From contig JADGKB010000041.1 of NCBI GenBank assembly GCA_027604185.1, positions 1-64,000 on the forward strand: a DNA stretch of 64,000 nt, written 5' to 3'. How positions within the stretch are numbered: position 1 is the stretch's first letter; every line of letters begins with the position of its first letter. Positions 1 through 64,000 of the stretch are shown here, one piece after another. Position numbers and translations under genes: made by a program. This DNA is from Boothiomyces macroporosus (lineage: Eukaryota; Chytridiomycota; Chytridiomycetes; Rhizophydiales; Terramycetaceae). Under the pieces are notes generated by a model. It did not search any database, was not told where the DNA came from, and was given only the letters and a program-made list of their open reading frames with translations.

Positions 1-111
1 CCCATTTAAATTCGTTAAAAATTGAAGTGAATGATTTTGGGTTTTACAATAACATTTTTTTTACTTTACATTTTTAAATTTGTTCAACTTTGAAACCCCC
101 CATTATACTCG

Positions 112-1058
112 TTATTCATGATGCGATAGTTGATCCGTTTGCAAACTAATATTAGTATAAAGTACATTTTTGGCCCTGTGCCAGAATTAGATTTCTTCAA
201 CTCGCTCGGAGCTGGTGTAAACCAGTTTACGTTGAATGGCTTGGCTATTGTATCCCAAGCTTGGTTTAAAATCGCAGATGGAGTTACCTCTTGTTGTACC
301 GACTGTAGTATACAAGTTAGGGTTTTCTCTTGCATGTAGGCTTCATCGACCTGCGCTTTTATTATTACCCACTTTGTATTGAAAAACGTTTCGCTATTGT
401 TCTTTGAAAATGTATTTGGGGACCATTTTACCAGAAATATGCACTGTCCAAACTTGTAAGCCTCCGACAACCCTTGGGTCAACACCATATGATCGCTTAC
501 TGCGACAAATTCCATAATGTAGCGCATCATATAGGACATTGGCTCCAAATCCAAGTATTTATCTATTGGATACATTTGCAAGATTCTTCCCATCTTGTTT
601 ACTCTAAACGACACATTTGACCCTGATTTGTATTCCTTGCGAATGATAAATTCAGGCAATTGAGTGGTAATGTGTCCAATTTGTTCAATCTTCAGAGCTT
701 GGTTTTGTACTTTGCTGTATTCATTCTTTAGAAGGTCAACATCATCCAAAAACCACATGTCTGCAACTGGTTGGTCATCCACTATACTTCTATGCACGCA
801 GGCATAAACAGACTTGAGCTGCGCTGGATCTGCTTGAGGTAGCTCACAAACCTTTAACCCGTTTCCCTGATTTTCAGTTGGTACAAAATAATCGTGTATA
901 AACTTTCCTGCAAGCTCTGATTCTTCCGTATATTCCTTCACTAATAACTTCACCGCTTCCGGAGTTGCATCTTTAATTAATCCTGTTGATGGATCTGTCG
1001 TTATTCGAGCCTTGGTATGGAGTAAAACACATTTATCTGGTGTGTGATGCTCTGCCAT
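112..1058 (-). CDS. Unrecognised protein, about 308 aa, one 20-nt intron
   Basis: I do not recognise this protein. It is soluble-looking, with no signal peptide or membrane segment, and starts MAEHHTPDKC. The open frame continues upstream to a TTG at 1130 but holds no earlier ATG, so the ATG at 1058 is chosen. A 20-nt intron (146-165, reading GTACTTTATACTAATATTAG on the coding strand) lies near the 3' end; removing it replaces a ragged tail by ILQTDQLSHHE and a stop at 112. The frame upstream (ALFIHATANSLQ) looks protein-like and a short ATG frame lies at about 1145-1237, so the true N-terminus may lie in further exons. Existence is well supported by the length of the open frame; function is unknown. 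Confidence 0.7.
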
Positions 1059-1401
1059 TTGCAAAGAATTGGCTGTGGCATGAATAAACAATGCGCGAAC
1101 GTGGATATCAGATGCTTTATTGCATCTCAAGAGTTATTTCTGATATGTCAGCCATAGGTCCCATTTCACATTGTGAGACCATTGGCTGAGCCCAACAGTC
1201 ATCATCCCCCATCACGAAAAATGCAAGTGAGAAATACCGAGGGATTATTCGTCACCACGCTGGATATATCGAAATACCATGAAGCTCCAACTATTTGAAA
1301 CTGTTCCAGGGGAAGGTGTCATCGTGAAAAACTCAAACTTGACGCCCCATCTCAGTCAACCCCCAGTATGAAGCAAGTGAAAATGTTACCAAAATTCAAT
1401 A
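1059..1401. other. Divergent intergenic region with a possible upstream exon
   Basis: This lies between two divergently transcribed genes. On the minus strand about 1145-1237 holds an ATG frame beginning MGDDDCWAQPM and ending at a stop just before the frame of the upstream gene. It could be a 5' exon of that gene, but no 17-23 nt intron joins the two frames cleanly. Nothing else was recognised. Confidence 0.35.
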
Positions 1402-2184
1402 ATGGCCTGGTTACCAAAGTTGAAGGACACAGTTAAAAGAAACAGTACTCGTGATAACAGTAAAGCTTGATTAATTCTAGCGCTGGTTCAATGTGCATCA
1501 GTCCGCACTGATGGGACTCCAAAAATCCATTCGCTTGTCTTTAGGGAATTCCTTGGAGATTCCAACCTGGTTATCTTTTCCGGCTCTTCCAGAGACCCAG
1601 ATATGATGAGCGTAATGAAAAAATCAACCTCAGTGCATGAATTATATTGGAATTATCAAAAAGAAACATTTATCCTCGCAGGGAGATTTTACCTAGTTGC
1701 TTCGCCAAATTTATCGCACAGGCTAGGGACTCCACCTAGAAGACTAACCAACGACCCAAATCCTGAGGAATATTGGGAAAAGGAAAGAGAAAAACATTGG
1801 AAGTCTCTTTCAAGGGAATATCGTGCAAGCTTTTCATGGCCGGTCTCTGGAGAGCTTTTGAAACCATCAGAAACTGCCACATGGTCTGCATACAAAGGAA
1901 TTAACACTGTCAAACAATCGTATGGTCTGGATGTGGGCTACAAATACACCACCTTGGATGCTATGCCCATCAAGCAACTTACATTAGCAGAGTTAAAGAT
2001 CCGAGAAAACAATCCACAAGCAGAATTAGAAAATGTCCATCAGATGGCGTTTGACAATTTTTGTCTGTTGGTATTCAAGCCAACCAAAGTGGACCACACG
2101 GTAATTCCTAGGAGCGGAATTCCACAGAGATTCATTTACAGTACAGATAAAGATAATTGGGTTGTGGAAGAGGTAAATCCATAA
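1402..2184 (+). CDS. Pyridoxamine 5'-phosphate oxidase-like FMN-binding protein
   Basis: The 253-aa protein resembles the fungal Alr4036/Pyridox_oxase_2 type of split-barrel flavoproteins. Exons are 1402-1459 and 1481-2184; the 21-nt intron is 1460-1480. The spliced N-terminus (MAWLPKLKDTVKRNSTRDNT) runs straight into the family core: a strand ending VQCASVRTDGTPK, then SLVFREFLGDSN, a SGSSRDPDMM segment at the position where relatives have TDxRSxK, and ETFILAGRFYLV. The usual Arg/Ser/Lys of TDxRSxK is only partly kept, so FMN binding is inferred. A long stretch with WEKEREKHW matches the region before the C-terminal FxLL strand of the family. The substrate of this family is not established, and a role in vitamin B6 metabolism should not be assumed. 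Confidence 0.8.
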
Positions 2185-2228
2185 ATGTAATAAATTTAAA
2201 TTTCGACTTTTTTTTTTCATTCAAATCA

Positions 2229-3302
2229 ATGGCAAAGAAAAGCAGGAAGCAAGAACGACCAGAACCAGAAGAGGAAGAACAAATCTTGATTGACGAAGAA
2301 TTGTTGGAATCCAGAGCGATCGAAATTGTACAATTGGATGCGTTAGTGTTGATGAAAATCCTCAAGCATTGTGAACAAAATTCTGTTGCGAATGGACAGC
2401 TATTAGGTCTAGATATTTTGGAAAAATTACAAGTTACCCATTCAATTCCCTATCCTGCCAGTTTAAAATCAAGCGCTGAAGGGGAATCAGAAGAAGAATT
2501 GGGCACCTCTAATTATCCCCACGAAATGATGAATGCCTTGAATTACTTGGATTATGAAACCAACATTATTGGTTGGTACCAATCTACTTTGAATGGGTTT
2601 GTGTCACTCACTGATACTTTGGTTAAAACTCAGTATGATCATCAAACTCAATACGCGCAAGCAGTCCACTTGATTGTTAATCCAAGCAAAACTGCTGGTG
2701 GGCATCCTGTAGTTACCGCTATTCGTCTTACTGATGATTTCATGAAATTGTATGAATCAAAGAACTTTTCATTGAAAAATATCAACAAACACAATATCTC
2801 GGCCAGCACAGTATTTGAAACCCTGCCAATTCAAATCAAAAACTCCAACGTATTGAATGCCATGTTCCGCCAATTGTCTGAAGTTATCCCATCTACCAAC
2901 GTGGACGATTTGATTGTGGACCCTTTGACTCACGTAGTAAACAATCCTTCTTCTGAATTCTACTTGGAAAAACAGTTGGAATATTTGACTGAAGCTGTCG
3001 AAGATCAGGGACAAGAGCACTGGAGATGGCATACATGGTATCGTGGATTCCACAAGGAACAACAGAAAGCCATCGCACTATCTGCCAAGATGGCTCAGGA
3101 AAATGCTGCGGCTGTTGCTGCCGGTAAAAAACCAGTCTATTCTGAAGAGGAATTGGTTCCAAATACTCCAGCGTTGGCCAAGGCAATTGCGTCTGAACCG
3201 CCTCGTTTAGATAATCTACTCAACCACACGCTAATTGATGCATACTGCAATCAAATTATTAACTATGCTGGCTCCAATCCCGTAGAAACCGCTGCTGAAT
3301 AA
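2229..3302 (+). CDS. Eukaryotic translation initiation factor 3 subunit H
   Basis: This is an MPN-domain subunit of the cytoplasmic eIF3 complex that loads mRNA on the 40S ribosome. It is a single 357-aa exon starting at ATG 2229 after a T-rich leader. The N-terminus is acidic (PEPEEEEQ), then the MPN domain begins with VQLDALVLMKILKHCEQN and GQLLGLDILEKLQVTHSIP. NIIGWYQSTLNGF corresponds to the GWYQST segment of eIF3h. The JAMM metalloprotease residues are not present as a catalytic set, as expected for a structural MPN subunit. The length matches the family (about 340-380 aa), and the C-terminus forms the usual helical region. It ends 89 bases before the next gene on the same strand. Confidence 0.93.
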   Translation: MAKKSRKQERPEPEEEEQILIDEELLESRAIEIVQLDALVLMKILKHCEQNSVANGQLLGLDILEKLQVTHSIPYPASLKSSAEGESEEELGTSNYPHEMMNALNYLDYETNIIGWYQSTLNGFVSLTDTLVKTQYDHQTQYAQAVHLIVNPSKTAGGHPVVTAIRLTDDFMKLYESKNFSLKNINKHNISASTVFETLPIQIKNSNVLNAMFRQLSEVIPSTNVDDLIVDPLTHVVNNPSSEFYLEKQLEYLTEAVEDQGQEHWRWHTWYRGFHKEQQKAIALSAKMAQENAAAVAAGKKPVYSEEELVPNTPALAKAIASEPPRLDNLLNHTLIDAYCNQIINYAGSNPVETAAE

Positions 3303-3391
3303 ATACATTTTATCTCATGTTAAATTTCTAAACTTCAATACGTCATTCAATAAGCAAACAATCACTTATTGTTGAAAAAAGTTTGTTTTCA

Positions 3392-4616
3392 ATGGCAGAA
3401 GAAGTAAAAGTAAAGAGAGATGTAATCATAGGTCCGTAGATCACTAGGAGTGTACAGGTTTAATTCAGTTAACAGCAGGGGTCATGAAGGAACAGTTTAT
3501 TCGTTAGATGTATACTGGAAACGGTCGGCATCAATATCAGCATCAAAATCCAATCTAGGAAAAGTCACACCAGTAGACGCTGCAGATCTTACCAATTTAG
3601 TATACCTAGTGTCAGGTTCACACGATCAAAGCATCATTCTATGGGAAGTACAAACTAATTTAAACACCAAACCAGAAACTGTAAAGGTACACTACTTTTT
3701 ATTCAAGGTGGATCAAATTAGACGGCTGAAAGGACATTCTGGCGATGTTTACGCGTTAGAAGCCACTACTGAAGATGTGCTGCACCGCACCGGTAATTTA
3801 GTCTCTGGCGGAGATTATTCCATCAAAACCTGGAATACTGAGACCGGCACAGTTATGCAAACATTACATGGACACACTGGGTACGTGTCTTGTATCAAAG
3901 TCAGAGGCAAACGTGTATTCTCTGGTAGTTGGGATACGACAGTTCGATCATGGAATATAGAAGTATTTTTTGCTAATTCTAGACCGGCAAAGGAATGCAT
4001 GTGTTCAAAGGGCACAAAAATATTGTGAATTGCATTGAGGTTATTGATACGGATATATTTTCTGGTAGTTGGGATATGAATATCATCCAGTGGAATCGAG
4101 CCGTAATGTTCACTAATATAGACCGGAGAGCCAGTGCATATTTACCGTGGCCACACAGATGGGGTTCAGTGTATACAGTACTATGAAGATCACCTCTATA
4201 GCGGGTACTGTTTTCCTAATTAGATCAATGGATAAATCAATAAGGGTTTGGAATACGAAAACGGCAAAAACGACAAAGATATTTAGAGGACATCAAGGAG
4301 GAATCGAATGTTTACATGTGGTTAATGGCCATTGCTTTTCCGGATCGTATGATAAAACCATAAGGTAAGAAATCCCTAATCAAGATGTTTTCAAATCAAA
4401 GTATCTTTGGCTAATGTAGACGGGCGATTGTATAGCAATTTTCGAGGGCCACACCGATGGAGTGTATTGCCTTAAAGTATTTGCTGGCCGAATGTATAGT
4501 GGTTCCGGGGATAAATCGATTAGGTTATGGGATGTCAAAGTAGTCAATGTTAACATCAGGATATTGTATCGCAGAAGCGAAAAACTTTGTGGGAAAAGTT
4601 GTTCAGCTGTCTGTGA
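3392..4616 (+). CDS. WD40-repeat beta-propeller protein
   Basis: This is an intron-rich gene for a protein of about 355 aa made almost entirely of WD40 repeats. Clear units include GHEGTVYSLDV, SGSHDQSIILW, GHSGDVYAL, GHTGYVSCIKV with SGSWDTTVRSW, GHKNIVNCIEV, GHTDGVQCIQ, GHQGGIECLHV with SGSYDKTIR, and GHTDGVYCLKV with SGSGDKSIRLW. Introns: 3963-3982, 4103-4121, 4205-4223, 4365-4384, 4401-4419 and 4540-4559 (19-20 nt). The first intron is uncertain: 3436-3475 (40 nt, possibly two units) is used here, while 3432-3447 plus 3458-3475 also keeps frame. A further stop-free 21-nt candidate is 3687-3707. The exon 4385-4400 is only 16 nt. There is no F-box or zinc finger, so the protein is a scaffold of unknown partner. 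Confidence 0.85.
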
Positions 4617-4682
4617 CCACCTTATATCATTCATAATATTAATACATATTCATTTTGAACTGGTTTATTTTGTGAAATCAAA

Positions 4683-5971
4683 TTACATGGCTCCACGAGG
4701 GCCAAGTTTGTCGAGTGCTCTAGGTCCTAATTCAGCCCATTCAGCCTTGGTAATCCAGAATGATTCTCTGCTCTTCATAATCTCACCCAAAACAGCACCA
4801 CCCAAGAAAACCATGTGTTTACGTCTTGGCGGATCTTCAACCCTGATTTTGAATTTCTACCATTAGCATAAAGTACATTTAGTCTAGACGTATCACCTTG
4901 CAAGACCTTTTCCAAGTATAGTTGTCTAACTTCCTTTTCCAATCTACTTGGCAAACCTGGATACATTGAGGTACCACCAGATAACACGATATGTTTGTAC
5001 AATTCAGATCTAATATCAATTTCGGCAGAATTGATAGTATTAAACAATAATTCTACATAAATACAAAAGAGTACCTCCCACCCCAGGCGATTCAATATCT
5101 ACTAAATGTGGCTGGAAAAGAGCTTCAGGAGCTTCAAATCTTTCAGAGCCAATTTTGATTACACGGCCATCAGGCAACTAATATTTAGTAATTGTTACTG
5201 TGTACTGCTCCATCAAAACTGTGGTCTCAGTGGCGAGCTTATGTTCCAATTGCAAGTCATATCCAACGTAACACAGTTTTTCTTTAAGTTGGCGAACAGT
5301 TTCGAAATCGGCGGTTCTGTTGAATGCATATCCTCTTAGTAGTAATAGTTTGATGAGATATTTTGTAATGTCTCGTCCTGCGACATCCAAACGGCGAACA
5401 AGATGAGGAAGGGCGTAACCATCGTACACTGGAACAATGTGAGTGACACCATCACCGGAATCAACCACAACACCGGTTTGTAAACCTTTGTTATTTTTAA
5501 GCTAACCTTGTGCATAGAGGGTCAATACAGCTTGAATTGAAATAAACGCACCGCTGAATCCATAGTGTTCAAACATCACTTCCAGCATCTTTTCTCTGTT
5601 CTTTTTAGGATTCATTGCCGGTTCAGTTAATAGGATTTTGTGATCTGCATAGTTTTGAAGTCCAAGTTTTTCCTTGAAAGTGTAATCCCACAAGTGATAC
5701 ATGTCAGCCCAGTTGCGAACAATACCGTTTTCCATTGGATATGACATTTCAAGTTGAGCACGTAAAGCCGCCGCTTCATCTCCTACAATAATGTCTTTCA
5801 AGAATACATCTCCAGACTTTTCCTCCGCACGCAGGATTGGTCTACCGACAACAGCAGGGAAGATTGCAGTCGGAAAGTTGGTACCAGAGAATCCACATTT
5901 TACAAACTGTTGTTAATCTAGCGATTTACCCCAGTACCATTATCGCAAATTACTACTTCGTTCTTCGACAT
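4683..5971 (-). CDS. ARP2: Actin-related protein 2 (ARP2), Arp2/3 complex
   Basis: A 393-aa actin-fold ATPase that, with Arp3, nucleates branched actin filaments in the cytoplasm. The spliced protein starts [14 protein letters not shown] (phosphate loop 1), has [20 protein letters not shown] (phosphate loop 2) and [11 protein letters not shown], and ends [17 protein letters not shown] then LGPRGAM. The [11 protein letters not shown] segment is typical of Arp2 rather than actin. Introns are 5907-5929 (23 nt), 5486-5506 (21), 5178-5198 (21), 5053-5074 (22) and 4857-4876 (20). The last, GTACTTTATGCTAATGGTAG, restores [12 protein letters not shown] exactly as expected for the family, which is strong support for the intron model. 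It is convergent with the WD40 gene, 66 bases apart. Confidence 0.95.
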
Positions 5972-6161
5972 TGAGATGATTTCCCTTGTTGCGCAAAATC
6001 AAAGCCACCAAGAACTACACCCCAAATCTACACCTGCTATTGCCAACAATTAGTGATTCAACGAGCAAGCAAAAAGCTTCGCTTCGGTCGGAAGAACAGA
6101 TCTATCTTGTGGAAATAGGTGACTATTTGAAGTTTGTAAACTATTTGAAATATCGTGCATA

Positions 6162-6211
6162 ATAATGACGGGTCAATATGAAGGGGATAATGACGGGTCA
6201 ATATGAAGGGG
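6162..6211. repeat. Perfect tandem duplication of a 25-bp unit upstream of GPCR 1
   Basis: Two identical copies stand head to tail at 6162-6186 and 6187-6211. Each contains TGACGGGTCA, an inverted TGAC/GTCA pair with a 2-base spacer. The repeat lies 92 bases upstream of the first GPCR start codon. A binding site is plausible but not shown. Confidence 0.85.
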
Positions 6212-6242
6212 CTTCATCCAACCTGTTCAACGTCATCTGTCA

Positions 6243-6258
6243 GACGTGATGTCACGTC
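6243..6258. promoter_or_regulatory. 16-bp palindrome GACGTGATGTCACGTC, bZIP/CREB-like site
   Basis: Seven bases on each side are exact inverted copies around TG, and the site includes ACGTCA/TGACGT-type half sites known to bind bZIP factors. It sits about 45 bases upstream of the GPCR 1 ATG, immediately before the block shared by all three GPCR promoters. GPCR 2 keeps GACGTC at the same place. Confidence 0.55.
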
Positions 6259-6302
6259 AAAGGTAGAATAAATCGCCGACCTTTTCTTTGAAATCAATTT
6301 AA
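6256..6302 (+). promoter_or_regulatory. Conserved GPCR core-promoter block, copy 1
   Basis: The text GTCAAAGGTAG then AATAAATCGCCGACC and TTGAAATCAATT before the ATG is shared, with few changes, at 8384-8430 and 10127-10173 in front of the other two GPCR genes. The flanking intergenic DNA is otherwise unlike, so the block is either under selection or was copied by gene conversion. Confidence 0.6.
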
Positions 6303-7572
6303 ATGGGATATTCGGACGATCAGCTACTAACATTAAACACAGTAACAAAGAGTTCTGCAGTAGTAGGGTTTCTTGGCGTGTTGGCAATGTTTTTCGTAAT
6401 TTATCTTAATGTAGATGGTAATCAGAAACCCAGAATCCTTCAAAAACCCAACTGGAAGGTTGGTTTTAGCAATCACATTTACTGACCTCTTTGATAGTGG
6501 TAGGGTATTTCTTAACACAGTGACAAAGTTTATTGGTCGCTGGGGCCCAGATTCTGGGGTAACCAACTTCCTATGTTATTGGCAAACATGGTCAATCCAG
6601 CAATTTAATCTTTCGTCAATTATTCGTAATCCCAAACTAATCACAGTTGGTATGCTGATGGGTTTCAATACCGTTTATTTGATTTTCTTTAAAGGTTCAG
6701 TGGAGAGGATTCAAAAATTCGAACCTTACATGATTTTGGCCTCATTTGTCATCCCAATTCCATTTGCGTTATATCCATTGTTTGGAAAGCCAATGGGTAT
6801 TTCAATGGTTGGCGATGTGGATACCTGGTGCTGGATTTCAAAAGCTCACGCTGTATATCAGATTTACTTGTGGTTCGCCATCTTGTGGATTATTTTCGTA
6901 ATCAACTTGCTCATTCTTGCTGCTACTATTTGGGCAATCAAGAAAAACGAAAAGGCCCTGAAACAACCAGTTCAGTAAATCGATGCTAATATTAGAAATA
7001 ACAGCAAAATGTCCTTTGGTACATATGTTCAAAGGAGAATGCTAGCCTATTTGATTGGATTTGTGATCGTATGGACTCCATCTTCCCTCAACAGAATTGC
7101 ACAGATTGCACTTGGCTATCCAGTATACACTTTGGGTATTATGCAAGCGCTGGTGTCTCCAACCCGAGGATTCATTGATTTCTGTGCCTACTTTTACTCC
7201 TGGTGGTATTCACCTGCCAATATCAGAGACCGAAAGATGAGTGTGGATCAGGATCTAGGGTTGGACAAAAAGAAGGGCAAAACTTTGAATATTCAGAAAT
7301 CGACCCAAACTCTCCGCAAATCTCCTTCGATCGACCCTAACGACGCGCTATTTTCCACTGAAACTTTGAACAAGGCTGAAAAAACTCGCAAATTCTCTGA
7401 TGTACCAACTACCGGAAGTCGCAAGTTTTCTGCTGATATCCCGCATAGCGGTAGCCGTAAATTCTCTGCTGATATCCCTTTGGAAAATAAGCGGGCAACT
7501 TCATATGGAGATTATATGAGCGACTCAAGGATTTTTAGCCCTGATGGTTCTGACCCAAATGTTTCTAAATAA
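6303..7572 (+). CDS. Seven-transmembrane cAMP-receptor-like GPCR, paralogue 1
   Basis: A plasma-membrane receptor of the fungal CRL/Git3-like class, 395 aa after splicing. Seven hydrophobic segments can be followed from SAVVGFLGVLAMFF to SPTRGFIDFCAYFYSWW. Cysteines in FLCYWQTWS and DTWCWI could form the extracellular disulfide. Introns are 6396-6414 (19 nt), 6500-6520, 6626-6646 and 6975-6995 (21 nt each). The second and third contain no in-frame stop, but paralogue 3 shows a stop in one and a 20-nt length in the other, proving they are introns. Exon sizes 93/85/105/328 are identical in all three paralogues. The Ser-rich C-tail has the phosphosite-like unit RKFSADIP twice plus RKFSDVP, an expansion absent from the other copies. 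The ligand is unknown. Confidence 0.88.
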
Positions 7573-8190
7573 ACTCTACTTTTTTAAAGGTCTTTCCAAT
7601 CTATTCTGTTCAAATTCAAAGCCGTTTCAAGTCAGCTATCAAACTGGAGCATTCTTCAGATACCAAAGACTCGTTGCTGGGTGTTTTGATAGTCCAGTTG
7701 AATAGCAATAGAATTTAATGAGTTGCAGAGACCAACTGCCTCTAAACTAAATATTTTGACAGGCATCGATTCACTCCCATGTTTTAACCACTAAAAGAAC
7801 AAAGTTCATTGGACACTTAAAACTTGAGGTCTTTTTAGTGCCAAATTGTTCAAGAAATCAGCGAACCATGCACTGTTTCTGAATCCTGGACTCTCCATAA
7901 TCTAATACTTTGATTTCTAACAGGATTTGACTGTGTAAGTTGCATTCATAAATCCTGGTAATAGAAACCTGTATAGTTCTTGGCCCTAATAGTAAAGGCT
8001 TGGGAAATATCTCCAATGTTACCGGTCAGTGATAGCGATTAACACTGTTCTTTTACGTGTGCTCTCGATTTAAAAGTGTTAGCTACGGAAACCAGTCGCA
8101 TTCAATAATATTTAAATACATTTATTCGAACTTTTAACAAATAAGATTGCGAATACTGAAAACATGATTCTAAAGACCATTTTATGTGGA

Positions 8191-8231
8191 AGTGGCTAGC
8201 TGGTGGAAATAATCCGCCACCACTAGCCACT
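8191..8231. repeat. Inverted repeat, stem of about 15 bp
   Basis: AGTGGCTAG at the left arm pairs exactly with CTAGCCACT at the right arm, and TGGTGG with CCACCA inside it, with a loop of about 9 bases. It lies roughly 200 bases upstream of GPCR 2. It is not followed by a T-run typical of a terminator; the role is unknown. Confidence 0.6.
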
Positions 8232-8383
8232 TGCGAAATTTTATAAGCGATTTCGATAAAAGTCTAGGTAGCATTCGTTTCCATCAAATGAATGAGCGAA
8301 AATTTTATTTGCAACTGCACACTAGCAGAATATCGAGATGTAATGCCTCAATATCCACTTCAATGTTACCTTAAAGTTCTGAC

Positions 8384-8430
8384 GTCAAAGGTTGCGTAAA
8401 TCGCCGATCATTTTTTTGACATCAATTCCA
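8384..8430 (+). promoter_or_regulatory. Conserved GPCR core-promoter block, copy 2
   Basis: GTCAAAGGTTGCGTAAATCG continuing into CCGATC, a T-run and GACATCAATTCCA directly before ATG. It is almost identical to copy 3 (10127-10173) and close to copy 1. The preceding GAC completes a GACGTC site. Confidence 0.6.
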
Positions 8431-9580
8431 ATGGCATATTCTGTAGTGCAACAGCTCACATTGAACATTCTCATCAAGGTTTCATCGGTCATAGGCTTTT
8501 TTGGTGTTTTGGCCATGGGTTTTGTAATTGATCTTAATTTAGATGGTAATTAGAAATCCTTCGTCTTTCAAAAACCCAACTGGAAGGTTGGTTTTAGCAA
8601 TCACATTTACTGACCTCTTTGATAGTGGTAGGGTATTTCTTAACACAGTGACAAAGTTTATTGGTCGCTGGGGCCCAGATTCTGGTTTGACATCTGCCCT
8701 ATGCTACTGGCAAGCGTGGTCAATCCAACAATTTAATCTTTCGTCAATTATTCGTAATCCCAAACTAATCATAGTTGGTATGTTGATGGGGTTCAATACC
8801 GTTTATTTAATTTTCTTCAAAGGCACTGTGGACAAGATTCAAAAGTTTGAGCCATATATGATTTTGGCATCGTTCGTCATTCCGGTTCCATTTGCTCTCT
8901 ATCCGTTATTCGCAAAGCCAACTGGTGTCTCAATGATAGGTGATGTTGATAACTGGTGCTGGATTTCAAAATCCCTCCCAGTTTATCAAATATCGCTATG
9001 GTTTGGAATCTTGTGGGCAATTTTCTTGCTCAACTTGCTCATTCTTGCTATTACTGTATATGGTATTAAAAAAGGCGAACAGGATCTGAAGCAACCATCC
9101 CAGTAATTCAAATTAACTGTTAGAAATAATACCAAATCGTCATTTGGTGCGTATATTCAAAAAAGAATGCTCGCATACTTGATTGGCTTTGCTATTGTAT
9201 GGTTTCCAACGTCGATTAACAGGATTGTTCAAATTGCTCTGGGCAGTCCGGTATTTGCTATTGGTGTTATCCACGCTACTTTAACCCCAACTCGCGGGTT
9301 GATTAATTTCTGTGCCTACTTTTATGCATGGTGGCATTCTCCTGCCAATGTGCGAGATCGCAGTGGGGCAAAGAGCAGTGATACTGCCTCTGGAAAGAAG
9401 GACAAACATGCTGACAATCAAAAGTTGGGCCAATCAATTCGCACATCTCCGTCAATTGACGCTAATGATTCAGGACTTCGAAATGACACTTCTAACATGT
9501 CTGAAAAGACGCGAAAATTCTCAGACTTGCCTACCAGCAACAGCCATAAATATTCTATGGATAATTCACTGAAAAATTAG
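8431..9580 (+). CDS. Seven-transmembrane cAMP-receptor-like GPCR, paralogue 2
   Basis: A 355-aa receptor with the same architecture as its neighbours and exons 93/85/105/328/457. Introns are 8524-8542 (19 nt), 8628-8648, 8754-8774 and 9103-9123 (21 nt). The second is identical to that of paralogue 1, within a tract of about 110 bases that does not differ between the two genes (about 6432-6545 and 8560-8673). Further downstream the sequence instead matches paralogue 3 almost exactly (about 8880-9018). The C-tail is shorter and carries TRKFSDLP, a kinase-site-like motif shared with paralogue 1. Tandem duplication with later gene conversion explains this mosaic. The ligand is not predictable from sequence. 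Confidence 0.88.
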
Positions 9581-10173
9581 GTGGCCACATATCTAAGTTT
9601 TAGGAAAAAGATAATCACTTTTGAATAAAATGTACCTTTTTGAATATGATGTATATGTGATATTCCGTGCTTGATCCAAAATTTGAGAAATTTAAACTGG
9701 TGGCTACCATTCGATATGGAATTCGTTCCCAATCGCTTTCATCGCTCCTCTGCTATATGGAGCAAGGTTGTACTGCCTGTTTAACATTAGCTGAAATTAT
9801 TCAATAATGCCAATATGAGGTACACAAAGATCTACTTGAAAACAGTCTTTTACGGGAATTTTTCAGTTTGACCTGGAAAGTGGAATACCATTCAATCAAC
9901 TCATCAATTAGCACGTAAAGTGATTTATGAACTACTAAAATTTTGGTATTCAAAAATTCGAATCCATTAAATCGCGTAACTAGAGGTAGAATTTGGAAAT
10001 AATCGAATTTTGAAAGGAGATCCATACTTGTTTGGCATTCAAAGGTATATAGCACCATTGCGAAATTGATTAATGTCTTTTCTAAATGGTTCTTCAAGTA
10101 ACCAACGTCACCTTTCAGATTTTGTTGTCAAAGGTTGCATAAATCGCCGATCATTTTTTTGACATCAATTCCA
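9581..10173. other. Intergenic region between GPCR 2 and GPCR 3
   Basis: A minus-strand frame of 98 codons (9801-10097) is open, rich in aromatic and hydrophobic residues, and resembles nothing I know. It has no partner exon and I consider it chance. Copy 3 of the GPCR promoter block occupies 10127-10173. Confidence 0.5.
10127..10173 (+). promoter_or_regulatory. Conserved GPCR core-promoter block, copy 3
   Basis: GTCAAAGGTTGCATAAATCG, then CCGATC, a T-run and GACATCAATTCCA before the ATG. It differs from copy 2 at about one position, although the DNA further upstream is unrelated. Confidence 0.6.
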
Positions 10174-11346
10174 ATGGCATATTCAACAAACCAACTTTTC
10201 ATATTGAACATAATAATCAAAAGCTCTTCCGTTTTAGGATTTATTGGCGTGTTGGCAATGATTGCAGTATCTACTTTTAATTCAGATGGTCATTAGGTAT
10301 CCAGATTCATTTAAAAATCCAACTGGAAGATTGGTTTTAGCAATCACATTTACTGATTTCTTTGATAGTAGTAATTAATTCATTTATGCAGTTACTAAAT
10401 TTATTGGACAGTGGGGACCAGACTCTGGATTGACATCTGCCCTATGCTACTGGCAGGCATGGTCAATCCAGCAATTCAACATCTCTTCAATTATTCGTAA
10501 TCTCAGTTAATCATAGTTGGTTTGCTGATGGGGTTGAATACTGTGTATTTGATATACTTTAAGGGATCAGTAGATACCATTCAAAAGTTTGAGCCCTATA
10601 TGATTTTGGCATCATTCGTCATTCCGGTTCCATTTGCTCTCTATCCGTTATTCGCAAAGCCAACTGGTGTCTCAATGATAGGTGATGTTGATAACTGGTG
10701 CTGGATTTCAAAATCCCTCCCAGTTTATCAAATATCGCTATGGTTTGGAATCTTGTGGACCATCTTCTTGCTAAATTTACTGATGCTTGGTATTACTGTT
10801 TGGACAATCAAGAAAAATGAACATTCATTTAACCAGTTAATACAGTAATTCAAACTAAAGTTTAGAAGCAACACCAAAACCTCATTTGGCGCTTACATCC
10901 AAAAACGAATGCTGGCGTATTTGATTGGCTTTATTATCGTTTGGCTCCCTACATCCGTAAATAGAATTGTACAAATAGCACTTGGCAACCAAGTGTTTGC
11001 TGTAGGCATAATTCATGCAATGCTAACTCCTACACGTGGATTCATTGACTTTTGTGCCTACTTTTATACATGGTGGCATTCTCCTGCCAGTGTCAGAGAC
11101 CCCAAGATGAGCATAGGAAAGAGCAGTATAGTAGGCCCTTCCAAGGAGAAAGACTCTGAATATCAAATATGGAGCCATTCTGTTCGGACATCTCCATCGA
11201 TCGACGACAGTGACGGAATATATCCCACACTTAATTCTAGTACAACTGAAAGGCGGCGAAGGTACTCTGATTTGCCTAGCAGTGCAAGTAACAAATACTC
11301 TGTGTACGGCTCTTTTGAAATATTATTTGACCAACATTGTAAATAA
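10174..11346 (+). CDS. Seven-transmembrane cAMP-receptor-like GPCR, paralogue 3
   Basis: A 363-aa receptor with exon sizes 93/85/105/328/481, matching its paralogues. In raw translation it looks dead, with a TAA after FDSS and a frame break after TSSII. Both disappear with introns 10371-10391 (21 nt, holding the TAA) and 10497-10516 (20 nt where the paralogues have 21). The other introns are 10267-10285 and 10845-10865. The gene is therefore probably intact. The C-tail carries RRRYSDLP, a basophilic-kinase-like site at the place of RKFSD in the other two. It is the last member of the tandem array, convergent with the DUF1295 gene. Confidence 0.85.
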
Positions 11347-11419
11347 ACTGTACATTTTCGAGATAACTTGATTAATATACACAGGATAAACATAGGTATT
11401 ATATTGATGGCCAAAGATA

Positions 11420-12163
11420 TTAGTAGATAAATGGGAAAAACTTTCTTGTGTTCTTGCAATATTCTTTCCACTCTGGATACCTCGACATGCTCTGCTCTTT
11501 CCACCACATCTGCGGCACCCAGTATATTGTAATATATGTAACCAAATAAACCGACATTAGGATGGAGTTTGTAAGAGCGGTAAAGCTCCCATAAATCAAA
11601 AACTCTCCAAGATAGTTTGGATGCCGGCAGAGGGCAAACAGTTTGGTGGTGATCAACTTTCCCGGGCTGTATTGGAGAGTAATATCCTTTTGAATATCGG
11701 CGGAAAAGTGAAGGAATACCCCTAATGCATATGCAGAAATAGCAGTCCCCAACATGATAGGACTACACTGGATATCATACTTTGCAATTATCAATGGGTT
11801 TAGCCAGAACATTCCTAATCCAAAGCAAACCACAAAAAACTGGGACCATGGTACTCGTCTCTCCCATTTCTTGTCAGGAAACAGTTGGGATTTTGTAATC
11901 CAGAGTAATCCATAGATCCCATGTAATGCTGTGTAAACCATCATTGTGGGATTGTTGAAGCTTTTGTATATTGTAGATATAATCAGGCAGACTGGTAACG
12001 TTCCTGCTTTCAGTAAATCTATGGGGATGGCGTGTTTAAAGCCAGGCTTTTGTGGAGGCACTGGTTCTGGGAACAGTAAATCGTAAAATATTCTTGGAGC
12101 GAATTTATTGATTTCGCTCCAGGGAAATGGAACCTTGTTGGCTGCAGTTGATTTCTTTGGCAT
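11420..12163 (-). CDS. DUF1295/steroid-reductase-ICMT-like membrane enzyme
   Basis: A 247-aa integral membrane protein, probably of the endoplasmic reticulum, in one exon. The C-terminal third has the fold signature shared by DUF1295 proteins, delta-reductases and isoprenylcysteine methyltransferases: LCRHPNYLGEFLIYGSF, then WWKEQSMSRYPEWKEYCKNT. In known relatives these residues bind NADPH or S-adenosylmethionine. About five to six hydrophobic helices precede or surround it. The motif order RHPNY..GE and E-x-Y-x-x-Y fits a methyltransferase or a reductase equally well; I cannot decide. It lies 97 bases downstream of a methylesterase-like gene on the same strand, which makes the methyltransferase reading attractive but unproven. 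Confidence 0.75.
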   Translation of the reverse strand: MPKKSTAANKVPFPWSEINKFAPRIFYDLLFPEPVPPQKPGFKHAIPIDLLKAGTLPVCLIISTIYKSFNNPTMMVYTALHGIYGLLWITKSQLFPDKKWERRVPWSQFFVVCFGLGMFWLNPLIIAKYDIQCSPIMLGTAISAYALGVFLHFSADIQKDITLQYSPGKLITTKLFALCRHPNYLGEFLIYGSFTALTNSILMSVYLVTYITIYWVPQMWWKEQSMSRYPEWKEYCKNTRKFFPFIY

Positions 12164-12260
12164 TGAAAATTTTTACCAAACAGCAGGGAACTTTATTCCC
12201 CATAAACTTGCATAAAACGTGGCCATCAATGGTACAGGTTTATTAAAAAGCAACTCCCCG

Positions 12261-13799
12261 TTAGCGCAGTAAATCGCTGTCGCTAGAGGTTTGAGAAGAA
12301 TGTGTGCGACTGCCCTCCACGAATTCAGCGAATGTAATTGGAACAAATTTTGGATTTCTTAATCCTTCAACCGTTAGCCACCTTTTGTAACGCTTAATAT
12401 TCCGGCAGTTCCTATAGAATCTATCCAAATGTTCAAAAAACTCTTCCCTTGCCAAAAACAAGTCGTAGAGATATTGGTAATGGTCTGTTCCATTATAAGC
12501 AACCAAGCTCAAGTTTTCAAGCTTCATTTTTGACAAGCTATCGTAAAGCAGTTTGCTGGATTCGAATGGAACAACATCGTCATGTTTGGCGTGTACCAGC
12601 ATGATATTGTGAGGTATAAATTGTTGAAAATCCCCCTTTTCTATGAATCTGGCACTTCGTTTTAGAATTTCTGTCGGGGACCAGTATTTGAAAGATTCAA
12701 GTTTGTTTTCTTGATTAATCAGTATTTACCAAATAATCTAGACATACATGATAGCTCCTCAATGCCTCTAATTTTTTCAAAATTAAGGTGTTGTGGTATA
12801 TCGTAAATTCCATTCAGCAATACCACACCCATAAGTTTGTGTACATGAGATTGAGCATACTTTTCAATCGCTGAAGAATGATCAGAATGGCTTTCGCAAG
12901 CACGCTTGGCATAATTTAAAACAGAGGTCATACACAGATGTGCTCCAGCTGCATGCCCTACCAAAGTAATGTTGCTTGCATCTCCTCCATATTTTCTGCT
13001 ATTAATTCAAATAACCTAATATTACGCAACGTCCATTTGATTGCGGCATCAATGTCTGCTACCATTTCACTTATTGTGGCTTTTGGCCACAAAGTGTAGT
13101 TTGGAATAACAGTCACAAAGCCGCGCTGGGTGAGATTATAACCAATCGGAGAGTACAGGTTCTTGTGTCCAGAGTTCCAACCACCTCCATGGATAAAAAT
13201 GATCACTGGGCGATGATTTTCTTTGCTGTGCAAGTAAGATACATGGTCTCTATTCTCAAACGTGCTTTCGTAAACGTCAAGAGTCGTGTCTTTGAACTTA
13301 CTTCCAAAGTTTATATTTTTTGCGATTCTTCCTTTTGACATTACTTGCTTGTTCTTTTTATTCCAAGTGCTCCAGATAAAAGTCTTGAAAATCACCATAG
13401 GTGGGCCGTAAATATTCTTTGACAGGTAGTTGAAAAATGCTCGGTTGACTTGAAATATCCGTATTGGACTTAGGGGTATTGTAGGAATGGCTATATGTAA
13501 TATCTTTACTCTGTTTGGGTTCTGATGTTGCGCGAACGCCAGGTATAGTGTCCACGAAATAAAACACGGAACGGCTACGATTAGCTTTGATTACATAGAA
13601 GAGATATCCAGAGCGGAAATAACAAGTGAAATAACAGTGGTGAAACCATCAGGAATATACAAAGCGAAACCCAACTCTTCGGGAATGGTATCATTGAAGA
13701 ATAATGGTATCGCAGGCGTTCAATAAGCTCGGCGTATGTACTGATTGAGGATTTGACAAATATATAAGGTGCTGTTGCTGTACTTTTGATGAGGTCCAT
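12261..13799 (-). CDS. Isoprenylcysteine methylesterase-like alpha/beta hydrolase
   Basis: A 493-aa protein with an N-terminal hydrophobic anchor region and a carboxylesterase-fold domain. It shows the oxyanion-hole motif VIIFIHGGGWNSGHK, then PNYTLWPKA, the region of the nucleophile as TLVGHAAGAH, and a late HAKHDDVVPF plus GTDHYQY for the acid and histidine. Plant ICME enzymes, which hydrolyse prenylcysteine methyl esters, have GHSAGAH; here the expected catalytic Ser is Ala, so activity is doubtful. Introns are 13575-13594 (20 nt), 12999-13015 (17 nt, the shortest in the window) and 12710-12729 (20 nt). The 17-nt one, GTTATTTGAATTAATAG, restores NISRKYGGDASN. Its neighbour is an ICMT/DUF1295-like gene. 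Confidence 0.82.
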
Positions 13800-13875
13800 T
13801 TTTTAAAAGCAAACTTTTTTGTCGTTCCTGTTTGGGATTTATTGTAACACAAGCACATGCCAAATATTGAATATA

Positions 13876-15465
13876 TTACAAGTCTTTTTCTAACTTTAAC
13901 TTTGCGACTCTCTTGCTAACTTGAGAATACAAAACCGCGAGGTTCAGCAATCCCAAGCCGCCAGTCCAGGCAAACAATACACCATAGTTCAAAGGCATCG
14001 AGTTACATTGGGAGCCGAGCATCAGACAACGAAGGCCTTTAACTGAATATTGAAGAGGTAAGCCATAGCTAAGCTTTGTTACTGGATTCATTACAATCGG
14101 GTCCAAAATAGCCGAAGACGAACCTAACTGGAGAATCAATAGCAGAGAAACAATCAACGAAAAGTTGTCTGGCCCTAAAAGCGCGGCCAAGATGTTGCTG
14201 AACTGTAAATAGCAGAAGGCAGTCAACCACAAGAATACCCAGACAGTTAACGGGCTGTAATCAGTTTGAATGAAATCTGTGCCTCTAGCAAGGATAACCA
14301 AGAGAATTAAATAAATAGAGGCTGACACCAATGTAATAAATAAGCTGACAAGGGTACCCGACAATAGATATCTTGAAATGAAATTCTTTTGTTCAAACAA
14401 ATGCGATGCTGTTTGGAATCTCATTTGGTATATCTTGAACAAAACTACAGCACCAAGGATTCCGCAAACCCATAACACAATTGAAGCAATGTAAGTGGCA
14501 AAGTTGTATCCATAAAATGGAATCGGATGCATGTTATTGACCTCCAGTTGGATGGGTGACACCAGGTATCTTGGGGTAGTTAGCAAACTTTCGTAGCCAT
14601 TTGGATACTTTTCGGCTTCGCCAACGATTGTTTGCGCTATTGCTGACGACAATCCATTTACCACTCCCAAAGTATACTTGTATACCAATCCAGTTACTGT
14701 CATCTGCCTAGCTTGGTCGTATCCAAACTCGATTGTCGAATTGAATGCATCCTTATAGCCAGTATGCGTAGTTGCGTTTTGTAAATTGGATAATACTGAA
14801 TCACTAAAGTTGCTAGGGACATATAGGTAACCCCAATAGTCACCATTATCAATCATTGTTCGCAAGTCGTCCAATCTTGTAGATGAATCCAATTTGGTCC
14901 ATTTCAAAACACCAAATGCTGATGAGTTTGGATTAAATAAAAAGTAGTCTACAACTTCGCCCATAGTTTTGTTGTGAGTTAATCGCATGACTCTTGTCTG
15001 AGCTTCTGGGTGTTGATCAAAGTGGAAGCCATTGTCAGCAATCACGACTGCAACAGGTACATTAGGCAATCTAGATATAGGATCCCAAAGACAGCCCAAG
15101 TAGAATAGCGCATACAAAGCAGTGATGAATGCAACCAAGATAATCATAACAATGGCTAGGGTGGGCGTGATCAAACTGGTTAACACTAGAGGTCTTGGAT
15201 TTTCATTTTCGAAACTGAGAAGGTTTTCGGAATCTTTTTCCGATTTCCCCTTCTCTTCTTGAACAGGCTTTTCACCTTCGAGGGCAATCACTGTGCTACT
15301 TTCTTCAATTTGAGGACCACTTTTATCCTTCTTTTCGTCAGTAGTATCTTCAATTTCAACCTGATCTTGCTGGTCTTTGGCATTGAGTGCTATCGTATCT
15401 TCCGCTATTGCATGCGTGCTGGTTGAATCTACTCGAATGACTTCAACTTGGTTTATATCAGACAT
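13876..15465 (-). CDS. SNG1/DUF3533-family membrane protein
   Basis: A single-exon protein of about 529 aa; an in-frame ATG at 15495 would add 10 residues. It has an acidic cytoplasmic N-terminus (about 90 aa), then a membrane helix, an extracellular domain beginning PNVPVAVVIADNG and containing GDYWGYLYVPSNFS, and a C-terminal block of about five more helices. This arrangement is that of DUF3533 proteins such as yeast Sng1 (drug resistance, plasma-membrane lipid asymmetry) and resembles bacterial YhgE/Pip ABC-2-type proteins. The extracellular domain has several N-x-S/T sites. The transported substrate is unknown. There are no introns, unlike its flanking genes. Confidence 0.82.
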   Translation of the reverse strand: MSDINQVEVIRVDSTSTHAIAEDTIALNAKDQQDQVEIEDTTDEKKDKSGPQIEESSTVIALEGEKPVQEEKGKSEKDSENLLSFENENPRPLVLTSLITPTLAIVMIILVAFITALYALFYLGCLWDPISRLPNVPVAVVIADNGFHFDQHPEAQTRVMRLTHNKTMGEVVDYFLFNPNSSAFGVLKWTKLDSSTRLDDLRTMIDNGDYWGYLYVPSNFSDSVLSNLQNATTHTGYKDAFNSTIEFGYDQARQMTVTGLVYKYTLGVVNGLSSAIAQTIVGEAEKYPNGYESLLTTPRYLVSPIQLEVNNMHPIPFYGYNFATYIASIVLWVCGILGAVVLFKIYQMRFQTASHLFEQKNFISRYLLSGTLVSLFITLVSASIYLILLVILARGTDFIQTDYSPLTVWVFLWLTAFCYLQFSNILAALLGPDNFSLIVSLLLILQLGSSSAILDPIVMNPVTKLSYGLPLQYSVKGLRCLMLGSQCNSMPLNYGVLFAWTGGLGLLNLAVLYSQVSKRVAKLKLEKDL

Positions 15466-15495
15466 TTTGGTACAGCATTGGGAAAAATCTTTCAT

Positions 15496-15940
15496 TTTAT
15501 ATTCTAATGATGCGGAGTTTCATTTAGTTACCGCCATGGTGAAACGGCCTCACTTAAAATCTCATTCGGCCGGCTCGGTCGGTCAATTCCAGCCTGAAAT
15601 GTATTGAAATTTGGAATAAACTAGTAAAAAAAGAAATATAAATCTTGATTTTAAAATGCTGAACATTGATTTCCCATTCATTCCTAATTACACCGCCAAT
15701 TTTTCACGATTACTCATTCAAAATTATACACCGCAAAAGTTGCCACTTGAAATATCTGCTTTGATAATTAGCAGCGTTTACAAGTTCAGCTTGAGATTGA
15801 CTTTAAAATTTTCCAGATCTTATCTCAACATGTTTCCATTCACATGTCTGAAAAATAATCCAAATACCAGAACCGGTAGTCTAGTCACGCATTTACTGAT
15901 ACTATCAAGAAAATTAGATATTACATACATTTATTATATT
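15496..15940. other. Intergenic region with a weak plus-strand frame
   Basis: A plus-strand frame from ATG 15656 to 15985 (109 codons) starts MLNIDFPFIPNYTANF and overlaps the 3' end of the TOK channel gene on the other strand. The first 60 codons look protein-like, but no family or partner exon is recognised. It may be a small unknown gene; evidence is weak. Confidence 0.3.
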
Positions 15941-17729
15941 TCAAGGTTCAGAAATATCATCTCCCACTTGGAATATCTGGGATAGGTTTGGTCTCACGGG
16001 TGACTTTGGTCTTAAACGGGGAAAAGTGTTGCTGTTTAGTTGCAAGTTATCATCACCAAGTAAGGTGCTAGGTGGAAAACTACTTGCAAACACAGTATTA
16101 GTAGCACCAGGAAATCCAATTATGGACGATATCGGTTGGGGATCCATTGGGTGAGATACGCTTCTTCTCCTAATCTGTCTAAGGCTCCTCTTTTTATGCG
16201 CTTCCACATGCCGTTTTTCTACTTTGCGTCCAATAGTATCGGCAGCTATACCGAAAAAGTGAGAGATAATAGCAATCTAAATTAAAAAAACAACGTACAG
16301 CATTAAACAAGAATAGCCACCAGTACTCGATGCTCCATGGCGAAGTAAGCAAGAAATCTCCATATCCTATACCTGTAATAGATACAAACGCAAAGTATAT
16401 TCCATCAAAGAATGCCCAGTCTTCAAAATAAGCAAAAACGAATCCCGAAAAGACCCACCAGCAAATTACTGTAACAATAAATGTCGCAATTTTTACAGTC
16501 TTTTCTCTTTTGGACAATTCCTTCTTGTCGGCTTGGGACAAGTAGCTTTCTCCAGTTGCAACAGTATACAGCGGTAGTGGATTCAGCTCTGGTGGGAACC
16601 TATTAATTGTGTAAGATGATTCTATTCTGTCTGAAGCGTCGCTGTTTTCAAGACTAATATTGTTTCTATCAGACGGGTACCTCTCCAAGGTACCTGAACG
16701 ATCCATGTTACCCGAAAGCATACTCATTTTGTCTTCCAAGCTAGCTTTCTACAATTAGCAAAACATTACTCTCACTTGAAGCCTCTTTTCCGACTCGCCG
16801 ATTACAATACTTTCATAAGCCAGAATATAGAATCCGGCAACACACAGTCCAAATGTAGTGTACAAGATCATAAATAGCCTGCCCCCGAACGTCTTTGGGA
16901 CAATATTGCCATAACCAATTGTCAAAAGAGTCATTATACAGAATTCTCCAGCTTTCTCGTAGGTCCAGTCTTCCAAGAGTGTAAATACCATGGATCCAAA
17001 CAAAATATACCTAGATCAACATGCAAATACCAAACAAATACAAAGCTCGCGAATTCATATTTTTTCTGTTCCATCGTTTGGTATTTGCGAATATTTTGCA
17101 GGAATGAAATATCTGAGACGTATAATAGGAATGCGATCGTATGTATTATTGCCGATGATGTACAAGCGGCCATCCCCCCTGGGTAATATATATGCTCAGT
17201 TGGCGGGTATCTGTATTTCCATTGGAGCGCAACAATAGCCAATAATAATGCTCAATCAAAAAATAATTACCTTGAAGCAACGAACATATACATGCGATCC
17301 AAGTCGATGGCTTGATTTTGTATCCCCTTGCTCTACTTCTGATTGCTAATTGAGTAATTAAACCAATCGAAATCGCCACAGCCATTGTCGCATACTCTGT
17401 TTCTCCAATATATATTCCATTGTAATTCCGGTATGGATGCCTTACATCCGATATATCGTAAACTATCCATCCGCCAGTCGCTATGGCACGAACAGAACAT
17501 AAAAATGCGTAACTGGGGTTAAACTAAATCTACTTTGAGCATATACATGCATACTAGGATTAAAAATACCTACCATGTACGGTTTTGAGGCTAGGAAATG
17601 CTCTATATCCTTGTATGTCAACATTTTGTTCGTGGAATTTTTGGGTAAACAATATTGATTTGAACCGGACCCAACAAGCGTGCTGCCACTCATTTCGTGT
17701 TCGACAGCCAAATCTCTGAATTTTTGCAT
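15941..17729 (-). CDS. TOK-type two-pore outward-rectifying potassium channel
   Basis: A 554-aa plasma-membrane K+ channel of the fungal TOK class, with two P-loops and about eight helices. The first selectivity filter is TLLTIGYGNIVPKT and the second is SITGIGYGDFLLTS, both with the K+-selective GYG. A Ser/Asn-rich cytoplasmic linker separates the two helix groups, and the C-terminus is basic (RRRSVSH). Introns are 17554-17573, 17513-17533, 17251-17270, 17011-17030, 16749-16769 and 16277-16298 (20-22 nt). The first two flank an exon of just 20 nt. Spliced, the first helix reads CICSNYAFLCSVRAIATGGW. Fungal TOK channels release K+ and set membrane voltage; that role is inferred here. Confidence 0.9.
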
Positions 17730-18089
17730 AACCGCCAACTATTATTGTAGGAGTTTTATGGGCGTGATCTTATTGATTGGCTTATCATAGCGATGCAGGG
17801 ACTCTGTTATCGTTCCCCAAAACTACGGAATACGATATCCACCAACACTGGCATAAAACTGGGAATATGGGCTGGCTACTATTCCAGTAAACTGCTTTCT
17901 ATTGCTATTCCGCCAATATTAGATTACTGGTGCAGTAGATCAATTATTATTACAGCCTTCGCAATAGAGCTAGTCGGCAGTCAACTGAACAGCAATTGTT
18001 TTAGTTGTAACCACAGAATTCATAGAATTCGGCATTTCTGGTGATGAGTCATTTCGTAGTTAAAAGCGCACTAATGTAAAGAAAAGACA
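17730..18089. other. Divergent promoter region, TOK channel and RtcB
   Basis: This is a 360-base region between divergent genes. A plus-strand frame of 83 codons at 17793-18044 has no recognisable content and I treat it as chance. No clear regulatory motif was seen. Confidence 0.5.
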
Positions 18090-19439
18090 ATGAAACGAAT
18101 CACTTTAGCGATAAATGCAAATCAAAAGAAGCAAACAGTTTTACTTGTTGACTCAAATCCAGACTTGAGATCATTGGCAAAAAATAAGCTTTCATTTTCC
18201 AAAACGAAAAGGGTCTACATTCAAAGGAAAAACTTTGCGGTAGAATCACTAGATTTCTCTATTATAGAACAGAATGATTTGGTGCTCGTTTCAGCGGGGG
18301 AAGATTATATAGGAAAAGCAGTGATGGTACAGGCATTTGTGGAGCAAGAATCAAAAGTTCGAGTGATATGCAACAAGGCTGGCGTAGAAGATTCGGCACT
18401 AAAACAATTAGAGGCAGTGTCTCAGCTTCCTGGCTTGAATTATGCCGTGGGAATGCCTGACCTTCACGCAGGCAACCAGTTTCCTATAGGGGCAGTATTC
18501 TCATTTACCAACTATCTATATCCTGACCTAATTGGTGGCGATATTGGTTGCGGAATGGCACTTTACAAATTTAAAGCTTCCAAGAATATTGTCTCGCGTC
18601 CACAAAAAGTAGCAGATTCCATTGTTGAAATGGAAGGGGGTTGGAAAGGAGACCTGAGTGGTTGGATGAGCAATTATGGTTTACCAAGTACTAGTTTTGA
18701 TAGTTCTTTGGGAACTATAGGAAGGGGCAATCACTTTGCAGAAATTCAGCTGGTACATGAAATTTACGATCAGGACACCTTCCATTCCTTCGGTCTGGAA
18801 AAAGATGCAGCATATTTGCTTGTGCATAGTGGATCAAGAGGACTAGGTAAGCATATCCTGGAACAACACATTGAAAACTGTGGTCGTGGTGTAGGTTTAC
18901 CTGCCGATTCCAAAGAAGCCCAAGACTATTTAATTATGCATGATCAGGCACTGCGATGGGCAAAATGTAACCGCAGTATAATTGCCCAAAGAATCTTTGA
19001 CTCGATGGGAATCTACAAGAGCGAATTGATTTTGGATATTTGGCACAATAACATTTCAAAAATTGAAGGAGAATACCTTCATCGTAAAGGCGCAGCTCCA
19101 AGCAACGTTCCACTAATTGTAATACCAGGATCAAGGGGTACTTTGTCATATGTAGTTGTCCCAACAGGTGACCAAAAGTTGAATGGCTATTCTGTTGCGC
19201 ATGGTGCAGGAAGAGAGCTATCGAGGCAAAAAGCTCTAACTTTGAACCAAAAGTTCAAAAAGCCCAAAACCAACGTATACGGAGGTGTTGTAATATGCGA
19301 AGATGATGATCTATACTTTGAAGAAGCGCCAAATGCCTACAAGAATATAGACAATGTGGTTCAAGACTTGCAAGATCAGGGCATTGTAAAGATTGTCGCC
19401 TCTTTTAAACCGCTAGTCACTTACAAGATGAGAAAATAA
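18090..19439 (+). CDS. RtcB-family 3'-phosphate RNA ligase-like protein
   Basis: A 449-aa single-exon protein. RtcB joins 2',3'-cyclic-phosphate and 5'-OH RNA ends using GTP and Mn2+. The catalytic set is visible: GMPDLHAGNQFPIGA (about 121-134), IGGDIGCGM with the metal-binding Cys (about 148-156), GRGNHFAE, LLVHSGSRGLG, IPGSRGT, and SVAHGAGR with the histidine that takes the guanylate. The compact size and motif wording resemble the bacterial RtcB2 (PrfH-coupled) type rather than the animal/archaeal HSPC117 type. The first 80 residues form an extra region (VLLVDSNPDLRSL ... LVLVSAGEDYIGK) that looks like a small beta-grasp fold. Most fungi ligate tRNA with Trl1, so an RtcB is uncommon; being intronless fits later acquisition. 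Confidence 0.88.
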   Translation: MKRITLAINANQKKQTVLLVDSNPDLRSLAKNKLSFSKTKRVYIQRKNFAVESLDFSIIEQNDLVLVSAGEDYIGKAVMVQAFVEQESKVRVICNKAGVEDSALKQLEAVSQLPGLNYAVGMPDLHAGNQFPIGAVFSFTNYLYPDLIGGDIGCGMALYKFKASKNIVSRPQKVADSIVEMEGGWKGDLSGWMSNYGLPSTSFDSSLGTIGRGNHFAEIQLVHEIYDQDTFHSFGLEKDAAYLLVHSGSRGLGKHILEQHIENCGRGVGLPADSKEAQDYLIMHDQALRWAKCNRSIIAQRIFDSMGIYKSELILDIWHNNISKIEGEYLHRKGAAPSNVPLIVIPGSRGTLSYVVVPTGDQKLNGYSVAHGAGRELSRQKALTLNQKFKKPKTNVYGGVVICEDDDLYFEEAPNAYKNIDNVVQDLQDQGIVKIVASFKPLVTYKMRK

Positions 19440-19925
19440 TAATTATTGCTCAGCATTTCGTTATTTCATTTCGTTTTTCATTCAATTTGCCCAAAATCTC
19501 ACAATTTTGGGCATGTCTGTGCTCCAGAGAATTTGTTTATTATCGAATAGGGCCGTTTGACTCTGTCTAATCGGATAGTGCGTAACGCATGGTCCACTTG
19601 AGACTGAGCCCTTGGCGATCCAACTTTTTGTGTTCAAAAACTGGTAGGTTTTACAATGCTTTGTTAAAGAGCAAAAACGTGATACCTCTATAGATGGAAT
19701 TAAATATGAAAAATGACTCGCAAACCACGAATTTTTTATCTGGGAAGTTTCATCAACTTTTCATTCATCAGCCTTGAGTTTAAGTGGTGCTAACGTTATT
19801 GCTCCTTTGATACCACCTCCAGTTAACCGTTCTCAGCCCCTACAGGTCTGTTGCTCAATTTGACTGATTAAAAGCCACATCCCCAAATATATATAAAGAA
19901 AAACGTGAAACCAAAAACAATATTA
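19440..19925. other. Intergenic region, nothing recognised
   Basis: 486 bases between two plus-strand genes. I looked for a tRNA-like fold and box sequences and found none. A TATA-like ATATATATAAAG lies about 30 bases before the MATH-BTB start codon. Confidence 0.5.
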
Positions 19926-20933
19926 ATGTCCTGCTCCAGCTTCGATTGGGTTATCGACAGTCATCTGCTCACAAACGAATCTAAAGAATTCATAAAATCG
20001 CCCGTCTTTGGTCCAAGTTGCTGCCAGTGGGGGCTGTCCATCTTTCCGAAAGGTTACGAAAGCGATTCAAAGTATCTATCAGTGTTCCTGTGGTATATGA
20101 CAGACAAGATTACCAGAAACGTTCAATACACTATTTCAATTGCGACAAAGGATTGTGGAGAGCTGCCGATGAAATCTAGAACTTCCAAATTCAACTTCAC
20201 GAAACAAGAAGGCAGGGGATTCCCAAAGTTCATCAAGTGGGATCTCTTGCAAGATGCAATTGATGCGAATACACAGTTTGTCATCCGCGTCGAGTTGTGC
20301 GAGCTGACTCTTGGCGAGTGTCTTCCACTTGGAATAGCCCTACAAGAAGTGACTAACCGTGGAGATGTTGACATTCTCACTAAAGAAAACTTGGAAGGGT
20401 CTACTTTTTGTTTAAGGGCCCATCGGAACGTCCTGTGCACTTTGCCATACTTTGATAGGAAATTGAATGGCACACTGCGAAAAAAGAGAAACACCCTCTC
20501 CACTGCATCATTGACTACGTTGGTAGATGCTAAAAGACCTTCAATTGATCTGCAAAAGTTTTCCAGAGACGCGGTCAGTGCAATGCTGGAATTCGTTTAT
20601 GACAGAGAAATCAAAAAGACCATGCCCAAATCGATTAACACAAGATGTGAAATCTACGCTCTGGCTCACTACACAGAAAACAAGGCCTTGCTGTCCTACA
20701 TGACCAACAAGATCACCAAAGAAAATCTGCAGTTCAATACCCTATTTGACTTACTAACTATTCCCAATATTGATCCTGTAGATGGTTTATATCCTCGCTG
20801 TTTAGAGTTCTTTAATCACAAAATCACCGAAACCAGCAGCATTCCTAACCTTCAAGCAAAATTATATGACATGGACAAGCAAACATTAATTGATTTGCTT
20901 CAAATTTCACTAAGCAACTTGCACACCAAATAA
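19926..20933 (+). CDS. MATH-BTB domain protein, likely cullin-3 adaptor
   Basis: A 335-aa single-exon protein. The N-terminal half is a MATH domain (SPVFGPSCCQWGLSIFPKGY, then KYLSVFLWYM), the kind that binds substrate. The second half is a BTB fold (LEGSTFCLRAHRNVLCTLPY, DRKLNGTL, FSRDAVSAMLEFVYDREI) followed by a helical tail. In SPOP-type proteins this pair brings substrates to cullin-3 ubiquitin ligase; a cullin-3 gene lies about 20 kb away in this window. The first ATG is at 19926; the GTG at 19905 is ignored. The BTB domain has a basic Ser-rich insertion (RKKRNTLSTAS). The substrate is unknown. Confidence 0.82.
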   Translation: MSCSSFDWVIDSHLLTNESKEFIKSPVFGPSCCQWGLSIFPKGYESDSKYLSVFLWYMTDKITRNVQYTISIATKDCGELPMKSRTSKFNFTKQEGRGFPKFIKWDLLQDAIDANTQFVIRVELCELTLGECLPLGIALQEVTNRGDVDILTKENLEGSTFCLRAHRNVLCTLPYFDRKLNGTLRKKRNTLSTASLTTLVDAKRPSIDLQKFSRDAVSAMLEFVYDREIKKTMPKSINTRCEIYALAHYTENKALLSYMTNKITKENLQFNTLFDLLTIPNIDPVDGLYPRCLEFFNHKITETSSIPNLQAKLYDMDKQTLIDLLQISLSNLHTK

Positions 20934-21140
20934 ATGCCTTTAAGATTTTTCAATTTATACCTTCAAAAAAGTGTCTTGTGCACAATCAAAAGTACAAGGA
21001 CGTTATTAAACAATATCAACTTTATTTAAATCTAATCTCGTACATTGCTGTACCTGTGTTGAAAAACACAAAAAAGATTTTAAATGTGGGCGATTTGTAT
21101 TTGGCTAAACATCACACACCCAATGATGTCCCATACTACC

Positions 21141-22336
21141 TTAGTATGGACGGCCACCTTGCTTTTGGTCCCATTGTTGCTGTTGAGCTGGTTGCTGCGG
21201 TTGTTGCGGGGTACCAGAAGTAGTAGGTCTGCTAGGCTGGATTTGCCCGGCAGATTGCTTTCGTTGTTCTTCAGTTTCTTGAGTATTTTGAGCTTGGTTT
21301 GCTTCAGGATTGCGCTTTGCGTCTTGCTAATTGTTAATCTTCATATTACTTGATACTTGAGAATAGTCCAGTCAAATACATAGTCGTAGTGGAACATTTC
21401 ACGAACAAACAAATCACGGAAGAGCTTGCGCAAATAGGTGTAATCAGGTTTGTCGTCAAATCTCAAAGTACGAGTGTAATTCAAGTAAATGGCAAATTCA
21501 GGAGGGAAACCTTTGCAAAGAACTTCGGTAGGAGTAGTCATTTTCTTTTCCATGATACGATCATACTTTTGCTTCTTGGTCGCTGCTTTCAATCCTTGCC
21601 ATGGCAATGATCCTCTGCAAAAGTACATCAACACGTAACCAAGAGATTCCATATCATCACGGCGAGATTGTTCTACACCCAAGTGAGTGTTGATACTTGC
21701 GTATCTAGCAGTACCGGTCAAGTTCTTGTTTTCCTTATATGGAATATGCAAATGGGTTCTAGGGTCTCTGTATTTCTTTGCAAGCCCAAAATCGATAATG
21801 TTGACTTGATTTCCACGCTTACCGTTACCCATCAAGAAATTATCCGGCTTGATATCTCTATGCAAAAAGTTTTTCGAATGAACAAATTCAATACGAGAAA
21901 TCTAGCGTTAAAAATCTTTTTACCAATTGATCTGCAAGAAGCAAGACCGTTTTAAGAGTGAACTTGCGACCACAGAAATTGAACAAGTCTTCCAGACTTG
22001 GTCCAAGCAAGTCTACGACCATACAGTTGTAGTCTCCTTCAACACCAAACCATCTTACAAATGGGATGCCCACTACGTCAGTCAAAAAACTTACCGCCCC
22101 CTGCAAGAGCTTTGTAAACACGAGCTTCGTACTCCAATTGCGGATGTTTAGCTCTAACAGGCTCCAACTTAATCGCTACTTCTTCACCGTTTACGACATT
22201 TAGACCTAATATTAGTGAGAAAAGCACCTAAATAGATTTCACCAAAACTACCGCTTCCAATCTTTCTTCCAAAGCTGTATTTACCACCCACTCTTATGTT
22301 CGCCAAGTGTCTTGGTGTGTCACCAAAATGATCCAT
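21141..22336 (-). CDS. Casein kinase 1 (delta/epsilon, Hhp1/Hrr25 type)
   Basis: A 368-aa Ser/Thr kinase. It has the glycine loop [12 protein letters not shown], the ATP lysine in EEVAIKLEP, the catalytic loop [25 protein letters not shown], and SINTHLG in place of APE, which is diagnostic of CK1. The C-terminal tail is Gln/Pro-rich ([13 protein letters not shown]) and ends GGRPY. Introns are 22206-22227, 22073-22094, 21902-21923 (22 nt each) and 21327-21349 (23 nt); the last splits the kinase domain from the tail. Introns in this gene are among the longest in the window. Such kinases act in DNA repair, endocytosis and vesicle traffic; the exact role is inferred. Confidence 0.93.
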
Positions 22337-22637
22337 TTCGAAAAAAAGTAATTGCAAATTCGCACTTTATAAACGGCAGGTGATAGTTCTGCGCCTCACC
22401 CCAAACTCGAAAAACGAACCTGTGCCAACCAAATACACCACTACCAAGCTTAAATCAATTGCAAAAGATCAATAAAATTTCGCTCGACAAAGCTTGGTAT
22501 TTTGAGCTCGATTGATTCCGAATCTTTAGATGTTTTCATTTTCACAGCAGGGATATTCCATAATTTGCAGATCTCTTTTTCGTCAATGCTTCAAATTAGC
22601 AATGATTACTAGTGTAAATAATAAGAATATATTATGT
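22337..22637. other. Intergenic region upstream of CK1, nothing recognised
   Basis: 301 bases between the 5' end of the CK1 gene and the 3' end of MOT1. No coding frame or clear motif was found. It contains two copies of an AAGCTTxxxxTT-like word, probably chance. Confidence 0.4.
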
Positions 22638-25600
22638 TTACTTTCTTCTGGATTTTAAATCTTGCAGGAAATCGTCAACTGCAAGATCGTCATACTGATC
22701 TTCGCTCCATAGCTGCTCAAGCCCTTCAATGGCTTCTTTGCTGCTAACTTTTTGGTTTGCATTCTTTTGAGGCTTCTCTTCTCCTTCCAAAGAAAACAAG
22801 TCAAAGATTTGGTTGGCATCCATTGATGCGATGCCAGCATTATCAGAAGTAATGATGGATGAAGACAAGTTGAGTTTGAACTTTTGCAATCTGGATTAAA
22901 GTAATATTACCCCATGATTTTCTCTTCCAATGTGCCCTTTGTAATGAGTCTGTATACGTTTACAACTCTCTTTTGCCCAATTCTATGAGCACGATCCATA
23001 GCTTGCAAATCTTTTTGTGGATTCCAGTCATGTTCCATAAAAATGACAGTGTCTGCACCCGTCAAGTTCAAACCCAAGCCGCCAACATGGGTAGTCAACA
23101 GTAAAACATCAATACTTGGATCTTGGTTGAAAGTTTGAACTAATTCGTGTCTCTTGATTGGATCAGTGATTTGCCCATCTAAACGCATATAAGTAACGGT
23201 TGGCATGAGCTTTTTGAATAAATCGTTCTGGATCATATCCAGCATTTGTTTTACTTGTGCGAAAATTAACACTCTGTGGGGAGCAGTAGCTTCAGAAGTT
23301 TCGTTTCGCTCCACACCAATGCCACAATCTAACAGCAGTTGTCTATGTTAGAAATTCTTTTACTGTAGCGCCAACAATTTTGGTGCATTTTGAATGTCAT
23401 GGATAGATCTCTTTTCTGCTTTCAATTTTGCTTGCACCTTTTCATATTGCGGATGGGTAGGTGTTAAAACAAGGGAAGGGTGATTGCACAGTTTTCGAAG
23501 ATATTGCAATGCTTGGAAGATGTGCTGCCCTTTCTTTCCCCCTTCACCATTTTCGTTTTGTATGTCCTCAGACATTACTGAAAAGTCTTCATACAACATT
23601 TTTTGAATATCAGACAGTTCACAGTAGTAATCTTGGATAATCTTTGGAGGGAGGTCTTCTAGCACATCCTCTTTCATTCTTCTCATCAAGAATGGCAGAA
23701 CTTGTTTATGCAACGCTTCAAGTGCAAGTGCCCCTTTTTCTTGTTCCTTTGTCGATGCTTTGGCATCTCGAGAAGCTTGGATAGGTTTGCCGTATCGTTC
23801 ATTAAATTGCACTTCAGTTCCCAAGAACCCAGGCATCAAGAAATCAAACAGCGACCATAAATCCACCACATTATTTTGCACTGGAGTGCCAGACAGGATC
23901 CTAACGTTAAAAGTACTTTACAGTCGATGGAATGCTTTGATAGATTTCACTGATTTGGTCAATTTTGTGGACGGATTTCTGATTACATGGCCTTCATCAA
24001 GGCAACAATAGTTGAACCGTAGAGGTGCGAAATGGTCAATGTCATTTCTCAAAACTTCATATGAAATAATGATAATATCATGAGACATCATCTGTCTTCG
24101 GATTCTACATTAAACATCATATTACGCTGCTCTTTCATTTTTGTCTCCAGTGTAAATGATGGGTTTCAAAAACTCGGCATACTTTTTGATTTCAAAGAAC
24201 CAGTGGCCAGTTAGAGGAAGAGGGCAGACAACCAAGCTTGGACAGTGACAAAAGTCTACTAGTTTTGTTTTCTTATACTCTTCTGCACGATTATAATGGT
24301 CTGAAGCAATCATACAGATAGTTTGTAATGTTTTCCCAAGACCCATATCGTCACAAAGAATACCATGAAGTCCGTATCTGTTCAAGAAAGCCAGCCAACT
24401 AACACCCTCCTTTTGATAGGAACGAAGCTCTGCAGCAACAGTAACTGGTAATTCAAATTCTGTAATTTTTTCTGTACCAATCAACTGCCCAATAAATTTA
24501 CGCTCGATATTCTTTTTCTCGATTAGAGATTGTGGGAACCCAGGTGGATTTGGAACACCAGCTTCTAACGGTGCCAGTTTAACTAATTGGGCAAACACAT
24601 TAGTTGAAATGAAACGAACTTGTTCGTTAGAGTCAGACATTCTACCCAGCAAGGGCGCCATTAGGAAAATTAGGTATGGCAATACTTCATCTTGTAACAT
24701 GTCCACAATTTGGTATAACGCTTCCACGCTTCCTTGCCGATCAATATCAATTGTCGAATGGTTTGTTAAAGGCACTACTTTCTCGATCACTTGGATCATA
24801 GCAGGCACTTTGATTTGCCTAGCGAGAGAACCAATTGCATAGGAGGCCAAGTGGCGAACAAGTGAGAGGTGGCATGTCAAGCAACTAGTGATTGGATCCA
24901 TTAATGTCAGCATGCTTGGATACAAATCTGGATGGATATACTTTGCCAAGATATGAATAACGTGTAAGGAATCACACAAAGGCTGTGTAAATGGCTCTTC
25001 TGGTGTAAATTTCTTTTTAGCTAAAAGTAGAGGATTCACGGTATTCAGCGATTCTGAAACAATTGTCCAAAAAGTAGGACTTGATTCGAATAATTTAGGT
25101 CCGAATTGAGCACAAAGTGATTCTATTGCTGCTTCCGCTCCACGGTGAAGGATCATCTTTGCAATACGATCTTGCTCATTGGCTTCCGCTTGAGCAGCAT
25201 CTTTAATTGCATCGACAGCAGCTTCATCAATTTGATCAACAGCCTGAGCAACAGCAGCAGCTTTTCTACCTTTTGTTTTACCTTTTGGCGGTGGCTTAAG
25301 CTCCTTTAATCGCTTCAAAGTAAGCACTAGGCTTTCATCCCGAACTTCTTTTGCAATTCCGACAATGCTAGGATCAGAGCATAAAAAGACACAGATATTT
25401 TTGATCATCTTTTCATTGATATTCGTTCTTTGACCAAGTATGTTTAATTCAATCATTTTGGCAACACCATCCGCAGAACGCTTTTGTAACTCTTGGTTTT
25501 CTTCGTTTTGGATACTATTCATCAAATTACGAATGATTGGGTTAAGTTTACTGGGAAGAGAACCCATAATTGAAACCGCAGAGGCAAGCGAAGAGAAAAC

Positions 25601-28283
25601 TCTGGTATCCAATGTCCTCTTTAAATTGATGGAGGCATTTTTAGATGAAACTGCTCTTCGATACAACTCAGCCATATTTTCAGAAACGTTCACCATCAAT
25701 GGAGCAATATAACTAGTTAAAAACATTTCAGAACATTCCAAGGTAAATTCTGTGCCTAAAGGTGATTGGAAATTTGGATCAGCTTTGGTTATCATGGGTG
25801 GTAAAGGAGGAAGAGAATTTCCTTGATTTTTGAGTGCATTAAACAATAACATACAGTCATCTCTATTGACTTGCAACTGATTCTGTAGTTCAACAAAATA
25901 TAAAGCTGCACCAGCATTTGCATCTGAAAGCACTTGTACCATGGTATCCCAAATTACTTGAACCAATTTGTTTGATTCAAGAAAACTTTTCTTGTAAGTA
26001 GAGTTGAATGAAATAACCCATTCTTGAATAACAATGCCAATTACAATTCGATGGAAAGCCCATCCAGAATTGACATACGCCATTATCCATTCCAGCACCT
26101 TTGGTTGTAAATTTACTATTTTCGGATGATTCATCAAGGCACAAGCAAGTTTTCCGAGACAGACAGCAGCAGCTATTCTTCCATGAATTACAACATCATA
26201 TGCTAAAATGGTCATATCTTGGTTCATCATTGCACGATCCTGAGCAGGTATATTGAGTGAATTGTCAGATGACTTTGCCGTGGGATTTGCTCGATATGAA
26301 ATAAACAAACGCGAATCAAATGCGGTTCCAATTGGAGACATTACTTGTGCAAGGAGGACTGACAAAATACTGTTGCACAAGTTATCCAAAATCTTTTGAT
26401 CGCAAGGCTTAATTGCTAACAATTCAACAAGTTGTGACCAAACGTTGCAAGTTGATTTAATAACTTCTTCTTTTTCTTCAAGAACAAAATTTTGGAACAC
26501 TAATCGAAGCAGATCGGTAGTAACCCATGAAATACCAGCCGAGTTTTCTTCCTTTGACAATTCAGCCAGAGAAGAAAGTGTGCGCAAAACAGCAAGACGC
26601 ACTGAAGTAATGGCATGTCTAAAGAATGGAAATAGTTGTGGCACAAGCTTCTCCAAGAATTGACTTGCCTCTTTACGCAGTATCTGTATAATTTGTGGTT
26701 TGCGCAACAAATCAGACAGCAAGTCCATCACAAATGAAGTGGCTGCAGTTAAATCGTCTAGTTCTTGTAGTGAATCCCATAAATATACCACAATGGTGTT
26801 GAAAATCTTTTTCTCTGGCAACAACTTTACCAACAGATCCGAAATAGGTATTAAAGATGAGGAGGCCACTGCTCGAACATCATCATTGTGATCTTTCAGC
26901 CTGGATTAATAATAGTTACCCTTCAATTATGGCTTTGAAGGCAGGAGAGTCTTGCCCGTTTGGTAATGGGAGCAATATTTGATGCAACAAATCTTGCCTA
27001 ACAGCCATCCAATACTTTAGTCCAATCAAGGCTGCGTGTCTAACTGCCCATTTTTGTGTATTTTCTTCCCTTTCTTTTTCATGATACTCCAACATGACCA
27101 GCAATCCTTTGTTTATCACTTTGAGACAAAGATCATCCGGGCAATGTTCCAGCACTACAGCTAAAGTTTGTGAACAAGTTTCTCTGACAGGTACTACTGC
27201 TTGATCACCAACGAAATCCGCAAATCTATCGAGGGACAGTACACATAACAATCGAATTAAAAGATCTTCTAATACCATCAAATGTCTTTTTTCATTTTGC
27301 ACCTTTTCAACTCCGACTATTTTCCCATACCCGCTACCATGTGTTTTTATCAATTCTCGAAGCCCGATAGCAGCCCCATGTCTAGTCTCCCATTTTGGTG
27401 AAAACAAATCAAAAGATAGCTGTTCACATAAACCTTCAAAGGGCCATTCGTCACCAGTGCTAAATACCCCCAGAGAAGACATGTCTGGCTTTTCTTTGAA
27501 TTTTACAACAGTGGTATTCGGGTCGCTTTCTTTTTCTTCAACTTTTCTCTTTTTCAAGGCAGATGAAGAAGTAATATCAGTATATCTATTTGAACCCTCT
27601 TTTTTTGCTTGCTGCTTCATCTTTCTCTTTAATTGATTCTTTTCTCTATTACTCATCCCAGCAAACGGATCTCCCTCTTCTTTCTTTACTTTAACTTCTA
27701 CCACTTCAGTAATTGCCTTTTTCTGAGTCAATGCTTTTTTCCCTTTTTGTTGTTTAAAATCTTGCTCATCAAAAAAATCCACTAAATTAATTCAAGTTAC
27801 CTATATTAGAAATTGTTACCATCCATTAACTGAGTACCAAATCCAAGGCGTTCTTTCAATCTCTGTTTTTGTATTTGTAAACGCTGCTTTGGATCCATAT
27901 CCGATAAATCCGCATCGAATTCGCTTCCTGCACTTGCGACTAGAGGCATACCCTTTTCCAGCACAGTGTTAATATCGATTGTGTCAAAACTAAGCAATCC
28001 TTCCAACTCCTCCACTTTATTAACATAAAATACCTTTATTATTACTTGAAGGAGGGTCCCATTGACTGACGTTATCACAAATAGACTGTATTGCTAATCC
28101 TGCAGCTACTCTTGTTTCCCAATTTTTGCTATTCAGGTGTACTAGTACCCGCGATAGAAGCGGATATAATTCATCCGGATGTTGCTTTTGAATTTGACCA
28201 ATCTGCTTCGCAGCTGTTGATCTAACTGTGCTAGTTGATCCTGTGTCTAGTAGCAGGACTAGTCTGTCCAGTCTCGTCGTCAT
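22638..28283 (-). CDS. MOT1: MOT1/BTAF1, TATA-binding-protein-associated Swi2/Snf2 ATPase
   Basis: The largest gene, 1828 aa (yeast Mot1 is about 1870). It uses ATP to remove TBP from DNA. It starts MTTRLDRLVLLLDTGSTST, the family N-terminus, followed by long HEAT repeats. The ATPase core has CDDMGLGKTLQ (Walker A), HRLILSGTPVQNNV, the helicase-C motifs THVGGLGLNLTGADTVIFME and MDRAHRIGQKR. The Walker B box appears as LDEGH. Introns are 28015-28033, 27801-27819, 27782-27800, 26901-26919 (19 nt each), 24105-24125, 23901-23921, 23343-23363 (21 nt) and 22891-22910 (20 nt). Introns 27801-27819 and 27782-27800 abut with no exon between; both must go, since keeping either leaves an in-frame stop. 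Confidence 0.96.
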
Positions 28284-28901
28284 TAGATTTCTCTTTTTTT
28301 GTGAATTTTAATTCAGTTGGATGAGTCGCAGTCAGGAGAATTGTTTTGATTTCTTGTTTGTGATTCGTCATCATTAGATTGAATAACAGGAGAATGCGTA
28401 TTATGATCTCCAAGTTACTTTATGCTGCAACCGTGCTATTTCTATAGTAAGTACTATGAAAGGAATTTTGGAGTAATTTGTACTTTAACTGGTTGAATTA
28501 GCTGGGCGATAGTGTTAAATTATCCTCGGTGTCTTTTGCAAGCAATTTAAATAGGTATTTAGCCAATAATTTAATCATCGATAACTTGTTTTTATTCTGA
28601 AGTGAATATTTCAAAAATGTAAATAGATTCTCAGTTTTCCATATTCCGAAAAGTGCATTGTTTGGTAGATACGATCAATCACTTCAGAGTTCAAGGTATC
28701 ATTGGTACTAGTTGCCCACTTACTTGGAACAATTGACCTCGATCAGTATTTGTAGCAGATTTACAAAGTACCACATGGATATTTATAACAAAATTACAAA
28801 TTACCACATAAATATGCAGATCTCTCCATCTTGATATACTAGTAATCAAGTGGCCCGCAATAATTGTTTGAAAGATCTAAAGATTATAAAGAAATTCTCT
28901 C
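28284..28901. other. Intergenic region between MOT1 and the velvet gene
   Basis: 618 AT-rich bases. A 60-codon minus-strand frame overlaps the MOT1 start and is ignored. Between about 28770 and 28815 the words ACAAAGTACCACATGGATAT and ACAAATTACCACATAAATAT form an imperfect direct repeat. No function is evident. Confidence 0.45.
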
Positions 28902-29379
28902 TCATTTATTAAAAACTCTCCCATTAGTAGAAGTCGCAACAATCCCCTGTATTTCAAACGACTTTGAAACATCCGATATCCGATTAGGTTTCTTGTACAA
29001 GTTTCTAAAAATAATTTCAAACGGCTGTGTATCTATATACTTGATTGTTGGCTCTTCAACCATTTCTATTACGCAACAGCGGATTACATATTCTCCAATT
29101 ACTTTGATATTCACATCGGGAAATACGAAAAATAGATAGAATTGACCGTCTTCAGGATCTTTTAAAACATGTCCATGTTTAATTATATCTCCATCAAAGT
29201 TGTTTAGTAACGTTTTGTTGCTCTGTGGAGTTATTGTTGAGCAAATGTCCTTGTCAGCTGATAAGCAGTATAAAAAGCAAGTGTAATTCAATTGCTCCAA
29301 CTGTTCTTTACTTAATTTCTCTTTAAAAATTACTTGTACTATTAGCACAGGGTATCTGGTTAGGAAAAACTTACATCAT
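28902..29379 (-). CDS. Short velvet-domain protein
   Basis: Velvet proteins are fungal-specific DNA-binding regulators with an NF-kappa-B-like fold, linking development and secondary metabolism. This one is 152 aa, barely the domain itself. It matches the domain order: PVLIVQVIFKEKL, YTCFLYCLSAD, GHVLKDPEDGQFYLFFVFPD, GEYVIRCCVIEM, TQPFEIIFRNLYKKP and SKSFEIQGIVAT. The N-terminal QxP basic motif that contacts DNA in VosA/VelB is weak or missing. The ATG at 29379 is followed after only 5 coding bases by a 19-nt intron (29356-29374), so additional 5' exons could exist. Its partner proteins are not in this window. Confidence 0.82.
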
Positions 29380-30512
29380 ACTGTTGATGAACGGTTTCTT
29401 TATTCCACTTTCCCGCCCATATAACGGCTGCTGTCTAATCGCTAACCTAAAGTCTTTCATGTAATTTTCGTTGATTCGTGGGAAAAATTAAAGAAATTTT
29501 CGTTCTGTTCCTGCTAGAAAACAAATCCTATTTCTTGAAATTAGCATCTTTATTATATTATTGGAAAGGGTTTCCATTCCTATTATGAATTATTTTATTA
29601 ATAATCCACTAGAATGAAAAAGCAACTTCAAAATTTAAAAAGGGATATGGGGGAAGGATGACTAATTTAACCGCAACGGTTGGAAAACTAAAGAAAGAAA
29701 CAGATAATCAGTTTGATCTTTATTACTTTTCAATTAAATTATTTTGCTATTCTTTTCCTCCAGGATTTTGTTTTTTCCCATTCAATATAGTAATTTACCA
29801 CCAAAGTGCCATTGACCATTTGAAATTAAATTTTTATCCAGAAATATACACACGGTGAAGGCTGCAGTTCAATAATTGTGAGTTCTAGGCTATTTATGTG
29901 GGCACAGTCATGTATGCTGATTCAAAAATGATTTTCCTTTTTATCGTGGTAATTTTTAAGGACACGGTCATTCCTGGCGGCCGCCTTAAAAAAATATTCT
30001 AGAAAATGGAATTATTTATAGTATTGCGAGAAACACTATTGCTTGAATACATTTGACTTGGAAATATTTCTTTCCTTTACTGTGAGGTGAAATAATCGGT
30101 TTTTATTCAGAAACAAACAACTTGAACAAATATATAGTTAAATAGATGTACAGCGTGTGTATTGGTTTAGGTTTTCATCTCTCTTTGAAACAATTAAATG
30201 AATTGTATTTTCTCAATTTGGTATACTAGCGGGCCAAATTCCGAGTTTGGTCCGCTGAGAACAAACATTAAAACTTGGCGCAACAATCCAATTTTGCTTT
30301 ATATTAGCCTTTTTGGTTTATTTAGTTTATTATATTGGAACTAAATGCAAAAGATATTACCTTTTGAAGTGTTCTAGATTGCCAGCAAAGTTTAGTTCTT
30401 CTTTTAGATTCTTTCTCTCTTGTTGTAAACCTTCTCTTATAGTTGAATATTTGAAAACACTTGTATTAAAACGATATAGCAGTCTTTTAAGTAACCACGC
30501 AATGCATTATAA
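29380..30512. other. Long AT-rich intergenic region
   Basis: 1133 bases, the longest gene-free stretch. Two plus-strand frames (29658-29858, 66 codons; 30313-30543, 76 codons) are low in complexity and not supported. An imperfect hairpin AGCGGGCCAAA/TTTGGTCCGCT lies at 30228-30256. I see no RNA gene or mobile-element signature. Confidence 0.5.
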
Positions 30513-31157
30513 TTACATTTCATGCAATTTATTCCTAATTTGATAGTAATACTTTAGCCGAATAGTTTCCTTTTTCGCAAGTTCCAAATCATTGGATTTG
30601 AACGCTTTACCAATATTATCAATAATAGTATTAATCTCTTGATTATTACGATCAACATAATCTTGTACTTGGTCTTCTTCTAAATCTTCAATCTCTTCCT
30701 GTAATTCAATAATTTCCATTAAAAATTGTTTGTCCTGAGTCTTTAACGATTCATTAATCTCTATCCCATTCAAAGAGAGTAAATACTGCGCTCTAGATAG
30801 CGGATCCTTTAATATTTGAAATGCCTTATTAATTTCCGATGATTGCTGCTCAGAAATTCTTTTTTCCAATGCAGACTTGGATGAATAGTGGTCTGGATGT
30901 ACCTGGGCTTGCATTTTCAAAAACTTTTGTTTTAAATCATTTTCTTTTAAATTATAGTCAACTTGGAACAAGTTAAAGTAATTCTGGTCTTTTGGAGGTT
31001 GAATTATGTCGCAAGTGTTACAGAACAGCGGGTTTGTTACTTTGGTATTACATTTCCAGCATGGATTGCTTGGCTTGGTCGGTGTAGTGTACTTTCTGAA
31101 TATTCTTGTTGAATTCAAAAATCTGTTCATTCTGATTGTATAAAAGTTTTTCCACAT
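30513..31157 (-). CDS. HSC20/Jac1 mitochondrial J-domain co-chaperone
   Basis: A 214-aa protein of mitochondrial iron-sulfur cluster assembly; it brings the scaffold Isu to the Hsp70 chaperone. The start ATG at 31157 opens a basic presequence (FYTIRMNRFLNSTRIFRKY). It is followed by a tetracysteine zinc-binding motif (CWKCN ... CNTC), as in human HSCB and unlike yeast Jac1, which lacks it. The J-domain has VHPDHYSSKS with the essential HPD, then SEINKAFQILKDPLSRAQYL. The C-terminal helices (QFLMEIIELQEEIED) carry the Isu-binding side. It is a single exon. Confidence 0.92.
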   Translation of the reverse strand: MWKNFYTIRMNRFLNSTRIFRKYTTPTKPSNPCWKCNTKVTNPLFCNTCDIIQPPKDQNYFNLFQVDYNLKENDLKQKFLKMQAQVHPDHYSSKSALEKRISEQQSSEINKAFQILKDPLSRAQYLLSLNGIEINESLKTQDKQFLMEIIELQEEIEDLEEDQVQDYVDRNNQEINTIIDNIGKAFKSNDLELAKKETIRLKYYYQIRNKLHEM

Positions 31158-31774
31158 TGTTTGAGCCACTTGCAAGTAATCAAATTTTCAATAGGAATTA
31201 TGGTCATCCAAGGTGAATTACCAAAGATTGCTTTATTGAATTTGTGCTATCCTATTTATATGAAATTAAACTTTATGATTTTGATAACCTTATTTATAGT
31301 ATTTGATAACCTTATGCTGCTCGATATTGTTATCTTTCATGTGTCTTTATGCAATATCAGTCATTTTCATATGACAAATGGTAATACCAAATTAAAGAAA
31401 AGTTTGCTTATGAACCAAACCAAGACTACCATTATTTTGGAAACCCAGTATTGCTCGTAAAGGAATCAAAGCAAGAATGTCGTTATTATCATGCATTATC
31501 GCTATTGAATGGTAGTTTGCATACTGCGGTAAAGTAGCACAAACAGACGAGTTTGGAGCCCCAAAAACATTTTTGGGGACACAAGGGGAATCCCATCTTC
31601 AAATACAATAAAATCTTATACAGTAAAGCACTGTTATTTGGTTGTAAATTAAACTCTGTATTCCTTTTATTTAATCCAATTTCTCTTGGCTTTCTAGTAG
31701 ATGTCAAACTTGGAATTTTTTCCGCCTCCATTTCAACCATGTGAATGCGTAGTATTTAATGCGAGAAATTTTTA
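31158..31774. other. Intergenic region, nothing supported
   Basis: 617 AT-rich bases between divergent genes. Frames at 31161-31460 (+), 31489-31740 (-) and 31553-31744 (+) show no family resemblance. A short inverted element CCAAAAACA/TTTTTGGGG occurs near 31560-31580. Confidence 0.4.
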
Positions 31775-32104
31775 ATGAATTTCATGGATACAATCGCACT
31801 GACTCTGGATAGTCTATCACTTAAATTTGAAAACCCTGCACTAAAATCATTTGTAGACAATCATCCAATAGTATCAAAAGGAATAGCCGTAGGGTTAGCT
31901 GTACCGATAGCAACCACAGTTGGAGTTACGACAGTAATTGCTGGAACTTGTTTTGCAGTTGTTAGCGCATGCTGTTTAGGAGCCTTTGCAGTTACTTCTG
32001 CATTGTTACCATGTTACATTGTCGCATTACCACTCACAAATCAGAAATTCAAAAAGAGAGATTCAGTTGATTTGATTGAAGAAAATGGCAAGATATTGCT
32101 CTAG
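31775..32104 (+). CDS. Small hydrophobic membrane protein, 109 aa
   Basis: The frame starts at ATG 31775. It has a short polar N-terminus (FENPALKSFVDNHPIVSKG), about 60 mostly hydrophobic residues rich in Ala, Val, Thr and Cys (GLAVPIATTVGVTTVIAGTC onward), and a charged tail (NQKFKKRDSVDLIEE). The layout, a long hairpin-like hydrophobic core after NHP, recalls lipid-droplet LDAF1/promethin-type proteins, but I see no diagnostic motif and offer that only as a possibility. Codon content and a good ATG support a real gene. It is followed 198 bases later by the PAN-repeat gene on the same strand. Confidence 0.6.
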   Translation: MNFMDTIALTLDSLSLKFENPALKSFVDNHPIVSKGIAVGLAVPIATTVGVTTVIAGTCFAVVSACCLGAFAVTSALLPCYIVALPLTNQKFKKRDSVDLIEENGKILL

Positions 32105-32302
32105 AATTTAAGCCGGTCTTAATATATTTATTTTATGATTTCAAAACGCTCAGCTGTGGTGTAGAAATACAAACCTTACATGCAAACCTTAATTGCTGAA
32201 ATACATAACTTTAATTGCTGACAAGGTTGCTTTAAAATGATAAGAAAGCCCTTGAATTGTCTGCGAAATATTTTTTGAATCCTGAATAGACTTGAAAACA
32301 GG

Positions 32303-35300
32303 ATGCTTACATTTTTACTCTCCACAGTAATAGCTCAAAACTCCTATTATTACAATGGGTATATAATGTACCATTCTGTAGATTATGTGTTCAATACAAC
32401 CTGTGGATTTGAAAATGAATTTCAACCCCAGCTGCTAGTAACTGGTAGTGCAACACAATTAGTAGACTGTGGCAAATTATGCAGCTCGCAAATCGATTGT
32501 CAATATTTTCAACTTTACGATACATTATGCTACCTGTACTTTGGACCTGTAGAAAAATCTTCCATTACAACTGGACAGGGATGTGGAATATCAATCAACA
32601 ATGCCGATTATTATCCTGCAAGTAATGGCTTAATGAAATACTTGCATTTTGATTATAACTATTTCGGGATTAATATGAAAGAAACAAATGGGATGTATTA
32701 TGGAAAGTGCCTTTTCAATTCATTAAATTACAAACAGAGACATGCTTCTGATCCTATGCAGTGTGGATCTATCTGTGCCAGCTCTAATTGTACAAGATCA
32801 TACTACCGCGATAATGTCTGTTTTATATATATGGATCATATTGTGCTGGATACGATATTACCAAATGATTATTCTACCTGCTTTATCAATTCAAAAACCT
32901 CTGCTTGTAAAGCTGATGGGGTTTTTATTAAATGTGATAAACACATAGTGAAAAAACAGTCTGTCTTGTATTATGGTGCTGAACTGGATTTGGATAACAC
33001 ACAAGACTATGCATTCGGAATTTTCAATTATAATTTGCTAGCCAGTACTTTTACAGCAAATGGACAGTGTAATTATGCATCTTACAAACAATGCGTGGAA
33101 GCATTCAAAAATGAAACAAAATCTTACACTGTGTTAACCTTTGATTCTGCTTTCAAGTGCTGTTTATATACCGTTCCAATTGGACCTCTAGCAGATTCCT
33201 CTATTTCAGGTTTGTCCGTTGAAGTGGGAGTTTCGTTAGTACACTCGAATTGTAGTGTTGAAAAGGATAATTGGATGAGTTGCAATGGCTATGGAAAGAA
33301 CTCTACTGTATTTAACACTTGTCTGGCTACTCTGTATTCAAAAAACTCTAGCATTTATATAATCGATCCAGGATGTTCACTATCCAATGCCTTTGATCTT
33401 CAAATGAATAGCATTGTTACATTGGAAGAGTGCATGGAGATTTGCCACAACAACCAATCATGTCAATCAAACTATTGGGTACCATTAACTCTTGGTTCAA
33501 ATACAACTACAGATATACCTGCTTCCAACAAAACTCAATTAGAATTGGGCACCTGCAACTTACCACCTACAAGTAACAACGGAACAGTGTTTGCTGATGT
33601 GATTAGTAACAACTGTGTCTTCAATGGCACTACTCAAAAATGTAAAGATGTAAATGATGTCTACAACAGGTATCCCATGGACATATACTTGAATGGAGTT
33701 GCATTCAGAAAGGATTTCTACTCGCCCTTTTATGTGGCAAAAGATTGTACATTTAGAAACTTGGTAAACGTTCAAGTTACTCCAACCTCGACAACAGACT
33801 GTAAAGCAGAATGTTTATCTAACCCTAATTGCTCACATTTCATGAATTTATTCGCATCCTGTTTCAAATTTTCTGGAATACCATTATCACAACAGATTGT
33901 ACCTAGAAATACCTCTACCTGCTACATTCATGAAAAATCTTTTGACTGTTTATTCAATGAATCTTTGGCCGACTGTGTGAATGAATTTCAGTACCAAGCG
34001 ATTTCCTTGAATGGCGTTCTATTACACGAAAATGAACATGAGTTTTATGGGGATAATTGTAACATTACATTTGCACAACCTTCATCATCTTTACCAGAAG
34101 GTGATTTCGCTGTTTGCAGAGAAAACTGTTTGAAGGATCCAGATTGTAAAGTGTCAAGTTTTGCAAATGGGGTTTGTGATCGGTACACTCAGGATATAGA
34201 CGAAAAAGTAAACTTTTACGAAGCTAGTGGTTCAAGTTGTCAAATAGTAAAATCGAGAACCGATATGGCTGTGTACGGGAGGAATTTACAATTCAACTTG
34301 CGTAAAGGCGAAACACATAATCCAAACGATTTTAATTTTGGATTGAAATACCAAAATATTGATATTTTAAACCTTCCATATTCACCTGATGGGATTACTG
34401 TATTTCACTATTTCACCAATACTATTGGATGCGAATGGATTGAACAAGATGACAGAATCATTGACACTGCATTGTTTATCATGGATCAACAAACTTGTGC
34501 CTGGCTATGTTACATGAACGTCGATTGCACACATTTTGACTATGAATTTACAGAAAACTATAGTTATGGCACTTGCAGCCTGAAATCCCATTTTTCAAAT
34601 GAAATCCAATTGATCAACAATCCTTCAATCAAGTGTGGAAGCTTGACTGAAAGGAACGCTTGCATCGAGCAAGATGGAAAAATTATATGTGATGGGCAAG
34701 ACTCACAGGTTACCCAAAACAACTTTGAAGACGTATTCTTTAACGGCTACTTGTTTTCACATTTCCAAGATTTGGCACTAAATTACAAATGCCATTGGAA
34801 AAACAGTAATCCAATTCAATCTACGCCAATTAATTTCGGTTCACAGTGTGCGTACTTGTGTCAAAGTTTGCCTAATTGTACTTTTTATGATTGGATTCGT
34901 ACAATGGAGTACAATACTCTTCCAACGTGCAATTTGTACGGCGGCCAACTTGATACATCGCTAATGGAACCATCCTGGCACGAATGTGGTTGGAAAATGT
35001 CTACTAGTAACTGCAAAGTTGTTCCAGGCTCAACTAGCTTAGTGTGTGCCAATTCCACCTTACCTTCAGTAGTTGAAAGTACCACCACTCAAGCAACTAC
35101 ATTTATCCAGGGTACGACCGTGGTTCACGGAACGACAGTTGCAAATGCTACTCTTGTCAACAATGGAAGCAGTGCTACTATTATTGGGGGTAGCCAAGTT
35201 GGCGACAGTGGCCAAATACTGAGTGTAATAACAGAGTAACTACATTTAATTTTAGTGCTCCAACTTTGACTGAAAATCTGGCTAGTCCAACTGTCACTGT

Positions 35301-36247
35301 TGTAGAAACAATAATTTCCAGGAAAAATGAAGAACGCGAATTACCTCCATCAGTTTACTATTCTGTAACTATTGGAGCATTAATAGGAAGTATTTTCTTG
35401 AATGTTCTACTCGTTGCAGCTCTTGTGAAATTCAATAAGGATCTGTCCCAATCGCTTGATACAGCTTCGTCAACTGGTCTTAAAACTACCTCAATAGCGC
35501 AGAATCCAAACTCGCTTGAACTATCAAAATTGCCTTCTCTCACTAATAGTGTATTAATAGCCAAATTTCAAGAAATAGACAACAAAAATAGAACTATTGC
35601 CCAAGTTTCTAGTATAATGTGGTCTAGCCCCGTATCTGCAATCTATTTATTCGCAAACCAGGAAGGGATGGTTATTTTCAATCGACTTTTATTATTCTTT
35701 CTATATCCTAGAAATATTTCCTTTACAGTACATTTGATTAATACAGGCAGCTGAAGATGTAGACCAAGACGGTTTTACTAGAGTATCCAAAGGGGATTGT
35801 ATCACTCTTAAACTTCACAGTTTTGATGGGTCATTTTTGGGGACTAACGAAACCAAAGAATTGGTAGGCAAATTTCCAACTAGGATCATACCTCCACCTA
35901 AAGAATGTCCAAAACTTATACTAGTTCATTGTCCAGAATATGAAGAATATTCTGACCCAGCGCAATACGAATTTTTTGAAAACACCAAAGAAAGATTCCC
36001 TCAACTTGTTTCGCTTGTCAAGGTAGAGGATTATCTATCGCTTGTTCCAAATCAATACTTTTCAAGTGGGATTTTCCAATCTTTGAGTAACATCAAAATT
36101 ATAGTCAGTGGCTCTCATGATATGATGCGATTCATTTACACCTATATGGATAGTGTCGCAGATGAAATGTGGTCGTATATTGATACCAGTCTCGTCACCT
36201 ATGACTATGATATCGCTGATGATAACTATCCATTCGAATACAATTAA
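32303..36247 (+). CDS. Large PAN/apple-like repeat membrane protein with cytoplasmic SH3-like domain
   Basis: A 1301-aa protein with a signal peptide (LTFLLSTVIAQNS), an extracellular region of about 970 residues, one membrane helix (YYSVTIGALIGSIFLNVLLV, about 1012-1034) and a cytoplasmic tail. The outside region has at least seven Cys-rich PAN/apple-like units, recognisable by DCGKLCSSQIDCQYFQ, CGSICASSNCTRSYY, ECMEICHNNQSCQ, DCKAECLSNPNCSHF, VCRENCLKDPDCKVSSF, CAWLCYMNVDCTHFDY and CAYLCQSLPNCTFYDW, and many N-glycosylation sites. A Thr/Ser-rich stalk precedes the helix. After the 19-nt intron the tail reads AEDVDQDGFTRVSKGDCITL then GKFPTRIIPPP, which looks like an SH3 fold. Introns are 35236-35255 and 35728-35746. 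A surface-sensing or adhesion role is inferred. Confidence 0.8.
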
Positions 36248-36262
36248 AATTGATCATCATTT

Positions 36263-37310
36263 TTATTCTGGGTGTAAAATTAAAAAGTTTTGCATTTCTA
36301 CATCAGTGTATTGTTTCAATTCCAATGCCATTTCGTATAGCTCCGCATCATTATTATACATTACAGCGTTTGCGAGCACTTGCATTACATCTCTATGGAA
36401 TTCTGCAGTAGTTTGCACTTGTCTATTCCTGATCCTGCTTTTCACTGTTTCTAGGCATAGTGGGTTAAAGATATATTTTGAATAGTTGGCATCTTTTGGG
36501 TGTTTAAGAAATAGGTTTCCCGCCCGATGGTCTGCAATCTTGTGCCATATCATTAGAGCTGTTTTCTGCCAGGTGTTGTTTTTCCTTTTCTTTGTTTCTT
36601 CTAAAATTAATGGCAAATACCTTCGTTAGAGTCTAAATCCGACATATCGCTGGATTCAACCGACTTTTGTTTCTTGATCGCTGAATAAGAATTGAATTAC
36701 CTATTGGTCTTAGTTTATCTGCTTTTGTCTGTGAAGTCGTCTTTGTGATATCAGTAGAACTTTGTTCAGATTCTTCAGAGTTTTTTGTTTCCGCTTCATC
36801 ACTTTCTGATTTTGCATCCTGTTTACTTAATTCCTCTTCAGCGGTTCCAATATTCTCATCCTGTGTGGGTTCACTTTGATCTTCCTGTACTTGCGGATCT
36901 ACCTCCATATCCGTGTCGTTTTCACTATTAGAATTCTTATTTGCCTTTCCAGAAGTTGATATCACTGGTTCATCTGGTTCCATGTTATCGTCCAGTCCGT
37001 CTTGTGCTTTATCATCATTTTCAATGGTCTGAATCGTTTGGACTGAATCAAACTCCAAACTTTGTGCAGACTGTTGGTCTAAAGCCATGTACTGTCGCTC
37101 CAAATTCGCTAGCATGCTTTTTATCTCTTTTATCCGCAAATGGGACAATTCTGCTTGTAGCTCCAAGAGCCCTTCTTTTGGTAGCTGCTGATAAATCTCG
37201 AGACACTGCTCGATAGGGTTATTATTTTGCTCTAAACATTCTTTAATTTTACCCCAATCGTGGTTTAATTTTATTGTTAGTTGAACTACCAGCAATTTCA
37301 ATTCCGTCAT
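36263..37310 (-). CDS. BRD8/Bdc1-like bromodomain protein (NuA4-type complex)
   Basis: A 335-aa nuclear protein. The N-terminus (DWGKIKECLEQ, then a coiled coil with LRIKEIKSMLANLERQYMAL) matches the start of BRD8-type subunits, a long acidic Ser/Glu/Asp-rich linker follows, and the C-terminus is a bromodomain: MIWHKIADHRAGNLFLKHP, FNPLCLETVKSRIRNRQVQT, EFHRDVMQVLANAVMYNNDA. Bromodomains read acetyl-lysine; the conserved Asn of NAVMYN is present. In fission yeast and animals such proteins belong to the NuA4/TIP60 acetyltransferase complex. Introns are 36681-36700 and 36601-36620 (20 nt each) and must be removed to link linker and bromodomain. The gene for SWC4, another NuA4/SWR1 subunit, lies 5 kb away. 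Confidence 0.87.
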
Positions 37311-37522
37311 TTGGTGATCAAAAAATGAAAATGAAATTATGTGACTGATAAATACTGGTCAAAGCACGTTGGTCAATCTATTGGCTAGAAATGAATTATA
37401 AACAGTTTCCGAACTTGTAATGAAACTAACCGAGCTTACTTTATTCAGGACTTGGACTTTCTTTGAATCAATTTACCTGTATATCTCTTGCTAAATTTCT
37501 ATTTTCAGTTTCAATTTTTTTC

Positions 37523-38743
37523 ATGTTGAAATCAGTTCAGAAAACCAGAATATTTTTTGCCAAGTTACAGAGTCATTCGACCCATTCAAACAGCAGAAAG
37601 AGATTGGAATCCGTGGAGATAGTGAATTTCAAATGTTGGTATTCAACCAGCAAGCAGAATGCTGTGCAAATTTTTACAAAGGATTGGCTGAATAGAGCAA
37701 GTCAGATAGAGTCGGTGAATTTTGAATTGCCGATAAATCAGATCCCTACACCATCTGAAAATTTAACATTGATTGATAGATTCAAAGACCACCCCCAATT
37801 TGATTTGATTTACGTGTGTGCAAAGTATTCACAATTGGATCTTGATGAAGCAGCAACGTTAGTGGGCAATGATATCCGAATCAATGAAATACTAGTAGCT
37901 TCAATATTGTATTCAAGTGGAATTGAAGCGGCAACAGAATTCCTTGCAGCTAACGACATCAAACTCACTCTTTTCCTTTCTCTGTTGTTTTGCAAATACA
38001 GTCTGGACCAAAACCAGTCGATATTGTTCTTCAAATATTTCAATCTCCTTAGAAGTACGTGGCAGCCACTATCCAGAGCAAACTATGAATGCTTAGTTAG
38101 GTGGCATTTGGAATATATAATCAGAAAGAGCGACTATTTCTATGACAGATTTCTGTTTCTCAAAGGGCACCAAAAGGAAGTTGGCAAAAGGGTGCAAGTC
38201 ATGTTACTTTCTCTGAAATGGTTGCTGAACTACATGTCACTGAATGATATGAAACCAGACTCTCTAATTTATCACAACCTCATTTTAGGATTCTGTAGAG
38301 CGGATTTAACAGAGCTTGCGTTAATGTATTATGCTGAATACAAGAAATATTACAAACCAACTTCTGCGATATTGGATTACTTGATTATTTCTCACTGCAG
38401 ACAATACAATCTTGACTCTCAAGTAATGGTAAACGATTATAGGGCCGTTATCCAAGAATTGATAAAGGAATACCCAGATACACTAAATGATTTCGTGCTA
38501 TATCACTTGGGCTTGTTTGAAATGCAGTTCGCAGATTCCAAGAGCTCTTCATATTTTGAAAAGATGAGATGGAACGTTAAATGGTCTAAAAAGCAAATGG
38601 GCCCAAAGGTAGAGTTCCTGCAAAGCCAAACCACACCAGTTAGCCATAACGATTTCAAAAGGCTTGCGAGAAACGGGTATACCAGAGAAAAGGTTTGGAA
38701 AACAGTAGTTGGTGACTGGGACAATATTAGAAACTTGATATAA
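37523..38743 (+). CDS. Mitochondrial PPR-like helical-repeat protein
   Basis: A 406-aa single-exon protein beginning MLKSVQKTRIFFAKLQ, a basic amphipathic presequence suggesting the mitochondrial matrix. The body is alpha-helical throughout. One clear pentatricopeptide unit is KPDSLIYHNLILGFCRADLT followed by ELALMYYAEYKK, and a second, degenerate one starts KPTSAILDYLIISHC. PPR proteins bind organelle RNA. The C-terminal part (KKQMGPKVEFLQ, NGYTREKVWKTVVGDW) does not match a family I know. The in-frame TTG further upstream (37463) is not used because the ATG gives the better targeting signal. Confidence 0.6.
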   Translation: MLKSVQKTRIFFAKLQSHSTHSNSRKRLESVEIVNFKCWYSTSKQNAVQIFTKDWLNRASQIESVNFELPINQIPTPSENLTLIDRFKDHPQFDLIYVCAKYSQLDLDEAATLVGNDIRINEILVASILYSSGIEAATEFLAANDIKLTLFLSLLFCKYSLDQNQSILFFKYFNLLRSTWQPLSRANYECLVRWHLEYIIRKSDYFYDRFLFLKGHQKEVGKRVQVMLLSLKWLLNYMSLNDMKPDSLIYHNLILGFCRADLTELALMYYAEYKKYYKPTSAILDYLIISHCRQYNLDSQVMVNDYRAVIQELIKEYPDTLNDFVLYHLGLFEMQFADSKSSSYFEKMRWNVKWSKKQMGPKVEFLQSQTTPVSHNDFKRLARNGYTREKVWKTVVGDWDNIRNLI

Positions 38744-38843
38744 TTAAATACCGCGTTGCTATACTCTGAAAATATAAATATATTCTTCTCGTTCCTGTGC
38801 CACATTTCATTAGACGACGGAGAATTTTTTCAGTCATCAAGAA

Positions 38844-39892
38844 ATGTTGAGATTGGCAAAAACTAGTATTCAAATGATTAACAGCAGTCAGACAATACTC
38901 TACCCATACCTATGACAGCAATGTTTTAAACATGGCAATTAACAAAAATACCAAAGTAATTTGCCAAGGATTTACCGGAAAACAAGTACCAATGAATATG
39001 ACACTAGGGAACTTTCCACTCCAAGCAAGCTATAGAATACGGAACCAACATGGTTGGAGGTATTTCACCAAAGAAGGCCGGAAGCACCCATCTTGGATTG
39101 CCAGTATTTGGGTCTGTCCAAGAAGTATTTAATGTTTTACAATAGGCTGTCGATAAAGTAAAACCAGACGCTTCAGTTATTTATGTTCCGCCACCTGGTG
39201 CCGCTGCTGCTATCATTGAAGCTATCGAAGCTGAAGTACCTCTAGTAGTTTGTATCACTGAAGGTATCCCTCAACAAGACATGGTCAAGGTTACCAAAGT
39301 ACTAAAATCACAAAGTGCTACACGTTTAATCGGACCTAACTGTCCTGGTATTATTGCCCCTGGAGAATGCAAAATTGGAATTATGCCTGGACATATTCAC
39401 AAAAAGGGTAAAGTTGGAATTGTTTCTCGTTCTGGAACTTTAACATACGAAGCTGTTGGTCAAACAACTGCTGCTGGTCTCGGCCAATCTTTGTGTGTTG
39501 GTATTGGTGGCGATCCATTCAACGGAACCAACTTTATCGACTGTCTTAAAGTATTTTTGGACGATCCAAACACTGAAGGTATTATCCTTATTGGTGAAAT
39601 CGGTGGAAGTGCTGAAGAAGAAGCTGCTGAATACCTCATTCAACACAACCTCACAAAAGCTAATCCAAAGCCAGTTGTTTCATTCATTGCTGGATTAACT
39701 GCTCCTCCTGGCCGTCGTATGGGTATTTTTGCATTGATTATAGGTCACGCTGGTGCAATCATTTCTGGAGGAAAAGGTAAAGCCGAAGATAAAGTACTTG
39801 CTTTGGAAAAGGCTGGAGTGCGTGTAACCCCATCTCCTGCTAAACTTGGTGTGTTTATGCGTGAAGAAATGGAAAAGTTGAACCTTGTTTAA
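38844..39892 (+). CDS. Succinyl-CoA ligase alpha subunit, mitochondrial
   Basis: The alpha subunit of the TCA-cycle enzyme making succinate and ATP or GTP, about 321 aa. Spliced, it begins [20 protein letters not shown], a mitochondrial presequence, then [43 protein letters not shown] and [14 protein letters not shown] with the phosphorylated histidine. Introns are 38866-38884 (19 nt), 38986-39007 (22 nt), 39125-39145 (21 nt) and 39723-39743 (21 nt). The last has no in-frame stop; left in, it would insert seven residues between RRMG and HAGAI in the active-site loop, which is invariant in the family. The beta subunit is not in this window. Confidence 0.95.
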
Positions 39893-40017
39893 ACCGCAAA
39901 CATAATAAATTTCATCAGAGCCTCTTATTGTTTGTATCAAATGCGGTAGTGATTCATAGTCAAGAAATGCGAGCTGCTTCGCCACTTTGGGAATGAAAGG
40001 AGTTTACTAATCTCGAA

Positions 40018-42425
40018 ATGGCAACAAAGGTGAGAATTGGACGGCCATTCAGCTCCAAGCCTGTAAGTGTACCGTAATATAGAAAAATACCGATGAGCAA
40101 TGGGAAATCATTTCAACTGGAATGAAGGAAATCTTTAACCACAATTCATCAAAGCTATCATTCGAAGAACTCTACCGATCTGCGTACACAATGGTACTGC
40201 ACAAGGACGGTGAAAAGCTGTATCAAAATGTAGCGAAACTGATTACAGAGCACTTGTCCCAAGTTATCCAATTGAAAATTGTACCCAGATTTCCTCCTGG
40301 GCATAATGATATTTCGATAACTGAGGGACAGGCATTCTTGCAGGCAATAAGAGGCACTTGGGATGAACATATGACTGCCATTGGGATGTTTAGTGACTTG
40401 CTCAAATACATGGTAACGATCGCTAATTCAGGATCGGTCGTACCTTTCATACAAAGGATTACCACTTACATACGATATGTGTTTGAATGTGTATCGAGAT
40501 ACTGTAATTTTATCAAAGGAATTCTCGCTGAAAAATAAGATTATTGACAGCTTGCTGAGATTGATTCACTATGATCGGGAAGGACATGTAGTCGACAAGA
40601 TGCTGTTGTCTAAGATTGTAAAGATATTTATGGTCTTGTCAGCACCAGGAGTTCAATCAAAACTTACCAGTTTGTATGACACCGATTTGGAAGGAGCTTT
40701 TTTGGCTGGTTCAACATTGTTTTACAGGAATGAAAGTCAAAGGTTATCTGATTGCAGTGCAATTGAATTCTTTAGCATGGTATACAGAATCTAAATGTAG
40801 GTGAAAGCTAGGCTCGATGAAGAATCTACCAGAGTATCAGTAGTACTTTCTCCTACAACTGAAAAAAAAGTATTGGACATAGTAGATTTTGAATTGATAA
40901 CCAACAATGTACAGAAACTGATCGAGGTATCCTTAGTTTGACCAGTTAGATGGATTCAGGACTAATTTCAATGATTAAAAACGAGAGAATAGATGCACTC
41001 ATGACCATGTATGACATTTTCAAAAGAGTCCCTACAGGACATCCAGAAATGCGACAAGCACTTGCAGCATATATCAAAGAACTGGGCAGACAAATCCCGT
41101 CACCTGAATCAGCAGAAAAATCATCAAAGTCAAATTCCACAATTAAATGGGTGGAAGCAATGCTTCAGCTAAATATGAAATTCGAAAACTTGCTCACGAC
41201 TTGCTTTAACAATGACACGCTATTCGAGGCGGATATCAATTCTGCAATGCAAACCGTTGTCAATGGGTGCCAAGAATCACCAGAATATGTAAGTTTGTAT
41301 ATGGATCATATCCTGCGTCAACAAAATAAGGGTAAATTGGATGAAGATTTCAATATTGTCGCAGATAAATCAATCGCTATTTTTAGATTTTTACAAGAAA
41401 AGGATCGTTTTGAAAGATATTACAAGCAACATCTTGCAAAACGAATGTTGCAAGTAAAGATCAATAATGAAGATTCAGAAAAGATTTTACTCTCCAAACT
41501 AAAAGTGATTGTTATCTAATGTAGCTTGAATGTGGGTACCAATTCACTTCAAAATTGGAAGGAATGTTTACAGACTCGCGGTTATCTCTTGATTTGTCCA
41601 GTGCATTCAAGCAGCAAGTGCTGCAGAAAGGAATTTCAGCCCCTGAACTGTCCGTTTCAGTTTTAACATCTACATATTGGCCATTTTCCTTGTCAGACAA
41701 TACCAGTGTCGTTCCAGCAGAACTTGAATCAATCGTACACTCGTTTGAAAACTTTTATTTATCAAAGCACTCTGGAAGACGTTTGCAGTGGTTAAAGAAT
41801 ATGGGTACCGCTGATTTAAAGATCAGCTTTGGTTCAACCACCAAAGAAGTAAATATGAGCACACACTGCATGTTTATATTGCTCAACTACTTTAAAGAAG
41901 GAAATGATCCTGTGCCTTTCAGTGTGATTGCTGAAGGAAGTGGTATTCCTCCAAAAGAATTGGTTCGCACTCTCCAAACTCTTTCATTAGGTAAATCATG
42001 TTGACCGTAGGTAAATATAGGCTTTTGATAAAATCAACAAAACAAAAAGAGGTAGCACAGGATGACACTTTCCAATTCAATACTCAATTTACCTCCCCGT
42101 TATCCAAGATTAAGATTTTAACAATTTCATCTGCTGAGAATGCGACTGATAAACAGGAGCGCCAGCAAACTCTGGATAAAGTAAACGAAGACCGCAAACA
42201 CCAAATTGAAGCATCCATTGTCAGAATAATGAAATCAAGAAAGACCCTTGAGCACAATGTCTTGGTTTCCCAAGTAATCGGACAGTTGGCATCCAGATTT
42301 ACACCTGTTCCTAGTATGGTTAAGCAGCGAATAGAAAGCTTGATTGAAAGAGAGTATTTGGAGCGTGATGCACAACAAAAGTACCTTGGATTAACGATAG
42401 ATCTATGTATCATTATTTGGCATGA
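40018..42425 (+). CDS. CUL3: Cullin-3 ubiquitin ligase scaffold
   Basis: A 754-aa scaffold joining BTB substrate adaptors to the RING protein Rbx1. The N-terminus MATKVRIGRPFSSKP and SFEELYRSAYTMVLHKDGEK are cullin-3 features. Further marks are HLAKRMLQ, LKLECGYQFTSKLEGMFTDS, the winged-helix part QIEASIVRIMKSRKTLEHN with the neddylation lysine, and the end YHYLA. Introns are 40063-40082, 40413-40431, 40780-40800, 40927-40949, 41505-41524, 41991-42010 and 42381-42400 (19-23 nt). Removing the last gives the typical C-terminal YxYxA. A MATH-BTB protein at 19.9 kb is a candidate adaptor. CDC34 and RPN1 lie just downstream. Confidence 0.96.
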
Positions 42426-42524
42426 ACCAATAAACTGTCATTATATCATTCGGCTATTTTAAACGAATCTTTTTCTATTATTACAGAGAGGTTGACTTTT
42501 CGAGTTTTTCCCATTTCCAAATCA

Positions 42525-43466
42525 ATGGAGTTTATTGATTTATGCGGTGGCCTTCCCCCACTAGTGTTATCCCGCAACTACAAAGACCAAACAACCAGCA
42601 ATACCAAATGGGAATGGAAAAAGACCAGAGAGCACTGCAATTTACACAGTTGGACCAAGGATGGGGAAATGATTCAGCCTTTACCTACAACCAAAGTACT
42701 TGAATACACTGATGAGGAATACGAGCTCTTAAAAAGTTATTCATTTTAATATAGATCCTAACTGGACAAGAGAAGAAACGGATGAGCTGATGCAGTTGGT
42801 TAAAGAATACAACCACAGATTCCATATAGTAAAGGATCGCTTTTCAATGGAGAAATCAATGGTGGATATCAAACAGAGATACTTTCAAATTAATAGAACA
42901 CTGTTGAATCACAGGGAAAAGAAGAAGGGATTTATTTTCGATGCGAGTAGAGAAGCTAAACGAATCGAAAATATTGAGCGATTGATTAATCGAACACAAG
43001 AAGAGCTGGACAATGAAGAGTTGCTGTACAGTCAAATCAAGCAACGCTCTAATAGCAGCTACGATGATCGGCTATACAAGATCATGTCATTCAACCTTGA
43101 AGCAACCAATTCAATAGGAGAGAAAAGTAAGTTGGTTTAATGTAGGCGCCAATCTAAAGAAAAAGAAGGTAAGGAAGGAAGGGGTGTATCTCGCTTCTCG
43201 ACCGCTTTTGAAACAACAAAAGATTGCTGCTGTTCTAGAGGAATATGGCTACAGTAATTGATGCTAATATAGAACCTATTAGAATGCCGAGTGTGAATGT
43301 AATGGAACATTATGAAACACTTCACTCCAATATATGTATACTATTAGATCTGAAAAAGAGTATTGACAAGATGCAGTTGGAGATACGGAACAGCGACGGA
43401 CTAAAGAAGCGAACCCATACCAACGTTTACCATACCCCGCGGGACAAGAAGCAACGCATTAATTAA
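42525..43466 (+). CDS. SWC4/DMAP1, SWR1-NuA4 chromatin complex subunit
   Basis: A 294-aa nuclear protein shared by the SWR1 remodeller and the NuA4 acetyltransferase. It has WEWKKTREHCNLHSWTKD and LEYTDEEYELL, then the SANT-like domain NPNWTREETDELMQLVKEYN, HRFHIVKDRFS and VDIKQRYFQINR, and a coiled coil (IERLINRTQEELDNEEL). The C-terminal part KPIRMPSVNVMEHYETLHSN is also typical of DMAP1. Introns are 42736-42754, 43127-43145 and 43254-43272, all 19 nt. It is shorter than the yeast (476 aa) and human (467 aa) proteins and lacks their N-terminal extension. It starts 99 bases after the cullin-3 stop. Confidence 0.9.
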
Positions 43467-43650
43467 ATAAAATTGTCTGTTGCGAGTCTGTGCTTAAGAA
43501 AGTTTAATTACAATCAATCAATATTTAAACAAATTAATAATGAGATCTCTATAGACAAAAGATAGATCTCCATTCTGACATTGTGTTTCAACTTGAAGGT
43601 TTCATGCGTGCCTCAAGTTAAATTTACCACTCAAAAATTTAGAAAATTTA

Positions 43651-44363
43651 ATGTCTTCAATCGCAGAGAAAACACTAGCCAAACAATTTAAAGGTATTTT
43701 CAAACTGAAAAAGAATTATCCACTCATCCGGTGCCAGGGTTTAACGTTGAATTAAAGAACGATAATATTTTCGAATGGCAGTAAGATAAATTAACCTAGG
43801 GTTGGAATTATCGGACCGCCAGATACTATTTATCAAGGAGGATACTTTCTAGCAACGCTAAAGTTCCCAGAGGACTTTCCTTTCAATCCCCCAACGTTTA
43901 CCTTTAATTCAGATTTTTTCCACCCCAATGTATATACTGACGGCAAGCTATGTATTTCCATCTTGCATCCACCTGGCGATGATCCATTAAGGTAATTATT
44001 ACTAACATAGTGGGGAAAAAGCCGAAGAGAGATGGAACCCTACCCAATCAGTTGAAAGTATTTTACTGTCAGTCGTTTCACTAATCAATGATCCTAATTG
44101 CTCTTCACCAGCAAATGTAGACGCCGGAGTAATGTATCGCAAAGACAGGGACCAATATAATGCTATTGTAAAGAAACAAGTTGAAGAATCTAAAAAGAAT
44201 ATTCCGCTTGAAGTACATATTCCTACTACTGGTAAATTACATTAACCTAGATGATCAATATCAAGTTAAATATCAAAAACAAGAGATGACTCCAGATGAT
44301 AACGATTTCTGGTGTGAAGATGATGACCAGGAAAGCTTTGGGGTAGACTCTGATGACGATTAG
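43651..44363 (+). CDS. CDC34: CDC34/UBE2R-type ubiquitin-conjugating enzyme
   Basis: A 211-aa E2 enzyme that works with SCF-type ligases. The UBC fold shows [32 protein letters not shown] and the active-site Cys in [15 protein letters not shown], followed by the acidic insertion and [16 protein letters not shown]. The insertion after the active site and the acidic C-terminal tail ([16 protein letters not shown]) identify CDC34/UBE2R rather than UBE2G. Introns are 43694-43713 (20 nt), 43781-43799, 43992-44010 and 44232-44250 (19 nt). The first ends AAAAAG rather than TAG/CAG. The gene is convergent with RPN1, 130 bases apart. Confidence 0.94.
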
Positions 44364-44493
44364 TATATAATAGTGAAAATAAAAAAGTAATTCTGGGACA
44401 ATACTCGGTTAGTTGCTATCTAGACTAAAAGCAATCTTGAGGGCAATGAGTGCCAAGCAAAGGAATCAAACGAAATATATTTATTGAAGTAGA

Positions 44494-47233
44494 CTATTTC
44501 ATTTCAACATCTGCTTCATACTACGTCAATATAATGTTACCTCTGGATTCTTTTTCAAAATTACAAATCCTTCCAAGTAAGGAGAAACACTCACAAATTC
44601 TTCAGTTCCAAGTTCTGCACGTTCAGTATATGCCAATAGCACAGGAGTTGTATGAGTTTGGAATCCGGTAATGGTCTTTGGACGGCCTGCTTGTCCAACA
44701 ACATCAACTGCTTGACCAACTCTAACAGTTGCTGGTAATACTTTACCATTTTCATCTAAAGTCATCAGGAATCTTGGGTAGATTGATGGAATAAGGTAAT
44801 ACAAAAAGTAGTGTGCTTTTCCAAATACAAATGTCTTTGAGTTTGTGAACGAAGTTAGTAAAATGAATAGAGAAGCTGTGGCTGGAATTGACATTAGCAT
44901 TCTTCCAGAAGTAAATGGATTTGCAGTCAAAGTTCCCTTGCCCATATGAAGTAAACCTTGCGCAATTCTAACCATAAACAAGTGGTTTGGTTCTTTATGG
45001 TAGTATGCAGCTAGCTGTCTTAGCATCTGAGCTAAACGTGCATTGTTTGTACCAGCACCGACTAATCCCATTGCAAATATAGCATTGATGGAAACATCTT
45101 GGTCATGATCGTGAGAATATTTCGATAATAGATCAAGGATATTGACGAGAGGGTTTGATGCACAGAGTAAACCAATAGCTAATGGAACAGACTTTCTAAT
45201 CACAGGCTCGCCATAGTGCATCAAGTGATTGAATTGTCTAAAGGCCATTTCTTGTCCAATATCTTCTCCCATAGCAATCATGGCAATACCAATCACAGCA
45301 AAAGCTTGGAAAAGCGGATCTTCCTTTTCAGGATCCAAGTGATCGTTGCAGTGGTGGAGCATCTTTTGCACTTTAAGCACGTTTCCAGTTCCTGCATAGG
45401 CACAGATTTCTACCATAACCTCAGTTTGCTTGGCAAGTGGATTTTCAATTGCTTTTAGTGTTTCAATTGGGGCTTCAGCTGCTTCCTGCTTACCCAAGAA
45501 TAATAACGCCAAACCAACACCCATCATACGTGCATATGGGTCTTTTAGGTTGATATCATCTCTTTCCATATAGGTTTGTAAAATTGTGGAAGTGATTTCT
45601 CCATGGCAAGAGCTGGCATAAACTAACCCAAGAGAAAGGGCTGCTAAACTAGATAGCTCCATGGTAATTCCAGTGTCTGAAATTAAAGGAAGGAGCAATT
45701 CTTGTACTTCTTCACGGGCCCTTCCAGCATAAGCAATACCAAGCCTGACATTAACAAAAACTCACCCAACAATAGCTGCAATCCTTAAAATTTCCTTGTC
45801 TCCATTAACATGCTCAGACAATAATGCAAGAGCGGGATCAGATTCATTTCTAACGCCAGATGATACTAAACCAATCGCTAAAAGTGCTCCAGCTTTTACA
45901 TAATCTTCGTTGGAATATAAATATTTGTCAATTTGAGTAAGTCCGTTTTCAACATCCCACAGCAAAATTGCACCCAAAGATGCAGTGGCACTCATCATAC
46001 CGTGATCCTTGTTTTTAAAGATCCAGTTGCTCTCTTCTGAACCCATCATCAATTTATCTGCTCCGAATCCACAGTTAAGGAATGCGTTAACAAATGTGGA
46101 AGCAAGATTTTGTTTGGCAGAATCAACAGTTGCTGCTAATCCAGGACCTAAGCTTAATTATAGGAATACGTGTGTTTTCTAAATGTGTCTTGTAGATATC
46201 TTCAGGTAGTTTTGGTTCAACTACATCCAAATCACGAGCCAACGCCATGAAATGTTCGGACAAAGTAGAATTATCCAAAATGCTGTTCAACTCTTCATCT
46301 TCAGTTTCCACCAAAACTTGTTGTCTGGCAAGCATGTAAGCTAATTGTTTCTTTACAAGTGGATCAGGGCATGTGTTAAAATCTTGCTTAATCAACTCTA
46401 AATCGTTCAGCTTGAGAGCAATTTGCAATGCAGATGGGTGTTGATCAAATTTCTTGTAGATTTCATGTGCTGTTTTTAATATGACAATATCATCTGGTGG
46501 GGTGACATATGGAGCACAGCTAACATTAACAATGCTTACCCCACAATGTACAAGCAAACGCGAGGGAATGAAACCTTATCTACAAAGCCAGGCAGTTTAT
46601 CCAACGATTCCAATTCGATTAACAAATCACAAGCGTCGGCTTCTGCATTATGCGACATGAAAAATGGAACAAGTTTCATTCCCTGGTCAAGGATAACTTT
46701 CAGCTGTTCTTGGTTTTCACTTTCTGATAAAATTTGGTATTCAGCGATAATTTCTGCAGATAAATGGCTGGATTAAATAATAAATACCGAACATATTCGT
46801 GTCCCCAGGATCCAGCATCCTCTTGAGTCCCTAATAATCTGTACTTTAATGAATCTCGTGTTCCTTCGTCTGCATAAGACATTGCCAAAACTGAAAGAGT
46901 ATCAGCCAAGAATTTCTTGGTATCCGATGGTTTCCAGCTTTCAAACACCCCTTGCAGATCACCGTAATGTGGTCTTAAAAATTTCAATGGTTTTGGCACT
47001 GAAGTCATTGATGAAGTTGAGGTCCTAATCAATGTACGTAAAGTTTCCAAGGCAGGACGATGTAACTCTGGCTTGTTTTCCTTTAATCGTTCAACAAGCA
47101 TTTCCAGCTCAGATTTCAAGACCAAATCTTCTTCAGACTTGAGTTAAATTATTGTTACCAATTCTTCTTCCTTTTTTTCTTCCTTTTTGTTGACTGGTTT
47201 TGATTTCTCCTTCTTTTCTTCTGTGGTGGTCAT
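44494..47233 (-). CDS. RPN1: 26S proteasome regulatory subunit RPN1
   Basis: An 871-aa subunit of the proteasome base; it binds ubiquitin-like domains of shuttle factors. It starts with a Lys/Glu-rich stretch ([13 protein letters not shown]), then [30 protein letters not shown], a ring of PC repeats ([32 protein letters not shown]) and the conserved end [35 protein letters not shown]. Introns are 47138-47158, 46768-46787, 46520-46539, 46148-46169, 45745-45765 and 44521-44540 (20-22 nt). The length agrees with the family (about 900-990 aa, the difference being at the N-terminus). It is divergent from nothing close: the next gene, on the same strand, begins at 48961. Confidence 0.96.
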
Positions 47234-47366
47234 TTCAAGATTTGCAAAACTTTTTGAGCAAGGGTTTTTTATTTTAGAAACCTAGGATCCGATAGGTGAT
47301 CACTGTTCCAGAAACTTTGAGGATACCTTGAGCTGGCAAATACACTGAGTAAATCTTACAGATATA

Positions 47367-48961
47367 TTAAGGTTTATAGATCTTTTGATAGCCTTCAACT
47401 GGCCGCCTGCAGCATGGACAATGATCCAGTCGCCTGGCAGCCAAATCTTCTCTGCAACCAGAATCACACAAACACAAACAACCACAAGGCCTAAGTACTA
47501 TGCATCGCTCCTCCATGAAACATACCACACAATAAGAAGTGTTTTCTTTATCTGGAGGCCGTTCATTTCTTGGCTTGATTTCTTGAAAGCCAGTCTTTCG
47601 CGATCTTGTAGTGATGGGTTGGTCTAGATTCTGAAACAGCGAAGAGTAAGCTTCAAGTGGAGTCTTGGCATTATGTTGTTCTAATGCCAAATCAAATATT
47701 TCCTTGTAAATTTCATTGGACTGGTCTACACTTTGATCAGAATCACTCTCATCTGATTCATCAAAATCTTCTAAATTAAAGTAAACTACCTGGAATATAG
47801 TCCTCATCAACTTCATCATCTTCGTCCCTCTTTGGCAAAGGCTTCTTTGGGAACGAAAAGTAACTATAAGGAATGTAGAGCAAAATACTCCACAGCTTGA
47901 AGACATACTTTACAGCAGCAAGCGTATCTCCTGGTGGACTAGAATCGATATTTTTCACATGCCACCACGGCTTTTTAGTGCTCTTTGCAGTAACCAAGAA
48001 TGGATTCCTTTTGAATGGATTCACCAACAGTCTTGGTGGCAATGAAACCCCAATTGGCGCAATGATTGGTTCCTCTTCATTCAACAGACCATTTCGAAGT
48101 GGCGATCCTGCCAACTCAATCCCCCACTTTCTTAGTACGTACGAAAAATCGTCAGATAGTTGAATTCCAATTTGTAAAAACATTGGCATCTTTAGTTCAG
48201 CTTTAGAAATCAAGACACCTATCATTAATTAAGCTTACAAAAGTAGTAGACAATGGAAAAGACGAAAACAAGAGAAAGAATAAGTAGTTCAGGTAATCTC
48301 TCCATATAAAGGATAGATGGATATGGTCTATCGTAGTAGCAACAATGCAAAAAGAATGAAATTTGTAAACACCCGGAAATAGTGGTTGGAATCAATCTAC
48401 ATTAACTAAAGATACCTATGCGAATTGCTTATTCCAATCAATCCACAGAAATTGAGCATAATAGAATGAAAGATTGACAGCTTCATCAACACCAAGTATG
48501 ATAATTGTAATTGAGGATCTGCTATTGGTGCAAAATACAAACAAGCCGCCCATTCAAAGATATCTATGTTAAAATAATATACTAGGCGGCTCCGCATTCA
48601 ATCGTATAGTTTCAATAGACTGATACATTATTTGTAGACAGTAGTCCGCACAATGCTGAATGAAAAAGAATATCAGAATGCGTTCATCAAAATCCAGAGT
48701 CATGAAATACAATCCGCAAGCAAGCGACAAGAATCTAGTGTAAAATATCTGCTGAATCCTTTCTCGTGGTTGAATGATAAATGGTACTAGTTAGTAACAA
48801 GTTACTTTGTCTTGCTATAATTACAGTGAGAAAGGCGATGGTGAAATATACAGAGAGGAAGAATGAGCTGAACTGGGAGTCTGCTTTGGCATGAATCATT
48901 TCCAACACTTCCGACAGTTTTGTTCCCTATGTTAAATAGCTGATACCATTTGAATCGACAT
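47367..48961 (-). CDS. Asi-like multi-span RING ubiquitin ligase
   Basis: A 492-aa protein with several membrane helices in its N-terminal half (SSFFLSVYFTIAFLTVIIA, FMTLDFDERILIFFFIQ, LLILSLVFVFSIVYYF) and a C-terminal RING: SYCVVCFMEERCIVLRPCGC, LCDSGCREDLAARR, HCPCCRRPVEGYQKIYKP. The compact RING at the extreme C-terminus with the CCRRxVxGY ending matches yeast inner-nuclear-membrane Asi1/Asi3, which degrade mislocalised membrane proteins. An acidic linker (DEDDEVDEDY) precedes it. Introns are 48927-48946, 48787-48805, 48564-48582, 48397-48415, 48219-48238 and 47771-47789 (19-20 nt). Location in the nuclear membrane is inferred. Similar RINGs also occur in MUL1 and IAP-type proteins. Confidence 0.8.
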
Positions 48962-49184
48962 TTTTTGAGTGAAATTTAAACGCCGCCCTCCAAAAGCTAA
49001 AAGTGACAAAGAATTACAATGGCGCAATCAGCCTTATCCTTTTTTATATAATAGATCAATAACGGTACCATTTGCGGTTGTATGGTAACTCTGGAAGCTT
49101 AAACCAAGAGAGTATCCCCGTATGATTACACAACCTGCAATATCAAGCACATACCCAAAACCTGATTGAAAAAAAGTTTCCCTT

Positions 49185-50144
49185 ATGAATGATAAAATTG
49201 CTCAATGTGTAATTACAAAATTCAATAATTTGAAAAAGTCTGGAAAACCAAATCAAACCCAATGGACAGTACTAGCAGGAATAGTAGAATATAACGATAC
49301 AGATATGCGATGCGTGGCAATTGGAACTGGGACAAAATGCCTACCAAAATCTAAACTTGAAAGTGATGGGCAGCTTGTATTTGATTCACATGCAGAAGTA
49401 CTTGCCAGAAGATGTCTAAAGCGATACTTGCTTTCCTACAAGGATTTATTACCCAATGCAAAATATGCCATGTATACCTCTCACGCTCCTTGTGGAGATG
49501 CGTCGCAGTTACAATTGGAACTAGAATTTCAGGGTAAAGAGAGTACAGAAGAACCATTGAAAAAGAAACAAAAAGTAGAGATTAAAAGGGGAAGGGAGGA
49601 TCATACTTTGATTGGAAGTTTGAGAACGAAACCAGGGAGGACTGATGCAGAGCCTACTATTCAAATGTCATGCTCTGATAAGATTGCAATGTGGCTATAT
49701 TGTGGATTTGGAGGATCATTAACAAACTGTTCACTTACCCATTTGATTATTGGGGATTATTACCACCCTTACATTTATGATTCATTAATAACCAGAACAG
49801 GCGCAAGTCCGATTATTATTGAGGGAACTACAGTAGCATTCCAGCATGCAAGAAAGGCGGGCAAGAAGCCAGTTGATTCAAGCATTACTTGGTGTTTGGG
49901 GGAGGATCAGCAAGTGCTAGTGAATGGTCGTAGACAAGGGGCGGCTAAAAAGAATGGTAGCTGGTCAGAGAAATCTAGGTCTATGGTTTGCAAATATGAA
50001 CTTTGTAAATTAGTCCAGTGTCAGAAATATCTTGAAAAAAAGAAGAGTAATCTTGAATATCAACAAAGAAAGCAAGAGCTCCTAAGTGGTAAATTTAGTG
50101 GCTGGATTAGAAAAGAATATTTATCTGATTTTAAAGTAAATTAA
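49185..50144 (+). CDS. ADAT1/Tad1 tRNA-specific adenosine deaminase
   Basis: A 319-aa single-exon enzyme that changes A37 to inosine in tRNA-Ala. The deaminase zinc site is DSHAEVLARRCLKRY (His and the catalytic Glu), SHAPCGDASQLQLE (first Cys) and SCSDKIAMWLYCG (second Cys). The Lys/Glu-rich insertion between the Cys motifs (PLKKKQKVEIKRGREDH) is typical. SSITWCLGEDQQVLVNGRRQG and ELCKLVQCQKYL match the C-terminal part of the family. It is shorter than yeast Tad1 (400 aa). A 22-nt GT...AG segment near the 3' end was tested as an intron and rejected because it breaks the frame. Confidence 0.92.
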   Translation: MNDKIAQCVITKFNNLKKSGKPNQTQWTVLAGIVEYNDTDMRCVAIGTGTKCLPKSKLESDGQLVFDSHAEVLARRCLKRYLLSYKDLLPNAKYAMYTSHAPCGDASQLQLELEFQGKESTEEPLKKKQKVEIKRGREDHTLIGSLRTKPGRTDAEPTIQMSCSDKIAMWLYCGFGGSLTNCSLTHLIIGDYYHPYIYDSLITRTGASPIIIEGTTVAFQHARKAGKKPVDSSITWCLGEDQQVLVNGRRQGAAKKNGSWSEKSRSMVCKYELCKLVQCQKYLEKKKSNLEYQQRKQELLSGKFSGWIRKEYLSDFKVN

Positions 50145-50216
50145 AGTTTAACGTTTACCAATTAGAGTCTAACTTTAAATTCGAATAATTTCAGCCTGTA
50201 TTCTTTACAAATATAA

Positions 50217-50272
50217 TAGTCCAATGTTTAGAAAGATAATGATATTGCAGTAGTCCAATGTTTAGAAGGATA
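50217..50272. repeat. Direct repeat of about 22 bp duplicating a start-codon region
   Basis: TAGTCCAATGTTTAGAAAGA at about 50217 recurs as TAGTCCAATGTTTAGAAGGA at about 50251. Each copy holds an ATG; only the second opens in frame with the Trs65-like gene. Confidence 0.7.
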
Positions 50273-51909
50273 TCTGAAATTCTTTTATTTTTCAATCTCA
50301 TGACTTTGAAGCAAGTATTTCAGAGCGCGGATTACGACATTCTAATACCATCCATCGACTCTTCAGACATTGATTCTCTAATATCCTCCACTCAAAGACA
50401 GGTTATATATTACGGTATTCGATTTTAATTCAGATGAAACTCTGACTTACTACGTGATTGCTTACTTGAAACCACATAGTTTTACAGACCAGCAGTTACT
50501 AGAGTACTCCAAGAACTTGGAGATTCATGTTATCAGTACATTTGGAGAAGCAGATTCTGCGATTATTCAAACACAGTTTATTACTAAGGAAAAAGGAAGC
50601 AAGATTGCAGATAAATTCGCTAGTCTGGGAATAGAAATACCAGCGATACCTACTATTGGAAAGGACGACCAAGTTTTGTTTTCTGAATACCACAATAACA
50701 TTACGCCACTAGTGAATAGCAAATACATCTTGTTTCCAATCAGTTCAGACATTGATATAGGAAGAAAACGAGCATCGCAATCGCTTAAAACAAGGATGAC
50801 ATTGACTTGCCATGTATCGGAAATTTACAGTGAACAAGTAACAGAAATCTGCGATCCAGAAGATTTTGACGGAATTAACGCCTTTGAAGGATTACTAGAA
50901 AGTAATATCATTTAATCCAGATGAAATGATTCAAGAAATACCAAAGCTAACTATTTCAAACAATTACAAGCCAATATTTGATAATAGAATCGAAGAATTG
51001 AAAAAGCATTGTAGCAAGATATTACCTATATCGCCGTTACTGAATTCTGTGATTTCTGTTTATTCATTTTCTAATTTGAACAGCCTGATATCACTTGCGG
51101 TACAATCTCCAGTTCCTTTGGAGATTCAAGATATCCAAGTAGATATGCCTGGAGCATTGATAAACTCACTCTCTCCAGTAAACCGTACTAATATAGTTTC
51201 CTAGCAAGCTTGAGCCTGGCGACCAATTGAATTTCTTGTTTAATTTACGACTGTTGAATACAGATCTAGATACTGAAAAACCAACAGCTTCAATGAGTGA
51301 TTTATTTGTCGGCACTAGTAGGAAGAGCATTACGTTTTCAATCAAGTGTAAATTGGATAAAATCATCAATTCCAACTTTTGCACTAGATTAGCACTGTCA
51401 CAAGATGGTGGATTGCTCACTAAAGATAACATTCAGCTGAATTATGGACGATTGTTTGAGTCTGCGTTCAAGCAAAAGGAAGTGGTTCCGTTTATAGGGT
51501 TACAGTTTTCGCTTTCTGGTATTTTTAACTTGACCTAGTAATTCCACCAATTAAACTACACAAAGTATTTTCTGTGCAGTTGCTGGTTTCTAATACTGGA
51601 ACATTACCTAGAAAGCTCTCTATCCACATTCCTCAGCAACGACCAAAGATTGACAATTACAAATTTGATTTCTACAAACAAAAACAAGACTTGATCCAGG
51701 AATACCAGCAATTGAATAACAGTAGTATCATTTGTTTGGAGAACCTTGTACAGATTGAAAGCATTCCGCCAAAATCATGTCGGCTGATTATGCTTCATTA
51801 TATAGTGATTCAAGGCAAGCAACACGAGCTGCCACCCATTAATGTTTTTGATTTGGCAACTAATGAAGAATTTGTATTGAAGAATACTCTACAAATATAT
51901 ATTGAATAA
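50258..51909 (+). CDS. Trs65-like TRAPPII complex subunit
   Basis: A protein of 524 aa from ATG 50258, or 510 aa from ATG 50300 (MTLKQVFQSADYD); I cannot decide. TRAPPII activates Rab GTPases at the Golgi. It has the beta-rich, immunoglobulin-like composition of Trs65, with FPSKLEPGDQLNFLFNLRL (matching the family word PGD-x-x-x-LLF) and the C-terminal stretch SIICLENLVQIESIPPKSCR, RLIMLHYIVIQG, NVFDLATNEEFVLKNT, which is close to the conserved end of the family. Introns are 50415-50433, 50902-50920, 51178-51196 (19 nt) and 51519-51538 (20 nt). Sequence similarity is moderate, so TRAPPC13-type relatives remain possible. Confidence 0.7.
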
Positions 51910-51917
51910 GCTGGTTT

Positions 51918-52205
51918 CTAATTATTTGGTTTTCCAAGGATATCGGTATATTTTGGCGCAGAGAGTAACTGTTCATCGCTGATAGTACTATACTCGTCAT
52001 CTTTATACTCTAGTTCTTGTACTAGCATTCCTAATGCTATTATGACACTGGGTTCAACTCTGCATTTACGTAACCCAATTATAGCGTCCAGCAACTGGTT
52101 ACTTGGTAGTTGCAGTCTACCGCTTCTATTTATATACAGCTCTTGGTGCTGGGAGAGCAGTCTTTGGAAAGACTTTTTGTTGATTTTTAAAGTGTGTTTT
52201 TTCAT
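51918..52205 (-). CDS. Small protein, 95 aa, possibly Rrn10-like
   Basis: A basic N-terminus (MKKHTLKINKKSFQRLLSQH) is followed by LPSNQLLDAIIGLRKCRVEP and SVIIALGMLVQELEYKDDEY. The pairing of an LPSNxLLDAI helix with an ALGxLVQEL helix resembles what I recall of UAF subunit Rrn10, which helps RNA polymerase I start on rDNA. The resemblance is short and from memory, so treat the function as a guess. The single exon ends 8 bases from the stop of the Trs65-like gene (convergent). Confidence 0.5.
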   Translation of the reverse strand: MKKHTLKINKKSFQRLLSQHQELYINRSGRLQLPSNQLLDAIIGLRKCRVEPSVIIALGMLVQELEYKDDEYSTISDEQLLSAPKYTDILGKPNN

Positions 52206-52669
52206 TTGAAAATGTAAAACTATTTCGTCAGTTTCTAGACCTTATGTTTCCATTACCCCAAGTTTTTAAAGATAATTCAACTACTGGTTTTATTGTGAGT
52301 AATCAAGGTGCTAAAAACTAATAGCACGTGAAAGTAATAAATGAATGGTAACCAATCCAACGTTTGACTAGCTGTTTCTAATGGCGATGTGAACATCTGG
52401 TATTCTCTATAATACAATAAAATGGCAAATGTCTATTCGTATTCAAAAAATAACTATTCGTATTCCACAAACAATTGGCTCACCAGAAAGCAACACTGGT
52501 TTTCTGCAGACATTTACCTTATCAAAAAAAGATCCGTTATTAGATTAAGCTCAATGGGATCCCAGTCCGTAAAGTTAAACCTTAATTCTAAAGCTTAACC
52601 TTTTTTTCTTATCATGCATAAATCAGCCCACCGAATTAGTCAGAAACTCCAGAAAATTCTTAATCAAAA
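52206..52669. other. Divergent intergenic region, nothing recognised
   Basis: 464 bases between the 95-aa protein gene and the trehalose gene. It contains partial repeats of TATTCGTATTC (about 52433-52460). No open frame of note. Confidence 0.4.
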
Positions 52670-55251
52670 ATGTACAAGGAAAAACGAGTGTTGGTCGCAT
52701 CCCTATTCTTACCCATCACAACAACCAATACACTCAGGAAGAAGCAATCATTCAGAAAGCAAATTCCAATCTCACCAGTATCTTTTGAAAAAACGAATAA
52801 CGGTAATCCCGGTCTGTATAATGCCGTTTGCTCCCTTGATTTGGACTGTATATGGATTGGAACCATCGTTGGATTGAATAAGGATCAGGAAACCGAATCG
52901 AAATTAAATAGGTACAATGCTAAACCAGTTATACTGACCGACCAAGAACATGACGGTCATTACAATCAATTCTGTAAGCAGGTGCTTTGGAAACCATTTC
53001 ATTACCAATTCTCCGATGACTTGACTATTACAAGGATACAAAAGAGTTGGAACTATTATAAAATAGTCAATCAGAAATTCGCAGATGTTATTATTGCAAA
53101 TTATAGGGAAGGAGACTTGATTTGGATCAACGATTATCATTTGATGTTGGTTCCAGAAATGGTTAGAAAAGTATTACCAAAAGCTACCATTGGATTCTTT
53201 CTACACATTCCATTCCCCAGTTCGGAAATATTCAGATGCTTGTCCAGTAATTAATACTAATACTAGTGCGTAAAGAACTCTTACGAGGTCTATTAGGTGC
53301 AGATTTGATTGGATTTCAAATCTATTCATTCATGCGTCACTTTTTAATGACCTGCTCAAGATTATTGGGGTTGGATTCTAACCCTAAAGCTATACTTATG
53401 GATGACAGTAGGGTCGCAGTTGGCTCATTTCCAATTGGTATTGACTTGAAATCTTTGAAAGAAAAACGTGCACACCCGGAAGTTGCCAAGCTAGTTGCTT
53501 CACTTTTGGAGAAATACAAAGGGCAGTATGTACTCATTGGCAGAGACAAGAATGATCAAGTCAAAGGTGTTGATCACAAGTTATTGGCATTCGAAAGATT
53601 CTTGGAGGACCATCCTGAATTCCATGGAAAAGTAGTATTGATCCAAGTATCTTTATCCACCGCAACAGAGAATGAGGAACAGTCTAATGTCGATCATTTG
53701 GTTTCTAGGATAAACTCGCGATTTGGAAGTATTGGGTATATTCCGGTAGTGTACCTTCACCAAGACATTTCATTTCATCACTATTTGGCATTATTGACCA
53801 TGGCGGATGCATGTTTAATTACCAGTTTGAGAGATGGAATGAATTTAACATCCCACGAGTATGTAATTTGCCAGGAAGAGAAAAAGAGCCCATTGATCAT
53901 CAGTGAATTTGCTGGTACGTATGGAAACTTTGGTGCCGCATTAAGGGTAACCATTATATAATTTCCAGGTAAATCCTTGGAACCACAAAGAAGTTTCAGA
54001 GGCGATTTATGAAGCATTAACAATGAATGAAGAAGATAAAGCCTACCGATGGAAAATGCTAAATTCGTACATCGCCACAAATACTGGTAAATTATTGTTA
54101 ATGAAGCCCAACAATACGTTGATAGTTTCTTGGGAGATTTAATTACAGCTCATGAAGAAAACATTCAAGCAGCTTCAACAAGTATTCCATTCTTGCCATT
54201 CGAATGGGCAAGAAGGGAATACTACAAGTCCAACAAGCGAATTCTATTCATGGACGATGAAGGCACTCTAACTACTCCACAAGTTACTAATCATTTTAAT
54301 GATTTTCAAAAAGACAAGAAACAAATGTTCCAACTGCTCACTCAACTGTGCAAAGACGAAAAGAACCATGTATATTTAATGAGTAGTCGAACTAGGGCAG
54401 ACTTGGAAGAATATTTGGCAATTCCACGTTTAGGAATAAGGTTAATATTAGCTAACATAGTGCTGAATCTGGCTGCTTTGTAAGATTTCCAGATCGAACG
54501 CATTGGGAAACTTTGCACAAGGAAGTAGACATGACCTGGCGTAAAAAAGTAATGGAAGTGTTTGAATATTACACAGAGTAAGTTAAATTAACATAGTCGT
54601 ACTCCAGGGTCCTTTATCGAAGAAAAAGAAATTGGAATTGCATGGCATTATGGTTTTGCAGATCAAAAGTATGGAGAATGGCAAGCGCAAGAGTGCCAGA
54701 ATCATATCAGCAACACACTTCAAACATTCCCCATCCATATTTTGTCTCGCAAACACTGTATTGAAGTGTACCTTCGAAATGTAAGCAAGGCAACAGCTGT
54801 TCGTCGTATTCTACAACACCACCAGGGCAAGAACCGTCGTCACTCTTTCCAAGCAGAACTTCAGTCTCCAACAATCGACATTTCACAATACTCTGTCACA
54901 TCTTTTGCCAGCAGTACAGCTTCCTTTGATTTCTCAAACACACAAATATGCGATTTCATTCTTGCCATTGGAAACGATCGTACTGACGAGTACATGTTTG
55001 AATATCTAAACAAACTAATAACGAAAAGACTGGAATCACAAAAGTCTCAGTATTTTGATGATGAAAAGGATAATTGCTCTATTACCAGTTATGCTGAAAG
55101 TAACAAGAGTGAGTATACTGTTTCAAATGCTCTGCTGCAGCAAATCTGCTGTATTACTTGTACTGTAGGCTGCAAGAGTAGTAATGCCAAATGGCATGTT
55201 AGTAATATTAGCGAAATGATCCAAGGTGTAGAAACGTTATTGAAAATATAA
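52670..55251 (+). CDS. Trehalose-6-phosphate synthase/phosphatase-like fusion, probably regulatory
   Basis: An 826-aa cytosolic protein with a GT20 synthase-like domain followed by a phosphatase-like domain. The first has RVLVASLFLPITTTN, WINDYHLMLVPEMVR, RKELLRGLLGADLIGFQ, IGRDKNDQVKGVD and TSLRDGMNLTSHEY. The second has LFMDDEGTLTT where active trehalose phosphatases have DYDGTL, so the general acid Asp is Glu, and it carries a Ser-rich insertion (SVTSFASSTASF) before CDFILAIGNDRTDEYMF. This points to a Tsl1/Tps3-type regulatory subunit more than to Tps2, though the synthase Arg/Lys pair is partly kept. Introns are 53247-53266, 53947-53968, 54087-54106, 54441-54460 and 54578-54596 (19-22 nt). 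Confidence 0.9.
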
Positions 55252-55263
55252 ATTTATTGCTGA

Positions 55264-56737
55264 TTAAATCAATTCGTTTTCATCCCATTTTGCTTTTAGT
55301 TTAATAAATACATTAGTTCCCTTGCCTGGGTTAACGATGGTTACCAAGTTCAGATTCAATCCAGATATCCCCCTTTAAAAATCTAGCGTATAATCTTGAA
55401 AGCGGTAGCCCGTACCCATATCCAGCCATAACCTATATTAATGATGACTACTGCTGCACCAGGCTTGATTGGTCTTGCTGCTGTAGTATAGTGAAACAAG
55501 AAAACCTTTTCCAGTATTTCAGGATTGATGCCAATCCCATGATCCCGCACTTCAAAAATGCAATGCTGGATTAGATAAATAATACTTCCGCTGTAGTGTG
55601 CCAATGCACGATAATTGGCGGTAGCTGAGAGGTTTTCACAACACCATACTCTCCAACTTTCAGTAATTCTCGCTCAATGACTGCTCTCATTGCGTTCTTT
55701 AATAATTCAAATAAAATGTGCTGCAAGTGACTTGTTAGTTCGAGTATACCTTGGAATATAGAGTAAATCAAAATTTTTGGATTCTGGTGTACAGCTAAGT
55801 TCGATAGGCGGCACACATCCATAAGTAATCATACACAAATCCTCCGCTAATTGCACTGATTCTGTAACTATATCTTCTATAGGAGTCTTTGTACAAAAAA
55901 TCCCAATCATGTTATCCAACGGTAATGGTTTTGAAAGTGCAACGCAGTGCCCAATCAATAATCTGACAGCAATTCTTTGCATATGAAATTTTGTTAAAAA
56001 TGTCTGCAGTTCATCTTTAGTTAGTAGCTTATCAAGCAGTGCCCTATTTTCCTCTTGCGCTGCGAGTAACATAATTGGCTTGTGTCGCGCAACTGCTCTC
56101 TCTAGAACATGGAATAATTTATCAGTCAAATGCTCCGCTTTACTGGCCAAGATAGGGTCGTGGCATTCTGTTCCAAATACACTATGGTGAAACCAAATTA
56201 CATTTTATCTAGATCTTCCTCTGGTGGTGCCATATTCTCTGGCAGTACAATCTGAAATAAGCTTGATATTACTGGTTTTTCTGATTTAAATAGTGAAAAA
56301 GGCCATGATTTGCTCGGCTGTTCTGGCCAACTATTAGTCGCCTGTCCTCGACGCATTCGTTCAATTTCATCCGTGAATTCAAATAATTCCTTGTTAGTTT
56401 GAAAATACTTGACAGGTCTTTGTGTACAGAGCTTTGATTTGTCTAGCAAATTCTAAATCCCTAATTTGGGGTATATCATCGATTTCCTTACACCGCCTTG
56501 CTAATCTGACTGTAATTTCATCTGCGGTTATTGTCGGTTACCTGCGACTATTCTTGAAGCTGCGTTATAACAAATTACCTTGTAAGCAGTGAAGTTTAGT
56601 TGGATTGGTTCCTTTGTTACATGTAAGATACCTGGTCCCAAATGCTCCTTTACTTTAATTTTCCGGAACGGTCTGGTTGCAATTTGGCTCATCCTGACTG
56701 TAGTTTCACTATGGAGTAAGCGCTTGAACGTTATCAT
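55264..56737 (-). CDS. PDK/BCKDK-family mitochondrial protein kinase
   Basis: A 445-aa kinase of the GHKL fold that phosphorylates the E1 subunit of pyruvate or branched-chain 2-oxoacid dehydrogenase. It opens with a basic Ser-rich presequence (MITFKRLLHSETTVRMS). The ATP site shows the N-box SHLQHILFELLKNAMRA, the G1 box VRDHGIGI and the G2 box AGYGYGLPLSRLYARF. The four-helix regulatory domain precedes it, with FLTKFHMQRIAVRLLIGHCV. Introns are 56522-56541, 56390-56408, 56182-56201, 55731-55749, 55566-55585, 55433-55451 and 55326-55344 (19-20 nt). A stretch rich in Trp and Pro near residue 130 is not usual. Whether it acts on PDH or BCKDH cannot be told. Confidence 0.92.
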
Positions 56738-56805
56738 TTTTTGTTGGAAAATCACATGGTGATTTGAGCTTGATCATCAACAACGCCAATGTTTCAAAAA
56801 ATATA

Positions 56806-57348
56806 TTAATGAAGATTAAATATAACGGAGAACATTACGATCACCGCTATTAGCCAGACGATGAGAATAGAGGATAGCCAGATGTTTAATCTTTCCCACC
56901 AGAGGGAGTTTGGATGCGGATGTCTTTTGGTAATGGAATAGAAGCAACCCACGCACCATGCGAGCGGACAGCAAAATCCAACAAAAAATAGTGTTCGGTG
57001 TAAGTTCTCTCCTGGTTGAACATAGATGACGGAAGGTTGATTGATTGGCATTGGCTGTTGCGAAACGAATTGATTTGGGTATTGTTGGTTTTGATAAACG
57101 TAAACCTGATTGTTGAGGGGGTATTGAGGTCTAAATTGGTTTGGCTGATTGAATTGAGGTTGAAATTGCCCTGGTGGTGGATTAGGTGGGGGCAAATATT
57201 GGTTGTAATTCATCTGAACTGGTGGTTGCTGGTTGACTTGCATCGCTGGATATATTGGTCGGGAAGGTCCTGGATTCAATTCAGGGACAACCTCTTGGTA
57301 TGGTGGAGGTAAGCTATCTCCCACATCTGGGTTGATTTTTTTTCCCAT
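56806..57348 (-). CDS. Proline-rich PPxY membrane protein
   Basis: A 180-aa single-exon protein. The N-terminal 110 residues are rich in Pro, Gln and Asn and include DSLPPPYQEVVPE, a PPxY motif of the kind bound by WW domains of Rsp5/NEDD4 ligases, and repeated Pro/Gln runs. The C-terminus has a Cys-containing hydrophobic segment (FFVGFCCPLAWCVGCFYS), a short basic loop (ITKRHPHPNSLWWER) and a second helix (LSSILIVWLIAVIVMFSV). The overall plan recalls small ligase adaptors of endosomes such as LITAF or Bsd2, but it lacks the CxxC pairs of LITAF. Function is therefore open. Confidence 0.7.
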   Translation of the reverse strand: MGKKINPDVGDSLPPPYQEVVPELNPGPSRPIYPAMQVNQQPPVQMNYNQYLPPPNPPPGQFQPQFNQPNQFRPQYPLNNQVYVYQNQQYPNQFVSQQPMPINQPSVIYVQPGENLHRTLFFVGFCCPLAWCVGCFYSITKRHPHPNSLWWERLNIWLSSILIVWLIAVIVMFSVIFNLH

Positions 57349-57698
57349 AGGAAAGTTTATTTTGGGTCCAAAGGGAGAACATCAAACAAAACAATGACAG
57401 CGTAATCAGATTGGAACTGCATTGATTTGAGCTGAGCACAAATTCCGGCTGTGATATCTGGCAGGAGTGATTGAAGTGTCAGCAATTGCGACTATTTGAA
57501 AAGATCTGATCCTATTAGCAATTGTACTTTGGTTCGCTTATAGCATCACTGGCAATGTACTGGTTGATGGAGTATGGATCTTGCTGCTCACCACTGTGCA
57601 TTCCGCTTTGCATAACCAGTTTACTTTCGGATGTGAATGTAGTATTCAATGGGTTCAGAATGGGCTCACATTAATCAGCCACATCGAAATTTTTCCAA
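57349..57698. other. Divergent promoter region
   Basis: 350 bases between the PPxY gene and the F-box gene. A plus-strand frame from 57581 reads into the F-box gene in another frame and is ignored. No motif recognised. Confidence 0.4.
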
Positions 57699-59144
57699 AT
57701 GAATCTACATTCACTGCCCCTGGACTTATTAGAGAATACAATACTGTACTATCTCGGCGAATTCGAAATTCTAAAGCTTTCACACCTTAATCGAGGCTTA
57801 TATTCAAGGCTTGCGAATATACGGATATTACTCCCACACCGATTGCAATGGCCAAATCTGAGCTTGAAAGTCAAGCAAGGACAACCACCGGATCAATCGA
57901 TCGCTAATGAACTAAAAAATTTCTCTTGGAAACTCAGCAGATTGACAATTGATGGGGGTTGGTTGCAATTTTTCCAATTGGCAAACATCCCCCTCCCCAC
58001 TTGTTACCAACTAGAGATAGATCTAACACGGGTTTTCGAACAGGAACAAATTGGATTTATAAATACACTTAGCCCTTCAATACTGCATTTAAGTCATGTC
58101 CCTGATAATTTCCTGGAGGAACTTCAAGTTGAAAGGATGCCCAAACTGGTAGAAATCACTTTACAGAGGCTTCGAGGAGACACTACCAAATTTATCAATA
58201 GATTAGCCGATACATCCGTTTCCCGTTTAACTCTGAGAAGAGTTTTTCATGATATGAGGTTCAAAATACCATTCATAAGACATCTAGATTTATCCCAAAA
58301 TAGGTTAACACCATCTGATTTTTTCGCACTCTCGCAATCAATTTCAAGTCTATATTCACTGGATCTTTGTGACACTAAATTAGACAAGGGAGGATTGCGG
58401 CATATTGTGCAGGTTTTACCAAATTCCAGCTTGAATAGACTGGTGATTACCAAAAACGATTTGTACCCCAACGATTTAACAGATTTGTTCAACATAATTC
58501 ACCTTACGAAACTAAAGGAATTTGAATATCATGGAAAACTTGGATCAAAAGCACTCCCATTGTTGATACAACACTTGGGGCAATCTCATCTACAAAAGTT
58601 ATATCTGGAAATACCTTTGGAGCAACTTGACTGCTTTCTGAAAGCCTGTATGCATTCCAAAGTTCAAGACTTAACGTTAATTAAATCATTTCAGGGTGAT
58701 AAAGCATGCCAGATAATTTCGCAGAATATTAAACATCTCTATATAAAGCGATTGGGCTTTTCACTATACAACATTACATTTGAAGGGTTTGCGGTCCTTT
58801 TCAAGGCACTTCAAGGTACATCAGTGAAACAATTTTATATCGACCAAGGCGATTTTTGCAACAAAGCCCTTGAATTGATAGGTGAATACCTACCGCTGAC
58901 AAATATTGAATTCATGTCATTGCAATCAAATAATTATGATGGTTTTGGAGTGTGTAAACTAGCAGTGGGATTACAAAAAATTAGAAAATTGCAGCTGGGA
59001 GGTAAAGTGTCCAAGAAAGGAGTAGATGAAATTGTAAAATACTGTGCCAACATGCAGTCCCTAGAGATATATACTCCTCGGATGCACGGTGATGATCGCT
59101 GGATGATTAAGAAATTGTACTACTATCTACCAATAAAAATCTAA
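57699..59144 (+). CDS. F-box and leucine-rich-repeat protein
   Basis: A 481-aa single-exon protein. The N-terminus LHSLPLDLLENTILYYLGEF then LKLSHLNRGLYSRLAN is an F-box, which docks on Skp1 in SCF ubiquitin ligases. The rest is leucine-rich repeats, clearest in FIRHLDLSQNRLTPSDFFAL, SLYSLDLCDTKLDKGGLRHI and LNRLVITKNDLYPNDLTDLF, spaced about 24-28 residues apart. These normally select the substrate. CDC34, the E2 used by SCF ligases, is also coded in the window. The substrate is unknown. Confidence 0.85.
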   Translation: MNLHSLPLDLLENTILYYLGEFEILKLSHLNRGLYSRLANIRILLPHRLQWPNLSLKVKQGQPPDQSIANELKNFSWKLSRLTIDGGWLQFFQLANIPLPTCYQLEIDLTRVFEQEQIGFINTLSPSILHLSHVPDNFLEELQVERMPKLVEITLQRLRGDTTKFINRLADTSVSRLTLRRVFHDMRFKIPFIRHLDLSQNRLTPSDFFALSQSISSLYSLDLCDTKLDKGGLRHIVQVLPNSSLNRLVITKNDLYPNDLTDLFNIIHLTKLKEFEYHGKLGSKALPLLIQHLGQSHLQKLYLEIPLEQLDCFLKACMHSKVQDLTLIKSFQGDKACQIISQNIKHLYIKRLGFSLYNITFEGFAVLFKALQGTSVKQFYIDQGDFCNKALELIGEYLPLTNIEFMSLQSNNYDGFGVCKLAVGLQKIRKLQLGGKVSKKGVDEIVKYCANMQSLEIYTPRMHGDDRWMIKKLYYYLPIKI

Positions 59145-59159
59145 GATTTATTAGGAAAA

Positions 59160-60770
59160 CTAAGTGCGTTTTGCAGCGAGCCCTAGTTGATCTCTCAAGC
59201 TGTCAGTATATACCCATTCAAGAACCCTGGCAGGCGACAGTACTTTGCAATAGTGATAACCAGCAACATAGGGGCTGAAAACATTAAATACGTTATCCAA
59301 AGCAGTTACGAACCTGGTAGACTGAATTCCTACAACTTTTTTACCATCAACAGTCATAGAGTTGTATTTTAATGGAGCATTAATCCAGAATGGCCCAGCT
59401 GGCACCAAAGGAGTAATATCATCTTGGAAAGTATACTGTGTACCGTATTTAAAGTAATATTCTAGTTTATCAGCTGGAACCAATTCAAGTGCCATTCTAT
59501 ACGACTCTTCATTGATCTGTCTGCACAATGTAGAATCATCTGAAATATTAATATCGACAGATTTAGCTGCATTTTCGTCTACCGTATGGAGAATCATGTT
59601 TTGTCTTGAAGTTAGCTTTGCTCTGATTTCTGAAGCAGAGACAAAAGTTGTAGCATCAAAGTGATCATCAATGAAATCGTAAACGTTTTGAGCGACAGTG
59701 GTTGCATTCACGATACACGGTAGAGGCTGTTCAACACAAGAGTTCCAAATGTGCGGATGATGGATAGGATGTGTATCTGATACGTCGTGGAACGAACTGA
59801 TTGACTCTAGTAGATATTTGGATGTGTCTAATCCAGCAATAATCGATTGGGCAGTTTGCATCAATGGTGACCCACATTGGCAAGTTGTGTCATTTGAAGG
59901 AACTCTATCTTTGTTTTGTGGAGGCCAAACTGGATAAAATGGACATTGGGGAGAAGGTGTATCGGAATCGCAAGGCTTCTTTAAGTGATAAGACCCTTCA
60001 AATTCCATTGCTTTGATTATTGGCTCTAGGAATTGAATAGTTTGATCAGCTTGCGTGTTCAAAAGATCAATTGATGGTTGCAGAATATCTAAACTGAATT
60101 CAGGAATATTCGAGACCAAGAATGCCCCGACAGATTGGGCAATAGCATCATGTCCGTCTTCCAAAGTCAAAATTGGTTGAAAATCAACATTGATGGTAAA
60201 TAAATTCGGCACCAAGTCTGCAAAACCAAGATGTGTGAGGTTACGGACTATAACAACATTTTGATATTCTTTTGCGTGATATAATGCTTCTGCTGCTCTA
60301 ATGGGTTTGAGCTGTCCATCATATTCACCTGAAATCATCAAGGCTGGAAGTTCAAAGGAATCTCTAATGGATCTTTGGATAGCCGAAGCCATCAGTACTG
60401 TGCCTGCAACTTTTCCTGATCCAGCATTTTTGTTGGCATAGTTTTGTGCACCAATACCACCAAGACTGTGACCTCCAACAAAAAAGTTTTCTCCAGAATA
60501 CCCAGCGTCTTTCATCTTTTGGAAAGATGTATTGATTTCGTAATCTCCATCAACAAAAGGCACTCCAGCCAGCAAATCTGGGACTGAAACAAACAACCTT
60601 CCTGGAAAGTAATCCTGAATTGCTTGGGCAAGACCTTCGTAGCTTGAGGGTGCTATGGAGGCTCCAGGCAGAATCACTAAAGCAGCCTGTGGGAGTGAAT
60701 CATCTTGGATTCTTGGTGGGAGAAACACTGCTGCATAAATCGAACAAGCAAAGAAAAGACTAGAAAGCAT
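59160..60770 (-). CDS. Secreted alpha/beta hydrolase, 536 aa
   Basis: A single-exon protein with a signal peptide (MLSSLFFACSIYAAVFLPPR). The catalytic domain (about 25-220) has ALVILPGASIAPSSYEGLAQ, the nucleophile elbow VGGHSLGGIG, ALMISGEYDGQL for the acid region and NLTHLGFADL with the likely histidine. The long second half (about 230-536) has Cys-rich parts (PCDSDTPSPQCPFYPVW, CQCGSP) and no catalytic motif I know. Fungal and plant proteins of this two-part type are uncharacterised lipase-like enzymes. Being intronless and secreted fits a role in nutrient or host-substrate digestion, but that is inference. It is convergent with the F-box gene, 15 bases apart. Confidence 0.78.
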   Translation of the reverse strand: MLSSLFFACSIYAAVFLPPRIQDDSLPQAALVILPGASIAPSSYEGLAQAIQDYFPGRLFVSVPDLLAGVPFVDGDYEINTSFQKMKDAGYSGENFFVGGHSLGGIGAQNYANKNAGSGKVAGTVLMASAIQRSIRDSFELPALMISGEYDGQLKPIRAAEALYHAKEYQNVVIVRNLTHLGFADLVPNLFTINVDFQPILTLEDGHDAIAQSVGAFLVSNIPEFSLDILQPSIDLLNTQADQTIQFLEPIIKAMEFEGSYHLKKPCDSDTPSPQCPFYPVWPPQNKDRVPSNDTTCQCGSPLMQTAQSIIAGLDTSKYLLESISSFHDVSDTHPIHHPHIWNSCVEQPLPCIVNATTVAQNVYDFIDDHFDATTFVSASEIRAKLTSRQNMILHTVDENAAKSVDINISDDSTLCRQINEESYRMALELVPADKLEYYFKYGTQYTFQDDITPLVPAGPFWINAPLKYNSMTVDGKKVVGIQSTRFVTALDNVFNVFSPYVAGYHYCKVLSPARVLEWVYTDSLRDQLGLAAKRT

Positions 60771-61337
60771 AGAAAATCATGAAATGCCAACCTTTTTATA
60801 CTCTTTTTTCCACGCTTTCCAAATTAACTGTAGATTTCAAGATCCTTCCCTTTTATAGAACCACAGAAGAAATACGCGGTTTAATTTTAGCCTAATCAGG
60901 CAAATCAGTTGTATTCAAAATCGTGTTCTACATGTAGCCATTCAGGAAGTAAATGAGAGTTTTTTGAAAAAAGTATCGATGTACCTTTGTATAATTACAT
61001 GTAATTTAGAATGGAAAAATATGTGTTATATGGTCACTGCCAAGCTTTTGATTACCAGGTCCCTCATCCTAAAAAGGCAAACTCCTGTAAATTGAAACGG
61101 TTGATCATATTCTAAAATTAGTTATTTAAATAGATTACGACCTATTATACTCCTGCAGACCATTTACAAAACCGAAAAGATTGGTTTGGACAAAAACCGA
61201 TCAACTCCGAGTATCCTTAAAAGCTCTCAGGGCCGAGTAATAAATCAAGATTATCAATCTGCGGAATAATTGAAATGGTATTCGAACAACTCCTTCCTCA
61301 ATAAAGAGGGTACTCTCGATCCATTTAAAATCTTTAT
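60771..61337. other. Intergenic region upstream of the hydrolase
   Basis: 567 bases between the 5' end of the hydrolase gene and the 3' end of PMT2. It contains a TATA-like TTTTTATACTC read from the other strand near the hydrolase start. No frame or RNA gene seen. Confidence 0.45.
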
Positions 61338-63701
61338 TTAGTAGATATTCCACGCATTCAACCATTGTCTTGATGCCCAGTTGCTTGCTGGCCCAACCAT
61401 TCCAAATGTAAAATCCCAGAAATAAACAAATCCTAAAATAAAGATGATTCCAATCAGTGCGAGCCCTGCTTGATGAGCAAACTTTGGCAATTTGCCGAGG
61501 AAGTGGTCAGCCAAAGTTACAAAAGTAACCATTGCAAAGTAGAGTGCAGGGAAATAATGATGCAGGCTTGGTTAAAGAAAAGATCTTACTACATGACTCT
61601 ACCCATGATGTAGAAAGGTATATAATGCAAGAACCATCCAAGTAACCCAATTTCAGCCTGGAAAAGGAAATCTGCCCATTCATCTGACTATTAAAATAAA
61701 TTACCGGGATTAAAGTCTTTTAAACCTCTTGCTCGCCTTATCGTGTAGACTATGATCGTGACAATGAGTCCAACGAGAGACGCAGTGGTAGACCACCAAA
61801 TGAGAGGATTGCCAAGCAAATAATATTTTACATCTGTATCTCCCCAACCACAAATTCTCAGCCCTCTGAGCAAGAATGGCCAATGATATGGTTTTGATTC
61901 AAGTTGGCCCATCTCTTTGAATGGATCAGGAGTGAGTGCGTTATTTGATGACCACATTGCCACATTCAAATCGATGAAATCACGCAAGAAACTGGACCTG
62001 TAGGCATTCATACCACCTGGCGGCAATTTTGGATTTACGTGCAATTCGATATTCCACATTTCTGGTTTTGCGCTTGGATCTGGCTTCTTTTGGCAAACAA
62101 CTTCTCCCTGTTTGAATCCCCATTCAGGTAAAGTAACTCCATCTGATCTTAAAGCGCAACCAAGGTTCACGTGAATCAATTTAAATCTAGTAGTAAGTGA
62201 ACGGAACTCATTGTGTGAGTTATCGTGAATATCCTATCGTCAAAACGTTCATACATCAACTTTTTCAATTCTCCAGTGATCGTTAGTGTCGTTAAATGCA
62301 CCATACCCACTAACTTCGTATTCGCTGCTTGTAACTGGAGCATCCACTTTGTGAGAGTGCAAATTTTTTGATGTTTGCTCATGTACTGGAATAAAGAAAA
62401 AATTACCCAATCTGATAATATCTCCATCCTTTACAAATTCAGGTGGATCGTCTTCATTCCTTGGTGGTGCGTCCCAATATTTTTCTACGATCCATTCATT
62501 GTTTGCGTCCTTGTGAGAGTATGTGGTGACTTGCTGTTGTTCTGAGCCTTCAGGGAAGCGCTGAACGTGCGAGTGCAATAGACCACCACCTCTGGCGTTA
62601 TTCTTCAAGGTAATTTTAGAGCCATATGCAAGAGCTAAAATTAACTAAAATTACTCAACGGATTGGAGCTAAAATCGTTTCCTCCTAAACCTGCTTGGAA
62701 TAACGAGCTCATTTGCGCATCTCCAGGACCAGAATGACTTAGAATTGCAAAATGAAGAACAAACGAAAACATATACACCAAAATTGGAACGATAATCAAG
62801 CAAAGAACTCGAGATCCCCAGTGAATAACTTGGGTCTTTAGAGTCAGCTTGATATTTCCATAGAGTTCCCACAAATCTTCAATTGTGTGCAGTCCAACCA
62901 ACGCAATCGAAAACAATCCCACCCATTTAACACTAGGATAAAATTAAAGTTACCTTGAAACTAATCCTAAAGATATACCGCTTAGCAAGAGCCATCCAAA
63001 CCATTCTGGTGAAAATACATCTGTATTTTGATAAGTTCTGAAAACACACACGCAATATACTGCAAAGCAAGTAAAGAAAAGCAACATGGCATCAAGTAAA
63101 ATGAATCTGGTAATTGTAGCCCAAGCATTATCTTGATAAATATGCACTTACCAACAATAGTCATTACTGCAAGTAAAATTGCTGCACCGTGCGATAATCT
63201 GAGATGAATAGCGGTCCAGTACGCTAGAGGGGTGCAGAAAGCACCAAATAATCCATTGACAAACCTCATAACTCCGTAGCTAACTTCTTCCGGATATTTG
63301 GCTCCAGATTCAAATTCAAACTTTCCATTAAACCCACCTAAAGTTCCAGCAAAAGCATTCAGCATCTTTCCAAGTGGTGGATGAACATCAAAATAAAAAG
63401 TGTGCTTGATATAATAGCCAGCAAACTTTCTAGTGTTATTTAAAGGTACCCAAAGTGCGCTTCGTCCCATACAACATAATCCGAGAATGATATTTTGTAT
63501 AATCTGGTCCATAGTGCGATTGCGGTCAAAATCAAGCAAACAATCATACTCCCTTTGGGAACAGTGCGCAACACTCGAGTCTAAAATTAAACACCCGCCT
63601 ACTTTGGAGTGGACTTTCTCTTCCGTTTCATATATGACTGGAGTGGTGATTTTTTGCTGAGGCTTTTTCCTCTGCTGCAATCCAAAGTCTTGAGATGACA
63701 T
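61338..63701 (-). CDS. Protein O-mannosyltransferase, PMT2 family
   Basis: A 731-aa enzyme of the endoplasmic reticulum that transfers mannose from dolichol-phosphate mannose to Ser/Thr. It has the catalytic Asp-Glu loop VVWDEAHFGKFAGYYIKH, DVHPPLGKML, RFILLDAMLLFF, three MIR-domain motifs (LLHSHVQRFPEGSEQQQVT, RLGNFFFIPVHEQTS, FKLIHVNLGCALRSDG) and the C-terminal YLHHYFPALYFA. WDEAHFGKF and EGSEQQQVT place it in PMT2 rather than PMT1 or PMT4. Introns are 63581-63602 (22 nt), 63430-63449, 63132-63151, 62933-62953, 62635-62654, 62234-62254, 61684-61704 and 61567-61589 (23 nt). With eight introns it is one of the most interrupted genes here. Confidence 0.96.
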
Positions 63702-64000
63702 TCAGTTTGCTTTTTGCGTGTTTAAAAAATTTAAAAAAAGTTGGTTTATTTTTCTAACTGCTGTATATGTGAAATTGGAATAATAGGAGGCTGATGTTCT
63801 TGTTCTCTGCGTTCTACTGGAGCCTCAGCTTTGGCTGAATCAAAGTTTAATATTGGCGGTTGGATTGGACTAGCAACTGAAGGTACCGCAGCCTCTAGAA
63901 CGGGACTTGAAGTCAGCAGAGTCGCAGCGAGATTACCAGGTGCTGGAATGACCGTTGCAGTAGGAGTATCCCCCTGATGAACACTGTTATTTACAACTAC
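63702..64000 (-). CDS. C-terminal end of an unknown gene, cut by the window edge
   Basis: The coding part runs from the edge to a TAA at 63746-63748; 63702-63745 is the gap to PMT2. The 84 visible residues are rich in Pro, Ala, Val and Thr (DTPTATVIPAPGNLAATLLT) and end ISHIQQLEK. There is no domain to recognise, and the low-complexity tail fits a disordered region. It has no start in the window. The frame is open throughout and its codon content is unlike the AT-rich intergenic DNA, which is why I call it coding. Confidence 0.6.

Follow-up and report, generated by a model that had tools for sequence, protein, structure and literature searches.

Probable spliceosomal introns of about 20 nt, and head-to-tail arrays of them, in a chytrid close to Boothiomyces

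Introns of about 20 nt lie far below the usual fungal size; those of the Bigelowiella natans nucleomorph range from 18 to 21 nt and those of Stentor from 15 to 16 nt. Passages in published work describe 19-nt introns at high density in the nucleomorph (PMC2483917), the bulk being 18–20 nt (PMC5014332), 15-nt introns in Stentor (PMC12862383), introns of about 25 bp in Paramecium (PMC5014332) and very short introns in dicyemids (PMC2483917); one Stentor table gives Slu7 and Prp18 as not found (PMC9505925). The initial annotation of the DNA studied here named only the nucleomorph and some ciliates as similar in size; both fit, and the dicyemids, going by the passage cited, belong on the list. Cryptococcus neoformans is likewise a short-intron fungus, but a passage on it gives a mean of 56 nt with a small population below 40 nt, “ultrashort” there meaning below 60 nt (PMC11913375), against a norm of 19–23 nt in our chytrid sample.

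The segments in the 64-kb stretch analyzed here (the window) are almost certainly introns. With high confidence, the best reading is that they are spliceosomal introns of the U2 type, about 20 nt long across the sampled genome and served by an ordinary, complete-looking spliceosome, in a chytrid close to Boothiomyces; both judgments derive from sequence. The nucleomorph resembles this system in size class, high intron density and GT-AG ends, but it is the relic nucleus of an endosymbiont, whereas the chytrid introns occupy a main genome in which Slu7, Prp18, SF1 and U2AF65 are present and introns also form abutting arrays. Ciliates share the near contact of donor, branch and acceptor; they are another lineage, and for Stentor the table cited gives Slu7 and Prp18 as not found, whereas the chytrid has both.

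Size class in the window and across the genome

A scan of the window for GT...YTAAY-N1-5-AG returned 37, 38 and 20 matches at 19, 20 and 21 nt (95 in sum), against 11.6, 12.2 and 11.0 (34.8) in Markov-1 shuffles; at no other length between 12 and 120 nt did matches exceed 17, with about 11 in shuffles. A codon-usage gene finder that weighted all intron lengths alike placed 79 of 130 window introns at 19–23 nt, and with neither length preference nor branch-point term 178 of 353 introns in the window and the genome sample fell at 17–24 nt. When a length prior was added, the window yielded 36 gene models with 105 introns, 103 of them 17–23 nt long.

Five 21-nt introns with no in-frame stop (stopless), missed by the gene finder, were then added to the list. 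A 38-nt model intron in MOT1 was reassigned as two abutting 19-nt introns, and a model intron at the MOT1 5′ end (28241–28259) was found to be false, the true start being MTTRLDRLVLLLDTGST, as in the annotated MOT1 of strain JEL0838 (P0121). Two doubtful introns, one of 57 nt at 30460 and one of 17 nt at 31749, were removed. After curation (Table 1) the hand-summed total is about 108 introns in 25 gene models, with lengths of 19 (32 introns), 20 (35), 21 (26), 22 (11) and 23 nt (4). The size class reported at the outset therefore stands, while its figures (about 105 introns in 24 genes, 17–23 nt) are replaced by these.

We take g4, from its sequence, to be a WD-repeat protein; one of its exons, lying between 4384 and 4401, is 16 nt long. 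The tandem paralogs g6, g7 and g8 are presumably receptor-like membrane proteins, and the stopless introns of g6 and g7 correspond to a spliced site in the paralog. Those of g23 (GTATTTTTGCATTGATTATAG) and g36 (GTAATTTTTTCTTTATTCCAG, without a clean YTRAY) each appear as a 7-residue insertion relative to a solved structure.

Table 1. Curated gene models and introns of the window; introns are given by start with length in nt, or by range.
Gene	Extent	Strand	Introns	Basis or remark
g1	112..1058	-	146-165 (20)	gene finder
g2	1402..2184	+	1460-1480 (21)	gene finder
g4	3392..4616	+	3410 (22), 3963 (20), 4103 (19), 4205 (19), 4365 (20), 4401 (19), 4540 (20)	
g4, extra	3458-3478	+	stopless (21)	likely only
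g5, ARP2	4683..5971	-	5907 (23), 5486 (21), 5178 (21), 5053 (22), 4857 (20)	
g6	6303..7572	+	6396 (19), 6626 (21), 6975 (21), stopless 6500-6520 (21)	first of three tandem paralogs
g7	8431..9580	+	8524 (19), 8754 (21), 9103 (21), stopless 8628-8648 (21)	second paralog
g8	10174..10848	+	10267 (19), 10371 (21), 10497 (20)	third paralog
g10	12261..13398	-	12996 (20), 12710 (20)	gene finder
g12	15941..17729	-	17554 (20), 17513 (21), 17251 (20), 17011 (20), 16749 (21), 16277 (22)	gene finder
g15, casein kinase I	21141..22336	-	22206 (22), 22073 (22), 21902 (22), 21327 (23)	
g16, MOT1/BTAF1	22638..28283	-	28015 (19), double 27782-27819, 26901 (19), 24105 (21), 23901 (21), 23343 (21), 22891 (20)	
MOT1, first abutting	27801..27819	-	GTAACAATTTCTAATATAG	
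MOT1, second abutting	27782..27800	-	GTAACTTGAATTAATTTAG	
g17	28902..29379	-	29356 (19)	weak model; gene finder alone
g20	32366..36247	+	35236 (20), 35728 (19)	gene finder
g21	36263..37310	-	36681 (20), 36601 (20)	gene finder
g23, succinyl-CoA ligase alpha	38844..39892	+	38866 (22), 38986 (22), 39125 (21), stopless 39723-39743 (21)	
g24, cullin-3	40018..42425	+	40063 (20), 40413 (19), 40780 (21), 40927 (23), 41505 (20), 41991 (20), 42381 (20)	
g25	42525..43466	+	42736 (19), 43127 (19), 43254 (19)	gene finder
g26, ubiquitin-conjugating E2 R type	43651..44363	+	43694 (20), 43781 (19), 43992 (19), 44232 (19)	
g27, RPN1	44494..47233	-	47138 (21), 46768 (20), 46520 (20), 46148 (22), 45745 (21), 44521 (20)	
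g28	47367..48961	-	48927 (20), 48787 (19), 48564 (19), 48397 (19), 48219 (20), 47771 (19)	gene finder
g30	50300..51909	+	50415 (19), 50902 (19), 51178 (19), 51519 (20)	gene finder
g31	52670..55251	+	53247 (20), 53947 (22), 54087 (20), 54441 (20), 54578 (19)	gene finder
g32	55264..56692	-	56522 (20), 56390 (19), 56252 (21), 56182 (20), 55731 (19), 55566 (20), 55433 (19), 55326 (19)	gene finder
g33	56886..57348	-	57012 (19)	unusual donor GTCA; gene finder alone
g36, protein O-mannosyltransferase	61338..63701	-	63581 (22), 63430 (20), 63132 (20), 62933 (21), 62635 (20), 62234 (21), 61684 (21), 61567 (23), stopless 62386-62406 (21)	

Twenty 10-kb stretches outside the window (200 kb of the 15.2-Mb assembly) were sampled for comparison. 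The gene finder without a length prior placed 146 of 191 sample introns at 17–24 nt, where five other dinucleotide pairs, run as a control, gave only 3–9; with the prior, 270 of 277 were 19–24 nt long, and a few of the seven longer ones could be real. A surplus of longer GT-AG introns was absent from the sample (44 of 191 above 24 nt, vs. 57–122 for the other pairs). Within these 200 kb of 15.2 Mb the genome falls into the ultrashort class, whose genome-wide norm is about 15–30 nt. The claim of a genome-wide system of tiny introns thus holds across the 20 stretches, in which longer introns as the norm, the outcome set beforehand as contrary to it, were looked for and not seen. Intron density is 1.8–2.1 per kb of coding sequence in this compact genome.

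Splice signals, spliceosome parts and protein continuity

With GT and GC donors both allowed, 386 of 392 model introns of 17–24 nt begin with GT and six with GC. The GT-AG or GC-AG ends are those of U2-type introns, and other dinucleotide pairs lack the length peak, which bears out the GT and AG boundaries first described. The CTAAT, TTAAT or TTAAC noted ahead of the AG was a loose description of a genuinely positioned branch motif: YTRAY lies at the expected place upstream of the acceptor in 74% of 371 pooled introns. The branch A is 13 or 14 nt past the first G in 323 of 364 introns and 5 or 6 nt ahead of the last G in 327, and the four arm-length combinations are nearly equal (77, 73, 72 and 69 introns). 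Without its branch term the gene finder kept the branch position in 96 of 126 YTRAY-holding introns (Fisher p 0.54 for arm dependence), YTRAY being missing in 52 of the 178 introns found in this way. Donor position +5 is G in just 18%, despite canonical U1 and U6.

The U1, U2 and U6 snRNAs found in the genome (68.8, 142 and 62 bits, U1 slightly below its Rfam cut-off of 69.5) are canonical where they contact the intron and, with Prp8, make up the set expected for U2-type splicing. Of the parts singled out for inspection by the initial annotation, U2 is therefore canonical at these contacts, and SF1, U2AF65 and Prp8 are present. Slu7 and Prp18 are retained as well, against the expectation that they might be dispensable at such a short branch-to-acceptor distance.

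Judged by reading alignments of eight proteins, 34 of 42 testable junctions lie within indel-free conserved stretches, and the other eight beside indels or inside variable stretches. Junctions are gap-free throughout in ARP2 (5/5, against solved ARP2), casein kinase I (4/4, against solved CK1 delta) and succinyl-CoA ligase alpha (2/2 within the alignment). Clean junctions number five of seven in cullin-3 (against solved cullin-3), two of four in the E2, four of six in RPN1 (in at least 103 of 120 homologs) and six of the seven within the alignment in the O-mannosyltransferase (best solved match PMT2). Intron removal had been said to restore conserved motifs, and junctions do fall inside the ARP2 motif and HRLILSGTP of MOT1 and close to the cullin-3 end. 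Two proteins are 99% identical to those of strain JEL0838, placing the organism near Boothiomyces; the annotated proteins of that strain are free of the segments over the conserved regions that were compared, and at one MOT1 junction P0121 implies a different boundary. Signals, snRNAs and protein continuity together support the original attribution to spliceosomal introns of a fungus.

Abutting introns

A zero-length exon separates the MOT1 pair, and the protein is unbroken across both introns in 88 of 120 homologs. A PWWP gene (L024) carries eight abutting introns with zero-length exons, and the proteins of relatives are continuous across the array. Genome-wide, the array pattern has 34 matches, vs. 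11 and 1 in controls, and 8 of 12 loci inspected are true arrays. The units abut, and every one carries a donor, branch and acceptor of its own, equally spaced from unit to unit; three have GC donors, all in one gene. Neighboring units at one locus (L042) are identical over 19 nt, while similarity over 30 distinct pairs is not above that of shuffled pairs (p 0.086).

The arrays share the juxtaposed AG|GT of ratchet-point recursive splicing, described in Drosophila with an apparent zero-nucleotide exon (PMC8605326). According to passages of that source, ratchet points lie in long introns and require a cryptic downstream exon, whereas the chytrid unit is about 20 nt long and repeated up to eight times. 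Stwintrons, introduced in their source as complex fungal intervening sequences that need consecutive splicing reactions (PMC9024468), are nested, the inner intron splitting a splice signal of the outer; the chytrid units are complete in themselves and follow one another, and no such interruption was found in the arrays. Abutting introns with zero-length exons are new here: neither they nor the stopless 21-nt introns had been noticed initially, and a literature search found no description of these introns or arrays.

Length constraint and its alternatives

We attribute the length of about 20 nt to two stiff, independently varying arms of 13/14 and 5/6 nt, a geometry from which it would follow that the spliceosome tolerates such crowding. 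Bound to donor and branch respectively, U6 and U2 would stand nearly edge to edge, so that a shorter intron could not hold both and a longer one would be left un- or poorly paired; donor and acceptor would hence be picked by fixed reach rather than by scanning. Tentatively, and at somewhat less than even odds, the spliceosome would act as a ruler that takes almost only 19–23-nt units, longer sequence surviving only as whole units placed head to tail and removed in turn. Arrays could then grow, shrink and diverge almost neutrally, since the mature mRNA would not depend on unit number, and self-adjacent duplication would be a route of intron gain.

Less probable is a rigid size produced by deletion bias and shared ancestry with no physical ruler, longer introns being removable but few remaining; the compact genome and its intron-rich genes agree with this, yet a ragged tail would be expected where both arms are held to two values each, and in the arrays extra length is evidently accepted when added as whole units.

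For the arrays, removal unit by unit is the likelier course: the units would be excised singly, one after another, because each retains a set of signals (donor, branch and acceptor) with equal spacing. We consider it unlikely that each array is instead a single intron of 38–162 nt, excised in a single step between the first donor and the last acceptor, with the inner GT, branch and AG as relics. Whole-array removal restores frame and protein either way, and in the eight-unit array a clean YTRAY is missing from its usual position in the second unit; introns of 38–162 nt without inner structure, however, do not rise above background in the sample, so one-step removal needs a length unseen in the rest of it, and relics should lose their signals, whereas the units keep spacing and signals, down to the three GC donors in one gene. 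Assembly or sequencing errors, retained coding inserts or eliminated DNA are very improbable sources of the segments: stopless 21-nt segments could be read as seven residues, but the edges are sharp, the branch motif is positioned, other dinucleotide pairs show no peak, conserved proteins run unbroken across the junctions, and the relative's annotated proteins lack the segments in the parts compared.

How small spliceosomal introns can be, and whether U1/U6 and U2 can lie next to each other, are structural questions met mostly in organisms that are awkward to handle; a chytrid with ordinary-looking spliceosomal parts makes them testable. By extrapolation, introns of 19–21 nt would number thousands in its genome. 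Gene predictors with an intron minimum of 30–40 nt would break genes in this clade; a stopless 21-nt intron would come out as seven false residues, as in the present gene models. The arrays are a natural length series and so a natural test of minimal working intron size; if their units are spliced singly, length would be measured and not merely tolerated, and an easy route by which introns could multiply is suggested.

Intron lengths in the window and across the assembly

A scan of the window for GT...YTAAY-N1-5-AG, in which each length from 12 to 120 was tested, returned 37, 38 and 20 matches at 19, 20 and 21 nt, against 11.6, 12.2 and 11.0 in Markov-1 shuffles. Because a motif scan could favour the expected outcome, we built a gene finder without a length preference, which scores codons and weights all GT-AG introns of 10-150 nt equally; it placed 79 of its 130 window introns at 19-23 nt, with the remainder flat across lengths. 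When the branch motif was also omitted from the finder, 178 of the 353 introns in the window and in a sample of twenty 10-kb stretches from twenty other contigs fell at 17-24 nt. With a length prior on, 105 introns, all but two of them 17-23 nt long (103), were placed in 36 gene models of the window, and the curated total of ~108 introns in 25 gene models bears out the initial annotation, which had claimed about 105 introns of 17-23 nt.

The assembly totals 15.2 Mb over 216 contigs, of which C41 carries the window; in the sample, the finder without a length prior placed 146 of 191 introns at 17-24 nt. When GT-AG was replaced by TG-AG, GT-GA, CT-AC, AT-AC or GC-AG, the same finder recovered 5, 9, 4, 3 and 4 introns in this range, GC-AG being an impure decoy because such introns form a rare real class. 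Beyond 24 nt the sample yielded 44 GT-AG introns against 57-122 for the other pairs. Longer introns are thus not in excess in this comparison with five other pairs, which for these 20 stretches answers the concern that longer introns might be the norm elsewhere. Switching the length prior on put 270 of the 277 sample introns at 19-24 nt; among the seven that exceed this range, those of 57 and 102 nt are arrays, that is, abutting introns with a zero-length exon between them.

Selection for in-frame stops in introns of 3n length was considered from the counts of introns containing a stop (75/88 at 21 nt, 50/92 at 19 nt, 99/149 at 20 nt) and dropped, since the finder misses 21-nt introns that lack one (stopless introns). 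A stopless 21-nt segment is identical in two of the three tandem paralogs listed in the table and is spliced from the third by the gene model. The product of the intronless gene of the window is one that we take to resemble RtcB RNA ligase. In the window, neither Rfam models nor a tRNA scan gave a match.

Comparable sizes had been attributed initially to the Bigelowiella nucleomorph and some ciliates alone; the passages cited here describe both (nucleomorph: PMC2483917, PMC5014332; ciliates: PMC12862383, PMC5014332), and dicyemids have to be added (PMC2483917). Cryptococcus neoformans, a fungus singled out for short introns in the cited part of PMC11913375, averages 56 nt, whereas the introns here measure ~20 nt. 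Searches of open-licence PMC papers on short introns in chytrids or fungi, and on nucleomorph-like intron sizes, returned no account of ~20-nt introns as the norm in a chytrid.

Protein continuity across the junctions

RPN1 and MOT1 of the window share 99% identity with proteins of Boothiomyces sp. JEL0838, followed by those of Globomyces and Kappamyces; all three genera are chytrids, of the order Rhizophydiales. The 1% protein difference from JEL0838 suggests a different strain or species.

A junction was called clean if visual comparison with the best-matching solved structure showed no indel within 5 residues of it, or, alternatively, if exactly 11 residues spanned it in at least 88 of 120 homologs. 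All junctions were clean in ARP2 (5/5), casein kinase I (4/4) and succinyl-CoA ligase alpha (SUCLG1, 2/2), as were most in protein O-mannosyltransferase (PMT, 6/7), MOT1 (6/7), cullin-3 (5/7) and RPN1 (4/6), and half in the R-type ubiquitin-conjugating E2 (2/4); SUCLG1 and PMT each have one further junction beyond the alignment. Combined over the eight proteins, 34 of 42 junctions are clean; the other eight lie beside indels or within variable regions. An eighth model intron of MOT1 was false and was removed. Seven surplus residues in SUCLG1 and in PMT are translated 21-nt introns, which the finder read through because they contain no stop.

Within the conserved regions that were compared, the segments are likewise absent from the JEL0838 gene models, and introns of such size are therefore already implicit in public annotation; for one junction of MOT1, the boundary implied by that annotation is another one. 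Public models of related chytrids (annotations P0001 and P0241) merge neighbours, with RPN1 joined to the next gene in JEL0838, and a relative's annotated PWWP protein bears a PF01328 domain, which we took to be a fused neighbour.

Abutting introns

Searching the 264 kb with a regular expression that matches two introns in direct succession gave 7 pairs, where order-3 shuffles gave 0.05. One of the 7 (40909) is spurious and joins a piece of a cullin-3 exon to a real intron. No indel crosses the position of the MOT1 pair in 88 of 120 homologs. The units of the eightfold array in the PWWP-domain gene (stretch L024) measure 21, 21, 20, 20, 20, 21, 20 and 19 nt, the fifth with a GC donor. In the 74% identical protein of Terramyces sp. 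JEL0728, GYSWWPAKVETEQDLPP spans the position of this array and KRRKSMPA that of the GC pair, and Globomyces and Cladochytrium proteins are likewise uninterrupted at the eight-unit position.

Gene features of the window and abutting introns in the assembly (L, loci elsewhere in the assembly; C, contigs)
Locus	Position	Strand	Description
Window	6303-10848	+	three tandem paralogs, ~2.1 kb spacing, intron positions conserved
Window	18090-19439	+	intronless protein-coding gene
Window, MOT1 pair	27801-27819 and 27782-27800		38-nt intron composed of two adjoining 19-nt introns
L017			three adjoining introns, 57 nt in total
L021			adjoining introns of 20 + 19 nt, not retained by the length-prior model
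L024	2430-2591	+	PWWP-domain gene, eight adjoining introns, 162 nt
L024	2919-2960	+	same PWWP gene, two more adjoining GC-AG introns, 21 nt each
L042	1501-1557	+	triple array: a 19-nt unit, an identical copy and one differing at three positions
L042	1863-1924	+	second triple array in the same gene
C12	116206-116248	-	array
C43	77527-77571	+	array
L038, L039, L040, L042, L043, L044, L047, L048			arrays confirmed by unit scoring

Genome-wide, an intron-then-intron pattern gave 34 matches (30 distinct) and its reverse one. The control with AG/AT in place of AG/GT, a measure of single introns followed by a chance match, gave 11, and scaled by exon-start composition it puts ~8 of the 34 down to chance. 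Unit scoring of 12 inspected loci accepted eight and rejected four (L037, L041, L045 and L046), so the 34 matches include false ones. Using an estimated pattern sensitivity of 0.146, the genome may, very roughly, hold on the order of 150 abutting pairs. A pattern of two full units with flanking AG and GT had 6 matches and none reversed.

The exon after the first L042 array opens with the same seven bases, and the likeness within that array is what tandem duplication would leave. Judged by such likeness, tandem duplication is indicated for this one locus only; as a general origin it is not supported overall, since the resemblance between neighbours did not significantly exceed that of shuffled pairs (30 distinct pairs, p 0.086). 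Intron gain via tandem duplication is known from a potato gene, as the cited passage reports (PMC4974935). The C12 and C43 arrays have most of their sequence in common and are either copied arrays or parts of paralogous genes. Four array sequences occur twice in the assembly (C10, C18, C20, C49/C100), which indicates that part of it is duplicated, as unmerged haplotypes or segmental copies.

An array would make sense as a series of complete units, since the excision of one would bring the following donor directly up to the exon. Arrays might instead be single introns of 38-162 nt excised in one step, a reading that we consider less likely, as it needs a length class of 38-162 nt that is not seen in the sample. 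Searches of open-licence PMC papers on twin, tandem and abutting introns returned no description of abutting intron arrays.

Intron geometry and spliceosomal parts

An acceptable branch motif is present in 364 of 371 pooled introns. Its A follows the first G by 13 or 14 nt in 323 of these 364 and precedes the last G by 5 or 6 nt in 327, the four combinations accounting for 77, 73, 72 and 69 introns. With the branch term removed from the finder, YTRAY was absent from 52 of 178 introns, and 96 of the 126 bearing it fell into the same four combinations, with independent arms (Fisher p 0.54). The near-restriction of each arm to two lengths suggests that a physical reach acts on both sides. The branch A would be nucleotide 14 or 15 and U6 would occupy the first six, and from the pairing lengths of U6 and U2 the U2-branch helix would start ~2 nt on; an intron of ~20 nt would then consist of signals only, with no further sequence.

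The donor consensus is GTAATT as against GTAAGT (A 91% at +3, A 59% at +4, T 47% at +5 and T 57% at +6 in the sample); G reaches merely 18% at +5 in the genome sample despite canonical U1 and U6. T occupies intron position -3 in 67%, and GC donors occur in 6 of 392 introns. The snRNAs detected in the assembly are U2 (two copies), U6 and U1, the last scoring 0.7 bits below the Rfam cut-off. All are canonical: U1 starts with AUACUUACCUG, U2 has GUAGUA and U6 has ACAGAG, which rules out compensatory U1 or U6 changes for the weak +5.

Genes for Slu7, Prp18, SF1, U2AF65 and Prp8 are present and themselves contain ultrashort introns. Prp8 aligns with human Prp8 across 2,062 residues, and U2AF65 scores below its family cut-off in an exon-by-exon search. 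Where the initial annotation had looked to U2, SF1, U2AF and Prp8 for changes, U2 is canonical at its GUAGUA and the other three (U2AF as U2AF65) are encoded. The short branch-to-acceptor distance had led us to expect that Slu7 and Prp18, which act in the second step, would be missing; this is ruled out since both are encoded, whereas the table in the cited part of a Stentor paper lists both as not found (PMC9505925). RED_N, as a short-intron factor, had no match here or anywhere else searched, from which nothing follows. As far as the encoded parts searched can tell, the shortest introns are accompanied by a complete-looking set.
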